This document shows positions 1-64,000 of a stretch of DNA of 64,000 nt, piece after piece. How positions within the stretch are numbered: the stretch's first letter is position 1; each line of letters starts with the position of its first letter. The position numbers and the translations under genes are program-made. A model generated the notes under the pieces. The model was not told the origin of the DNA. It saw nothing but the letters and a program-made list of their open reading frames with translations, and made no database searches. Origin of the DNA: Thelephora terrestris (Eukaryota > Basidiomycota > Agaricomycetes > Thelephorales > Thelephoraceae); contig WIUZ02000011.1 of assembly GCA_015956445.1 (NCBI GenBank), positions 310,001-374,000 of the forward strand, written 5' to 3'.

Positions 1-147
1 AAGAGAACCCAATTCGACCCCACAGTATACGTAAATGGTCACATTGATGTGTACAGGATGACTGGCATATGTAATGGGGTTACGCTGCCCTACCTAGATG
101 ATCTGCAAAACACTCTGAAAGAATCACAAAGGGATAGGCATGAGTGA
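1..147 (+). CDS. 3' end of an unidentified gene (partial)
   Basis: Frame 1 is open from the first base to a TGA at 145-147 and encodes about 48 residues, including YVNGHIDVYRMTGICNGVTL. The composition looks protein-like and there is no stop, but the piece is too short to identify. It may be the last exon of a plus-strand gene starting outside the window. It would converge on the minus-strand BTB gene that ends at 286. I do not recognise the family. Confidence 0.35.
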   Translation, partial: KRTQFDPTVYVNGHIDVYRMTGICNGVTLPYLDDLQNTLKESQRDRHE

Positions 148-285
148 AGGCAAGAGATAGTCCATGACGTAAACTAAAAAGAGGGGGGGGGGCGAGATTG
201 CAGGAGGTTCACCTCAAGGGTGGAGAGCAAAAGAACAACAGAGATCTCTGGAAGCCTTGTCACTAGATACCCCAAAAGTGTCACA
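148..285. other. short intergenic gap with poly-G run
   Basis: Between the end of the first open frame and the stop of the BTB gene. A G-rich run lies near 181-192. No other signal seen. Confidence 0.4.
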
Positions 286-1402
286 TCACTCAGCCATCTT
301 CACTTCATCATCTGAAATGTCCCCTGCCGCCAGCATACCACGCTCCTCAACCATGAGGAGTTTCACTGCCCCATCAGTAATCTTCGCTTCAGCCTTCCAG
401 GCAGGCTTTCCGGTTGCACCTGTGATTGTTTGGGTTATACACTTCCCCATCATTCCAGGGACCTTTGCATTCGTGACACCATCCCTTACATCCTGGAGCC
501 GACTGGCATCCTTGCCATTGGTCCCCAGGAGTTGTGGCACAACTTCTGAAGCCCAGAAGCTCCTCCAGGACGCAGAACACAGAGTGCGACTTGTGCCTAA
601 GCATGTCCCCTGATCATGAATGTCAGGTGGTGGTGTGCAGAGGGCGGTGCGTGTATCAAGGAGTCTCTCCTTCATCCGGCCAATGGCACCAATATCCATG
701 ATGGACATGTGGAGTATAATGTCCAGGTTGACTGACCAGCTGGAGAGTGATATGTCAGGGCTGGCCAAGGCCCTGACTGCCGGGCTGATGAGGGCAGGGA
801 TACCATACTCTCGGGCAACACCAAGGACAACGGCAGGGTGAATGTTACCACTCTCAAACTTCCGCTTGAAGTGGTCAAACGCGTAGTTGTACAGGCTTTG
901 AACCGACCAACGCCTGGAGATTGATATTGCACGTAAGAGGGTGTCCTGTGAGGGGTCCGGATTGTAGCTGGCATCATGCCCAATTTGTAAGTGATATCTC
1001 AACGATGGAGGGAAATAGACCTACTCTATCTGGAACCATAGGAGGACCTCAAAGTCCGCACATGTGACTGATGAAGGGAGGAAGATGGGGCAATCGTCTG
1101 AGGTCCCCTCCTCAGGGCTTGTGATGCCTGAAATTGAGAAGGCAGAAGCAAAGAAGTTGCTCACTCGGCTAAGGGAGTGAGCCGATTGTCTGTAGAGGGT
1201 ATCCTCTGCCTGCACAATAAATCGCGGTGTGATAGTGAACATGACAAATGGAACCCACCCGCAGGATTACAGGATCCCTTAGTGTTTTGCCTGTGTCGTA
1301 AAAGTGTGCATGCCGAATCGCCTGACCATTCCGTCTAATCACCCACTGCTCTTGTGAGTTTTGTGTCGGTGGAGGCGTCAGCGGCATGGTGATATCTGTC
1401 AT
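286..1402 (-). CDS. BTB/POZ domain protein, possibly defective
   Basis: This is a fungal BTB/POZ gene on the minus strand. The first coding block, from ATG 1402 (1387 is an alternative), encodes MTDITMPLTPPPTQ and ends HFYDTGKTLRDP. A clean 61-bp intron follows (1270-1210, GTAATC..TGCAG). The second block holds the BTB core: AEDTLYRQSAHSL, SNFFASAFS, then PIFLPSSVTCADFEVLLWF. The block from about 1000 to 286 continues the family pattern with ISISRRWSVQSLYNYAF, then PAVVLGVAREYGIPALI and a Cys/Trp-rich CSASWRSFWASEVVPQL segment. The family usually acts as protein-protein adaptors, often for cullin ubiquitin ligases; the specific role here is unknown. One oddity: the frame closes just after LLWF (stop near 1021) and I could not place a canonical intron there. 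The gene may be a pseudogene or have an unusual splice. It is divergent from the gene at 1640, with a shared spacer of about 240 bp. Confidence 0.7.
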
Positions 1403-1639
1403 TCTGGATGGGAAGTGTGAAAGGTGGGGGATGAGAGATGGCATGCGCAGCCCACGTTCTCTTTTATCTCATCCTGTATGATCGCCCCATCACGTGATCT
1501 ATGTCTACCCATTGCCATGGACCACATAAAGCAGGATTCCGCCTTCTCCTCTCATCATCTCCTCTTTCCCTCCTCTCAACATTCACCCCCACACTCCTTT
1601 TCCTTCCCTATTCCCACCATCCCCAGGGTTTCCCTCCCA

Positions 1640-2919
1640 ATGCCTTTGATCTGCCTTGGATCTTCAGATGAAGACGTCGACTGTGAATGTGTGGCCTTTG
1701 TTCCCAGGAAGTCAAGGAAGTCGAGGTGCAAGGAATGCAATCATAGCCTGGCCTCGCACTCCGATCCCCCTGCCACCCAATCCCATGAGCATATTGCTGT
1801 TGCAGCAACTCAACGGGACCACAACAAGTATGTTGATCGTCTAGCTAAGTCCCTCAAGGCCTCTGCCACACATGAGAAGGCGAGGAAGGAAACCCTGCAG
1901 GGCTTCCGTCCAACCCCATCGGCTTCGGTGAGTCCATTATCTCTCTATTCCACCACCTGCTAACCCCACATCTGACGCCATCAGTCCAATGCCCCATCCA
2001 CCAAGGGGAAGACTACGTCCAGGGCTGTCTCCAGTAAGGTCGCCACCCAAAGCAAGGTGAAGGATTCAGTAGCATTTGGTAGGATCGTGTTCTTCCCATG
2101 TGGTGAACAGGTACGCCGACCACCTGCATTCATCAGTAAATGCTTTATCTGACATTTCACTAGAACCTCACCCGATTCACCTTTCCGTCGATCAACTCGA
2201 CGGCATTAGAGCCTTGGATTAATGCTGGCCTAGCCAATGAGGCCAGCAAGCCAGGGTTCTCAATCCGTCTTAGTTGGGGCACCAAACAAATGAATGCCTT
2301 CCTTCGCCTCCACTTCCCCACCCTCTTCAGCTACTTCGATGCAACCACCACTGGATTCCAAGACATCCCTGACGAGTCCGACTCTACTGGCCTGAAGAGG
2401 CTCAGCTACCAATTGCCTTACATCCTCCTCAAGAAGAACCGGAAGAACTACTCCCTGGTTGACGACACCCACCCAACCGCTGACTCATACGTAGACTCCA
2501 TGAGCAGTGGAAAGGCAAAGGGTGTAGGGTTCAAGGCCAAGACCCTCTATCTAGGTGAGTCATTCCATACATATACCCAATTGAAGGGCACTAACAGGCC
2601 GGTAAAGTTACCAGAAGACACATCCCACAGGAGGACATTGACGAGTGGTTCTCTCCATCCCCAGCTCCCCTGATTCCGGTTGACTCCCTAAAGCGTCGTA
2701 GATCCAGTAAGCATATAGTCCAGCCTATCGGTGGCAGTCTCATAGCACCTCACAGATTCAGTATCCATCTCCTCCGACTCCTCAGACAGCCCCAAAGATA
2801 TCTCCACCATTGATATCAATGAGGACACTGAGGTTGATGACGTCAAGGTCGTTGAACATCCCAAGAAGCGTGCCTGCCATAAGTTATGTCCTTCACATAC
2901 ACAGTGGATAGCATACTAA
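1640..2919 (+). CDS. Cys/His-motif basidiomycete protein of unknown function
   Basis: This is a multi-exon plus-strand gene. Exons read as 1640-1927, 1985-2110, 2164-2554, 2608-2706 and 2762 onward; phases agree, and introns are about 50-60 bp with GT..AG ends. I chose ATG 1640 because the protein then starts MPLICLGSSDEDVDCECVAF. A putative zinc-binding pattern follows: CEC, then CKECNHSLASH near residues 33-43. Later parts include LTRFTFPSINSTALEPWINAG, FLRLHFPTLFSYFDA, HIPQEDIDEWFSPSP, and an acidic Ser/Asp tail with a basic HPKKRACHK end. The function is not recognised. If read through, the stop is TAA 2917-2919, inside the target duplication of the element that begins at 2921. Alternatively CTAAT (2916-2920) is an intron branch point and the gene continues at about 6236. 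The gene is divergent from the BTB gene. Confidence 0.65.
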
Positions 2920-2920
2920 T
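2916..2920. repeat. 5-bp target duplication CTAAT (left of copy A)
   Basis: CTAAT at 2916-2920 is repeated exactly at 6218-6222, immediately outside the two ends of copy A. This defines the insertion borders. Confidence 0.85.
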
Positions 2921-5900
2921 TGTCAGGAACATGGTATTTTTTTAAACTTTTTATAACACGCTCTTTCTTCGAACTCTTCTTACCATTTCTTATGTTTTGA
3001 ATGCTTCACATTCCTTATCCTTCACATCCATCATTCAAAACACACAAACGCGCATACATTCACGGCAATACGGAACAACTGGCTATACAATGCTTATACA
3101 ACGTCCTCAAAAGTCGACTCTATCTATGGCAGGCCTCATGGTCATCAAACGTCCATCCCGGAGATCATAGTGCTGGCCCCTTCTCGCAAGGACCTCCCCG
3201 AACATGGCGTCACCATCTTCGGCACTCAGCTGAACGACTAGTTCAAGCTGATAGGAAGAGACTCCTTCGAGCGGACCGATCAGCCTCCCAGATGTCACCG
3301 AACTCTGGAACACCTGGTCCCACATCTCCATCACCGGGTGACTGCTCGGCAGCACTATCGACGTAGTCGACGAGCGACCCTCCGTCTCCCTCGTCAGACC
3401 CCTGGGTGGGATCCTGTCTTGCGAGTCGAAGCTGGTGGCGAAGCTGGATCTCCGACTCAACCTGTCGGTAGGGACGGTTGACCCGATAGCGGAACTCTCG
3501 TCCCCTATCTCGACCAGACTGGTCACCATCCGACTCAACTGGACGTGGGTATGGGTTAGCCGATGGAGCCATGCGATGAGCAACACAGCGTCGAGAGTGT
3601 TTGCAACGCTGCCCTGTTGTCACCGGACGTACCTCGATGGCCCTCGGAACATCTTCGGCCCGGTCAACCTCCATGACCTCATCCTCGATCTTGACCAGCT
3701 GACTGATCGGCTGCAGCGGGCAACGCGGACAGTTCTCCTTGTCGGACGTGGCCAACGTAGAAGCCGGAGCCGGAGTCGGGACGGGAACCGCGTTCTCTAC
3801 CGGAGGTGTCGCGTAGGACGACGGGTTAGGCGACGGGAGTACCACCTCATCGGCGTACTCCAGCTCGAATGGAACATCGGCAGTCCCCTGACCAACCAAC
3901 TTCGAACCCTCCTTGCAGTTGCAGGTCTTATCCTGCAAGGACGCGACCTGCGCAGTCAACACAGCCACCACGTCCTCGAGCTGTTCAGTCTAGAAGAATC
4001 TCTCAGTCATTGCATAAACCTGCAAAGACTGAAGGAACCTTTTCATCCCTCCTGGCCAGCGCCCCCTTGATGTTATTATCCCTGACCTTCAGCCCCACGA
4101 CCAACTCTTGATGGTTGGCAACCATCGCCTCCAACGCTTCGTTCGTCCCCTGCTGGAAGGCTGCCAGAGTCTCCTTCATCTGAAGACTCTCCGCCGACAG
4201 ACGAAGGACGTCTGCCTTCGCCTCCTTCACCTCGCGCTCCAAACGTTCAACCTAGGCAGTTTGATTAGTCGAGAGTCATATTCGAATATTCAAACAGAGA
4301 ACCTACCCGGCTCTCTCCCTCCCGAACGAGCGACCACAATAACGAGGTGGCGGCAGTGGCATGGCGGACGGCCCGAGGAACGGTTGCCCCGTGCTCCAAC
4401 AAGTCCTGATCGTAGATCCCTTTGCAGGGTGTACCAGAGTTCCTTCTTGATCGAGTGCTCCAACTCCCCGAACCTACCCCTCATCTGGAAGATCACCTTC
4501 TCGGCGATCATGGACCGGACCCAGAGCTCATCGTCCCAGGTCAACCCCATCAAATGTGGGATCGTCTCCCTGAGACGTTCGGCGTCCACTTCCTTGACGA
4601 TCTCCAAGATCTAGAAGCCGTTAGCTTGACATCAACGCCGAAGAACGTACGACCTCTACCTAGAGGAAGGCGTTAGTGCAAACACTCGAAGCTCTAGACC
4701 TCCCCCATACCTGATCATCCGTGGTATAGGGAGTCCCCGCCTCACTGGCGTAGGTCTTACGGGCGGCGGCACGACGGTCGATACGGGAGATAGTAGAGAT
4801 GCCGTTGGCGACTTTGTAGGTATAGTTGTTGGGGAAGGACATGTTTTGGTAAGATGATGGGGAAGTTGCTGGTGTTGCTGATCAAGGATGGCTCCAAGAA
4901 GACGTCCTTCTTATAGCCTAGATCGGTGATCCTTCACGTGACCTACCTCGACGAACCTCATTGGTCCGGGTCACATCAACTTCCGCCACTGTACCATCAT
5001 CGTTGGCTTACTACATCAAGCTGACACCTCGGCCCGCAGGACGGCCTTGGAAGAACTTCGTTCCGGAACGCCTAGAACGCGCGCGCACTAAAATAGGTCT
5101 CAAGACCCTGATGACCCGTTTATGACATCACGAACCCCTTTTACGACCCCTCATGACTTTACGATAACGATCAACCCTGGACCCTGATCACACACGTGGA
5201 CAGTCACATCACAGTCTCCTAACCGGAGGAAGGAATCGCTGTTATTCGGAAGAAGTGCCCTAGACTCCTTTTGTTTAGCTCAGCGAATGTGGAGTAGCCG
5301 TTAGCGTGAAACGCCGGCGAATCTGTAATCCCTCATGTCCCATGAGTCTAGGCCTGCACTCCTCATGTTCGGACGTACGTTGAGGTTGCCACTAGTCCGT
5401 GATGCTGTTACCGCCTACAGACAACAAGGGATGTTGTATGGTCTCTATCTTTGGCCTCTCCAAAGGAAGCATCCAAGAAGATTCTCACCTAGCCCTTGGG
5501 TGTGATCCCCAGGTATGAACTTTCATGACCCCATGCCCCTCTTTCTTTTAGGACTAGTGTTATCTTTACCCCTATGTTTCATGCGGACATTCCTTATCTT
5601 TTATGCAATCCTTCACACGCTAGTAAGGCCCTTTGTCCTTTATCTTCCCACGCGTCATATTTGTTCGCTTCCCTTACTTAGCGTTCTCACACTCCTTATC
5701 TCCCTTTGTTCTGGACTTGATAAGGGTATATTAGGGTATTGACGTCATGGCCACTCCTTTAGTATAAGTAGCAACTGTGGCTGTATCGTAGTACCTTAGT
5801 TTTGTTACCTCAGGAAATCCTCTGCCCTTCTCAGCCCAGTTGCAGTTAAGGACAAGTCAGAGTTTCTTGTTTGATCCAAGACACCCCCATCTGCTCTCCC

Positions 5901-6217
5901 TCCCGCTCTGCGCATCAACTGCGCCTCGTAACTATAGAACCCCAGCGTTCACCTTATAGAACACCTCGAGCGTCCAGTCGATCAACTGGTGGAGTCATCA
6001 ATCCTGTCGTAGGGATAAACCCTTGTTTGTTAAACCGAACGAAGTACGGTTTAGGTTGGGTTTCCCTTTAGGATTTCGACCTGACTTGTAGTGACCTCGG
6101 ACAACCTACCGGAAGAATAGAGACGTGATCGTTCTCTCACAAGCTAGTTGGACTAGTGAGTACTCTGCGGAGTCGGCTCAGTGCACTGGTAGTTGTTGGG
6201 GTAGAGTGGCCCTGACA
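2921..6217 (+). mobile_element. Giant LTR-like element, copy A (3297 bp)
   Basis: The element starts TGTCAGGAAC and ends GGCCCTGACA (TG..CA with a 7-bp inverted end), flanked by CTAAT on both sides. I find no internal terminal direct repeat and no protease, integrase or reverse transcriptase. A TATA box (TATAAGTA, 5763) faces the right end and lies about 454 bp from it, giving a U3-TATA-R-U5 layout. The rest carries a minus-strand gene, antisense to the TATA box. This fits a solo long terminal repeat of about 3.3 kb better than a complete element. Copy B at 38319 is exactly the same length and very similar, so the copy is probably fairly young. A non-autonomous LTR-type element is the main alternative. 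Confidence 0.75.
3243..4842 (-). CDS. antisense coiled-coil protein gene inside copy A
   Basis: The minus-strand open segments are 4842-4660 (starts MSFPNNYTYKVANGIS), 4607-4290 (holds LTWDDELWVRSMIAEKV and KKELWYTLQRDL), 4242-4003 (MEREVKEAKADVLRLSAE, strongly helical and heptad-like) and 3971-3243 (Pro/Ser-rich, then YRQVESEIQLRHQLRLARQ). Gaps are short with intron-like borders. The same order of motifs occurs in copies B, C, D and F, so the protein is conserved across diverged copies. It matches no pol domain I know; a gag-like structural role or a host-derived regulator are both open. Treated here as part of an LTR-kin fossil. Confidence 0.55.
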
Positions 6218-6222
6218 CTAAT
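6218..6222. repeat. 5-bp target duplication CTAAT (right of copy A)
   Basis: Exact partner of 2916-2920. Confidence 0.85.
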
Positions 6223-6235
6223 AGGGTTTCTATAG

Positions 6236-6423
6236 GCATGCCTCTAAAGGCCCAAGATACGATTGTCCCTGAAACACCAGAGTTCATTGAGGGATCCTCC
6301 CACGACAACCACCACGACGTCAATACGTTGGCGCTCCGCCTCCAACACTCCGCCTCATTCAAGAATGAGATTGACAATCCGGCCTGGTTGAGCGACGAGG
6401 AATCGGAGCTTTGGAACTTTTGA
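6236..6423 (+). CDS. possible last exon of the 1640 gene, displaced by copy A
   Basis: After TTTCTATAG, an acceptor-like site, an open frame encodes MPLKAQDTIVPETPEFIEG and ends DNPAWLSDEESELWNF before a TGA. Composition resembles the acidic tail of the gene interrupted at 2920. If the sequence before copy A is an intron with TACTAAT as branch point, this exon was pushed 3.3 kb away. The only donor I see upstream (GTTATG near 2881) does not give a matching phase, so the link is tentative; it may equally be a separate small gene. Confidence 0.35.
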
Positions 6424-7071
6424 TGTCCGCCGTTCCACCCTGTCCTGTTCCCATAGGCGCCCCATTCTCCGTTTCGGACTAACTCGTGTCGCTCTCTTTA
6501 CGCATCCTTCATGTCCATCATTCCTGTCCCGTCCATAATGACATAGCAGACTCTGTTTCTTCCGCATCGCCTACTAGCAATAATCTTTACGTACAGAATC
6601 TGTCTACCCGTCTCCCTAATCATGAGCGTGTATACAATGATGATCACAGCTATCCCCCCCCAGTGCCTCCAATGGCGGATAAAGTACATGTCCATCTTCT
6701 TGCATTGATTCTTGCTTTGCTTCATATAAGACCTTCAAGAGATTGCTTGACACCATTGCAATCCTGATGTGAGTTGACTGCATGTCACAATCACTTGACC
6801 TCATGGGGTTCATGACATAAAGTCCGGTTTCCAAACCCTTTGCAGTGTCTCCAGTTTGACTTTGTATTTAAGTCAGTTTAGCCACGCAGAATATACTAGA
6901 TTCTCCCTCTCTGTGCATGGGTCATCTCACGGTCGTGACCCATCTCATTTCTTGTTGCTACCCTCATAAATTACCCCTGGTCGCCACTCTCCCTCAAGGC
7001 TCCTACAGATGAGCAGGTAAATACCATATATGTATATATTAAGCAATATTTAATACACATCACCCCTGACG
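6424..7071. other. intergenic DNA
   Basis: No gene supported. Short open frames here overlap on both strands and lack family motifs. A TATTTAAG near 6868 followed by pyrimidine-rich DNA could be a core promoter or a decayed LTR edge, but I found no matching ends. Confidence 0.3.
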
Positions 7072-7295
7072 TTCCTGGACTTCCAGGTCAGCCAACTTCT
7101 TCCAGGACATCCTGGCAGATTGAAGGGCGAAGCAAACGACCAATTGTATGCTCTTCTGGCCTCCCTGGACATCCAGGAAGGCCGCATCTTTCCAGGACAT
7201 CCTGGTTAGACTGAGGGTGCAGCATAACCACCACAAGGGCTCCCCCAGACATCCGGGTTAGCCACCCTTCCAGTATATCCTGATCGGGCTGGATG
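7072..7295. repeat. degenerate tandem repeat (about 85-90 bp, 3 units)
   Basis: Three units each hold CCTGGACATCCAGG-like and TTCCAGGACATCCTGG-like half-palindromes about 25 bp apart. Unit starts are near 7072, 7160 and 7241. The units have diverged from each other. No coding sense. Confidence 0.6.
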
Positions 7296-7375
7296 TGGTT
7301 CAAATTGATCGATCACATTGTGGCACGACATAGCATTTCAACCCGTGTTGTTTGTGCACGTTTATCAAAACCTTT

Positions 7376-7454
7376 TATGCAATTATTGGGTGCAATTATT
7401 GCACACAATTATTGGATGCAATTATTGGATGCAATTATTGGATGCAATTATTGC
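7376..7454. repeat. 13-bp tandem repeat, about 6 units
   Basis: Six near-exact copies of the 13-mer ATGCAATTATTGG. It is a simple AT-rich minisatellite in intergenic DNA. Confidence 0.8.
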
Positions 7455-8916
7455 GCACATAGAAGCATATGAATCAATGATTTTATCCTAGTGTATAATA
7501 CCTTTAACACCAATAATCGAACAATCTGAGGCAATAATCGAAAAAACCTGTATTTGGGAAAAGGGGTATCATATCCTATCATTGAAAAGCGTGGATAGGG
7601 AGAAGGTTTGGACTTGTAAAGAAAGGAGCTATAAATGGCGAAAATAGGGCAATTATCGCGATAATCGGGCCTATTATTTTTGAACCGATCCGTACAGGAT
7701 AGATCATTCATCTTTGACATACTTTCCCTGTACAGAATTCTCATGTTCTTCGCAAGATACCTCGCGACGCGCGTGCCGATGTAGGTCGTTATGTACGTGA
7801 CAGGGTGAAAACCCTTGTCACTATGTCGAGATTATGTTACGAGGTTCAATGTACTCAGAGTGCCGTGGTATTATAACTAACTTGCTTGCGAGATTTCCCT
7901 GACCCCCATAAATTGGAGCGCCAAGTTGGATGACTACTTATATGAACATCGCTACGGTTTAAAATTTGAATGGATACCGATACCGATATCGGCACGGCGG
8001 GCGGCACAGCAAATCGGGAAAAGTCCGGCAATCGAATATGTAGCCCTACGAAAGTGGTAGGGTAAGCTATAGCCTTATAATACATTACATAGAATGGCGC
8101 TAAGGTCACCGGGAAGCTTATAATCGCTAAGTGGCTTACAACACATTATAACGGGTTACAAGCCCTTGTATGGGAAATGCCCCGATCAGCAGACTTTTCG
8201 CGATTTGCTGATAGGCTCACCGGCACCGGCAACAGTCCCCTGGTTAATTCCCTACGACCCATCGAGATGGTCATGCGCCTCCGATGAGAAACCGGACAAG
8301 CGGCACCCACTGTGTGTCAGACTGGATATGATCGCTCAGTGACAGAGAACGTCCGAGAATCGGTCCGCAACTGTTATGGGCGGGCTGCACCCATGGACTT
8401 TCGGTGTGATTATTTGCTCTGGTGCTACTTCATGAGGGTGAGACGAGCAGCTGTAATGATATGAAGGACTCTCCCACCGTAGAATCTCGGATGTGGCAGC
8501 ACGGGCCGCACATTTCCAAGGCGGACCAGCCAATTATCTCACACAACTGCAAATACCGAAACCCCAGCCGTATAGTCAACAGGTGGACGCAGAGGGGTGA
8601 TGTGGCATATGCAACGCGAAAGTCAACCGCGACGATTATGACGCTTCGTCTCAGTCTCAGCCAATCGAAGATGAACTTGTATCTAGTATCGGAAAGTTAT
8701 AAGGTTCCAGAAGTAGTCTCGAGAAACTTCGCTTAACAAGCACATTTTCTGGAGGCGAGCCGCTCATTCCGGGGACCCTCCTCCCAACGGGTTTTGGGAA
8801 ACTGTAGGAAGGCACCAACATATTCGCTCCCCCCCCCCCCCCCCCCCCCCGATGTTTCGCGCTATGTGTAATTGCCCATGGATCCTCTCCTTGATGTGTA
8901 TACAAATGGTCTGTCT
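7455..8916. other. intergenic DNA with 22-bp poly-C run
   Basis: No supported gene. An uninterrupted run of 22 C (8829-8850) lies less than 70 bp downstream of the DUF6535 stop at 8917. The remaining short open frames overlap each other on both strands and show no motifs. Confidence 0.4.
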
Positions 8917-11777
8917 CTACGTCTGGTCCTCCCACCACCAGCGGGCAGGAGGAGGGTTCTTCTGCACCTCTTCTTGTATTTCGAGTAACCGCTTCCTCGC
9001 CTTGGTCGCCCACTCCCGTCTAGCACGGAGACCAGGAACGGCTTGATCAGAGGGATCCAAGCTTTTTAGACTCTTCTCCCAGCGCCCGAGGTATGAGTTC
9101 AAAGTCTGAATCCAGGGTTTGCAATGGTGTGTGCGGGTCAACATTGTTGCGCTTGCGCTGATCTCACATTCCTTGTACACAATCTTTCGAGTCTCCTCCT
9201 CCGTTTGATCTAGGACTTCCTTTGGCAACGAATGGTACTCCATCCAAAGCATTGACATCCAGGACGGCATCCCCACTTTTTGGCTGGCTTGAGTAACGAA
9301 CGGGAGGAGATCCGGATTTCGCGTACACCTTTGGATGGAAGGGGGGTTTGCTTCTAGAATAAAGCGGAAGGTATCGGCCAACTTCCACGCGTCCGAAGGG
9401 ATGTTTCCGCGTAAGCAGGGTAAATTTACGATGGCGAAGAAAACCTCGGCCGCCGCAATGTCAACTCGTTCCGGTGTGCCTGTGCGACAATTTTCTACGG
9501 CGATCCACCATGCGTTCACGAAGGCCTGCGCCTTCCTGGGATCAGGAAAAGACGATGCGAACAGGTGGGTGTCCAGCTTTGGAAGGAGAACTATAGTCAC
9601 CTCCTGCAGCTCCTTGCATCCGAGGTTTGAGAGGGTTCCAATGATCGTATCGATAAACAACGGGCTCGTAAAGTATCCCGCAAATCTCCGGTGGGTATTG
9701 TCATCGGAGAAATCGATGATGGCGCGGAACAAGTGGTAGATTGGTTCGTCGCCGAGGTCAATTCGTCGCTGTGAGGAGATATGGTGGTGAAGGAACTCGA
9801 GTATAATGTTGAGATCGTCCGCGTGTGGCACCTGCCCGGCTCCTTTCATACAGAGTCTAACTGGTTCCCATAGCCGCTCGTCATTGTTGACGAGGCCCAT
9901 GATTTTTTGGAACAGTACGAAGCTTTTTTCACCGACACGCTCGTCGCGTACCATGACCATGAGTGAAAGCGCTTCGACGGCTAAGTCGATGGCGTTGACC
10001 GGTGCAGGCTGCTCGAAAAGGTTCCCAAGCCCTAGAAATATCTTATCAACCAACTCGCTGGCTTCGTGACTGTGCTACGTGTAAGTTTGGTGCAAGGCAG
10101 GAAGGTCATGGGCAACCCTGACCTTCGATCAATCAGGAATTCCTGATTTTGCGGCCGGTGACCTACCACCATGTAGATCATGAAGAGGCAGTTTGCCACC
10201 GTTCGGTCGGAGAGGGTGCCGCGATCAAGAGAGTGTTGTATGAACTCCGTCACGTCCTGTGTTAGCCTTCCGCGTGTGCGTATCGTATCCCACGCGCGGT
10301 ATTGGAGGACGTAACTTAGCCAGTTACAGTGAGATTCGCTGAGTTCGAATTCGGACCAGGGGATCTGCGATGGATATCCTAATGCCCAGTCGATGATGTG
10401 AAATGTAGACCGGAGCTCGAAATCACAGTCGGGGGCAGGGGAAACCAGAGGCTGGTGCTGGTAGACTATGAGCTTCACTTGGTTCGATAGGGTTTTGTCG
10501 TCCATGTAGAGACACCGACGTTGAAGGAACAGGTGCAGGAATGCCTTCGCGCTCAGGAACGCTCGATCCCTCTCCCCCGGAAGGGGTGAAATCCTCCCGT
10601 CAGCCAACCGCCGCAGCGACTCTCGGAATGCCCGGTAAACCTGTGAAAGCGGGACAGACCTCAAGCGAGAATCCCAGGTGATTTCCAGGATATATTCCAT
10701 GATTGCGACGATGGAATCTGACGCTTTAGTCATCTTGAACATCGTAAAGATGCAGCGAGAGTCTGCCTGGACCTCACTGTCCTGATCCTGGACCCCGGGC
10801 GTGATGGAGAAAGTGGGGATTTGGCGGCGGTGGGAGGCGAGGCCTCTGAATGGCCGTTTGAGCCCCAAAAAGCTCCAAGCACCCCAAACGATTGCCTTCA
10901 TATCTTCTCCATATCGCGCCGGGATGGACCGTAGAAACACGGAAGTGGGTGTTTGGAAGGGACATGTCTCTGAGAAGGTCCCGGCAACCAGAATGAAGAG
11001 GTAGAAGACGAGACCGAACGCGGTGAACGCGATGATGACCGAAGCGACCGCGCGGCTTAGGCCCCAGAAATACCGAGCAAGCGCGTACCCGAGCTGGAGG
11101 AGAGACGCTTCCATGATCAATGGTAGGAACTCCATCACCGTCTTGAAACGCCAGATGATCATCCCCCTCATCTTTCGCTCTCGGTGGCGATTGCGGTCGA
11201 TCAAAGATCCATCGGTGTACGAGTTGAGCCACTGCTTCCCGAGCATTGCAAGGAACGCTGCAAGTAAGGAGCTTGCCAAAGCGCTGCACAATACCGCCTG
11301 GACTTCTACGGAGGACTGATCCGGCGCGGTCGCTGTCGGAAGCTTGGTGTCGTTGGGGACCCCGGAAGTGGCATTGAGCAACATGGTGAGGACCGTAAAA
11401 CTCATTTTGGTGTAGTCCGGCAGAATCTGGTTCTGAACGCAGACGATAAAGGCGGACGCCACAGCCGAGAACAGGCCAGACTACCTCAATATCAGCAACG
11501 GGGCATTGAAGATGCATCACGGAGGAAAACTCACGAATATTAATATCGTGTTGAGGTCATCGTGGTATTTGTTGTGAAAATCGTGATCGTATTCGTCGGC
11601 CTCTTTTCGGAATTGTTCATGGAACCGCTTGCGAGGGTCTGGTTCTGACTTGGGGGAAATTGACTTAAGAGCAGCTTTCATGGCCTCGCTCAGCCTGTTC
11701 ACGTAGTGAGCTGCCAATAAAGCCAGAGAATACGCCCGTACTGGGAGAGACTTACTCGTGTCCCGGATGCTCGTCAT
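8917..11777 (-). CDS. DUF6535-type membrane protein (copy 1, intact)
   Basis: A minus-strand gene of three exons: 11777-11535, 11480-10123 and 10057-8917. Introns are 54 and 65 bp (GTGAGT..TAG; GTCAGG..CCAG), and the frame is continuous through both (phases 0 and 2), giving about 913 residues. The N-terminal domain matches the agaricomycete DUF6535 pattern: FHEQFRKEADEYDHDFHNKY, DDLNTILIF, then SGLFSAVASAFIVCVQNQI. Hydrophobic segments follow, QAVLCSALASSLLAAFLAML and ASVIIAFTAFGLVFYLFILV, with KQWL between them. The long C-terminal half is probably helical and cytosolic, with no catalytic motif. The biochemical role of the family is unknown; it is usually multicopy in Agaricomycetes. A second copy lies at 23402-35192 with the same intron positions. 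ATG 11777 is the first in-frame start before the conserved block. Confidence 0.85.
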
Positions 11778-12934
11778 TTTCTACCCCCGGAGTCGCCGTG
11801 TGAAGATCCACCTCCGGCTTCTGGGCGTTGGGTGTTGTAGGGCGAAGCTTTCTCGGGCCAACCATAGAGGTGCTAGGAAAGGTAGCGGTGAATGTGGGAA
11901 GACCTCTCCTTATCCTCTTGAATGACCTTTATAATGTGAGCTCAGTGGGCTTAATTTGCCTTTCAAAAAGACAATAGCCTTTTGTGTGCTTCGTGGATGT
12001 TTGGAGCGACCACATCACTATTCTTCACTTACCGATAAGCCCCGGGACCAGGAACATAAACTCAACGATGGCAACATCTGCGCTGTCAAAAAGCGATTAA
12101 TCGATTGATATTCAATATTCAGTGATTATCCAGAGTCACTGTCACTCGGGATGTGCCTAACTCTCGGTGCACGTCCTGGTTGGCACAATGGTACAACGGT
12201 GGCGTGGAAATCGGCATTTTCCCAAGCAGACCCTTCACTCTCCGACAAGGATGCTATCAGGGAAACGGGACACCCCGAATAGACGTCTATGCATTGTCCC
12301 ATATTTGGTGCTTTCCCACGATCTTCCACAACCAATCAACTGACTGGGGAAGAGACCAATCCGGAATCAGTAGCCCGTCTCTGAATGAATTACCGCATCA
12401 TGCATCATGCATCATGCCCAGTAAGAAATTTCAGCGGCACCCTCCGATTCCGCGCGATCAAAGGGGTCGGAATCGTCCGAGGTCGCTGGGGATCCGAAAA
12501 TCAGACTAACTCGCGACCCGGGACGACCAGTTTAAAAATAAATAAATAAACAAGCTATAATTGGTTTTTTTTGGTTAAAAATCATTGAGTGAGAGCGATT
12601 CCAAGCAACTGCGTCCGATTGTAAGCAATCTCGAGCGAAGCACGGCGACTAGGTCTAGAGCTATTTAAAGGATCCCGCGCTTGTTATGATTTCCTTTAGC
12701 CCGATTCACAGCGATATGGGTCGATTCAATGCGATTTATAAAAATTTACAGCGAACCACAGCGTTCGTACAAAGTCCTAATAATACATGCGATTGTTATC
12801 CTGTGTTCTGCTTCGTGGCCATTCGGTCTTCTGATTTTTCATCTAATAACGGGATTTCTGTGAAAGGACGTAAGTATGGCGACTCGGGTAATGGTTTGAT
12901 GGGAAGCTAGGCGTACAAGTTCGTTGATCTTCGC
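11778..12934. other. intergenic DNA upstream of DUF6535 copy 1
   Basis: The first few hundred bases should hold the DUF6535 promoter; no clear TATA box was recognised. Three copies of GCATCAT lie near 12392-12418. AT-rich DNA with recurring GCGATT/AGCGA words at 12590-12770 could be subterminal repeats of the neighbouring CACTA element, but I could not pair it with a right end. Confidence 0.35.
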
Positions 12935-15288
12935 CTAAGACGAAATTAGGATAAGATTAGATATGGGAGGACAGCCACGTACCGCTTTGGCCTCGTCAGT
13001 AATTTCCTTGAGGTACGCGTTGAATCCGGCCTTTGTGTTGCCCGAAATGGCGAGCCATTCTCCCAACCATAGTTGCCTGAGATCTTTGGTTAGTGTATGT
13101 AGACATGATAGGTATGCACACATACCTCCAAGGGAACCGCCCTTTGGCTCCAGTCCTCTTCTTGGTGGGGGCAGCAACGGGCTCCGGAGATACGGAGGGG
13201 GCCGTGAGGCTGTCGCTATCTCCATTGGTGTTCCCATCATTGGAGGGAGCGAGAGTGGCGATGATCGGAGTGATGACGGGAGGGGGGGGAACCGACGAAG
13301 AACTGTGGGTTGGGCTCGAACTGGGAAGGTCCTTGAGCATGGCCCTTATCTGGGTAAAGGGACCAGGAGAGGGAGTAAGAGGGCCAGCACCCGAAACAGA
13401 GTCGTTGAGTGCATCCAATACATTTCGGGAGGCGGTGCACAGGGTTTGTTCTGGGGTGGCGGAATGAGGGGGGGAAGGTTGGACGGCACGACTTCCCGAT
13501 GCAACCGGAGGGTTCTGTTTTGTAACTAGGTTAATGGATGCAATTGAACCACCCTAGAACAGACAGACTTACCTGTGGGGTGGAGGGACGAGGGGGCTGG
13601 GGATCGACGGCGCCAGTTCCCGACGCAACCTGGGGATCGACGACGCCGGTTCCCGACGCAACCGGAGGGTTCTGTATCATAACCAGGTTAGATTAGTCGA
13701 TGAGACCACCCTAGAATCCACTTACTTGAACAGGTAGAGCCTTGGGAGCAGGCTGAGTGACCTTCACCTTCGAGCTAGAGAGGGGGGTCAGAAAAGTCCA
13801 CCCATAGCGTAGCGAGAGAACCGGTACAATATATCTGTCTGTGTGTTGTTAGCAGAGGTATTGATAGACATAATAGACTACGACTTACCTTGCCAATCTC
13901 GGCGGTATTTTTTTTGGGCTGTGCCTTCGGGGGGTGGAAGTTGGTGGTCGTGGCAGTCGCCTTCCCCTTCCCTTTGCTTTTCTTGGGAGAAGCCGGACGC
14001 ATGTCGTCGGATTCCGGACATCCACGCTTCGAGCCAGCGGAGGGACCCGACGACTCCATGGGCTCCGGGTCGATAGTGGGGTTGGACGCCCTGACAGGGG
14101 CCTCGTTTGTCGTGTTCCCGGGGGCTGGGGAACTGTCTTCTGCCTCCGAGGAGATCACCAGCACGACCTTCTTCTTCTTTTGATTGCCAGTGGGCTGGGA
14201 ACCTTCTGTATCCGAGGATATCTCCAGGATATCGGCGGGATCGGGAAGGATTGCCGCGAATTTTTTCTTGAGGGTTGGGTCGTTCTCGATAATGGCCAGG
14301 ATCCTGCTTTTCCTATAATAGTTAACCCATATTTGTCTTACCTTCCAATGGCCTTCGCAGAGTCGAAGCCAAGGATATTTCTCCTCCATAGTCTTGCGGA
14401 AGTCCTCCCGGCGATTGAGTCCAAGGCCAGAATAATGCACGGGTAGCTTGCCGTCCTGGAGCATATCTACCCAGTATGCGGTGAGATCTCCCTGGACCTC
14501 TTCTTTGACGTCTGCTGAGACAGGGACACCGAACTCGTCCTCGAAAAAGAGGGTGAGGACAGGAGGGGGGCGGGAGTCCAGGGTGTGGGATTCCTTGAGC
14601 TTGGCACCGTTACGGATTTCCTGCCATATGCTTCGGGGCCAGAACTTGACGCGCTTGTAGTCGACCTGCTTTGGGTTGAGCGGGATCCCAAACGTCCCAA
14701 TCCCAGGAATTTCCCCGGTGTAATTGGCCGTGATATGTTCGGCAATCTTCTGGACGTCGTCCTTCGTGTCGTAGATCGCATTGCGAAGGCCCTCAAAAAT
14801 CTGTTCATATTCCCTGTCGATATTTTGATGATAGTTAGGCGCATATAATGTATAAAATATGTAGACACTTACAATGAGGATTTTCCAAGGAGATGGGCGT
14901 CATGCACCTTGCGCTGCAATCTAGCACATTTAGCACGTAAATCCATTAGTTCAATCAAGTTGGGGTCGTTGTCGTCAATGGGAGAAGAGGATTGAGAGCG
15001 ATATTTTTTTGCAGGCACAGAGATACGAGATTTCCCAGAATGAGACCCATGACCACGAGATTTAGGGTCACGGCGAGCACGAGAGTCATATGGGTGAGAC
15101 CTGTGAGAGCCAGTAGGTCCAGATACACGAGCAGCACGAGGCTCGTACTCGAGAGAGTCGTCCAGATCTAGATCGCCTTGATCGAAAGGCGAGGACCAGT
15201 CACGAGGAGGAGGAGAACCAGACAAGGCATGATCCTCATCGTCAAGAGCATGCGAAGAAGGTCGAGCTACCCTAGAGGAGACAGGCAT
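12935..15288 (-). CDS. companion protein of the Tnp2/CACTA transposon
   Basis: A multi-exon minus-strand gene, just downstream of and parallel to the transposase. The first exon starts MPVSSRVARPSSHALDDED and is Ser/Arg/Asp-rich. After an intron at about 14873-14815 comes YEQIFEGLRNAIYDTKDDVQ, then VDYKRVKFWPRSIWQEIRN, VLTLFFEDEFGVPVSADVKE and KYPWLRLCEGHWKVRQIW. This FW..W..I / F.ED..G / LRLCE.HWK series is what I know from proteins next to Tnp2 in basidiomycete CACTA elements. A low-complexity Pro/Ser/Lys region with a PKKSKGKGKA stretch follows, possibly a nuclear signal. The last exon holds LWLGEWLAISGNTKAGFNAY and the stop at 12935. By analogy with plant TnpA it may bind element ends; this is inference. 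Internal exon borders near 13080-13760 are approximate. No clear break seen. Confidence 0.65.
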
Positions 15289-15437
15289 TGGGAAACGGCA
15301 GAGAGAGAGAGGAGGAAGATAATGGGAGAGAAAAGAGAGAGATAAGATGAGATTTTTTTTGGGGATGGGGATATGTCGTGCGGATCGGATCGGGCTGGTC
15401 GGTCTCTGAAAATGTCGTCATATTGGTTGTAATATAT

Positions 15438-18400
15438 TTATTGGTTGTCCCCAGGGTCGTCTGCCTCCATTACATCTAATCCTATCCTTTCTACTACATA
15501 AAACTGGTCGCTGTGTCCGTCAATTGCAAACGGAAAGGGGACCATCGCCACGACCGATTGAATCGACTTGGCACTTACGACCACAAGCAGCCTCTCCCTA
15601 TGACGTCTACAGACTGCAAGCGTCGTGTGAGTGTATTGCAGGAGGTATTCGTTCGGCGGTGCATAGAACGACACGAGCGCGAAGGCTCGTAACTCTTCTC
15701 CAAACATCTTGAAGAAGTAGAATTCAATTTCGGCAAAGTACATGGCATTTTGATAGAAGATCTTCAGTACCTTTTGTCAATAACGTACAGACTCAAATTG
15801 AATCAAGATGCTTACCTTAACATTGCAATCCATCCGGGACATGTCCGAGCACCAATCCACTTCCTTCCATCGGGATCTTGCTATCTGCTCGGTGGGAAGT
15901 TTGAGACGCCCCCAACGATAGACGGTCCGTCGATCAATATCTTCTGCACCCGGGTAGCCGGAGAAGAAGGTATCCAGGGCGGTTTGTTCGTCGTCAGGAA
16001 GGCGATAGAGGGTCGTGTCCTTTGGTCCCAATAGCAAGTAGTTGTCGCCTAGATCCTTAGATCCTCGAGGGTCCTTGTCTTGTATTTGTAGGTCAGGCCA
16101 CATAGCAGTAAGGGCGTTAGTGTACACAACACGCTTCGCTTGTGCTGCAAGGTTCCGGAATATATTTGATGGCTGTTTGAGGAGGTTGCCAAGGTACCCA
16201 ATTGTGCGCTCCATAGTCCACTGCGAAGAAAGCCAGAGGGGTCCGAGCCGATGGGTCTCTCACGCGAGATGGGTGAGGGAATGCACGCATTGCCGGATGA
16301 AGTGGAGCTGTTGAACCGGAGGTCTATGCCCGGCAACGGGTCAACCGGCTCCACCGCTTCAAGCGAGAGCCGATGCCGGAGAGCGTTGATCAAGCGACCC
16401 GAAGGGACGGGATCACATCAGTGATCCGATCGATCGGTATGACGCGCGCGTGCCTTAAGCCGCCGCACAGACCCTGCATCAGTCACACTATATAGATGTG
16501 ACACCAATAGAGTAGATAGATATATATACCCCTCATATGTAGATAGATCAATCAATCACTTCTCTCTCTCTCTCCCCCACTAGCAACTATAAGACTCTCC
16601 CCTTCAGGTAAGACTTAGAGTACCCATGTAGTAGTATAGAATTATACTCTACCTGCTCAACAGGAGCCGGTCTGGGTTGCGCTCACAGTAGATAACCTCG
16701 AAGTCAACAACCCATTGGAGGAGGAGCTGATGCACGGCAAGCAACTGCTCCCGAGAGATTGCACGCTGGTGAATGATCCGAACCGCGTGGACGAGCCTAC
16801 AAAAGTGAGAGTAATAGGGGTCTGGAAGAATCCTATAGAAGACGCCAGGTCCCAGGCCGTAAAGATATGTTAGAAACTCCCAGGCCTTGTATCCACTTGA
16901 GACCTTCTCTTGCGGATTTCGAGGAGGACGGCCAAAGGAAGTCGGTAGATACTTAGCAGCATCTGAGACCACCGCACCATGAGCCTTCCAGACATTTCCA
17001 GTAAGTACCGCCCACGGCCAAACGGACGTACGATCCTGATCGCGAGCAGCAGGTCGAGCGCACCATAGGTCGAGGAATAGAGCCGCCATGTTTATCAGCG
17101 GCTGGTGCATCAGATCGCCTGGGAAGCAGGTAGGAAGCGGTAGGGTGCGAGGTATACCAGAGAATATACTCGGCTTCCCTATACCTGTTGCCAAACGGCG
17201 TCTCCTGTATTCAGCCTCACTATCTGAATTGATAACCGAGATTAGATCTCGCCTGTAGATCGCGGGAACTGGGGCCGGGAGAGAGGTAACGTCGATGTCC
17301 GCATGGGAGGAGGTGCGATGATCTTCGAAGCCGATAGGTCGTAGAAGAGCAGGATAGTAGTGAGATCCGTGTTCCTTGTTACGCCCGGCAAACCCACAGA
17401 GAAGTCTGCAGCCACAACGGCCGTGATGTCCAACGGATCCGGTAAGCTGCCCCATCGCGATTGAATCTGCCAAGTCCAAGAAGAGGAATAGACGAGATCT
17501 CGCCTGTTTTCGGTCATAGGCGTCCCAAATCGGCAGAGATTCGCGCTGAAGCGCAGATACGTGGGCCAGGCCAGGGAACAAAAATGAATCCAAGTCCCCA
17601 GGTGGTTCTGGGCCAGGGATAACGCCACCAGGAAGGATGTTGCGCATCTTGTAACGTTTGTCCAGCCCCAGATCGAGGATTATCCAGATGTAGATCCAAC
17701 AGTCGGACTGTTTACTCTCGTTGAGTTGCGCGCCGTCCATCGAGAGCATGACAACTGTGTCGTATTCGCGGATCATTCTATTCCGGACAAGTTCTAGATA
17801 GTCCTCGCCACAGATAATGTCATCGTAGAGTTTTGTACGTTCGCCGGTCGTCGCCTCTTCGTTCAAAATTTCTAAAGTCCTCTCCCATCGATAGTGCATG
17901 GCCTTGGCCATTTCTGAGTGTTTTCGGCAGGCCTGGAGTTGCGGACCAACTGGAAAGGTCGTGAATAATTTCCTAGGGACCTTTCTCTCGCTGTTAGACT
18001 CGTCGAGATCTTTCTGTACATAGCGTGACTCCCCGCAATCGGGACAACGTTCCAGGTCCCGATACGGCCCAGTAAACCCAACGCACATCTTGATACACAT
18101 GTGGTGGTCCCAAGTAACAACCCCAGAGAGCCGTCGAGCCTGTTGTTCGACCTGGTAGTACGACAGTAGTTCGATGTCAGGATAGCAGGCCCGAAGGTTT
18201 CGGCGTGCATCCTCATAGGCCTTCTGAGAGTGATTCATGAAAGATACAAAATTCATGAGGGAAAGCCGGAGGTTACGGTCGTCCGGAGGGGTACGGTCGT
18301 GGGCTCTGGGATCCAGAAACTCCTCGAGCTCGTCAGGACCAAACTGAGATGCGAGAGTGGATTCTCCCAGCATACGGATGAACTCCAGAGCGATGCGAAT

Positions 18401-18916
18401 CTTCGGGATCCGGGCGGGAGGAAACTCGTCCGGAGGTGGTGGCATTCGGTCAGAGTCGTCATGGTCAGAACCTGGTGGAGGTGGAGGTGGAGGTGGAGGT
18501 GTTGGAGGGGGAGGGGGAGGTGTTGGGGGGCGAGAACGAGGTGGGGGAGACAGGACGCGGGGAGTGGGAGGCTGGGGCGTTGGCAGAGGTGTCCGACGTC
18601 TTTGGTCGTCCTCTATATCTTCGTCCTATTCAAAAACCAGTAAAAAATGCAGCAGGATAGATTAGATTTGCGTTACACTCACTGAATCTGATCTAGACGC
18701 CCGGCTAATGTTATCGGGGGGATCTACTTCATCCGGAGGTTCTTTTACGTCCAAGCTTCCATGAGGGCTAGATGCCACATCCGGAGGATCTTCCCGGGCC
18801 CTCCTGGTGCGGGGAGGATTGTAGGTAGACACAAGAGTACGACGACTCCGTGCCTTGTTATGAATATACCAAGTCCCTTTAACAACTAGCTCTTCCACGG
18901 CAGTTGTCGCATTCAC
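15438..18916 (-). pseudogene. Tnp2-type CACTA transposase, broken
   Basis: A minus-strand transposase of the Tnp2 family, common in basidiomycete CACTA elements. Exon 1 (about 18916-18684) holds VKGTWYIHNKARSRRT. After an intron (GTGAGT at 18682) a poly-Pro region encoded by GGT repeats leads into the core: CPDCGESRY, MLSMDGAQLNESKQSDCWIY, LPGGVIPGPEPPGDLDSFLF, GRCGCRLLCGF, GSHYYPALL, CFPGDLMHQPLIN, VLTGNVWKAHG, GYKAWEFLTYLYGLGPGVFY. The C-terminal part continues at 16214-15438 with MERTIGYLGNLLKQPSN and VAMVPFPFAIDGHSDQF, with one small intron near 15780. The core is cut after NPDRL by a solo Copia LTR at 16309-16662 with a GGAGC duplication. An in-frame TGA at 16260-16262 adds a second break. 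The element is therefore not autonomous here, though its motifs are well kept. Terminal repeats of the whole CACTA element were not identified. Confidence 0.85.
16309..16662 (+). mobile_element. solo LTR of the Copia element, inside Tnp2
   Basis: A complete LTR starting TGTTGAACC and ending TGCTCAACA, flanked on both sides by GGAGC (16304-16308 and 16663-16667). It is closely similar to the 3' LTR of the Copia element at 50291 and to solo LTRs at 27055 and 62078. The internal region was lost by LTR-LTR recombination. Likely young. Confidence 0.92.
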
Positions 18917-19364
18917 ACCAATGGTCGGCCATCGCCTCGGGATATGAAACCGAGGTTCTGGCGCAGGTAGATTCCACGAACTACGATAAGATTGTCGACT
19001 GGAGGTCGGAGTAACTTAGACTTAGAAAATTTTCGATCACAAGGCGAAATTTTATTCTTGTAAATATCGAAACTCCCTACACATGCCTAGTGTCACGTAG
19101 AGAAAATACCAGAGTTCAACCAAATTTATTCGAAATTGATCCTAGACAGAACATCGGGTCGATCCGAGACGCCCCCAGTTGTTCTTTTCGGGTCAAGTCG
19201 CGACCGATCGGTGCCGGTGGATGAATTTCTTGCTGGGGCTAAGGCATCATCAGAATACAACCAAAATACTCACATCGGTGGTTGCTGGAGGTGAGTTAGT
19301 TGCAAGGACTCTTGTAAGACGTTGCTAAAGGTGAAAAAAGCTAGGGCCCACCGACAAAAAACTG
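18917..19364. other. probable 5' flank of the CACTA transposon
   Basis: Upstream of the Tnp2 exon; the transposase start may lie here (an open stretch reading HIPRRWPTIGVNATT runs into exon 1). No terminal inverted repeat could be paired with sequence left of 12935. Confidence 0.3.
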
Positions 19365-19769
19365 TTGATAAAAACCCCTCGGACAGTTAAGTTCATGATT
19401 GGAGAGTCTGGACGAAAGGTGATTGTACGAGATGTCCATGTCGGGGATACAAGGTTTAGGGAGCTATACTGTTACCAGCGTGATACCTTATTTCGGACGG
19501 ACTTGATGGTGCTGGCACCTGATGTAATCTACTGCCAGCCAAACCAATTAATGGCGAACTCAATAATGAAACGTAGTGGTTGTATGATCGTGAGAGATTC
19601 CCAAGGGCATGACAGCGAAAAGAAAGACCGAGCGAGGGTACACATGCGTATAAACGAATACCCGAGGACTTTGCAAACAGGCATTATCTTGGTTTTGGCG
19701 TATGACGTGACTGAAAACGAAGTAGCGTTCCCACAAATTGCTGATACCGGGGCGGGTGTCTCCGTTTAG
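19365..19769 (+). CDS. 134-codon open frame, unknown, low support
   Basis: An open frame starting MIKTPRTVKFMIGESGRKVI and ending PQIADTGAGVSV. It has no recognised motif. It lies in a stretch that looks decayed on both sides, so it may be a gene remnant or chance. Confidence 0.2.
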   Translation: MIKTPRTVKFMIGESGRKVIVRDVHVGDTRFRELYCYQRDTLFRTDLMVLAPDVIYCQPNQLMANSIMKRSGCMIVRDSQGHDSEKKDRARVHMRINEYPRTLQTGIILVLAYDVTENEVAFPQIADTGAGVSV

Positions 19770-19994
19770 ATATAGAACTAGGCGTGATTTTTTCCGTGAC
19801 TACGCCATGGTACGTTTAGGCTGAGTGCGAAGTCAAGAACTCCAAGCAATGGCGTTATACCTGGACAATGTGCTCGCAGATCCGGAATTAGATCCTCTCC
19901 ACCACTGCCAGTGTGTCAATTGTGTAATCTGACTTTGACCCGGACGGCATCGATCTCACCACGTTCCAGATGGAGAAAAAAGGGCTTGCCCGTC

Positions 19995-20790
19995 AAGCCA
20001 CACCAGAGATAGATGAATGGCGATGACACCCACTTCCCAAGAATCGACAAAGTCAATTTCCTCTTCGAAACAAAAGGGATCCTTAACGTCCCGATTTACT
20101 ACATGTGCCCGTTACGAAAGCAGGACGTTCCCGTGCGCTCCGACTCATGCTCGGTTCATATCGAGGGCTTGATATGTACCTCATATCGCCATCAGGGTTC
20201 CCAGGTTGACGAGTTTTAAAATCAAACACTGAACTTTGAATTTGAGCGTTGGACGTCCTTTTGTTTACCAGCGGTCATATTGATGCCATTGATTCAAAAT
20301 CAGGTTTGGTCGGAGTTCGCTGGCACTTCTCCCCATTGGGATTCAAATATTCAATCTCCGCGCCGGGAATCGCCTCCAAAACAGCCAGCGGACGGACCAT
20401 TCTTCCCTGAAGGCCATTGTCTCATCTCTGCGCAGACCAACGGTGTGCCACGATTTGACAATGTGGCGTTTCAATTAAAACTCGGCTATGTAACTGTTGG
20501 GTGGCTTAGCGTGGTCCCTGCCCATGGAGATGTAAGCACAGGATGTCGCTGTCATTGATAGGGCTGCATATTGCTGAGTAGTACGGGCATCGATCCGAAA
20601 GAGTGTCTTACATACATAGAGAACAGCGCAGATAGGATTCACCGAAGCGCAGTCACTGTTAAACACATACACCAGGCAAGCGGTATGTAATGTTCGAGCG
20701 TAGCCAGAGAAAACGAGCCGTTAACTGCTTTTCAGAAGCAAGTCCCGGTTCATGCACTTAGGACCGACGAGTTATTTCACAGGCGGGTTC
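19995..20790 (+). pseudogene. decayed unit, copy 1 of an old duplication
   Basis: This stretch shares ordered landmarks with 22505-23165: GCCACACCAGAGAT then ATGGCGATGA; GTGGCGTTTCAATT (encoding DNVAFQL here, ENVAFQL there); and AAGT(C/T)CCGGTTCAT near the end. An open piece at 20280-20558 includes GVPRFDNVAFQLKLG. No family recognised. The open frames are short and broken, so a decayed gene is the best reading. Confidence 0.45.
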
Positions 20791-22504
20791 TCTCGGCTGC
20801 CCAGTCCTCCCAGGACAGCCGCGGAAGTTCCGGCAACACGAAGCTGACCTTATCTGCAAAAGAAACACCTGAGAACGTCAGGAATCTCACATCAAGCAGG
20901 AGGAAATGGAAATGGGAGACCTGCCAAATTCGTGCCAACTGCCAGTGCCATTCGAAGATACCAGGTTCTGCACGCCTGCGTACAGAGTGAAAAGCATCAC
21001 ACGAACGGTATCCGACTGATGTGAACTCGTGTTCATTACCGCTGGACGTGAGGTACGCGAAAAAAACCTGAACGATGACCTGCACTTTCCTCTCCAACGC
21101 GTAGCGTCGAGCGCGCGGTACGAATGTCCAGGTGCAACGTCTCGGGGAGCGATGACAGAGGACCTTTTGACCGTCGTTTGATCATCCAAATTGCCGGCAA
21201 TAACGAACAATAGCGCGCAATACTTCCAACAGAGGAATGCTCTCGAATGTTAGCCAGAACGAAGGCTTTTCCGGTGAACCCTAAAACTCCCGATCCAGTC
21301 CAAGGAACTGACCTGTTAACGCTGAATCCAAGTGCTGCAGATCACCGATGGTCGTGATTCGAATTCGTCCTAGGAATCCTACCTTAAGCAATGCTCACTT
21401 AGCCAGTCCCATTTCTATTGACCACTCTGGTACGAGATGAAAACGTACGAAAGAGTGCCCGCCTCGCACCAGAGAGTGATCCCTCAGAGTCAGAATACTT
21501 CCCAGCATCCATGGACTTGGGTCTCGCGGGTCGAGCTCTGACGGTGGCTCGGGCCGGCCTTGAAGTTGAGTGAGAAAGGCCAAGTTGGAAGACATGTGAA
21601 CTTGCGTAGAAAAAGGGAAGGTGGCTCAGGCCAAGGTTGTAAGGGGAAGCTTAAGGGCCCCATCCGCGGTTTTCTTGATAGGCTTCTGGACTCCGACTAC
21701 GTGCATACGTTTTGTGCCCCGGGGATCCCACCGCTTCCCCCCGCCACCGTGAGCGCTTTCAACGGTTTCGCAGCCTGAGGTATTTTACCGCCCCTCAGCC
21801 AATAATACATCCACTTCAAGAGCTGGAGCGCATCGGCGCGCTTTTCCTAGACGAGCCTACGCGACCCGGGAGGAATGTATCCGTCCCAAAAGCGGGGTTT
21901 TCGTGTCTGAGATTCAGCTGGATTCGGCCTGGGTAGATGTTCGTAAAACGGGTTTCGCACATCCGGAGTGTTCAGTCACGTGCTATTGCATTGCCATCCA
22001 CGGTAACATTCTTCCGGACACAACTCCCGAATAGAAGCAAAGCAACGTACAGGGCCTATATAATACTTCCAGTAGAAAGAAATAATGCCCTGTGCAACAC
22101 GGTGATCCACGTTGATCCGCTTTTCCAGCTTCAACCATATCAGGCCGCCGATGCAGTTAGGGGGCTGGTTGTCCCTGGTATGTCAACGTCTGATCATTGT
22201 CTCCAGCTGACGGTTGACAGGACCATTGAAGGGGATGCTTTTGACTACATACATAAAGTATGTACAGCCGCACTGGCTCAGCTCAGCCTGTAGTCGACTA
22301 GTTCTATCTCTAATCCCATGTAATTGATGAGCTTCGTGCGATGTGGCGACAGGTTCCATGCGAGACTATGAGTTTCGTGCGAGACAACCAGTGCATCGCG
22401 TGTGCGAGATTAATTTTTGTGCACTTCGACCGCCATACACCCCGACCGCCATAATAATCCGCCACGTTCCAAACACGGACAGAAAGGCTCGACCACTCAT
22501 CTGC
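20791..22504. other. no clear gene
   Basis: Overlapping short frames on both strands, none with a motif. An open frame at 21937-22293 (118 codons) is the longest reasonable candidate but is unsupported. Probably decayed intergenic or transposon DNA. Confidence 0.3.
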
Positions 22505-23165
22505 ATCAGGCATCAAGCCACACCAGAGATGGGTGAATGGCGATGATGGCCAAGAATTGATACTCAAACGTAAATCCGGACGTGCGTTCCCGTATCTTGT
22601 ATGGGACTTTCAGTGGTTCCCTGTAATACGTACTCAGGTAACAAGTGCCCATCCCTTCGGCTTGTCGAGCTGGTCGTCCGGTGACGAAACGTTAAAGTTC
22701 ACGATACGTACCAGTACGTACCCTCGTGTCGACAGACTCTTTTGTCCAGCCAAAATGTTCAACCTCCGCGCTGGGAAGAGTCCCTCGGACCGTTTACGGA
22801 TGCCCGACGGATCAACATTCCCCCAGTGGCATTGTCCCATTTTTTGAGAGTCCAGGACTCTAATGGCATCCCATTATTTGAGAATGTGGCGTTTCAATTG
22901 AATTTGATCGGCGGGAGGGTGGTGGGCCCATGCTCAAGAACATGAAAGCATAGGCTGTGTTTTACAGACGGTTGCATACTGCTATGGTAACGATAGGGAA
23001 ATAGGGGCATCAATCTAGAAGGTGCCATGCACATACTGACTACGGTGTAAATACGGAGGTCACTGGGAGAGAAGAATGAGAACGTCCGTGCATAGAGAGT
23101 CGTCGAGTTTCATCTTTGGAAGCAAGTTCCGGTTCATCATGCACCTACGGCCGATGAGTCACTCA
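22505..23165 (+). pseudogene. decayed unit, copy 2 of an old duplication
   Basis: Partner of 19995-20790, offset by about 2.5 kb. It keeps the same landmark order with clear divergence, including NGIPLFENVAFQLNL in place of NGVPRFDNVAFQLKL. Not functional as read. Confidence 0.45.
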
Positions 23166-26100
23166 GCACTCTGAATCTGACCCGTTGCTGCAAATACCGA
23201 AGAGGGTACAGCATCGGCCATTCCGATTTAAGAACGTTATGCTCGCCGTGACGAGAGCGGCATCAACGAATACAATGTCTCAAAAGATGACCACGATAGA
23301 AGGTGCACCGAGGGCTTGAGAAACCGCGAGCGACATATCGGGTACAGGAGACCGAACGGATGGTCCAAATCCTTCTTGTATGGACCGAACGACTTAGTTG
23401 ATCATACTAATATAGGGATAATTGATACGTAGAATTCCGGTTTTGGGTCGTTGAATACCCTCGCCAAGTTCCACGCACTAGATTGTGGACCATTTCGCGC
23501 TGCTTTTTGCGGAGGGCGAGGCTGTCGGGCTCTTTCTCGATCCCCTCTTACCTGATCCTGAATATCGACCAGTCGATCCTTTGCCCTTTGCATGTCTCCC
23601 GGCTGAGTCCACAGCTCCTGAACAGATTGATGCAGCGGCTCCGGGTTTTCGATCATGTCCTTGAGCCGGCTGAGCTCGTAGTCAAACAGGCCGACGTAGT
23701 TATCAAGGGAGTGCGGCGACTGTTGACCGATCGCCCGGGTTTCCTCCTCGAGTTGCTCGCGAACTTCTGCAGACAAGGAGTGATACTTTATCCACAACAT
23801 GCCTAACCAACCCGTAGGGTCACCAGCGGATTCTTTGATAGATCGGAGGATGTTCGGGTTCTGGATGCATCTTTTCATCGATGGTGAGTCCCTGTACAAG
23901 ATTGCGGGGAATTTGCACGCCAGTTCCCACAGTTTCGGGTGCGCGTGGAGGCAATTGCGCAAAGGTGCTAAGTTTGCTATGGCCAGCAGAACCTGAACGC
24001 CAGCGACTGTGATTTCAGGGGGTATCTCCTTGTGCAGGTATTCGCCGATAGCGGTCGACCATACGTTCACCAAGTCTTCTGCTCTCTTCGTAGCGTTGGG
24101 ATCGCTAGGGTCATTGAAGGCAGCCTCGGACGTGAAGAGGAGGCCGTCAAGCTCCGGAAGCACTAGCAGAGACATCCCCCGAAGACGTATGAAATCCTTT
24201 TTCCCCAGGAGCTGAATCATCGCGTCGGCGAGAGATGAACTCCTGAACTTGTCGTATGCAGCGACGCCACGGCGTTTTTTCGCAGTGGAATTGACGACAA
24301 TGGAGCGGAAGGCGTGGTAGATGGGTTCTTCGTGGGCGGCTGGAATTTGGGTTGGAGATATGTGGAAGAGGAGGAAGTCAAGGACGTCCTTGGGATCTTC
24401 GATGGGCGGTATGCTCTTGCCTGGCGAATTCATACCCTTCAACGAGAGTCTTGCCGGATGCCAGAGCTTAGGGTCGTTGTTGACGAGACCCATGAGGGTT
24501 CCAAAGAGTGCGTAGCTTTGAACGCGAATCCGTTCCTCGCGGAGTGAAACCACAAGCGACAAGGCGTCGCTAGCGGAGGTTATATCGACAGGAGTCTTGC
24601 TTGTGAAAGCCTCCCCTAGTTTGTCGAAGATCTCGTCGATAAGCGAGGGGATTTTATCGCTGTGCCAACGGGTCACTTGCGGCCAAAAACGTTGTAACAA
24701 GCACTGACCTTCGATCTTTGACGAGAAGACCCTGGGATTGTGGCACGTTACCAACCATCATGTTGATGACGAAAAGGCAGTCGGCGACGACAAAGTCGGG
24801 AAGCGCGTCACACGCGACGGAGTACCCCAAGAAGCCCTTGACATCCTCTGGCAGCGAACTTTGCGCTTGCAGAGACTCCCACGCGCGATATTGAAGTATG
24901 TGACTCAACCAGCAGTGGTGTGATCTGCCGAGCTTGAAGCTTGACCACGGAATTTCTTGCTCGACACCAAACGCCCAATCGACAACGTAAAATGTAGATT
25001 CGAGATCGAAATCGCCATCGAGCCTGAGGTCGCTGTCCCAAAGCGGCTGAGTCTTGTGATCGACGGACTGGACCTGGTGTCTGAGGGTATCATCGACGCC
25101 ATAGAGGCAACGCCGCTGAAGATAGAGATGCAACAGGGCTTTAGCGCTCCCCAACGCTCGGTTTCTCGCTCCGGGTTGAAGGAGGGTCTTCCCATTGGCC
25201 GAACGCCAGAGCGAGTCGCGTAAGGCTTGGTAGACGTCCAGTATGGGGACCAACTCGGACTTGATGCGGCTGTCCCAGGTCATTTCTGGAATGTACGCTA
25301 TGATCGCCATGGATGACTCCGGGGCTTTGGTTATTCTGAACATCGTGGTGATGCAGTTTGAGTCACCGTAAATTCCATCTTCCTCCTTAATGAGCGTATG
25401 TTGGGGGAGTGGGTTGTGGTGCAATGTGGCACTCAGATGGTCTTGGCAACTCCGGATGAGCATATGCAGGAGGGCCATCGCACTTTCGTATGCCTGGGTT
25501 TGCATTGCTGATCGGACAATTCCGTCTGTCAGGAATTCAAACGACTTGCACAAGCAGTCATATATCTGGAAAGGGGGTACATTGCGGACGTTCGAGGGCC
25601 AATTGATTTCCGGAATGAATCGAGCTATTGCGACGACAGCGTCCGACGTGCTGGCAAACGGGGAGATCGTTGGAATGCAGTTGGCGTCAGAAACACGAGT
25701 GCTGTCTGCCTCTTCCGGAGTTGACAAGGTTTCGACTGGGGTTTGAGGCGGTGGTGCGGGTTCTTCGTCGGTTGGCCTCGTAAGGGTTACTGTAGTAGTT
25801 GATTGTCGGGCCACCTCGGACAGCCGACGTTGATGCTTCTTTACAAGGGAGATGGCATAGCGGAGGGCAACGGATACAGGCGTCTGGAACGGGCATGTTT
25901 CCCAGAATATCGAGGCGAACACGGTGAACAGGTAGAAGAGGACGCCGAAACCGGTGAAAGCGGCGATGACAGCCGAGACCGTCTGACTGAGGCCCCACAG
26001 ATATTGTGCCAGCGCATAACCGAGGAGGAGTACCGAGACTTGGATGACGAGGGGGATACAATCCATGACGATCCTGAAGCGCCAAGTGGTCATCCCCCTG

Positions 26101-26458
26101 ATTCTGGGTTCCCTCTGATGGCCCCGTTCGACGAGAGATCCTTCGATGTGTGGATTGAGCCATTGTTTCCCAAGCATGGCTAGGAATGCGGCAAGCAGTG
26201 CGCTCGCCAGAGAGGCGAACAGAATGCATTGGACCTGAATCGCGGAAGCACTTGGACCTGACGGCACTGGAACGTTGGACTGATTCGGAATTCCCGAGGT
26301 GGCGTTGAGCAACATTTGGAGGACGGCGAAGCTCATCTCGGCGTAATCCGGTCGCAGTTCCCGCTGTACGTCGACGATAAATGCCCCCACCACCGCTGAG
26401 AATAGACCAGCCTGGTTCCTTGTCAATCCCGAGATCCAGTGCGATCGCATTGAACTCA

Positions 26459-27997
26459 CATCAGCAAAACCGATCGGCCGCTGTGCGGCTCTGTGGTGCT
26501 GTGGCGACCGATCGTCACAGATACATGCCACCCCTCCACAGGACGGTCACAGCACCACAGCAGCTCGGCTAAATGGGTCGCTGGGTCGCTGTGGCACCTG
26601 TGGTGTTGTATGCCATATGTCGAGGGTTGGGTGATTTTTTCAGGGGGCGGCGGACTTGGGGTTTGATATATAAAAAAGCATCGGCTATATTCAAAGCATG
26701 TATGGTACTCTAAACGATTGTCCTATATAATAGTAGGGTTGCCCAATTCAGTTAACGTTGAAGGACAAGGGTGCGGCGAAAGGAGGGAGTTGTGGTATGG
26801 TAAATATTGAAGGATGCACCATCCATGAGGGTTTGATCTGGGAGATCCTGAGTGAGCACGCGATGGGTATCAGCAGCCACCAAACAGTTATGAAAGAGGA
26901 CGGGAATTGATTACCTTTCCCTTGCCCGGGAACTGGAACAGTCAGCCAGATGCTTGCGGAGAGGGCAAATTTGAGGTGATTGAGAGGGTACTCCAGAAAT
27001 TAGTGTTCACATCCCCCCTAGTAGCCTTAAGTATGTCACTCGGGCAAGGAATGTTGTTGAGCAGGTAGAGTGTAATACTATACTACTACATGGATACTCT
27101 AATCCTTACCTGAAGGGGAGAGGCTTTATAGTTGCTAGTGGGGGAGAGAGAGAGAGAAGCGATTGATTGATCTATCTACACATGAGGGGTATATATATCT
27201 ATCTACTCTATTGGTGTCACATCTATACAGTGTGACTGATGCAGGGTCCGTGTGGCGGCTTAAGGCACGCGCGCGTCATACCGATCGATCGGATCACTGA
27301 TGTGATACCGTCCCTTCAGGTCGCTTGATCAGCGCTCTCCGGCATCAGCTCTCGCTTGAAGCGGTGGAGCCGGTTGACCCGTTGCCGGGCATAGACCTCC
27401 GGTTCAACAAATGTGAACCATAGGCATTGAATGGAGAGGCGGAACGGAGAGACCAAAGACACTGAACAGATGTGTGGGGTGACTGAGGTGTCCAGCGGAG
27501 ATACAGAACGGGAGTGTCTTGGACCAGAATGTTTGGTGCCAGGGATATTGGGGATGCTGGATGGAGACATTTGACGGAGACGTTGAAAAGAGGTGTTTGA
27601 TGGAGATGTTGAGCAGGGGCATTTGACGGAGACACTGAACGGAGGTCTGTGTAATGAGTAAATGGCCTGTGGCCCATGGTGAATCAATATGCCAAATGGA
27701 ATAAAACACATACACGCACACTAAATATTCAGAAAAACCTTGAGGTTTGGAATGTGTGGGAGGGGCCTGCCATTGTGAAAGAGAAGTGAACGAAGAGGAC
27801 GTGTCGCATTTGCTGAAGTCCAAATTCCCAGGTATCGGCAATTTCCGGGTAGACCTGTGCGGGAAAAGGATCAACTGCCACAGCGCTCCAGCATCCCAGA
27901 CTCCCAGCAGATACCACAGCGTGACAGCGCAACAGACGATCGAGAGGTACCTAAACGCCCACTCCAGTGCCACAGCCGCCGATCGGTTTTGCTGATG
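26459..27997. mobile_element. non-autonomous TIR DNA transposon in intron 1 of DUF6535 copy 2
   Basis: Both ends read CATCAGCAAAACCGATCGGC, with one mismatch shortly after, in inverted orientation. The flanking target CA (26457-26458 and 27998-27999) is duplicated; comparison with the uninterrupted donor in the paralogue (ACTCACGAATAT) confirms the site. Inside each end, several GCTGTGG words recur as probable subterminal repeats. There is no transposase: without the solo LTR it holds (27055-27409) the element is about 1.18 kb with no coherent frame. The family is not assigned; a 2-bp duplication other than TA is unusual. Confidence 0.75.
27055..27409 (-). mobile_element. solo LTR of the Copia element, inside the TIR transposon
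   Basis: A complete LTR in reverse orientation (TGTTGAGCAGG ... CGGTTCAACA) flanked by AATGT at 27050-27054 and 27410-27414. Very close to the LTRs at 62078 and 16309. It landed after the TIR transposon. Confidence 0.92.
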
Positions 27998-29384
27998 CAC
28001 GAATATCAGCGTGGCGTTGAGATCGTCGCAATGCTTGTTGCGGAGATCTTTTTCACACTCGTCTGCCTCTCTGTTGAACATCTCGTAGAAGTGCCTGCAA
28101 GGATCTACCTTGTCAGGGCCACTCTTCACCCTTCAGGTACCAGTGCTGTTGGTGAGTCGCAACTCCAACCAACAAGAAACAATGGGGCAAAGGGGGAACG
28201 ACTTCAGTAGTACTTATTAAAATGATTAAGACTTTGTGATGTTTTGTCTTAAAAGTGAATGATTTTTCTCATGAGTTCCTCAATGCCCCCAAGGGGGCAA
28301 ATTTTACTCATAGAGTATTAATCAAAATTATGGGGGGGACTAGGAGCCAGCTGACCGGGCACTGGTGTTCCCAATTAGGCAGGTGCCGATGGTGTGGATG
28401 ACCCGGGAGAGTGGATTGCTTATATAATGAAAAATAGACTGTGGGAATTTCCGATCAAAATTTTCCCAAAAGGGAAATTTTGATGGCTGATATAAGCAGG
28501 TCATGTGACTGGAAAAAGTGGGTTTTGGTTATGTAAGCAGGTCATGTGATCGACCAAAAAAGGAAAGTTTTGATGGCTTACATAAGCGTCTCAAAAATGA
28601 TTTTGGCATTGAATTTCCTTTTTGGGAAATTTTGATGGCTGACATAAGCGGGTCATGTGACTGGAAAAAGTGGGTGTTGATTATGTAATCAGGTCATGTG
28701 ACCGACCAAAAAAAGAAAGTTTTGATGGCTTACATAAGCGTCTCAAAAATGCGTTTGAAGGGGTCTTTCCTAAAAAGGAATTTCCTTTTTAGGAAATATT
28801 TGATGGATTACCAAAAAAGGAAATTTTGATGGCTTACATAAGCGACTCAAAAATGATTTTGACAAAAAAATCCCAAAAAGGAAATTTCCTTTTTAGGAAA
28901 GACTTTCCAAAAAAGGAAATTTTGATGGCTTACATAAGCAACTCAGAAATGATTTTGGCAAAAATTACCAAAAAAGGAAATTTCCTAAAAAGGAAATTAT
29001 GCGCTAGAAAATTCGGAAAAATGCCAGAAAAATCCTAAAAAATACCGAAAAAATTCCCACAGGTCTAGAAAGTGCCCAAAATGGTAAATCAATTCCAAAA
29101 ATATCCAAAAAATTGTTTTTCTGGCTGGAAAAATCAGGAAAAAATCCGAAAAAATTCCCAAAATTTCCAGAATATAAATAAATATTTTATTATTTTTAAA
29201 AAAAAAAATTTGGTCCATTGAATAGCCCATAATTCCAATATTAATGTATTTTTTGCCCAAAAAATTCATAAAAATCCCAAAAAATAAAAATAAAAATAGG
29301 AAAATACAAATATATCTATAACATTCATTACACCATGAAGTAAAGACCAGTTTGTGGTCATAAACCAGCCCTAAACCTAGTCCT

Positions 29385-29600
29385 GGACCTAACCTAACCT
29401 AACCTAGCCTAACCCTAACCCTAACCCTAACCTACACCTAAACCTACACCTAACCTAACCTAAACCTAACCTAACCTAACCTAACCCTAACCCTAAACCT
29501 AACCTAAACCTAACCTAAACCTAACCTAACCTAAACCTAACCTAACCTAACCTAACCTAACCTAACCCCAAACCTAACCTGCTCTAAACCCAGCCTGCCC
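29385..29600. repeat. TTAGG-type array, left arm of P1
   Basis: Tandem CCTAA units, mostly 5- and 6-bp periods (CCTAA, CCCTAA, CTAAAC), including three CCCTAA in a row near 29410. The mirror lies at 30750-30950 in the right arm. The array resembles telomere repeat DNA but is internal. Confidence 0.8.
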
Positions 29601-30749
29601 TAAACCTATCCTAGCACCAAACCTAAACCTAACTCTGACCTGGCCTAGTTCGGTCTTATCTTATCTTATCTTATCTTATCTATCTTATCCTGTCTTACCT
29701 ACCCTAGACCAAACCTAACCTGACATAGCCAACTTAACCTAGTCCACCACAGATCACCCAACCTAACCTAAAGTGGTCCACCTGACCCAGACTGATGCAG
29801 CTTGAGTTTATCTCTTCTAATCAGCTGTTATCTTATCTGGCCTTAATCTAAATACCCTAGCTAACCAACATTTAACCCAACCTCACCTGGCTCACCAGCA
29901 AGTAACTGCGCTACAGGAACACACCCTGAGCTGCACTATCCCATATCCTGTATCCAACTGTCACTCAAACACAAGAATTGTGGTGGACCTACAAGTTAGT
30001 GGACCCATAAGCCCACAGACCCACAAGTATAGGCTGCTCACTCAGCGGAGACATTTGTTATCCAACCTCACCCACGTACCACCCTCACCCTGGATTCTGT
30101 GCCAGACCACAACTTCACCACAACTCAAGTTCAACCACCTGGCCAAACCCATGTACAATCAGGTCTACAAATCCATGGATCCATAACCAACAGTCTATCA
30201 ACCTGACTTGCAGGTTTGGCCAGGTGGTTGAACTTGGGCCGTGGTGAAGTTGTGGTCTGGCACAGAATCCAGGGTGAGGGTGGTACGTGGGTGAGGTTGG
30301 ATAACAAATGTCTCCGCTGAGTGAGCAGCCTATACTTGTGGGTCTGTGGGCTTATGGGTCCACTAACTTGTAGGTCCACCACAATTCTTGTGTTTGAGTG
30401 ACAGTTGGATACAGGATATGGGATAGTGCAGCTCAGGGTGTGTTCCTGTAGCGCAGTTACTTGCTGGTGAGCCAGGTGAGGTTGGGTTAAATGTTGGTTA
30501 GCTAGGGTATTTAGATTAAGGCCAGATAAGATAACAGCTGATTAGAAGAGATAAACTCAAGCTGCATCAGTCTGGGTCAGGTGGACCACTTTAGGTTAGG
30601 TTGGGTGATCTGTGGTGGACTAGGTTAAGTTGGCTATGTCAGGTTAGGTTTGGTCTAGGGTAGGTAAGACAGGATAAGATAGATAAGATAAGATAAGATA
30701 AGATAAGACCGAACTAGGCCAGGTCAGAGTTAGGTTTAGGTTTGGTGCT

Positions 30750-30960
30750 AGGATAGGTTTAGGGCAGGCTGGGTTTAGAGCAGGTTAGGTTTGGGGTTAG
30801 GTTAGGTTAGGTTAGGTTAGGTTAGGTTTAGGTTAGGTTTAGGGTTAGGGTTAGGTTAGGTTAGGTTAGGTTTAGGTTAGGTTAGGTGTAGGTTTAGGTG
30901 TAGGTTAGGGTTAGGGTTAGGGTTAGGCTAGGTTAGGTTAGGTTAGGTCCAGGACTAGGT
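30750..30960. repeat. TTAGG-type array, right arm of P1
   Basis: Mirror of 29385-29600 read as TTAGG/TTAGGG units. Confidence 0.8.
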
Positions 30961-32966
30961 TTAGGGCTGGTTTATGACCACAAACTGGTCTTTACTTCAT
31001 GGTGTAATGAATGTTATAGATATATTTGTATTTTCCTATTTTTATTTTTATTTTTTGGGATTTTTATGAATTTTTTGGGCAAAAAATACATTAATATTGG
31101 AATTATGGGCTATTCAATGGACCAAATTTTTTTTTTAAAAATAATAAAATATTTATTTATATTCTGGAAATTTTGGGAATTTTTTCGGATTTTTTCCTGA
31201 TTTTTCCAGCCAGAAAAACAATTTTTTGGATATTTTTGGAATTGATTTACCATTTTGGGCACTTTCTAGACCTGTGGGAATTTTTTCGGTATTTTTTAGG
31301 ATTTTTCTGGCATTTTTCCGAATTTTCTAGCGCATAATTTCCTTTTTAGGAAATTTCCTTTTTTGGTAATTTTTGCCAAAATCATTTCTGAGTTGCTTAT
31401 GTAAGCCATCAAAATTTCCTTTTTTGGAAAGTCTTTCCTAAAAAGGAAATTTCCTTTTTGGGATTTTTTTGTCAAAATCATTTTTGAGTCGCTTATGTAA
31501 GCCATCAAAATTTCCTTTTTTGGTAATCCATCAAATATTTCCTAAAAAGGAAATTCCTTTTTAGGAAAGACCCCTTCAAACGCATTTTTGAGACGCTTAT
31601 GTAAGCCATCAAAACTTTCTTTTTTTGGTCGGTCACATGACCTGATTACATAATCAACACCCACTTTTTCCAGTCACATGACCCGCTTATGTCAGCCATC
31701 AAAATTTCCCAAAAAGGAAATTCAATGCCAAAATCATTTTTGAGACGCTTATGTAAGCCATCAAAACTTTCCTTTTTTGGTCGATCACATGACCTGCTTA
31801 CATAACCAAAACCCACTTTTTCCAGTCACATGACCTGCTTATATCAGCCATCAAAATTTCCCTTTTGGGAAAATTTTGATCGGAAATTCCCACAGTCTAT
31901 TTTTCATTATATAAGCAATCCACTCTCCCGGGTCATCCACACCATCGGCACCTGCCTAATTGGGAACACCAGTGCCCGGTCAGCTGGCTCCTAGTCCCCC
32001 CCATAATTTTGATTAATACTCTATGAGTAAAATTTGCCCCCTTGGGGGCATTGAGGAACTCATGAGAAAAATCATTCACTTTTAAGACAAAACATCACAA
32101 AGTCTTAATCATTTTAATAAGTACTACTGACGACTTCCCTATATCCACCCAAAGTCTACGTGGTCCAAAACGCGATGGACGAGCGTTCTCCGGTAGGTTG
32201 TCCGAATTCACAGCAGGAGTGCCGAGCCTCTATCCGATAAATCCCTATCTTCTTCTGAGGGCAGATATAGGAGCCCGAGGATGGCGCCTCAAACTGTTGC
32301 TTGATCAAGAGAGCGGTGAGGAACTCCTTTTCGTAAGCGTGTTCGCCGGTTCTTGACACAAGGCTGAGAGAGAGAGGAGAGTGAACGTTGTTCAAAGAGG
32401 TACTCGATAAGCTCTTCAGTGGCCTACAGCAAATACACCGATGCTGCAAGGAGAAGAGGACTTCCCGAGATATCAAAGATGGGGAATCCTCAGCTACTCT
32501 ACTGGTACCTATATAGGAGAGTGGCCGGGACAGAGATAACCCTATCTAATAATAACTCGGAGCAAAGAAGGGCCGAGAGTAAGCCAGAACAGTAAGCGGC
32601 CCGGAATACAGAATAGAAACGATAAAGGAATGACTAAGGGGTCAGGGTTCATGAGAGAATAAGAAAGGGGTCATGACGTCGTGTGGGAAAGGAATGACAA
32701 AGAACAATATCACATGCAAAGACTGACCAATAAGAGGACGACGCGTCAGCTCGTCCGATCGGAACAACAAAAGACCGAGTGGGGCTCGAATGGTTGAAGC
32801 GAATGTATGGGGAGTCTGGACCGGTGAAACGATGGACCGATCCAATGGCGAATAGGGCGCAAGCGCTTTCGGTGGCCGAATAAAGCGTAGTGCGAACCGG
32901 CCGTTGGATTCATCAAACTCCCTTCTTCCCAAACCAACAATCTCACCAACCAACTACTCATCCATT

Positions 32967-34690
32967 ATGCCCATGATCTCCGATCGTGTCTTCCATGCTG
33001 AGAACAGCACTGCTACCATCGAGTCTGCGGATCCACGCTCCGTACAGAACAAGGGTTACTTCCTGCCGAATGCCAACGTAGCGTACCCCAGTTATCGCGA
33101 GGTGCGACGTCACGTGTCGCCGTTTGCTGGCAACAACTGACATTGCATTCGTAGATCTTTGCGGCTGCCAACAAGGTGGATGCTCGACAACTGGAGGCGA
33201 CGATAGCCAAGCCTCCCAGCTACCTGACCATGGATGACGAGTTGTGGTACCACAACTTGATTGACCACAAGCTACAGGAGTCTATGCGCGGGGTCACGTT
33301 TGACACCGAGTTGCGTATGCCGTGGGAGACTCCGGTGGCGTCATCGCTGTGGGGTCTTCTAAAGATGGGGATCTACGACCTGGGAAACGGCGAAGGAAGG
33401 TGGCCTGGAGCGACTCGTTCGCAACACTACACAGCCGCCGTTGGTCACCGTCTTTGGTTCCTTTTGAGGACGGAACAGAAAGCGGTGAGTCAGTCTGTGC
33501 ATCCCGCTTGTGGGATAACACTGATTGGCTTGTAGAATGAGCGGCTGAAACGTGAGGTGAAGGAAGCGAAGGACGACGCCCGTAGGATGTACTCGGAGGC
33601 GTTGGACACCAAGAAGACGCTCCTCCTGATGAACGACATGCTTCGCGTGACGTTTGAGAGCGAGATGCTGGCGATGCGGGAGGAGCACAACCGGTTGGTC
33701 GAGTCATTGAAAGAACGAGACGATACCATTCAGCGGGACCTGATTGAGGTCGACCGACGGCTCAACCGGTCGGTGTGTCTTCCCCTGGTCTTTATCTGAG
33801 GGAACTCATTCCGCTTCTAGGTTGATACGTTGGACGATGCCTTGCCGTTGCTGGGCGCTCGAGTCGAGTCCATGAGCGAGCGACTGTGCCACTGTCGCAC
33901 TCGTTCGGTGGCTGCGGTTCGGGACGAGTCCGAGGACGAGTCGATTCCTGATAGGATGGCTTCCCCGATAGGTCGGGATGCCGGTTGACATATTTTGACT
34001 TGTCCACTGACATCCCCCTTAGCTTCCGACGGCTCGTACCGTACGCCTGCGTGCACCGATGGCGGGGAGGAGGTCGTTCGTGAGACGTCTGAGGAGACGG
34101 CTGTCAACCCGGTTAGCAGTTCTCCCGAGTTGGAGTACGCGGGGGAGAATGAGGTGGCCATTCCGGTTCCGCCTCCGTCGATCTCTCCGGTGCGTGGACA
34201 ACGTTCCATTCGCGCCCGTCGATGGGTTCCTTACAACGGCGCTCGTCGTCCAGCCCATCGGATGTGTCCCAGCAATCCCAACGTCGTCCGCCAGGGTGGA
34301 GACATCGAGTCCACCGTCTTATTCCAACGTGACGATGTTACAGTGTCGCCTGGATCGCAGCGAGCTGATCCCGGTGGAGTCCATCGATGTGAACGGATTA
34401 ACCAACCTTACGCTCTTGTCGGTCCAGCGTGCAGCGGAGGCTGTTCGCCTGGTGGCTCAACTGACCGAGAGAGTGGAGGGTTGGTCAGCCCAGAGGATTC
34501 TGGATCAGACTACGGTCGATTCAGTGAGGAACCGCCTACGCGCCGAAGTGCAGCTGGCCGTAGCTCATCGTCTGGAGGAAGCTCGGGTCGTCGAGATGGT
34601 CGACGAGGAAGTCGATGAGAGGCCTCGGAGGGGACGGAGGAGGAGGTTGCCAGTGCTGAGGAGTACTGGCAGACTAGGTCTTGACGTCTA
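32967..34690 (+). CDS. antisense coiled-coil protein gene inside copy C
   Basis: Plus-strand open segments: from ATG 32967 (MPMISDRVFHAENSTATIES, then GYFLPNANVAYPSYREV); from about 33160 (DARQLEATIAKPPSYLTMDD, WYHNLIDHKLQESMRG, AVGHRLWFLLRTEQKA); from 33536 (ERLKREVKEAKDDARRMYSE and a long heptad-rich helix); from about 33820 and from 34022 (acidic, then Pro-rich). Intron-like borders such as GTGAGT..TTGTAG separate them. The motif order equals that in copies A, B, D and F. No enzymatic motif recognised. Confidence 0.55.
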
Positions 34691-35192
34691 GGGTCTGTAT
34701 GCCTTAGTCCTCGTCCATAGAGTCCGTGCGGATTCAACTCCGTCGACTGGTCGTCTTGTGTCTTCGTCGTGTGGGTGCCCTTGTAATATCATCAGTGTCT
34801 TTGTCTGGTTTCCGATGACGCGTGAGTCGTGATAAGGGGTGCGATAAGATAAGAAAGGGGTATAGGTAAGGAAAGTGATCGAAAGTTGGGTGTAAAAATG
34901 GTTCAAAAAGAAGTTAAAATTCAGCACGCTGACATACCTCTGGTGGTTCGTTCGCGACCGCGAGTCGCTCCAACACACGATGAAAGGCGCTGACCTGCCT
35001 CCGTTTCGCTGGCCGTCCGACTCGTACTATACCCCTAGCAACTCCAGCACCCTCCTCAGCTATCCACCCATACGTCGCGATGCAGCGTGAAGCCCCCTCC
35101 TCCGACACGACCCCTTGTCGACCATCGCCAGTCTCCCGATAGTCTCGTGACCTCCTGCTCCTCTGGACTTCGACAAAATCCTCTAAGTCCAC

Positions 35193-36102
35193 GCTCCGAG
35201 TCCGGCCTCCCTGATCCCACGTGCCACCCGATCACTTCCGTTCTCCCACCTGACTTGACTCGCCTCGCCCCCCTTGTTCATCATTGTTCGGATTCCCCCG
35301 CATCAGTCCGCCGTCCCGACTCCGGAACACGTGCCCCCCGCCCTCTTGTTGCATGTCGTCGCCGTCTCGACTGTCTCGCCGTGTTCCCCGCCTCCCGCCT
35401 GTTCCACTCCGATCCCGCCTTGACTTCTCGGTTCGATCCTCCATTTCATTGTCCCGTAGTTTCCCACGATACCTTCATTCCTCCCCCCACTCCTCCCGCC
35501 GTCTTGTTCGTCCTTCGCGCATTCTTGTTCTCCCCTCTGTTCCGCTCTTCGTTTTTGTATGACCTCCCTACGCCCTTCACGAACTTCACGATTCCCGCTC
35601 TCTCGCGACGTTTGCCTTGTTATGTTTTGTTCTCCCCTCTTCGTGCTCTACCTTCAACCACTCTCCCTACCTACTATATAAGTGTCAGTAGACAGTCCTG
35701 GTTCGAATAACGAAGTGCAGTTCCCCCTTTCCCTCTGAAGTTCAACTCAGCCTTGTGCTGTCTAAAGCCTCCAACACTCTTTGTTCCTCGCGACCAAGTT
35801 CTCTTTGAGCGCAGTGCTCGAAGAACCCTCTAGCTTTTCTCTTCCCTCATCTCGACTTCTCTCGACGTGAAGCGCAGTGCTTCTCGACCTTATCTACTCG
35901 TCTCGCGAGCACAGTGCTCTACCCCAGTCTTGAGCGCAGTGCTCAGCTCTTAGCTCCTCGTGGCAAACGCAGTGTTCACCACTTCTACTAGTTTCTTCTC
36001 GTCTCAGGTATTCTCTCGTTCTCTCGTCTCGCACTGATAGCTTCTTTCTTAGCCACCTATCCTGCCGCGACCCTCTTCGTCGTGACACTTGTCTATTGAG
36101 AC
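35193..36102. other. C/T-rich spacer with TATA box and GCGCAGTGCTC motifs
   Basis: Upstream of DUF6535 copy 2. A TATATAAG (about 35673) faces right, followed by pyrimidine-rich DNA with five near copies of the palindromic word GAGCGCAGTGCTC between 35805 and 35980. Composition and layout resemble the LTR-like block at 47330-48281. It may be an LTR edge or the promoter region of the DUF6535 gene; no ends or duplication could be defined. Confidence 0.35.
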
Positions 36103-37814
36103 CACTGGGGACAAACCCCAGTTTCCCGGCCCGGGACATCGTAAATACATTGTAAGGAAATGGAAAATGTGCCTGGCAATGACCCACCTGGTACATCATA
36201 AATACATTCAAAATGTCCAGGCCAATTTCCTTAGAGTGTTGCCAGCACAGGAAATGCTCAGTACATTCATGGTGTTCCTGGTCATGTGATCTCAGTGTTC
36301 CCATTAGGTAATCCATGGGAACATCATGAATTTTCCCAAAGAAATACCCATGATGTCCCTGAGTGGCTCATTGAAAGAAAACCCTGAGTGAACCCACAGT
36401 TTCCCAGGTCATGTGACCTTGATGTCCTGATTAGGTAATCTGAGGGTAAACCATGAATTTTCCCAAAGAAAGTAACCATGGTGTTCCTGAGTGGCTCATT
36501 CACAGTGTTCTTTCCAGTGTTCCCAGTGGTGTGATCACGGTGTTCCCAGTCAGTAAAATTCAAATTGAGCCTTAACGGTGCGCCGGAAGTGTACCAGTGT
36601 GGTATATCCTGAAAGTACTAAGGCCTTCGACCATGATGTACCAAAATTCGGTAAACCATCAGGAAACTGTGGGAACACTGAAAGGAAACCGGGGACACTG
36701 GGAACATCATAAACTCATTCAAAATGTTCCCAATTTCTCGGTTTCCTTTCAGTGTTCCCACAGTTTCCTGATGGTTTACCGAATTTTGGTACATCATGGT
36801 CGAAGGCCTTGGTACTTTCAGGATATACCACACTGGTACACTTCCGGCGCACCGTTAAGGCTCAATTTGAATTTTACTGACTGGGAACACCGTGATCACA
36901 CCACTGGGAACACTGGAAAGAACACTGTGAATGAGCCACTCACACTGGGGGCGAGGGGACCTGGAAACAAGTGATTACATGCTGAAAACATTGTGAGACC
37001 AGGTGCACTTCTCTCACAATGTTACCACTGATTATAGATGGGAAACATTTTGAATGTAAACTTAACATGTGACTGAAATGTTTCCACTGGCAATGGGTTG
37101 ATTACATTTCAGATGTAACTTTGACATGTGTTTGGGATGTATTCACCAACCCGCATTCAGTTAACATGTGACACAATTGCCTTATAAGGAAATTACGTCA
37201 CATGTTAACTGAATGCGGGTTGGTGAATACATCCCAAACACATGTCAAAGTTACATCTGAAATGTAATCAACCCATTGCCAGTGGAAACATTTCAGTCAC
37301 ATGTTAAGTTTACATTCAAAATGTTTCCCATCTATAATCAGTGGTAACATTGTGAGAGAAGTGCACCTGGTCTCACAATGTTTTCAGCATGTAATCACTT
37401 GTTTCCAGGTCCCCTCGCCCCCAGTGTCAGGAACACCATGGTTACTTTCTTTGGGAAAATTCATGGTTTACCCTCAGATTACCTAATCAGGACATCAAGG
37501 TCACATGACCTGGGAAACTGTGGGTTCACTCAGGGTTTTCTTTCAATGAGCCACTCAGGGACATCATGGGTATTTCTTTGGGAAAATTCATGATGTTCCC
37601 ATGGATTACCTAATGGGAACACTGAGATCACATGACCAGGAACACCATGAATGTACTGAGCATTTCCTGTGCTGGCAACACTCTAAGGAAATTGGCCTGG
37701 ACATTTTGAATGTATTTATGATGTACCAGGTGGGTCATTGCCAGGCACATTTTCCATTTCCTTACAATGTATTTACGATGTCCCGGGCCGGGAAACTGGG
37801 GTTTGTCCCCAGTG
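36103..37814. mobile_element. P2a: CACTG palindrome element
   Basis: Starts CACTGGGGACAAACCCCAGT and ends with the inverse, flanked by GAC (36100-36102 and 37815-37817). The arms fold at about 36717. The right arm is interrupted by P2b (36943-37426), so without P2b the element is about 1.2 kb and nearly all inverted repeat. No coding capacity beyond mirrored frames. CACTG ends with a 3-bp duplication match the CACTA superfamily. Confidence 0.88.
36943..37426. mobile_element. P2b: 484-bp CACTG palindrome nested in P2a
   Basis: Starts CACTGGGGGCGAGGGGACCT and ends with the inverse, flanked by TCA (36940-36942 and 37427-37429). The uninterrupted site is visible in the left arm of P2a, which confirms both borders. 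The fold centre is near 37185. Confidence 0.9.
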
Positions 37815-38245
37815 GACCCTACTCTATCGCCACCACTTCCTATTCCCTCCCTACTTCTCCCTACTTCTCCCTACTCCTCTCTACCTCTACCTGCTTTACC
37901 CTACCGACGTCTGCACAACCGGTCACCCACACCCTTCAGCTCCCTCTTCTTGCTACGTGTTCCCACGACTTGGCGAGACTGGGTAGTTCAGCGCGCAAAG
38001 TTTCGTCTAGCCTAGGAACGAGGTCACGCCAACCGCGGAACTGGATATCACGAGACTAACCTGTTGATTTCTGGCATTTGCAATAAGCTCAGCCTTGAAC
38101 CAGGGCACCAAGGAATTACTATCAAGCCGGATGCGTGAGTGAAAAGAGAGAGATCCACGAGGTGCGCTAAAAAGCGAGCAGATAGGCAAGCTCAGTGCGC
38201 GAAGTTAAAAGGGAACACCCAAGGAAGTGAAAAACCAGAGGCCAC
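37815..38245. other. spacer, probable continuation of the 35193-36102 block
   Basis: Removing P2a rejoins this piece with the pyrimidine-rich DNA at 36102. It contains repeated CTCCCTACTT words and no gene. It ends where a truncated Copia LTR begins. Confidence 0.35.
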
Positions 38246-38318
38246 TGTTGAGCAGGTAGAGTATAATACTATACTACTACATGGATACTCTAATCCTTAC
38301 CTGAAGGGGAGAGGCTTT
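38246..38318 (-). mobile_element. fragment of a Copia solo LTR
   Basis: The first 73 bp of the reverse-oriented Copia LTR (TGTTGAGCAGG ... GAGGCTTT), ending abruptly at the start of copy B. The rest of the LTR is not on the other side of copy B. Confidence 0.85.
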
Positions 38319-41300
38319 TGTCAGGAACATGGTATTTTTAAACTTTTTATAACACGCTCTTTCTTCGAACTCTTCTTACCATTTCTTATGTTTGAATGCT
38401 TCACGTTCCTTATCCTTCACACCAATCATTCAAAACACACACATGTGCGTACTATTCCCAGCGAATCGAAACAACATGGCTATATATGGTGCTATCCAAG
38501 TCCCATCAGAAGTCAACTCTATCTACAGCAGGCCTAAAGGTCATCAATTGTCCATCCCGGAGATCGTAGTGCTGGCCCCTCCTTGCAAGGACCTCCCCGA
38601 ACATGGCGTCACCATCTTCGGCGCTCAGCTGAACGATGAGTTCAAGCCGATAAGAAGAGATGCCTTCTAGCGGTCCGATCAGCCTCCCAGATGTCACCAA
38701 ACTGCGGAACACCTGGTCCCACATCTCCATCACCGGGTGACTGCTCGACAGCACTATCGACGTAGTTGGCAAGTGACCCTCCGTCTCCCTCGTCGGACCC
38801 CTGGGTGGGATCCTGTCTTGCGAGGCGAAGCTGGTGTCGGAGTTGGATCTCTGACTCGACCTGTTGGTATGGACGGTGGACCCGATATCGGAATCCTCGC
38901 TCCTCACCTTGACCAGATTGGTCACCATCTGACTCAACTGGTCGAGGGTAAGGATTAGCCGATGCGGTCATGCGATGGGCAGGACGGCGTCGAGAGCGTC
39001 TGCAGCGTTGCCCCTTAGTCACCGGACGTACCTTGGCAATCCTCGGAGCATCTTCGGCCCGATCAACTACCATCACCTCATCCTCGATCTTGACCAACTG
39101 ATGGATCGGCTGCAAGGCGCAGCGCCCACAGTTCTCCTTGTTGGATGCAGCCAGCGTAGAAGCCGGAGCCGGAGTCGGAACGGGAACCGCGTTCTCGATC
39201 GGAGGCGTCGCATAGGACGACGGGTTAGGTGATGGGAGTACCACCTCGTCGGCGTACTCCAACTCAAACGGAACATCGGCTGTCCCCTGACCAACCAACA
39301 CGGGCCCCTCCTTGCAGTTGCAGGTCTTGTCCTGCAAGGACTCGACCTGCGCTGTCAACACGGCCACCACATTTTCGAGTTCTTCAGTCTAGAAGAAGTC
39401 TCTCAGTCATTGCATAAACCTGCAAAGGCTGAAAGAACCTTTTCATCCCTCCTGGCCAAAGCACCCTTGATGTTGTTATCCCGAACCTTCAACCCGGCGA
39501 TCAACTCCTGATGGTTGGCGACCATTGCCTCCAACGCCTCGTTCGTTCCCTGTTGGAAGGCGGCCAAGGTCTCCTTCATCTGAAGACCCTCCGCTGACAG
39601 ACGAAGGACGTCTGCCTTCGCCTCCCTCACCTCACGCTCCAATCGTTCAACCTAGGCAGTTTGATTAGTCGAGAGTCATACTCGAATATTCAAACGGAGA
39701 ACCTACCCGGCTTTCCCCCTCTCGAACGAGTGACCATAACAACGAGGTAGACGCAGTAGCATGGCGGACGGCCCGAGGAACAGTCGCTCCGTGCTCCAAC
39801 AGGTCTTGATCATAGATCCCCCTCTGAAGGGTGTACCAGAGCTCCTTCTTGATCGGATGCTCCAGCTCCCCGAACCTACCCCTCATCTGGAAGTTCACCT
39901 TCTCTGCAATTATCGTACGAACCCAGAGCTCATCGTCCCAGGTCAACCCCACCAAATGTGGGATCGTCTCCCTGAGACATTCGGTGTCCACCTCTGACGA
40001 CCTCCAAGATCTAGAAGCCGTTAGTTTGACGTCAATGCCGAAAGAACGTAACCTCTACCTAGAGGAAGGCGTTAGTGCAAACACACGAAGCTCTAGGTCT
40101 CCCCCATACCTGGTCATCAGTGATATAGGGATTCCCTGCCGCAGTGGCGTAGGTCTTGCGAGCAGCGGCACGACGGTCGATGCGAGGGATGGTGGAGATG
40201 CCATTGGCAACTTTGTAGGTGTGGTTGTTGGGGAAAGACATGTTTTGGGTAAGATGATGGGGAAGTTGCTGGTGTTGCTGATCAAGGATGGCTTCAAGAA
40301 GACGTCCTTCTTATAGCCTAGATCGGTGATCCTTTACGTGACCTACCTTGACAAACCTCATTGGTCCGGGTCACATCAACTTCCGCCCCTGTACCATCAT
40401 CGTTGGCTTACTACATCAAGCTGACACCTCGGCCCACAGGACGGCCTTGGAAGAACTTCGTTCCGGAACGCCTAGAACGCATGCGCACTAAAAATAGGTC
40501 TCAAGACCTTGATGACCCCTTTATGACATCACGAACCCCTTTCACGACCCCTCATGACTTTACGATTACGATCAACCCTGGACCCTGATCACACGTGGAC
40601 AGTCACATCACAGTCTCCTAACCGGAGGAAGGAATCGCCGTTATTCGGAAGGAGTGCCTTAGACTCCTTTTGTTTAGCCCAGCGAACGTGGAGTAGCCGT
40701 TAGCGTGAAACGCTGGCGAATCTGTAATCCCTCATGTCCCATGAGTCTAGGCCCGACCTCCTCATGTTCGGACGTACGTTGAGGTTGCCACTAGTCCGTG
40801 ATGCTGTTACCGCCTACAGACAACAAGGGATGTTGAATGTCTCTACTCCCGAATCCAGCTGGCAGAGGCCATGTAAAGGGAGATTGACACCTGGCCCTTG
40901 GGTGAGATCCCCAGGTACGAACTTTCACGATCCCATGCCCCTCTTTCTTTTAGGACTAGTGTTATCTTTACCCCTATGTTTCATGCAGACATTTCTTATC
41001 TTTTATGCAATCCTTCACACGCTAGTAAGGCCCTTTGTCTTTATTCTCCCACGTGTCAGCTTTGTTCGCTTCCCTTACTTAGCGTTCTCACACTCCTTAT
41101 TTCCCTTTGTTCTGGCTTGATAAGGGTATATTAGGGTATTGACGTCATGGCCACTCCTTCAGTATAAGTAGCAACTGTGGCTGTATCGTAGTACCTTAGT
41201 TTTGTTACCTCAGGAAATCCTCTGCCCTTCTCAGCCCAGTTGCAGTTAAGGACAAGTCAGAGTTTCTTGTTTGATCCAAGACATCCCCATCTGCTCTCCC

Positions 41301-41615
41301 TCCTGCTCTGCGTGTCAACTGCGCCTCGTAACTATAGAACCCCAGCGTTCATATTAGAACACCTCGAGCGTCCAGTCGATCACCTGGTGGAGTCATCAAT
41401 CCTGCTGTAGAGATAAACCCTTGCGTGTTAAACCAAACGAAGTACGGTTTAGGTTGGGTTTCTCTTTAGGATTTCGACCTGACTTGTAGTGACCTCGGAC
41501 AACCTACCGGAAGAATAGAGACGTGATCGTTCTCTCACAAGCTAGTTGGACTAGTGAGTACCCTGCGGAGTCGGCTCAGTGCACTGGTAGTTGTTGGGGT
41601 AGAGTGGCCCTGACA
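38319..41615 (+). mobile_element. Giant LTR-like element, copy B (3297 bp)
   Basis: Starts TGTCAGGAAC and ends GGCCCTGACA; the same length as copy A and highly similar throughout. TATA box (TATAAGTA) at 41163, about 452 bp from the right end. There is no target duplication: the left flank is a cut Copia LTR and the right flank is the centre of a giant palindrome. This suggests deletion or recombination after insertion. Confidence 0.75.
38642..40241 (-). CDS. antisense coiled-coil protein gene inside copy B
   Basis: Minus-strand segments 40241-40059 (MSFPNNHTYKVANGIS), 39991-39665 (LTWDDELWVRTIIAEKV), 39642-39403 (MEREVREAKADVLRLSAE) and 39370-38642 (VESEIQLRHQLRLARQ). They match copy A closely with many silent-looking differences. 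Confidence 0.55.
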
Positions 41616-42121
41616 TTGGGGGACCTCCACCTGTATTTAGCCATAAGCTGGCTATCACTTGAACACACCTACTAAGCTGGACCTACCAGTTGGTAGACTT
41701 GCAAGCCAACAGGTCCATGGACTATATTCCATAAGCTGTGCCTGCCACTCAACCATATTCACCTCTCTTGTACCAGATAGTAACTTGATGACAAATAAAG
41801 CCAATCCACCTGGCTGAACCTATGACCCAGTGGACTCATTAATTCATAAGTCTATAGGTCTGTGGGCCTGTAATGTGGAGGAACACACCCAGCTGGATTC
41901 TGGGTCTGGTCAGGTAGGTAAATTTGAGTTGTTGCTGAGTTTTGGCCTGGGCAAGAGATGTTTTGTGAATGTGGTTGGTGGTAATTGAGTGGCAGGATCT
42001 TTTATGGAATACCAGTCCAAGGACCTTTTGGCTTGCAGGTCTACCAACTGGTAGGTCCAGCTTAGTAGGTGTGTTCAAGTGATAGCCAGCTTATGGCTAA
42101 ATACAGGTGGAGGTCCCCCAA
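41616..42121. repeat. P6: central palindrome of a truncated giant palindrome
   Basis: TTGGGGGACCTCCACC at 41616 is mirrored at 42106-42121. Arms are imperfect (about 0.25 kb each). Words such as CTGGACCTACCAGTTGG recall the centres of P1 and P5. What follows to the right (TTAGG array, GACTACAAACAGAA, AATCCATCAA repeats) copies the order of one arm of P1/P5, while the other arm is missing. Confidence 0.65.
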
Positions 42122-42249
42122 GGGGTATGCACTTTGCACTGCATTCCTGTAACCCATGTTACATGTTGGTGTGCTAGGCAAGGTCAAGTTTAAGTTAGGA
42201 CTTGTTTGTCATGGGTCAGCTTAGGCAAAGCTATAGTCAGGTTGGATAG

Positions 42250-42425
42250 ACCACTGCAGGTTAGGTTAGGTTGAAATGGGTAAGATTGGCTATTTCAGGT
42301 TAGGTTAGGTTAGGTTAGGTTAGGTTAGGTTAGGTTAGGTTAGGTTAGGTTAGGTTAGGTTAGGTCAGGTTGGGTTAGGTTGGGTTAGGTTGAATTGAGT
42401 TAGGTTAGGTTAGGTTGGATGATGT
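42250..42425. repeat. TTAGG tandem array
   Basis: A very regular TTAGG run (about 13 units at 42297-42364) with degenerate flanks. Equivalent in position to the arrays in the arms of P1 and P5. Confidence 0.85.
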
Positions 42426-42550
42426 TAGCTTAACCACTTTGGGTTAGTCAGGACTACAAACAGAAAAATAATGCAAGAGGTGAATGGATTCCTGATCTGG
42501 CAGTGCCTTGAGGTTAGGTTAGGATGTTGCTGTTTTCCAGAATCAATCAG

Positions 42551-42745
42551 ATATTTCCTTTTTAGGTAATCCATCAACTATTTCTCTTTTAGGCAGTCAA
42601 GCAAAATTTTCTTTTTAGGTAATCCATCAAATATTTCCTTTTAGGTAATTCATCAAATATTTCTTTTTTAGGTAATCCATCATATAGTTCCTTATTAGGT
42701 AACCTATCATATAGTTCCTTATTAGGTAATCCATTAAATATTCTT
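42551..42745. repeat. about 26-bp degenerate tandem repeat
   Basis: About eight units built on TTTCCTTTTTAGGTAATCCA followed by TCAAATA. Individual units of this type also occur in the outer arms of P1 and P5. Confidence 0.7.
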
Positions 42746-42759
42746 TTCGAGGTAATCCA

Positions 42760-43470
42760 CCGTACGGCACCATACAACCCATGGGTCATGGGCAAGGCAA
42801 ACCACCGTACGACGCCGTACGCTCCATGGGTCATGGGTAGCGCAAACCCCCGTACGGCGCCGTACGACCCATGGGTCATGGGCAGGGCATACTGTCATAC
42901 AGCGCCGTACGCCCCATGGGTCATGGGTAGAGCAAACTGTTGTACAGCACCGTACGCTCCATGGGTCATGGGTAGGGCAAACCCCCATACAGTGCCGTAC
43001 GACCCATGGGTCATGGGTAGGGCATACTGTCGTACGGCGCCGTATGCTCCATGGGTCATGGGCAGGGCATACTGTTGTACGGCGCCGTACGCTCCATGGG
43101 TCATGGGCAGAGCAAACCACCATACAGCGCCGTACGCTCCATGGGTCATGGGCAGAGCAAACCACCATACAGCGCCGTACGCTCCATGGGTCACGGGTAG
43201 GGAAAACCCCCGTACGGTGCCGTACGACCCATGGGTCATGGGTAGGGCAAACCCCCGTACGGCGCCGTACGACCCATGGGTCATGGACAGGGCATACCAC
43301 CGTATGGCGCCGTACGCCCCATGGGTCATGGGCAGTGTGGATGGCTGTCCAGCACCACCGTACGGCCCATGGGTCATGGGAAGGGCATACCACTGTATGG
43401 CATCGTACAACCCATGGGTCATGGACAGGCCATACTGTCATACAGCACCATACAACCCATGGGTCATGGG
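42760..43470. repeat. 45-bp minisatellite, about 16 units
   Basis: The unit holds the palindrome CGTACGGCGCCGTACG, then CCATGGGTCATGGG and a short spacer. Because 45 is divisible by 3, several frames are open on both strands (for example 230 codons plus, 281 codons minus), giving 15-residue repeats such as MTHGSYGAVRGFALP. No start context, intron or family supports a real protein. Confidence 0.9.
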
Positions 43471-43489
43471 GAAAAAGTAGCTGAATGGG

Positions 43490-44868
43490 CTCCTTGCCAA
43501 GCTTGATAGGGATGGTCTTCGGCGGTGTCGGGTTCGTGGGGAGTGTAGTGTTATTTCCTATACGGAAGATAACTAACACCCTTTGGTTTGCTTAGAGACT
43601 AGAGTATAGAAACCAAGCAGGCTGGTTGATTAGTCAATAAACTCGACTAACAACTCCACAGGGCAGAGCGGGGTTCCTCTTTCCGGCTCTTGGTCCTGAT
43701 GAGTTCACTGGGGATCTACTAGTAGTGTGTCCCTCAGTAATTATTCTAGGGAATCAGTAATGTTATCACTCAGGGGCTCTGTACACTCTGATTAGACACC
43801 TAACTTCACCGTGGGAATCTATGTTCTGATAGGAATGGAGTTCCTGACTCGAGGATGGGCCTTGAGGCTGTGCTTGAGGCTGTGTAATAGTCCTGTCCTT
43901 AGGCTGTACCTAAAGCTGTGTTGAGGCTGTGTCGTGAAGCTAAACCAAATAAGGAAGGTGTACGCTTACACCTGAGGCTGTGCTTGATATGTCGTAAAAG
44001 TGACAAGATATGTCGTAGAGCTTATAGAGGTATGTCAGATACCTTAAACTTGCTACAGATGACGCCTAGTGCGTCAAACAAATATAACTTCAAATAAACT
44101 TGGGATAAAATGATATGTCGTAGAATATGTCGGAGACCTTTGTGGTACCTGCTAAATCTGGCTGTTACCTAGACAAACACTCTTCTGAAGTGGAGGGCTA
44201 TCTGCCTAAAGTATCAGACTTCAGCAATACAGACACCAAAAACTCCAACGTCACAAGTGTGCTAGGCTTGATCAGTACTTCTGACTTAGTGCTTCTTCAC
44301 ACAGAGGATGAGGCTGAAAGTGGTATGTGATTACTCAAAATCACTCAACCAATCAGTCCTAAGGGGTAGGGGGTAGATGAAAAGTTGTGGGGGAAAACTA
44401 GCAAAGAGAGCCTCGGTCTAGGTGAAGACTGAGCTGTTGGAGATTCTCCCTGAGTAGTGGGTGAGCTGCTGTCCTGGTGGGGTGAACTGATTGTCCCTTA
44501 GAAGTGTGGTTGAGGTCTATATATACTAATTTACAGGAGAATGTCCCAGAACATTCCAACGCATTCCACATTATTCCATAACATTCCATCATGTTCCATG
44601 GCATTCCATCTTGTTCCTTTGGGTGACCAGTGGTCACATCTGTGACATTCCGTCGCCTTCTAGAATGTTCCATTACCTTCTAATACGTTCCAGTGTTCTC
44701 CAGTAGGCTCCAAGGAATTCCATGATTTTCCATGATTTTCCAGGCTTATCTTATCTCTTATCTTATCTATTGTCCTTATCTTATCAAATGAATAAACAAT
44801 TATCCATAAAATATTCTTGCTTGGGCTGTAAGTACACTATTAATTGTGCGAAAAATCATAAATAAATC
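43490..44868. other. unresolved 1.4-kb block before the Copia element
   Basis: No gene supported. It contains recurring TATGTCGTA and GAGGCTGTG words (43870-44120), a TATATATA box near 44516 and an imperfect CATTCCA-type repeat (44550-44660). It might be another LTR or untranslated leader, but no TG..CA borders or duplication were found. No Copia 5' LTR is present. Confidence 0.35.
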
Positions 44869-47304
44869 ATGATTAATCCAGGGGTCCGACAGCGGTCAAT
44901 CATCCTCGCATGGGAACAGACGTCCAACGGTAGGGGAAAGCAGCAGCCCCACAGGCTGTCCAACGTGCAGCGCACCCCTGGAAACCCCAATTTCCAGCAG
45001 CAGCAGCAGCAGCACGACGGGAGCCAACCCCAGGGACAAGGGGGTCGAGGACGTAACTGTCGAGGTCAAAGAGGTGGACGAGGAAAATTCCAGCAGGCTC
45101 AGCAGACAGAAGAGTTCTCGCCTATGCCTGCTCCCCCCCCTCCACAAACTCTGGTCCCCTCCTCCTCCAGCATGTCGGCCACCAACTACGGTTTTGCCTC
45201 CATGGCAGCATTTCCTCTACGTTCCCTCCCGGTCCATCATGAAGGTAAAGGGACTCCCTCCTTCTACCCCTCCGTTCAGAAGGCAAGGGATCTCTCGGTT
45301 CGGATAGGCATACAGCCCACAATCAAGACCCTCAAGAAACTGGAACGCTCCTACGAGCAAACGGTCGATCCTCGCCCCCGCAAAAAGGCGCGTACCCCGC
45401 CGAGTGAGGATGAGGTGAGCCTAGGATGGTCGGGTGATGAGATGGTTGTCGGGTCCCCCGTGTTGGTTGCTGGTTCGCCTGGCGGAAGGTACGGAACGAG
45501 TATTCAGGTGTTGAGTAACGATACTAACGACTCCACAGCGGCTGAAGATAAACACAATTCTTCAGTAGTAGCTTCTGAATACACTTGTTTGACCTTGTCC
45601 GCCCTGAGTGAAACTGAGGCTGTATGGATGCTCGATTCCGGTGCATCCCGGCACTTTACCTTCAATATGAATGATTTTGTTGAATACGAGGCAATTGAAC
45701 CCATTCCTCTAAGGACTGCGACCAGTTTCACAACAATCATCGGTAAAGGAACAGTGATCCTCTACATAGACGAGAAAGCCATTAGACTAAACCCCATCTA
45801 CTTTGTCCCAGAAATATCCCATAGGCTATTATCTCTTGGCCAGTTCCTTAAAAGCGGACTCTTCTCGAGGGGGAGTGCTCGCAAAATCTCGCTTTACGAA
45901 GAAGAAACTGAGTTTCTTACCTTCCACCCTCGAACCAAGGATGACAGTATTTATGTCATCAGGACTCTCCTTGGAGCGCAACTTACTGCTGCTAAGATTG
46001 AGACCATATACAGTGCTGATTTTGAAATCATGCACCGCCGACTGGCTCACCCCTCTAAAGAGGTAATCCAAAAGGCCGGGAAACATGTCAAGGACTTTCC
46101 TCATGTCGAAATCCCAAGAGAGCACCTCTGCACCGGATGCGCACAGGGAAAGATGACCAATAAAGCCTTTCCCCCATCCAGCACCAGGGCGAGTGCCCCT
46201 TTCGAGCTGATCCATTTGGATTTAAAAACCTTCCCCATTGAATCCTATCGCAAATACAAGTACTCAATCGTCTTTTATGACGACTATACCTCACACGCCT
46301 GGACCATGAATTTGCGCACTAAGGACGCTGCACTCGTGGCCACCAGGCACTTCCTGGCTATGGTTGAGACCAAGTACCAGAAAAGAGTACGTCGATGGAT
46401 GTCAGATGCTGGGGGGGAATACACGTCCCTAACATTTACGACGATGCTCAAGGAGAAAGGGATCGAGATCCTCCAATCTATCCCGCATGCACACCAACAA
46501 AACAGTCGCACGGAGAGGATCATCCGAACATTGATGGATAAGGCAGAATCCATGAGACTGCAGGCTTGCCTCCCTCAGTCTTGGTGGGAGTTCGCCCTTG
46601 ACCACGCAACTCACGTCTACAATCGGACCCCAAATTGTCGCCTAAATTGGCAGACCCCATTCCAACTATTGAATGGAAGTAAACCTTTGATTGATCATCT
46701 TCGGGTCCTCGGTTGCGGAGCCTACGTCTTCATCCCGGAAGAAGTACGGATAAACAAGCTCGCGCCCCGGTCAGAGTTAATGACCTACCTGGGTACTCAC
46801 CCAGGGGGAAAAGGATGGATCTTTATGTGCGGACCTAACAATGTTATCTTCTCCGCCGCTCAGGCCACCTTCGATGAGTTGCACTTTCCCAAGTGCCCGA
46901 CTGCCAGTATACGGCGAAACACACGGCTACAATCTACTGCGCCACCCCCACCCAGTCACCACTGTCACAAAGACGGTAACTGCCAGTGTCCCCTTCCTGG
47001 AGGACAAGAGGATGACGCAGCACCCTCAGCGTGTCCCAAACCTACCCCAAGCCTTCCTCAAAGGGCAAGGAACATGCTATTGAGCCCGCACCACGGCCAC
47101 AAACACCGGTGCAATCTAGAGCGCCCAGTTCGGAGCCGCCGAGATCGCCTACCCCCAGCTCTAGCTCTGATTCCGGCCCTGAGGATGTGCCACCCGCTCC
47201 ACCGACAGTTATGCCTCCATCGCCGATCAAAGATCGGAGGCCTCAGTGTGAGTGGAAAGTACCGGTCAAGCCCGGCAATGTTTACGGGAGTAAGCATCCG
47301 GTAG
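44869..47304 (+). CDS. Copia gag tail, protease and integrase
   Basis: An 811-codon open frame. It opens with a Gln/Gly/Arg-rich stretch (GRGGRGKFQQ-like) typical of gag tails. The protease signature AVWMLDSGASRHFT lies near residue 251. The GAG-pre-integrase zinc region (MHRRLAHPS, then LCTGCAQGKMT) is near 385-430. The integrase core follows with HLDLKTFP, YDDYTSHAW, MSDAGGEYTS and the QNSRTERIIRTLMDK motif. Low-complexity Pro/Ser sequence fills the end. Part of the Copia fossil. Confidence 0.85.
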   Translation: MINPGVRQRSIILAWEQTSNGRGKQQPHRLSNVQRTPGNPNFQQQQQQHDGSQPQGQGGRGRNCRGQRGGRGKFQQAQQTEEFSPMPAPPPPQTLVPSSSSMSATNYGFASMAAFPLRSLPVHHEGKGTPSFYPSVQKARDLSVRIGIQPTIKTLKKLERSYEQTVDPRPRKKARTPPSEDEVSLGWSGDEMVVGSPVLVAGSPGGRYGTSIQVLSNDTNDSTAAEDKHNSSVVASEYTCLTLSALSETEAVWMLDSGASRHFTFNMNDFVEYEAIEPIPLRTATSFTTIIGKGTVILYIDEKAIRLNPIYFVPEISHRLLSLGQFLKSGLFSRGSARKISLYEEETEFLTFHPRTKDDSIYVIRTLLGAQLTAAKIETIYSADFEIMHRRLAHPSKEVIQKAGKHVKDFPHVEIPREHLCTGCAQGKMTNKAFPPSSTRASAPFELIHLDLKTFPIESYRKYKYSIVFYDDYTSHAWTMNLRTKDAALVATRHFLAMVETKYQKRVRRWMSDAGGEYTSLTFTTMLKEKGIEILQSIPHAHQQNSRTERIIRTLMDKAESMRLQACLPQSWWEFALDHATHVYNRTPNCRLNWQTPFQLLNGSKPLIDHLRVLGCGAYVFIPEEVRINKLAPRSELMTYLGTHPGGKGWIFMCGPNNVIFSAAQATFDELHFPKCPTASIRRNTRLQSTAPPPPSHHCHKDGNCQCPLPGGQEDDAAPSACPKPTPSLPQRARNMLLSPHHGHKHRCNLERPVRSRRDRLPPALALIPALRMCHPLHRQLCLHRRSKIGGLSVSGKYRSSPAMFTGVSIR

Positions 47305-47329
47305 AAATATTAAAGTCTACACGGTGACA

Positions 47330-48281
47330 TGCCTCCATTCTCTGGAGTACTCATCGGCGACATTCCCTACGTCCCTTTCCCTCGGGATGCTTCGCGACAT
47401 TTCGCGACATTTCTATACTCTCTATACCTCCCTACCCCCCCCCCCTATGCATCCCTATACTTCCCTACATACCCGTATGTCCCCCTTTACCTCACTACTC
47501 CCTTCCCTACACTAACCTACTCGTCCCGATGCTTCGCGACCTTCCCGATGTTTTAGTATTCTCCCTATCTCTCACTACCCCCCCCCCCGACCTCCCTATA
47601 TCCCTCCCAACACTACACCATTCGCGACCCCTCCCTATATCTTCTCCCGACTTCCCTATACCTTTGCGATTTCTCCCTACACCATTCCCCTCGATCTCTC
47701 GATCCCTATGCTCGATCATTCCCTTTTGGTTCATTTCTCAACCACATCTCTTTCCTTGGTCGTTCCCTTCGATCCCTCGCCCTCCCTATGTCATAGACTC
47801 GTCATTAGGTCTTTTGACATCATTTGGTTCATTCCCTCTTGCTTCCTACGTTCTCAGAGCCTCCTAGATTAGTATATAAGCCTCTGTATTCGATAGACTC
47901 ACGAGAGACCAATCCAGGGGACTGATTCCCATGTTTTCCTCTCCCTATCGTTCTCCTCTCGTCGTTGTCGTCTCCCTATAGTCTCCTGCGTCTTCCCTAT
48001 CGTTCTCGTCGTCATACCTGCGTCCCTGCGTTCTCGTCGTCGTCTCTAGCGTCCTGTCGTCATCCCGAAGATCCCGACCTCCTGAAGTTCTTCTCGTCGT
48101 CCCGAAGTTTTCCCTCGTCGTTCCTTTGTCTGTTTCATTGATTCCCTTCTGTTATCTTTAGTTATCTTTAGTTCCCTCTTGATATCTACTTCTCCCTACA
48201 CGTCCCGACGTTCCCGACGTTCCCGACGTTTCCCTACATTTCCCTACAGTTCCCTACGTGTCCCTACGGAGCTAGGAGGCA
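47330..48281 (+). mobile_element. LTR-like insertion inside the Copia element
   Basis: A 952-bp pyrimidine-rich block with TGCCTCC / GGAGGCA ends, a TATATAAG box near 47871 and many TCCCTA and TCGTCG words after it. No coding capacity. It separates the integrase part from the reverse transcriptase part. A solo LTR of another family is likely, but I could not confirm a target duplication. Confidence 0.5.
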
Positions 48282-48375
48282 TCGTATGACCAAGGACCAC
48301 CTTCATCGACGTTGACAGGGCACCCCATCTTCTCCCCATCGGACCTTAGCCCACATAGCCCCTGTTCAGCGGCAT

Positions 48376-50214
48376 ATGAAGGATTGGAAGAAGGTTGTTG
48401 GGGATTTTTCCGTAGCACCTAGGCGCGGGCGAAGTTCAGGAGCAATTCCCGGACCTAGCACGCAGCCACTTCCTGAGAGAGAATCCTCCGCTGCGGAAGA
48501 GACTGAAGCGGCGTCAGAGTCCGAAGATGAGATTGAAAGGTCCGTTGAACCATCCGGATTCACCACCCCTGAGGAAGACGCTGACGCCCTTCTGGCTAGG
48601 CTATGCCGGGAAGGGGGAGTAGAACTCCAAAACCTCTTGATTTCGAAGGCCGTCTCACCAACTGCCAACGAAAAAACCCCAAAAGAATGGAAATACCAAG
48701 ACATCGCCACACTACCACAGGCTGAGCTCGAGGAATGGAGGACAGCCTGCAATGAAGAGTTGGAAGTTCTTCGCAGGCGCAAAGTATATGACCTGGTAGA
48801 GCGCCCTCGAGGCTGCAAGGTTATCAAAAACCGCTGGGTATTCGACCAAAAACCAGATGGTCGCAAGAAAGCCCGCTTAGTAGCGAAAGGCTTCTCACAG
48901 GTTGAGGGAATGGACTACGATGCCGTGTTCTCCCCCATTGTCCGATTTGAGACAGTGCGCCTAATATTTGCAATGGCCGCCCTCAAAGGATGGGCCCTCA
49001 AAGGGCTTGATGTTCGAAATGCATACCTATACGGCGAACTCGACGAGGAAATCTACATGGAACAACCAGAGGGATTTGTAGCTCCAGGAAAAGAGACTCA
49101 TGTTCTCCGCTTAAAGCGTGCCCTCTACGGACTGAAACAAGCCGGGCTCGCATGGTGGCGAGCCCTGAAATGGTCCATGGAAAGGCTCGGATTCAAATCC
49201 TTGAGCTCAGATGCCGGGATTTTCATCTACCAGGATAAAGATGGAAGATTTGTGATCACGTTAATCTACGTAGACGACGCCATCTTTACCAGACCCCACA
49301 CAGCGCTTACAGAGCAGCTCAAGGGGGAGTTCATGAAGATATGGGAAACCAGGGATTTAGGGGACCTAACCGATTTCCTCCGCATGATGATCACCCGACA
49401 TGGCAGCAAGATCTCCATAGATCAATGCGCCTACCTCCAAACGGTCCTTGAGCGATGTGGGATGCAGAATGCTAAAGTTGCAGCAACCCCTCTCCCGGCC
49501 GGGTATGTGCCGACTCCGTCGACAGAGGTAGCATGCCCGGAAAGACGAAGCAGGTTCCAAACCATAATTGGTTCCTTACTATACCTCATGCTGGGTACCC
49601 GACCAGACATCGCCTTCGCGGTTACCAAACTTGCGCAATATGCTGCAAACCCGTCAAAAGAGCACATCGAAAAGGCGCTGTATATCTGCCGCTACTTAAT
49701 CGGGACTTCGAAATACCGACTAACCTACGACGGAGATTCACGGGAAGGTATCTCAGCCTGTACCGACTCAGATTGGGCTTCAGACCCCACTCAGAGACAA
49801 TCCCAAAGTGGATACTTTGTCCGAATGGCAAAGGGACTCATCTCATGGACCTCAAGAGTGCAGAAAACAATTGCGCTATCGTCCACTGAGGCTGAGTACA
49901 TGGCGCTCTCTGATTGTAGCCGCCAAGTAGTCTGGATGCATACCCTTCTGGGGGAGCTCGGCTATAACCTCAAAGCCATCCCAATCTGCGGAGATAACCA
50001 AGGCTCGATCTTCATCACCTCAAACCCGGTTACTGAAAAGAGGTCGAAACATATCGATATCCACTATCATTATATTCGCGAAGTCATCAATGATGGACGC
50101 GTGGTAGTGTATTTCATTCCCAGAGATGATAATCCTGCGGATCTCCTGACGAAGAACCTAGGGGTCGTCAAACTCAGAAAATTCAGAGATGCCCTAGGCC
50201 TTGAATTCTCCTGA
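48376..50214 (+). CDS. Copia reverse transcriptase and RNase H
   Basis: A 612-codon open frame. RT motifs in order: KVIKNRWVFDQKPDG, ARLVAKGFSQVEGMDYDAVF, LKGLDVRNAYLYGELDEEIY, LKRALYGLKQAGLAWW and the YVDDAIF active-site box. RNase H motifs follow: ACTDSDWASDPTQRQSQSGY, SSTEAEYMALS, and GDNQGSIFI with KHIDIHYHYIRE. Part of the Copia fossil. Confidence 0.9.
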   Translation: MKDWKKVVGDFSVAPRRGRSSGAIPGPSTQPLPERESSAAEETEAASESEDEIERSVEPSGFTTPEEDADALLARLCREGGVELQNLLISKAVSPTANEKTPKEWKYQDIATLPQAELEEWRTACNEELEVLRRRKVYDLVERPRGCKVIKNRWVFDQKPDGRKKARLVAKGFSQVEGMDYDAVFSPIVRFETVRLIFAMAALKGWALKGLDVRNAYLYGELDEEIYMEQPEGFVAPGKETHVLRLKRALYGLKQAGLAWWRALKWSMERLGFKSLSSDAGIFIYQDKDGRFVITLIYVDDAIFTRPHTALTEQLKGEFMKIWETRDLGDLTDFLRMMITRHGSKISIDQCAYLQTVLERCGMQNAKVAATPLPAGYVPTPSTEVACPERRSRFQTIIGSLLYLMLGTRPDIAFAVTKLAQYAANPSKEHIEKALYICRYLIGTSKYRLTYDGDSREGISACTDSDWASDPTQRQSQSGYFVRMAKGLISWTSRVQKTIALSSTEAEYMALSDCSRQVVWMHTLLGELGYNLKAIPICGDNQGSIFITSNPVTEKRSKHIDIHYHYIREVINDGRVVVYFIPRDDNPADLLTKNLGVVKLRKFRDALGLEFS

Positions 50215-50281
50215 GCACATACCTCCAACTTACTACAGTCCAGTTCCCACCAATGAAGTTATACAGGGAGCTGTACTTAGT

Positions 50282-50290
50282 AAGGGGGAG
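50282..50290 (+). other. polypurine tract of the Copia element
   Basis: AAGGGGGAG directly before the 3' LTR, the expected plus-strand primer site. Confidence 0.8.
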
Positions 50291-50577
50291 TGTTGAACCG
50301 GAGGTCTGTGCCCGGCAACGGGTCAACCGGCTCCACTGCTTCGTGTGAAAGCTGATGCTGGAGAGCACTGATCAAGCGACCCGAAGGGACGGTATCACAT
50401 CAGTGATCCAATTGATCGGTATAACGCGCGCGTGCCTTAAGCCGCCGCACGGACCCTGCATCAGTCACGCTATACAGTTGTGACGCTAATAGAGTAGATA
50501 GATATATATACCCCTCATGTGTAGATAGATCAATCAATCGCTTCTCTCTCTCTCTCCCCCACTAGCAACTATAAAGC
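50291..50577 (+). mobile_element. 3' LTR of the Copia element (truncated)
   Basis: Starts TGTTGAACCGGAGG and matches the solo LTRs at 16309, 27055 and 62078. It stops after about 287 of 355 bp at the start of copy E. Confidence 0.9.
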
Positions 50578-50668
50578 TGTCAGGGCCACTCTACCTGTCA
50601 GGGCCACTCTTCGCCCTTCAGGTACCAGTGCTGTTGGTGAGTCGCAACTCCAACCAACAAGAAACAAT

Positions 50669-52034
50669 CACTGGGGGCAAGGGTTGGTTTACTGAGTCAG
50701 TAAACTGTGAGTAAATCGCAAGCAAATGGAAAAAGAACCCAGCCAAATACTTGCCTGGCAAGCACAAAGCAAATTCATGATTTACTGAGCCAATTTACCT
50801 GTGATTTACTGGGTTCAGTATGCGCTCAGTATGTTTGCAGTTTACTGGGTCATGTGACCACAGTTTCCCCATTAGGTAAACCTCGGAAAAATTCACAATT
50901 TACTGGACAAATTTACCCACAATTTACTGAGCCACTTACCCAATCAGTATGTTTTTAATTTGCTGAGTGATTTAATCACAATTTACTGGACTCAGTAAAC
51001 TGGAAAAAAACCAAACTGGTTTACTGATGATGTACCTGATTGGTCAATTTGAAAAATACCCGAAAATTTACCTGAACGTGTCATTGTCAGTAAACTGCAA
51101 GTTTTCTTTCAGTAAATTGCAAATACACGTCAGGTAAACTGGGAAAACATGTGACAATTTGATTGTGGTTTACTGGACTCAGTAAATTAGAAAAAAACCT
51201 AACCAGTTTACTGATGATGTTCTTGATTGGTTAATTTGAAAAATACTCGAAATTTTACCAGGACGTGTCTTTATCAGTAAACTGCAAGTTTTCTTTCAGT
51301 AAATCGCAAATACACGTAAAGTAAACCAGAAAACACGTGTAAACTGTAAGTAAATTCAAAGTTTACGTGTTTTCTGGTTTACTTTACGTGTACTTGCGAT
51401 TTACTGAAAGAAAACTTGCAGTTTACTGATAAAGACACGTCCTGGTAAAATTTCGAGTATTTTTCAAATTAACCAATCAAGAACATCATCAGTAAACTGG
51501 TTAGGTTTTTTTCTAATTTACTGAGTCCAGTAAACCACAATCAAATTGTCACATGTTTTCCCAGTTTACCTGACGTGTATTTGCAATTTACTGAAAGAAA
51601 ACTTGCAGTTTACTGACAATGACACGTTCAGGTAAATTTTCGGGTATTTTTCAAATTGACCAATCAGGTACATCGTCAGTAAACCAGTTTGGTTTTTTTC
51701 CAGTTTACTGAGTCCAGTAAATCGTGATTAAATCACTCAGCAAATTAAAAACATACTGATTGGGTAAGTGGCTCAGTAAATTGTGGGTAAATTTGTCCAG
51801 TAAATTGTGAATTTTTCCGAGGTTTACCTAATGGGGAAACTGTGGTCACATGACCCAGTAAACTGCAAACATACTGAGCGCATACTGAACCCAGTAAATC
51901 ACAGGTAAATTGGCTCAGTAAATCGTGAATTTGCTTTGTGCTTGCCAGGCAAGTATTTGGCTGGGTTCTTTTTCCATTTGCTTGCGATTTACTCACAGTT
52001 TACTAACTCAGTAAACCAACCCTTGCCCCCAGTG
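50669..52034. mobile_element. P3: 1366-bp CACTG palindrome element
   Basis: Starts CACTGGGGGCAAGGGTTGGT and ends with the inverse, flanked by AAT (50666-50668 and 52035-52037). The fold centre is near 51350. Arms carry many TTTACTG/CAGTAAA words, and mirrored frames (50707-50958, 51996-51745) translate identically. No transposase. Copy C gives the uninterrupted site. Confidence 0.92.
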
Positions 52035-52161
52035 AATGGGGCAAAGGGGGAACGACTTCCCTATATCCACCCAAAGTCTACGTGGTCCAAACGCAATGGA
52101 CGAGCGTTCTCCGGTAGGTTGTCCGAATTCACAGCAGGAGTGCCGAGCCTCTATCAGATAA

Positions 52162-53526
52162 CACTGGGGGCAGGGGTTGGTTTACTGAGTCAGTAAACTG
52201 TGAGTAAATTGCAAGTAAATGGAAAAAGAACCTAGTGAAATACTTGCCTGGCAAGCGCAAAGCAAATTCACAATTTACCGAGCCAATTTACCTGCAATTT
52301 ACTGGGTTCAGTATGTGCTCAGTATGTTTACAGTTTACTGGGTCATGTGACCACAGTTTCCCCATTAGGTAAACCTCGGAAAAATTCACAATTTACTGGA
52401 CAAATTTACCCACAATTTACTGAGCCACTTGCCCAATCAGTATGTTTCCAATTTGCTGAGCGGTTTGATCACAATTTACTGGACTCAGTAAACTGGAAAA
52501 AAACCAAACTGGTTTACTGACAACATCCCTGATTGGTCAATTTGAAAAATATCCAAAAATTTACCTGGACGTGTCATTGTCAGTAAACTGCAAGTTTTCT
52601 TTCAGTAAATTGCAAATACACGTCAGGTAAACTGGGAAAACACGTGACAATTTGATTGTGGTTTACTGGACTCAGTAAATCAGAAAAAAACCTAACCAGT
52701 TTACTGACGATGTACCTGATTGGCTAATTTGAAAAAAACTCGAAAATTTACCAGGACGTGTCTTTATCAGTAAACTGCAAGTTTTCTTTCAGTAAATCGC
52801 AAATACACGTAAAGTAAACCAGAAAACACGTAAACTTTGAATTTACTTACAGTTTACACGTGTTTTCTGGTTTACTTTACGTGTATTTGCGATTTACTGA
52901 AAGAAAACTTGCAGTTTACTGATAAAGACACGTCCTGGTAAAATTTCGAGTTTTTTTCAAATTAGCCAATCAGGTACATCGTCAGTAAACTGGTTAGGTT
53001 TTTTCTGATTTACTGAGTCCAGTAAACCACAATCAAATTGTCACGTGTTTTCCCAGTTTACCTGACGTGTATTTCCAATTTACTGAAAGAAAACTTGCAG
53101 TTTACTGACAATGACACGTCCAGGTAAATTTTTGGATATTTTTCAAATTGACCAATCAGGTACGTCGTCAGTAAACCAGTTTGGTTTTTTTCCAGTTTAC
53201 TGAGTCCAGTAAATCGTGATTAAATCACTCAGCAAATTAAAAACATACTGATTGGGTAAGTGGCCCAGTAAATTGCTGGTAAATTTGTTCAGTAAATTGT
53301 GAATTTTTCCGAGGTTTACCTAATGGGTAAACCATAGTCACATGACCCAGTAAACTGCAAACATACTGAGCACATACTGAACCCAGTAAATTGCAGGTAA
53401 ATTGGCTCAGTAAATTGTGAATTTGCTTTGTGCTTGCCAGGCAAGTATTTGGCTGGGTTCTTTTTCCATTTGCTTGTGATTTACTCACAGTTTACTGACT
53501 CAGTAAACCAACCCTTGCCCCCAGTG
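52162..53526. mobile_element. P4: 1365-bp CACTG palindrome element
   Basis: Same family as P3 with moderate divergence; flanked by TAA (52159-52161 and 53527-53529). Copy C shows the empty site (GATAAATCC). The fold centre is near 52845. Confidence 0.92.
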
Positions 53527-54254
53527 TAAATCCCTTTCGTCTTCTGAGGGCAGATATAAGAGCCCGAGGATGGCGCCTCAAACTGATGCTTGATTAAGAG
53601 AGCGGCGAGGAACTCCTTTTCGTAAGCGCGTTCGCCGATTCTTAACGCAAGGCTGAGAGAGAGAGGAGAGCGAACGTGTTCAGAGAGTTACTTGATAAGC
53701 TCTTCAGTGGCCTACAGCAAATACACCGATGCTGCAAGGAGAAGAGGACTTCCCGAGATATCAAAGATAGGGAGTCCTCAGCTACTCTACTGGTACTTAT
53801 ATAGGAGAGTGGCCGGGACATAGATAACCCTGTCTAATAATAACTCGGAGCAAAGAAGGGCTGAGAGTAAGCTGGAACAGTAAGCGGCCCGGGTTACAGA
53901 ATAGAAATGATAAAGGAATGACTAATGGGTCAGGGTTCATGAGAGAATAAGAAAGGGGTCATGACGTCGTGTGGGAGAGGAATGACAAAGAACAATATCA
54001 CATGTGAGGACGAACCAATGAGAGGACGACGCGTCAGCTCGTCCGATCGGGACAACAAAAGGCCGAGTGGGGCCTGAATGTTGAGGGCGAAATGTAGGAA
54101 GAGTCTGGACCGGTGAGACGATAGTCCGATCCAATGGCAAATAGGACGCGAGCGCTGTCGATGGTCGGATAAAGCGTAGCGCGAACCGGCCGTTGGATCC
54201 ATCAAACTCCCTTCTTCCCAACCAACACTTCCACCAACCAACTACTCTTCTATC

Positions 54255-56007
54255 ATGCCCATGATCTCTGATTGTGTCTTCCGTGCTGAGAACAGCACCG
54301 CTACCATCGAGTCCGCCGATCCGCGTTCCGTGCAGAACAAGGGTTATTTCCTACCGAACGCCAATGTGGCGTACCCAAGTTATCGCGAGGTGTGACGTCA
54401 CGTGTCGCCGTTTTGCTGGCAACAACTGACATCGCATTGGTAGATCTTCGCAGCGGCCGACAAGGTTGATGCTCGACAACTGGAGGCGACGATCGCCAAG
54501 CCTCCCAGCTACCTGACCATGGACGACGAATTGTGGTATCACAACTTGATCGACCACAAGCTGCAAGAGTCGATGCGCGGGGTAACGTTCAACACCGAGT
54601 TGCGCATGCCGTATGAGACTCCTGTGGCTTCGTCATTGTGGGGGCTCCTGCGAATGGGGATCTATGATCTGGGGAATGGGGAAGGAAGGTGGCCTGGAGC
54701 GACTCGCTCCCAACACTACACAGCAGCCGTTGGTCACCGCCTTTGGTTCCTATTGAGGACGGAACAGAAAGCGGTGAGTCGATCTGTGCATCCCGCTTGT
54801 GGGATAACACTGATTGGCTTGTAGAACGAGCGGCTGAAGCGCGAGGTGAAGGAGGCGAAGGACGACGCCCGCAGGATGTACTCGGAGGCGTTGGACACGA
54901 AGAAAACACTCCTCCTGATGAATGACACGCTTCGTGTGACGTTCGAGAGTGAGATGCTGGCGATGCGGGAGGAACACAATCGATTGGTGGAGTCGTTGAA
55001 GGAACGGGACGACACCATCCAGCGAGACCTGATCGAGGTCGACCGACGGCTCAACCGTCACAGAAGGGCTCTGAATGAGCTCGACACCAAGGTTGGTGCA
55101 ACTTCTCCTGGTCTTCATCCAAGAGAGCTCACGCCACTTCTAGGTCGACACGTTGGACGATGCCTTGCCGTTGCTGGGCGCTCGTGTTGAGTCGATGAGT
55201 GAGCGGTTGTGCCACTGTCGCACTCGTTCGGTGGCTGCGGTTCGCGATGAGTCCGGGGACGAGTCGATCCCAGACAGGATGGCTTCCCCCATAGGTCGGG
55301 ATGCCGGTTGACATATTTGACTTGTCCACTGACATCCCTCTTAGCTTCCGATGGGTCGTACCGCACACCTGCGCATACTGATGGCGGGGAGGAGGTCGTC
55401 CGTGAGACGTCCGAAGAGACGGCCGTCAATCCAGTCAGCAGTTCTCCTGAGTTGGAGTACGCAGGGGAGAACAAGGTGGCCGTTCCGGTTCCGCCTCCGT
55501 CGATCTCGCCGGTGCGTGGGCAGCGTTCTATCCGTGCTCGTCGATGGGTTCCTTATCGTGGGGCACTTCGTCCAGCGCACCACATGCGTCCCAGTAATCC
55601 AGACGCTGTCCGCCAGGGTGGAGACATCGAGTCCACCGTCCTATTCCGACGCAACAATGTTGCAGTGTCGCGTGGATCGCGGTGAGTTGATTCCGGTGGA
55701 ATCCGTCGACGTGAACGGATTGACGAACCTTACGCTCTTGTCGGTCCAGCGTGCAGCGGAGGCCGTTTGCCTGGTGGCTCAACTGACCGAGAGAGTGGAG
55801 GGTTGGTCAGTCCAGAGGACTCTGGATCAGACTACGGTCGATTCAGCGAGGAACCGCCTTCACGCCGAGGTCCAGCTGGCCGTCGCTCATCGTCTGGAGG
55901 AAGCTCGGGTCGTCGAGATGGTCAACGAGGAAGTCGTCGAGAGTGCCTCGGAGGGGACGGAGGAGGAGGGTGCCAGTGCTGAAGAGTACTGGCAAACTAG
56001 GTCTTGA
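54255..56007 (+). CDS. antisense coiled-coil protein gene inside copy D
   Basis: Plus-strand segments with the same motif order as copy C: MPMISDCVFRAENSTATIES from 54255; KPPSYLTMDDELWYHNLIDH (from about 54449); ERLKREVKEAKDDARRMYSE (from about 54826), a heptad-rich helix; and Pro-rich or acidic segments to 56007. Similarity to copy C is high at both DNA and protein level. Confidence 0.55.
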
Positions 56008-57562
56008 CGACTAGAGTCGGTGCACGTTAGTTCCTGTCCATAGGGTCGGTGCGGATTCAACTCCGTTGGCCATTTGTCTTGTGTCTTTGTCGCGGGTTCG
56101 CCCGCTGTAATATCATCTGTGTCTTGCCTTTCGGATGACGTGTGAGTCGTGGTAAGGAAAGTGGGCGAAAGTTGGGTGTAAAAATGGTTCAAAAAGGGAA
56201 TAAAATTCAGCACGCTGACACTACCCCAACAACTACCAGTGCACTGAGCCGACTCCGCAGAGTACTCACTAGTCCAACTAGCTTGTGAGAGAACAATCAC
56301 GTCTCTATTCTTCCGGTAGGTTGTCCGAGGTCACTACAAGTCAGGTCGAAATCCTAAAGAGAAACCCAACCTAAACCGTACTTCGTTTGGTTTAACACGC
56401 AAGGGTTTATCTCTACAGCAGGATTGATGACTCCACCAGGTGATCGACTGGACGCTCGAGGTGTTCTAATATGAACGCTGGGGTTCTATAGTTACGAGGC
56501 GCAGTTGACGCGCAGAGCAGGAGGGAGAGCAGATGGGGATGTCTTGGATCAAACAAGAAACTCTGACTTGTCCTTAACTGCAACTGGGCTGAGAAGGGCA
56601 GAGGATTTCCTGAGGTAACAAAACTAAGGTACTACGATACAGCCACAGTTGCTACTTATACTGAAGGAGTGGCCATGACGTCAATACCCTAATATACCCT
56701 TATCAAGCCAGAACAAAGGGAAATAAGGAGTGTGAGAACGCTAAGTAAGGGAAGCGAACAAAGCTGACACGTGGGAGAATAAAGACAAAGGGCCTTACTA
56801 GCGTGTGAAGGATTGCATAAAAGATAAGAAATGTCCGCATGAAACATAGGGGTAAAGATAACACTAGTCCTAAAAGAAAGAGGGGCATGGGATCGTGAAA
56901 GTTCGTACCTGGGGATCTCACCCAAGGGCCAGGTGTCAATCTCCCTTTACATGGCCTCTGCCAGCTGGATTCGGGAGTAGAGACATTCAACATCCCTTGT
57001 TGTCTGTAGGCGGTAACAGCATCACGGACTAGTGGCAACCTCAACGTACGTCCGAACATGAGGAGGTCGGGCCTAGACTCATGGGACATGAGGGATTACA
57101 GATTCGCCGGTGTTTCACGCTAACGGCTACTCCACGTTCACTGGGCTAGACAAAAGGAGTCTAAGGCACTTCTTCTGAATAACGGCGATTCCTTCCTCCG
57201 GTTAGGCAGCTGTGGTAGTTACATTACTGAGTAAAGTGTGATAACTGGTCAGATTTCACCCTCAAAGTTATCATGATAACTTTGAGTACTGCTCAACCCA
57301 TACTCACCCACTGTTTTGGGTTGATGGGAGAGGTCCCAATTAGGCAGGTGCCGAGGGTGTGGATTGCCTGGGAGTCTGGGTGGGTTTCTTTTTTGGGAAT
57401 ATCCCAGAAAGGAAATATTGATGGCTTATGTAAGCAATAATGGGAAACAGAATAGATGGAATGTCTATAAAAGGAAATACTATAAAAGGAAATACTATAA
57501 GAGGAAATTTGATGGATTACATAATGGGATCATGTGACTTCCTAAAAAGAAAAATTTACCTG

Positions 57563-57712
57563 GTATGTTATTTTTACCAAATATGTTATTTTTACCAAAT
57601 ATGTTATTTTTACCAAATATGTTATTTTTACCAAATATGTTATTTTTACCAAATATGTTATTTTTACCAAATATGCTATTTTTACCAAATATTCTATTTT
57701 TTACCAGATTTG
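57563..57712. repeat. 18-bp tandem repeat, left arm of P5
   Basis: About eight units of ATGTTATTTTTACCAAAT. They read as MLFLPN repeats but this is not a supported protein. Confidence 0.85.
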
Positions 57713-58199
57713 TTATTTTTCTAACTACAGCAATTTCTAAGTATGAGAACTTCTAAATAGCATAATTTTCAAGAATAGTGACCTTTCAATAAGTTGATTT
57801 TCCAACATTACAATTGGAAGGTCTTCATTTCAATGAGATTTATGTAAACTTTTCTTTGCCTTTTCTACCATATGATAGAATATGGTTCTGTTTGTAGTCA
57901 TGACCTAACCTAACCTAAACCGACCCTAACTCAACTTGATTTTGTTTTATCTTATCTCACCTAACCCCTAATCTAATCTAATCTACAAGTGTTTCATCTA
58001 ATCTACCCAAAATAGTCCACCTGACCTAACCTAACCTACAGTAAATCCAACCCACTGTAAATGTAACCTACCATAAACATAATCTATGGTAAACATAATC
58101 TACGGTAAACATAGTCTACGGCAAACGTAGTCTACGGTAAACTTAATCTACCGTAAACGTACTCTACCGTAAATGTACTCTACCATAAACATAATCTAC

Positions 58200-58330
58200 C
58201 TTAAACTTAACCTAAACCTAACCTAACCTAAACCTAACCTAACCTAAACCTAACCTAACCTAAACCTAACCTAACCTAAACCTAACCTAACCTAAACCTA
58301 ACCTAACCTAAACCTAACCTAACCTAACCT
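58200..58330. repeat. TTAGG-type array, left arm of P5
   Basis: CCTAACCTAAA units with an 11-bp higher-order period; mirror at 59440-59580. Confidence 0.8.
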
Positions 58331-59439
58331 ACCGTCAACGTAAACCTAACCTGACCTAACCTACCCTAAACCTAACCTACTCTACACCTAACCTACCCTA
58401 AACCTAACCTGTCCCAAACCTAAACCTAACCTACCCTAAACCCCACCCTACAGTAGTCCACCTAACCTTACCTGACCCTGTTCTAAAGTAGCCTTACCCA
58501 ACCCAATATGGTCTACTCGACCTAACCTAACTAAATCTATCTGGCCCTGACCTGACCTAACCTGATCTAACCCAGCCTAGCATAACCTAACCTAATCTGC
58601 AAAAATGTGAACCTAGCTCAACCTATCCTCACCCAGCCCATTAGTATGTAACTTGGTTTATGGGAACACAGGATGAACCACACACTTCCCAACTACAAGC
58701 TGACAATTGCTCAAGTGCATCTACTTTGCTGGACCTACAAGCCAGTGGACCTATAAGCCTATATGCCCACAAACCCATGGGGACCTATACTCAGTACATG
58801 TGACAAGCCATATTCTGTTCCAGACTGCAACCTGGCTGCAACCCAAGCCCTTTCACCCTGCAGGCTAATGGACTCATCAACTCAAACCCTTACAGATCTG
58901 TAGGCCCATAATACACCAACTGGCTAATAGGTCCAGTTAGGTGGACAAGTTTGGGTTGCAGTCAGGTTGCAGTCTGGAACAGAATATGGCTTGTCACATG
59001 TACTGAGTATAGGTCCCCATGGGTTTGTGGGCATATAGGCTTATAGGTCCACTGGCTTGTAGGTCCAGCAAAGTAGATGCACTTGAGCAATTGTCAGCTT
59101 GTAGTTGGGAAGTGTGTGGTTCATCCTGTGTTCCCATAAACCAAGTTACATACTAATGGGCTGGGTGAGGATAGGTTGAGCTAGGTTCACATTTTTGCAG
59201 ATTAGGTTAGGTTATGCTAGGCTGGGTTAGATCAGGTTAGGTCAGGTCAGGGCCAGATAGATTTAGTTAGGTTAGGTCGAGTAGACCATATTGGGTTGGG
59301 TAAGGCTACTTTAGAACAGGGTCAGGTAAGGTTAGGTGGACTACTGTAGGGTGGGGTTTAGGGTAGGTTAGGTTTAGGTTTGGGACAGGTTAGGTTTAGG
59401 GTAGGTTAGGTGTAGAGTAGGTTAGGTTTACGTTGACGG

Positions 59440-59580
59440 TAGGTTAGGTTAGGTTAGGTTTAGGTTAGGTTAGGTTTAGGTTAGGTTAGGTTTAGGTTAG
59501 GTTAGGTTTAGGTTAGGTTAGGTTTAGGTTAGGTTAGGTTTAGGTTAGGTTAGGTTTAGGTTAGGTTAGGTTTAGGTTAA
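59440..59580. repeat. TTAGG-type array, right arm of P5
   Basis: Mirror of 58200-58330, read as TTTAGGTTAGG units. Confidence 0.8.
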
Positions 59581-60082
59581 GTTTAAGGTAGATTATGTTT
59601 ATGGTAGAGTACATTTACGGTAGAGTACGTTTACGGTAGATTAAGTTTACCGTAGACTACGTTTGCCGTAGACTATGTTTACCGTAGATTATGTTTACCA
59701 TAGATTATGTTTATGGTAGGTTACATTTACAGTGGGTTGGATTTACTGTAGGTTAGGTTAGGTCAGGTGGACTATTTTGGGTAGATTAGATGAAACACTT
59801 GTAGATTAGATTAGATTAGGGGTTAGGTGAGATAAGATAAAACAAAATCAAGTTGAGTTAGGGTCGGTTTAGGTTAGGTTAGGTCATGACTACAAACAGA
59901 ACCATATTCTATCATATGGTAGAAAAGGCAAAGAAAAGTTTACATAAATCTCATTGAAATGAAGACCTTCCAATTGTAATGTTGGAAAATCAACTTATTG
60001 AAAGGTCACTATCCTTGAAAATTATGCTATTTAGAAGTTCTCATACTTAGAAATTGCTGTAGTTAGAAAAATAACAAATCTG

Positions 60083-60460
60083 GTAAAAAATAGAATATTT
60101 GGTAAAAATAGCATATTTGGTGAAAATAACATATTTGGTAAAAATAACATATTTGGTAAAAATAACATATTTGGTAAAATAACATATTTGGTAAAAATAA
60201 CATATTTGGTAAAAATAACATATTTGGTAAAAATAACATATTTGGTAAAAATAACATATTTGGTAAAAATAACATATTTGGTAAAAATAACATATTTGGT
60301 AAAAATAACATATTTGGTAAAAATAACATATTTGGTAAAAATAACATATTTGGTAAAAATAACATATTTGGTAAAAATAACATATTTGGTAAAAATAACA
60401 TATTTGGTAAAAATAACATATTTGGTAAAAATAACATATTTGGTAAAATAACATACCAGG
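60083..60460. repeat. 18-bp tandem repeat, right arm of P5
   Basis: About 21 units of AACATATTTGGTAAAAAT, the mirror of the left-arm array but more than twice as long. Confidence 0.88.
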
Positions 60461-60810
60461 TAAATTTTCCTTTTAGGAAGTCACATGATCCCATTATGTA
60501 ATCCATCAAATTTCCTCTTATAGTATTTCCTTTTATAGTATTTCCTTTTATAGACATTCCATCTATTCTGTTTCCCATCATTGCTTACATAAGCCATCAA
60601 TATTTCCTTTCTGGGATATTCCCAAAAAAGAAACCCACCCAGACTCCCAGGCAATCCACACCCTCGGCACCTGCATGATTGGGACCTCTCCCATCAACCC
60701 AAAACAGTGGGTGAGTATGGGTTGAGCAGTACTCAAAGTTATCATGATAACTTTGAGGGTGAAATCTGACCAGTTATCACACTTTACTCAGTAAAAGTTA
60801 ACTACCACTA

Positions 60811-61532
60811 GTGTTCTTCACGCATCTGGAGCATCTCGCTCTTGAAGGTCGTCCTCAGTGTGTTGGTAATCAAACGAAACGTCCGGTTATTCTCCAATTG
60901 CTCCTGAACCAAGTGACGAATATCGGCCTTGGTTTCCTGCACTTCACGGCAAAGATGTTCATTCTACTAGTCAATCAGTGTTATCCCTCAAACGGGATAT
61001 GCACAGATCGACTCACCACTTTCTGTTCCGTCCTCAAAAGGAACCAGAGACGGTGGGCTACGGAAGCCGTGAAATGTTGAGACCTAGTACTCCCTGGCCA
61101 TTTCCCCTCGTTTTCGGCAAGGTCGTAGATCCCCAGCTGGAGGAGACGCCACAAGGACGCTGCCACAGGAGTCTTGTCGGACTGACGCATCTCAATGTTG
61201 AAGTTCACTCCAAACGTCGCTCCCTGCAGTTTGTCGTCGATCAAACCATGGAACCACAGTTCGTCATCCAAGGTGAGGTATCGAGGCGGCTCTGGGATGG
61301 TCCCTTCCAGGTCACTAGCCTCCGTTCTATCGGCTATCGCTGCAATCTAAAAGCGCTGTCAGTAATCGTCAACATCGACAACGTGTGACAACGCGACCTG
61401 ATGATAGCTGGGGTACACCGCAGTGTCAGTTGGGAGGAAGTATCGCTTATATTGAGGACTGCGAGCATCCATCGGAGAGATCGTGGACATAGTATGACCA
61501 CTCCGGAAGACACATTCGTTGATCATGGGCAT
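60811..61532 (-). CDS. antisense coiled-coil protein gene remnant in copy F
   Basis: Minus-strand segments: from ATG 61532 (MPMINECVFRSGHTMSTISP, then KRYFLPTDTAVYPSYHQV), from about 61320 to 60981 (MDDELWFHGLIDDKLQGATF, VAASLWRLLQLGIYDLAENE, SVAHRLWFLLRTEQKV), and a short coiled-coil piece (KSEMLQMREEH-like) before P5. Clearly homologous to copies C and D but distinctly diverged, so the protein is conserved over a longer time. Confidence 0.5.
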
Positions 61533-62077
61533 AGTGGAAAGTGTTGTTGGTTGGTGGTGATGAGGATGGGTTGATGGGTCTAACAGCTGGTTCGCGCTCA
61601 CCCTTTATCCAATCCTCAACTGGCTCGCGCCCTATTCGCCCTTGGACCGCATCACCTTTACCCCAGTCTAGATCCCTCCTAATGATATCGACTCCGCAGC
61701 CCCTCTATTGCCCCACTCGGCCCTTCCTTGTCCCGACCGAACGAGCTGACGCGTCGTCTCCTAATTGGTCTGTTCCTCGCATGTGATATTGTTCTTGGTC
61801 ATTCCTTTCCCACACGACGTCATGACCCCTATTCTTTTCCATTAACCACTTAGTCATTCATTGTCATCTGTTTCTCACACTCCAGACCGCTTACTGTTCT
61901 TGCTTATTCACGGCCCTTCTCTACTCCGGGTTATTATTAGATAGGATCATCTCTGTCCCGGCCCCTCTTCTATATATACTTAGGTAGAGTAGCTGAGGTT
62001 CCCTATCTTTGATATCTCGGGAAGTCCTCTTCTCCTTGTAGCACCGGTGTATTTGCCGCAGGCCACTGAAGAGCTTG

Positions 62078-62431
62078 TGTTGAGCAGGTAGAGTATAATA
62101 CTATACTACTACATGGATACTCTAATCCTTACCTGAAGGGGAGAGGCTTATAGTTGCTAGTGGGGGAGAGAGAGAGAGAAGCGATTGATTGATCTATCTA
62201 CACATGAGGGGTATATATATCTATCTACTCTATTGATGTCACATCTATACAGTGTGACTGATGCAGGGTCCGTGCGGCGGCTTAAGGCACGCGCGCGCCA
62301 TACCGATCGATCGGATCACGGATGTGATACCGTCCCTTCGGGTCGCTTGATCAGCGCTCTCCGGCATCGGCTCTCGCTTGAAGCGGTGGAGCCGGTTGAC
62401 CCGTTGCCGGGCATAGACCTCCGGTTCAACA
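62078..62431 (-). mobile_element. solo LTR of the Copia element, inside copy F
   Basis: Complete reverse-oriented LTR (TGTTGAGCAGG ... CGGTTCAACA) flanked by GCTTG at 62073-62077 and 62432-62436. Nearly the same sequence as 27055-27409. Confidence 0.92.
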
Positions 62432-62806
62432 GCTTGTCGAGTAACTCCTTGAATCGTTCGCTCTCCTCTCTCACTCAGTCTTATCCTTTAACCGGTGTTT
62501 GAAGTTAACTCGGACATGACATCGGGTTACGCACTGCTCTTTAGGACAAGTCAACAGTTTGAGTCGCCATCCTCGGGCTCTTGTTATCGCCCTCAGAAGA
62601 TGATAGGGGTTAACCTGATAGAGGCTCGGTATCACTGTTGTGAATTCGGACAACCTACCGGAGAACGCTCGTCCATTGCGTTTGGACCACGTATTATCTG
62701 GGTGGATATTGGGAAGTCGTTCCCCCATTGCCCCATTTAGTCTTGTTGGCTGGAGTGTTACTCGCCAACAGCACTGGTGTCTGACGGGCGAAGAGTGGCC
62801 CTGACA

Positions 62807-63151
62807 GCTCTCACACTCGGTGCAGATGGTGTCCCAGATTTCCTTGATTGTAGTGCAGTTGACCGTCTGGATATGGAGGGAGTCAGGGATGGTTGCATGG
62901 ATATAGTGCTTGACTTCTATGTCACCATGCATCCATTCCTTGTACTTCTCCATATCGCTCTTGTATTCCTCAATTGTGTCCTTAGCAGCATCTTCAGTGA
63001 GTGGCTGGGGCTTAACTGGGGGAGGAATCTAGTGGTTGAGATGGCAGGTGATCTGCATTTGGGATTCTCAAATAAGCCAGTTGGATCCATCGATAGCAAT
63101 CTTCAGGAGTGTGGAGCTTAAGGGAGTAGTGGCAGGGGTGAGTGTGGACAT
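62807..63151 (-). mobile_element. Copia gag-like fragment
   Basis: Minus-strand segments resemble the N-terminal part of Copia gag (UBN2 type): MSTLTPATTPLSSTLLKIAI and DGSNW near the start, later MEKYKEWMHGDIEVKHYIHA and CTTIKEIWDTICTECES. It is cut at 62807 by copy F. It looks broken, with at least one lesion besides the insertion. It could be a different Copia family from the element at 44869. Confidence 0.55.
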
Positions 63152-64000
63152 AATACCCAGGCTCATAACCTGTGAGGCGGAAATCAAGCGTGCTGGAAAA
63201 TTGTCTGAGTAGATGAGATAGTAAATCTCAGTGAGTGCAAGTAGAAGCAAAACTTGTTGACATTGTCTGACCTAAGTAGATGAGAGAGTAAATCTAGCTA
63301 CATCTCAGATAGGGATATGAGCATAAATACACAAAGTGGACAAACTTCAGTGAGCGCAAGTAGGAGCAACACCGAGGGGAAAAGCAGGCAAGCAGCGAGG
63401 TATTTACTGAGCGGGAAGTGGGGTGGTTTGAAATCAGAGTGTAGACAAGTACAAAATCAACCAAACACATGATCAGAAGATATGTCAAAAATAGCATATG
63501 TCTGAAATCAAGGGGATAGTCTTAGAAGGCAAACCATAACTTGAAATATCATAACAGAGTTGCCCACTAGTAATGGGGAAATGTAGTAACATAATTGACA
63601 AAAATAGATATATCTGGTATGAACATACATGCAAACTAGTGTACAGGATGAGCCCTTGAGATTTTTATGGGAAACATAACTTTCATGGGGATGTAGAATG
63701 GTCTCAATGGGCTAGCATAGTTTTACCAGTACAATAGTTGGGCTGATCATTGGGGGATTGTAACTAAAACTTAATAACAGCAAGTTGAGAGTGGTCTTTA
63801 AGTCGTAAGCTTGTGGTATCATGAAACCAGTCACCCCTCATTGCCCTCCATTTGGGAGGCACCCACAGCATATGCTTCCCTCCAGGGTCCTTCACCCAAC
63901 CCTCTTTCAACGCGGCTTGTGAAATTAACCATTTGCTTTCAATTGATCTATGTTGTGTGTGCAGAGTATCATGGTAGAGGTCACATTCATCATTACCTGT
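63152..64000. other. no gene seen
   Basis: An imperfect direct repeat (about 63205-63250 and 63268-63375: GTAGATGAGA..AGTAAATCT, CAGTGAG(T/C)GCAAGTAG) may be the untranslated leader of the gag fragment. The rest has only short frames without motifs. Confidence 0.3.

Follow-up and report, generated by a model that had tools for sequence, protein, structure and literature searches.

Antisense genes in retroelements

Antisense additional open reading frames have been described in several retrotransposons, namely gene23 of maize Grande, those of rice RIRE2, Silene Retand and PvRetro13, and brtn of the fungal element Boty (PMC7264820). According to the available text of this source, these genes are conserved, run opposite to gag-pol, are found in the majority of a family's copies and are located between pol and the 3' LTR, and the Grande gene has its own promoter (PMC7264820). 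The gene described here shares the conservation and the orientation, but it lies inside U3, is doubled in each element and is whole in solo LTRs. It corresponds to the class aORF-3R in being a conserved coding gene antisense to gag-pol, but its location is within U3. The sequence-only reading from which this analysis started knew of no antisense gene in a fungal element of this type; Boty of Botrytis has one, and what stands of the statement is that the Boty gene is placed between pol and the 3' LTR and not inside the LTR, as far as the source describes it (PMC7264820). In the open-licence literature, no gene inside a retrotransposon LTR was found described among the matches listed. Antisense genes of the Grande/RIRE2 type would be present once per element and would be lost in solo LTRs.

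The coding regions of HBZ of HTLV-1 and of APH of HTLV-2/3/4 are mostly outside the LTR. Both are expressed from a spliced antisense mRNA starting at an LTR promoter, an arrangement that is predicted here as well, and in the sections available the proteins are reported to damp LTR-driven expression (PMC10186651). A sequence relation to the gene described here is not expected. For HIV-1, an antisense gene, HAP, was claimed within U3-R of the LTR, its transcript starting in TAR DNA and overlapping the sense RNA by 25 nt, as the accessible part of the report has it (PMC1654176). Unlike HAP, the gene described here is multi-exon by prediction, lies wholly in U3 and is under selection at the codon level.

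LTRs of two families in the window

The window, i.e., the whole stretch of DNA analysed, comprises 64,000 nt of Thelephora terrestris (GCA_015956445.1, contig WIUZ02000011.1, positions 310,001-374,000, forward strand). Judged from their sequence, the six copies in it are LTRs of two related Ty3/gypsy families, the A-type with LTRs of 3.30 kb (A, B, E) and the D-type with LTRs of 2.93 kb (C, D, F):

2921-6217, plus strand: copy A, A-type solo LTR of 3297 bp with duplication CTAAT; gag-pol would read on the plus strand
38319-41615, plus strand: copy B, A-type LTR without target duplication
28111-34934, minus strand: copy C, D-type LTR split by a foldback insertion into 28111-28205 and 32130-34934, duplication TACCT
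50596-56220, minus strand: copy D, D-type LTR in pieces 50596-50668, 52035-52161 and 53522-56220 with two foldback insertions, duplication CTACC
50578-57212, minus strand: copy E, truncated A-type LTR, pieces 50578-50595 and about 56221-57212, only R-U5 and the promoter end, gene absent
60808-62806, plus strand: copy F, D-type LTR cut off at 60808; 62078-62434 is an insertion of 357 bp

Copy D sits within copy E, 18 bp in. The TGTCAG/CTGACA ends initially ascribed to all six copies were found for A, B, C and D, while E and F are truncated; the exact 5-bp duplications noted at A, C and D are indeed present. The right-end 15-mer occurs in all six copies and 578 times in the 40.6-Mb genome, and not once when it is read backwards, showing that the copies are beyond chance.

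For comparisons between copies, 33 A-type copies including A and B were used, representing all full-length matches in the fetched stretches (L009-L038 and the window; L001-L008 are the same places and were omitted); they cover the query nearly end to end, and as the fetched stretches were those scoring best to A, they are not a random sample. Exact 5-bp duplications flank 24/33 of them. These individual duplications, together with the lack of a common internal sequence after the right ends, are what would be expected of independent 3-kb transposons with short inverted ends that are mobilised by an unknown transposase and are not LTRs. This explanation is refuted by complete elements in which two direct copies enclose gag-pol within one outer duplication, and the complementarity to the primer site inside the copy also speaks against it, leaving it with a negligible probability. 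A DNA-transposon reading, suggested by the 33 copies without common internal sequence, was rejected once these complete elements were found. Plavaka, with members present in the genome, was rejected as mobiliser as its duplications are 2 or 3 bp and not 5 bp, as given in the part of the source at hand (PMC12730594). The nine Plavaka places on contigs C1-C3 showed no pattern relative to the LTR right ends.

Complete elements and solo LTRs

It had been proposed that the copies are LTRs and that paired copies around gag-pol should be searched for, and three elements with paired LTRs around an integrase match were found elsewhere in the genome. In one A-type element, direct LTRs of 3301 bp that are 99.94% identical enclose a 6.0 kb gag-pol, and TAATC is duplicated outside. 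A second A-type element and a D-type element have paired LTRs around an integrase (rve) match with the 5-bp duplications ATCAC and GACAT, respectively. The domain search of gag-pol, done in pieces on a single A-type element, revealed the order gag (CCHC) followed by PR-RT-RH-H2C2-rve-SH3_Tf2-1-Chromo, with Retrotrans_gag at 20.6 bits, under the cut-off of 24.1, and the chromodomain at the integrase C terminus at 1.5e-17. By the gag-pol order, the chromodomain, the TG...CA LTRs and the 5-bp duplication, the A-type elements are classified from their sequence as Ty3/gypsy chromoviruses. The complete elements lie outside the best 40 of 637 candidates that were scored in an early genome comparison with A.

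Junctions of LTR and primer site occur 11 times in the genome and 0 times in the control, all with a same-strand rve match downstream, of which three D-type matches fall under the Pfam cut-off. As 11 junctions are opposed to 578 exact right ends, the majority of copies have to be solo LTRs or parts of LTRs. Copy A, sharing 92.1% identity with the LTRs of a complete element, is a solo LTR as had been supposed; a single full LTR with its own duplication and without internal region is seen in 24/33 copies, A included. Rice Retrosat2 is similar in its LTRs of >3 kb (over 3.2 kb), an extra ORF and many solo LTRs, but its ORF0 is upstream of the gag-pol ORF and the ratio of solo to complete elements is 2.6 to 1 compared to a rough 50 to 1 here, based on the portion of the source available (PMC3485330).

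The gag-pol promoter and probable self-priming

The distance of a TATA box from one end, described earlier for all copies, was confirmed for the A-type: TATAAGT is located 453-457 bp from the right end in 33/33 copies. The promoter features are:

5763-5769, plus strand: gag-pol TATA box TATAAGT, copy A, 33/33; in B at 41163, in E at 56651-56660 on the minus strand
5797-5808, plus strand: predicted RNA start (R), copy A, 12 nt whose complement forms the primer site in complete elements
41197: predicted RNA start, copy B
56615-56626, minus strand: predicted RNA start, copy E
53758-53769, minus strand, and 62004, plus strand: predicted RNA starts, D-type

In both families the primer site, 12 nt at +2 after the 5' LTR, is complementary to the predicted RNA start, and the letters differ between A-type and D-type. 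The complement is kept in 33/33 A-type copies, compared to a mean of 17.5 over LTR 12-mers. Reverse transcription therefore looks self-primed, of the Tf1 type. In Tf1/sushi elements the RNA primes itself, its 5' end being complementary to the primer site, and the Tf2-1-like SH3 domain of the A-type element searched is a further shared feature; the LTRs described here differ in that they carry a gene and are about ten times longer than those of Tf1. Self-priming is also mentioned in the available text of PMC2864245.

Structure of the antisense gene

With high confidence, the LTR anatomy is as described and the antisense gene codes for a protein. The predicted A-type gene has four exons and 465 amino acids; the ATG, the TGA and the donor GT and acceptor TAG of three introns are present in 33/33 copies. 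It lies wholly inside U3 (about 2.9 kb in the A-type), head-to-head with the gag-pol promoter and preceded by a conserved block, and a solo LTR thereby retains the complete gene. The positions are:

4908-4915, minus strand: TATA-like box TATAAGAA of the antisense gene, copy A, exact in 33/33; in B at 40308-40315
4711-4842, minus strand: A exon 1
4305-4610, minus strand: A exon 2 (DDELW; frameshift inside)
4039-4251, minus strand: A exon 3 (REVKEAK coiled coil)
3246-3989, minus strand: A exon 4 (Cys motif, Pro-rich, basic RRRPAHRM-like motif)
40110-40241, minus strand: B exon 1
39707-39997, minus strand: B exon 2 (aligned part; frameshift close to start)
39439-39651, minus strand: B exon 3
38645-39388, minus strand: B exon 4
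32967-33125, plus strand: C exon 1 region (3' limit not assigned)
33155-33484, plus strand: C exon 2
33536-33769, plus strand: C exon 3 (aligned part)
33821-34540, plus strand: C exons 4-5 (aligned parts 33821-33910, 34019-34540)
54255-54413, plus strand: D exon 1 region (holds one stop; 3' limit not assigned)
54444-54773, plus strand: D exon 2
54825-55100, plus strand: D exon 3
55144-55979, plus strand: D exons 4-5 (aligned parts 55144-55233, 55338-55979)
60811-61532, minus strand: F exons 1-3 (61395-61532, 61020-61346, 60811-60963; exon 3 cut off)

The box TATAAGAA precedes the ATG by 73 nt in the reference LTR; upstream of the D-type gene no clear TATA was seen, and intron 1 of this gene could not be placed by splice-site analysis. 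As the first reading had it, all copies except E, which is cut off short of the gene, encode the same protein: A, B, C and D have the exons in the same order, and in F exons 1-2 and a portion of exon 3 remain. The gene copies in the window are damaged, A and B by a frameshift in exon 2 and D by a stop in the exon 1 region. Between A-type and D-type proteins, exons 2 and 3 match (E 8e-7 to 3e-9) and exon 1 gave no match, and the similarity of the LTR DNA consists of five short patches.

Selection on the antisense gene

A comparison of dN/dS, which had been named as a check on the conserved antisense gene, revealed purifying selection on the antisense segments, least in truncated F. In the A-type copies, shared-variant N/S is 0.215 of the neutral expectation, with pooled sums built from counts and rounded expectations, and 0.08 in exon 3; single-copy variants are partly relaxed (0.64). 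Neither exon 1 nor the terminal part of exon 4 shows constraint in single-copy variants, where the tested exon 1 stretch extends 48 nt into intron 1 and that of exon 2 ends 102 nt early. For exon 4b, another antisense frame reached 0.55 (p 0.007) in single-copy variants compared to 1.17 for the gene frame; p values assume independent variants, though the copies share ancestry. Columns with >30% gaps were dropped, and CpG-type changes were excluded in one variant test and kept at their own rates in another. D-type copies show a third-position bias, which is weak in exon 1 of F, the most distant copy (39 N, 20 S).

Since the gene is complementary to U3 within the genomic RNA, the antisense RNA rather than the protein might matter, forming dsRNA with this U3 end for silencing or self-limitation, the frame being a by-product; similar roles are discussed for plant antisense genes in the part of the source available (PMC7264820). 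Shared variants are constrained in one frame, with the mirrored sense frame weaker in every exon, and exon indels are almost absent, making this explanation very improbable. Single-copy gap runs number 2 in 1398 exon bp compared to 28 in 1892 other bp, i.e., they are about ten-fold rarer in exons. This depletion, the reading frame intact in 24/33 A-type copies and introns like those of a host gene would agree with a gene that benefits the host or was captured from it, the solo LTRs being retained as host genes. As stops are found in 7/33 and frameshifts in 2/33 copies and single-copy variants lack constraint in exon 1 and in the last part of exon 4, such a host role is improbable.

Putative function and mechanism

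The protein contains DDELW in exon 2, a coiled-coil-like exon 3 (by eye), paired Cys, and Pro-rich and basic motifs. In Pfam no family reached the cut-off, with no bZIP, Gag or Env match, and the PDB profile search gave no meaningful match, only annexin at E 0.8-1.2, which was taken as chance. The predicted structure of exon 2 alone from 4 rows was uninformative (pLDDT 42.6), and on these three counts the function is without structural support. Among the functions considered, we tentatively favor a regulator with a coiled coil that is probably nuclear and would act on its own element, tuning copy number or transcription from the LTR in the way that antisense HBZ/APH proteins do in HTLV. The coiled coil, the paired Cys and basic motifs and the spread of the gene with the element would also suit a structural or replication partner acting in the ribonucleoprotein, nuclear import or integration; with a separate divergent promoter region in place of shared expression with gag and no Pfam Gag/Env match, such a partner appears less likely.

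Two back-to-back promoters in U3 would produce genomic RNA in one direction and antisense mRNA in the other. As the gene is antisense to the genomic RNA, its introns would not be spliced out of this RNA and would survive reverse transcription. Copying of U3 would place the gene into both LTRs, and LTR-LTR recombination would remove gag-pol while gene and promoter stay, so that a solo LTR could still supply the protein in trans. It is conceivable, though doubtful, that the LTR is a self-contained gene cassette and that hundreds of solo LTRs jointly act as a circuit, encoded by the element, that controls copy number (or benefits the host), in which each deletion of gag-pol by LTR recombination would make the remnant a source of a trans-acting regulator. 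In the open-licence literature, such a role of solo LTRs was not found described among the matches listed.

Solo LTRs are usually seen as leftovers whose activity is at best that of a promoter. In the families described here, a solo LTR can hold an entire gene, introns and upstream region included, and coding capacity outlasts the loss of gag-pol. This suggests the simple rule that passage of introns through reverse transcription is possible only for an antisense gene. The presence of the gene would also account for the LTR length of about 3 kb. Repeat masking and gene calling may drop such LTR genes or take them for host genes. The families offer a system for asking how selection works when many copies could provide the same protein: if numerous solo LTRs provided it in trans, relaxed selection would be expected on the copy that each element itself carries, but the selection observed is strong.

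Complete Elements Among Repeat Copies

Repeat copies in the window
2921-6217, copy A, A type
28111-34934, copy C, D type
38319-41615, copy B, A type
50578-57212, copy E, A type
50596-56220, copy D, D type
60808-62806, copy F, D type

The six copies described in the sequence-only reading were verified in the sequence. Copies A, B, C and D start with TGTCAG and end with CTGACA, and the exact 5-bp duplications claimed for A, C and D were borne out, B having none. Copy E is an A-type copy truncated to its outer end and interrupted, 18 bp from its end, by the insertion of D; copy F is truncated as well. All six contain the right-end 15-mer AGAGTGGCCCTGACA, which occurs 578 times in the genome (40.6 Mb, 60 contigs, window included) compared with 0 occurrences of the reversed reading. 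Exact duplications were also found for 24 of 33 full-length A-type copies, a sample biased because, of 637 candidates to A, the best 40 had been scored, and no sequence common to these 33 was seen beyond the right end. Both observations had suggested a free-standing element, a reading overturned by complete elements with paired LTRs.

On contig C1, two right-end motifs lie 9.3 kb apart with an integrase match in between. The element has two direct LTRs of 3301 bp, which are 99.94% identical to each other and 92.1% identical to copy A end to end, enclose 6017 bp and are bordered by TAATC at both outer edges. The internal region, searched in pieces, matched zf-CCHC and, below the cut-off, Retrotrans_gag, followed by aspartyl protease, RVT_1, RNase H, Integrase_H2C2, rve, SH3_Tf2-1 and Chromo. 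A second A-type element (contig C4, ATCAC on either side) and a D-type element (contig C23, GACAT on either side) each show an LTR pair around an rve match, and the latter has a similar polypurine stretch ahead of its 3' LTR. Direct copies flanking gag-pol, for which a whole-genome search had been proposed, do thus exist, gag-pol being read in C1, the only one of the three read through, and paired LTRs with rve being present in C4 and C23. Judged from sequence, these paired-LTR elements identify both copy types as LTRs of Ty3/gypsy-like elements, and the A type was shown at this level to be a chromovirus.

The pattern of the LTR/primer-site junction (CCCTGACA, 14 bases, CCAGCCGGTACC; at most 2 mismatches) was found 11 times genome-wide versus 0 in the control. 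The primer site is A-type in 8 and D-type in 3, and each of the 11 has an rve match 3.8-4.8 kb downstream in the same orientation, below the Pfam cut-off at the three D-type junctions. Since 11 junctions stand against 578 exact right ends, each complete element is estimated to be matched by about 50 LTRs that are solo or partial, a figure in which nested fragments, degenerate ends and more heavily changed junctions are not distinguished. For Retrosat2 of rice, whose LTRs exceed 3.2 kb, the ratio given is 2.6 to 1 (PMC3485330), compared with roughly 50 to 1 here. At G000:C23:1032747-1046900 (whole genome, contig C23), a tandem element with a shared middle LTR is suggested, since two primer-site junctions of the A type are spaced 9310 bp apart on one strand and two integrase matches have the same spacing.

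An Antisense Gene Within the LTR

Inside the LTR lies a conserved protein gene with several predicted exons, opposite to gag-pol.

Predicted A-type antisense gene (antisense coordinates of the complete element's LTR, L039:391-3691)
1380, ATG, 465 aa
1380-1511, exon 1
1612-1917, exon 2
1973-2185, exon 3
2237-2983, exon 4
Predicted introns, 100, 55 and 51 nt

The ATG, the TGA, all donor GT and all acceptor TAG are kept in 33 of 33 A-type copies, and the frame is intact in 24; of the others, 7 carry a stop and 2 a frameshift. By eye, the protein contains DDELW (exon 2), a coiled-coil-like stretch (exon 3), a Cys pair (CNC/CHC), a Pro/Ser-rich stretch and a basic PAHRM motif; no Pfam family was found at its cut-off and no meaningful match in the PDB. 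Between A-type and D-type copies, exons 2 and 3 match with E values of 8e-7 to 3e-9. A tblastx of both LTRs recovers exons 2 and 3, the exon 4 start and PAHRM in order, with a joint E of 9e-14 to which some rows off the gene frame also contribute. Exon 1 gave no match between the types, and at the DNA level the two LTRs share five short similar patches.

In antisense coordinates, conserved non-coding blocks occur within R-U5, at ~300-540 surrounding the gag-pol start and at ~1020-1380 upstream of the antisense ATG, the latter two being separated by a highly variable stretch near 720-780. TATAAGAA, 73 nt before the antisense ATG, is unchanged in all 33 A-type copies; in the D type, only AATAAA was seen by eye at a similar place. 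Reverse transcription looks self-primed. In the complete A-type element, 12 nt from +2 past the 5' LTR are complementary to LTR positions 2881-2892; in the D-type element, the 12 nt at +2 differ and pair with sequence found in D and F (11 nt in C). Since the two families keep the complementarity with different letters, chance pairing appears unlikely, and the predicted RNA start can be placed by it. TATAAGT, 34 nt before this start in all 33 A-type copies, is the TATA box that the sequence-only reading had put 452-476 bp from one end (453-457 bp from the right end here). The simplest reading is a U3 holding two back-to-back promoters, which would drive gag-pol one way and the antisense gene the other. 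A full solo LTR retains the gene and its upstream block because both lie wholly within the LTR. Given the known replication cycle, the antisense introns would stay unspliced in genomic RNA and could in this way survive replication.

Plant elements and the fungal Boty carry antisense accessory genes between pol and the 3' LTR (PMC7264820), whereas the Thelephora gene lies inside the LTR. The remark that none was known for this fungal type calls for a qualification, as Boty has an antisense gene, though one outside its LTR (PMC7264820). For HIV-1, an antisense gene likewise within the LTR, in U3-R, has been claimed (PMC1654176). Among the matches listed from the open-licence literature, no retrotransposon carrying a conserved antisense gene within its LTR was found.

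Selection and Possible Function

The expected N/S was taken from the mutation spectrum of the non-coding LTR, and variants in at least 2 copies were counted as shared. Relative to expectation, shared-variant N/S is 0.26 in exon 1, 0.18 in exon 2, 0.08 in exon 3, 0.18 in exon 4a and 0.40 in exon 4b. The selection test proposed for the antisense segments thus points to strong constraint, with 147 N and 282 S shared variants (ratio 0.215), compared with 170 N and 109 S single-copy variants (0.64). Of the five remaining frames, a single one shows depressed values for shared variants (0.16 to 0.64), namely the sense frame mirroring third positions. These tests take variants as independent, and the p values are too small because the copies are related by descent and perhaps by gene conversion; the frame specificity holds regardless. 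Single-copy gap runs number 2 in 1398 exon bp, belonging to A and B, versus 28 in 1892 other bp. In the D type, the complete-element LTR and copy D differ, across exon regions 1-4, at 12 first, 6 second and 85 third codon positions, with a weaker bias in exon 5 (13, 5, 18), and the more distant copy F is less biased, three differences reading as stops.

Single-copy variants in exon 4b count against the gene-frame reading, another antisense frame being depressed (0.55) and the gene frame not (1.17). This depressed frame is a second open frame at ~2607-3116 in antisense coordinates of L039:391-3691 (~3107-3619, minus strand, in A), which overlaps the exon 4 end and extends beyond its stop. Because it is open in exon 4b, it could be an overlapping frame or a different or alternative 3' exon.

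Among the functions considered, regulation of its own element by the antisense protein appears possible, somewhat short of probable, and is favoured on the analogy of the HTLV antisense proteins (PMC10186651). Alternatively, the protein may be a particle or integration partner, or the gene may be beneficial to the host. All three meet the same puzzle, in that a protein available from many solo copies should leave each active element under relaxed selection, whereas strong selection is seen. This would be explained if solo copies were silenced or if selection acted at the level of the host.

Other Repeats and Genes

DUF6535, Plavaka and copia genes were found, a set in keeping with an agaricomycete fungus. 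A copia-type element spans 44866-50214 over two long frames (rve, RVT_2), and an open frame at 16649-18625 with Transposase_21 (tnp2) similarity below cut-off is possibly a Plavaka or CACTA-like relic. Near-perfect large inverted repeats (foldback elements) lie at 28194-32139, 36102-37815, 50668-52038, 52161-53527 and 57555-60231, with arms of up to about 2 kb that are about 95-100% alike; three sit in LTR copies C and D. In another genome stretch (L013), a 1.8-kb inverted pair surrounds an LTR. A repeat of ~355 bp occurs at 16306-16662, 27055-27409 and 62078-62434, the last within LTR copy F, and in a ~287-bp version at 50291-50577, the four places being 92-98% alike. A ~45-bp tandem repeat at 42543-43480 has several open frames (PYAPWVMGRA units), and similar sequence follows another LTR copy (genome stretch L037).
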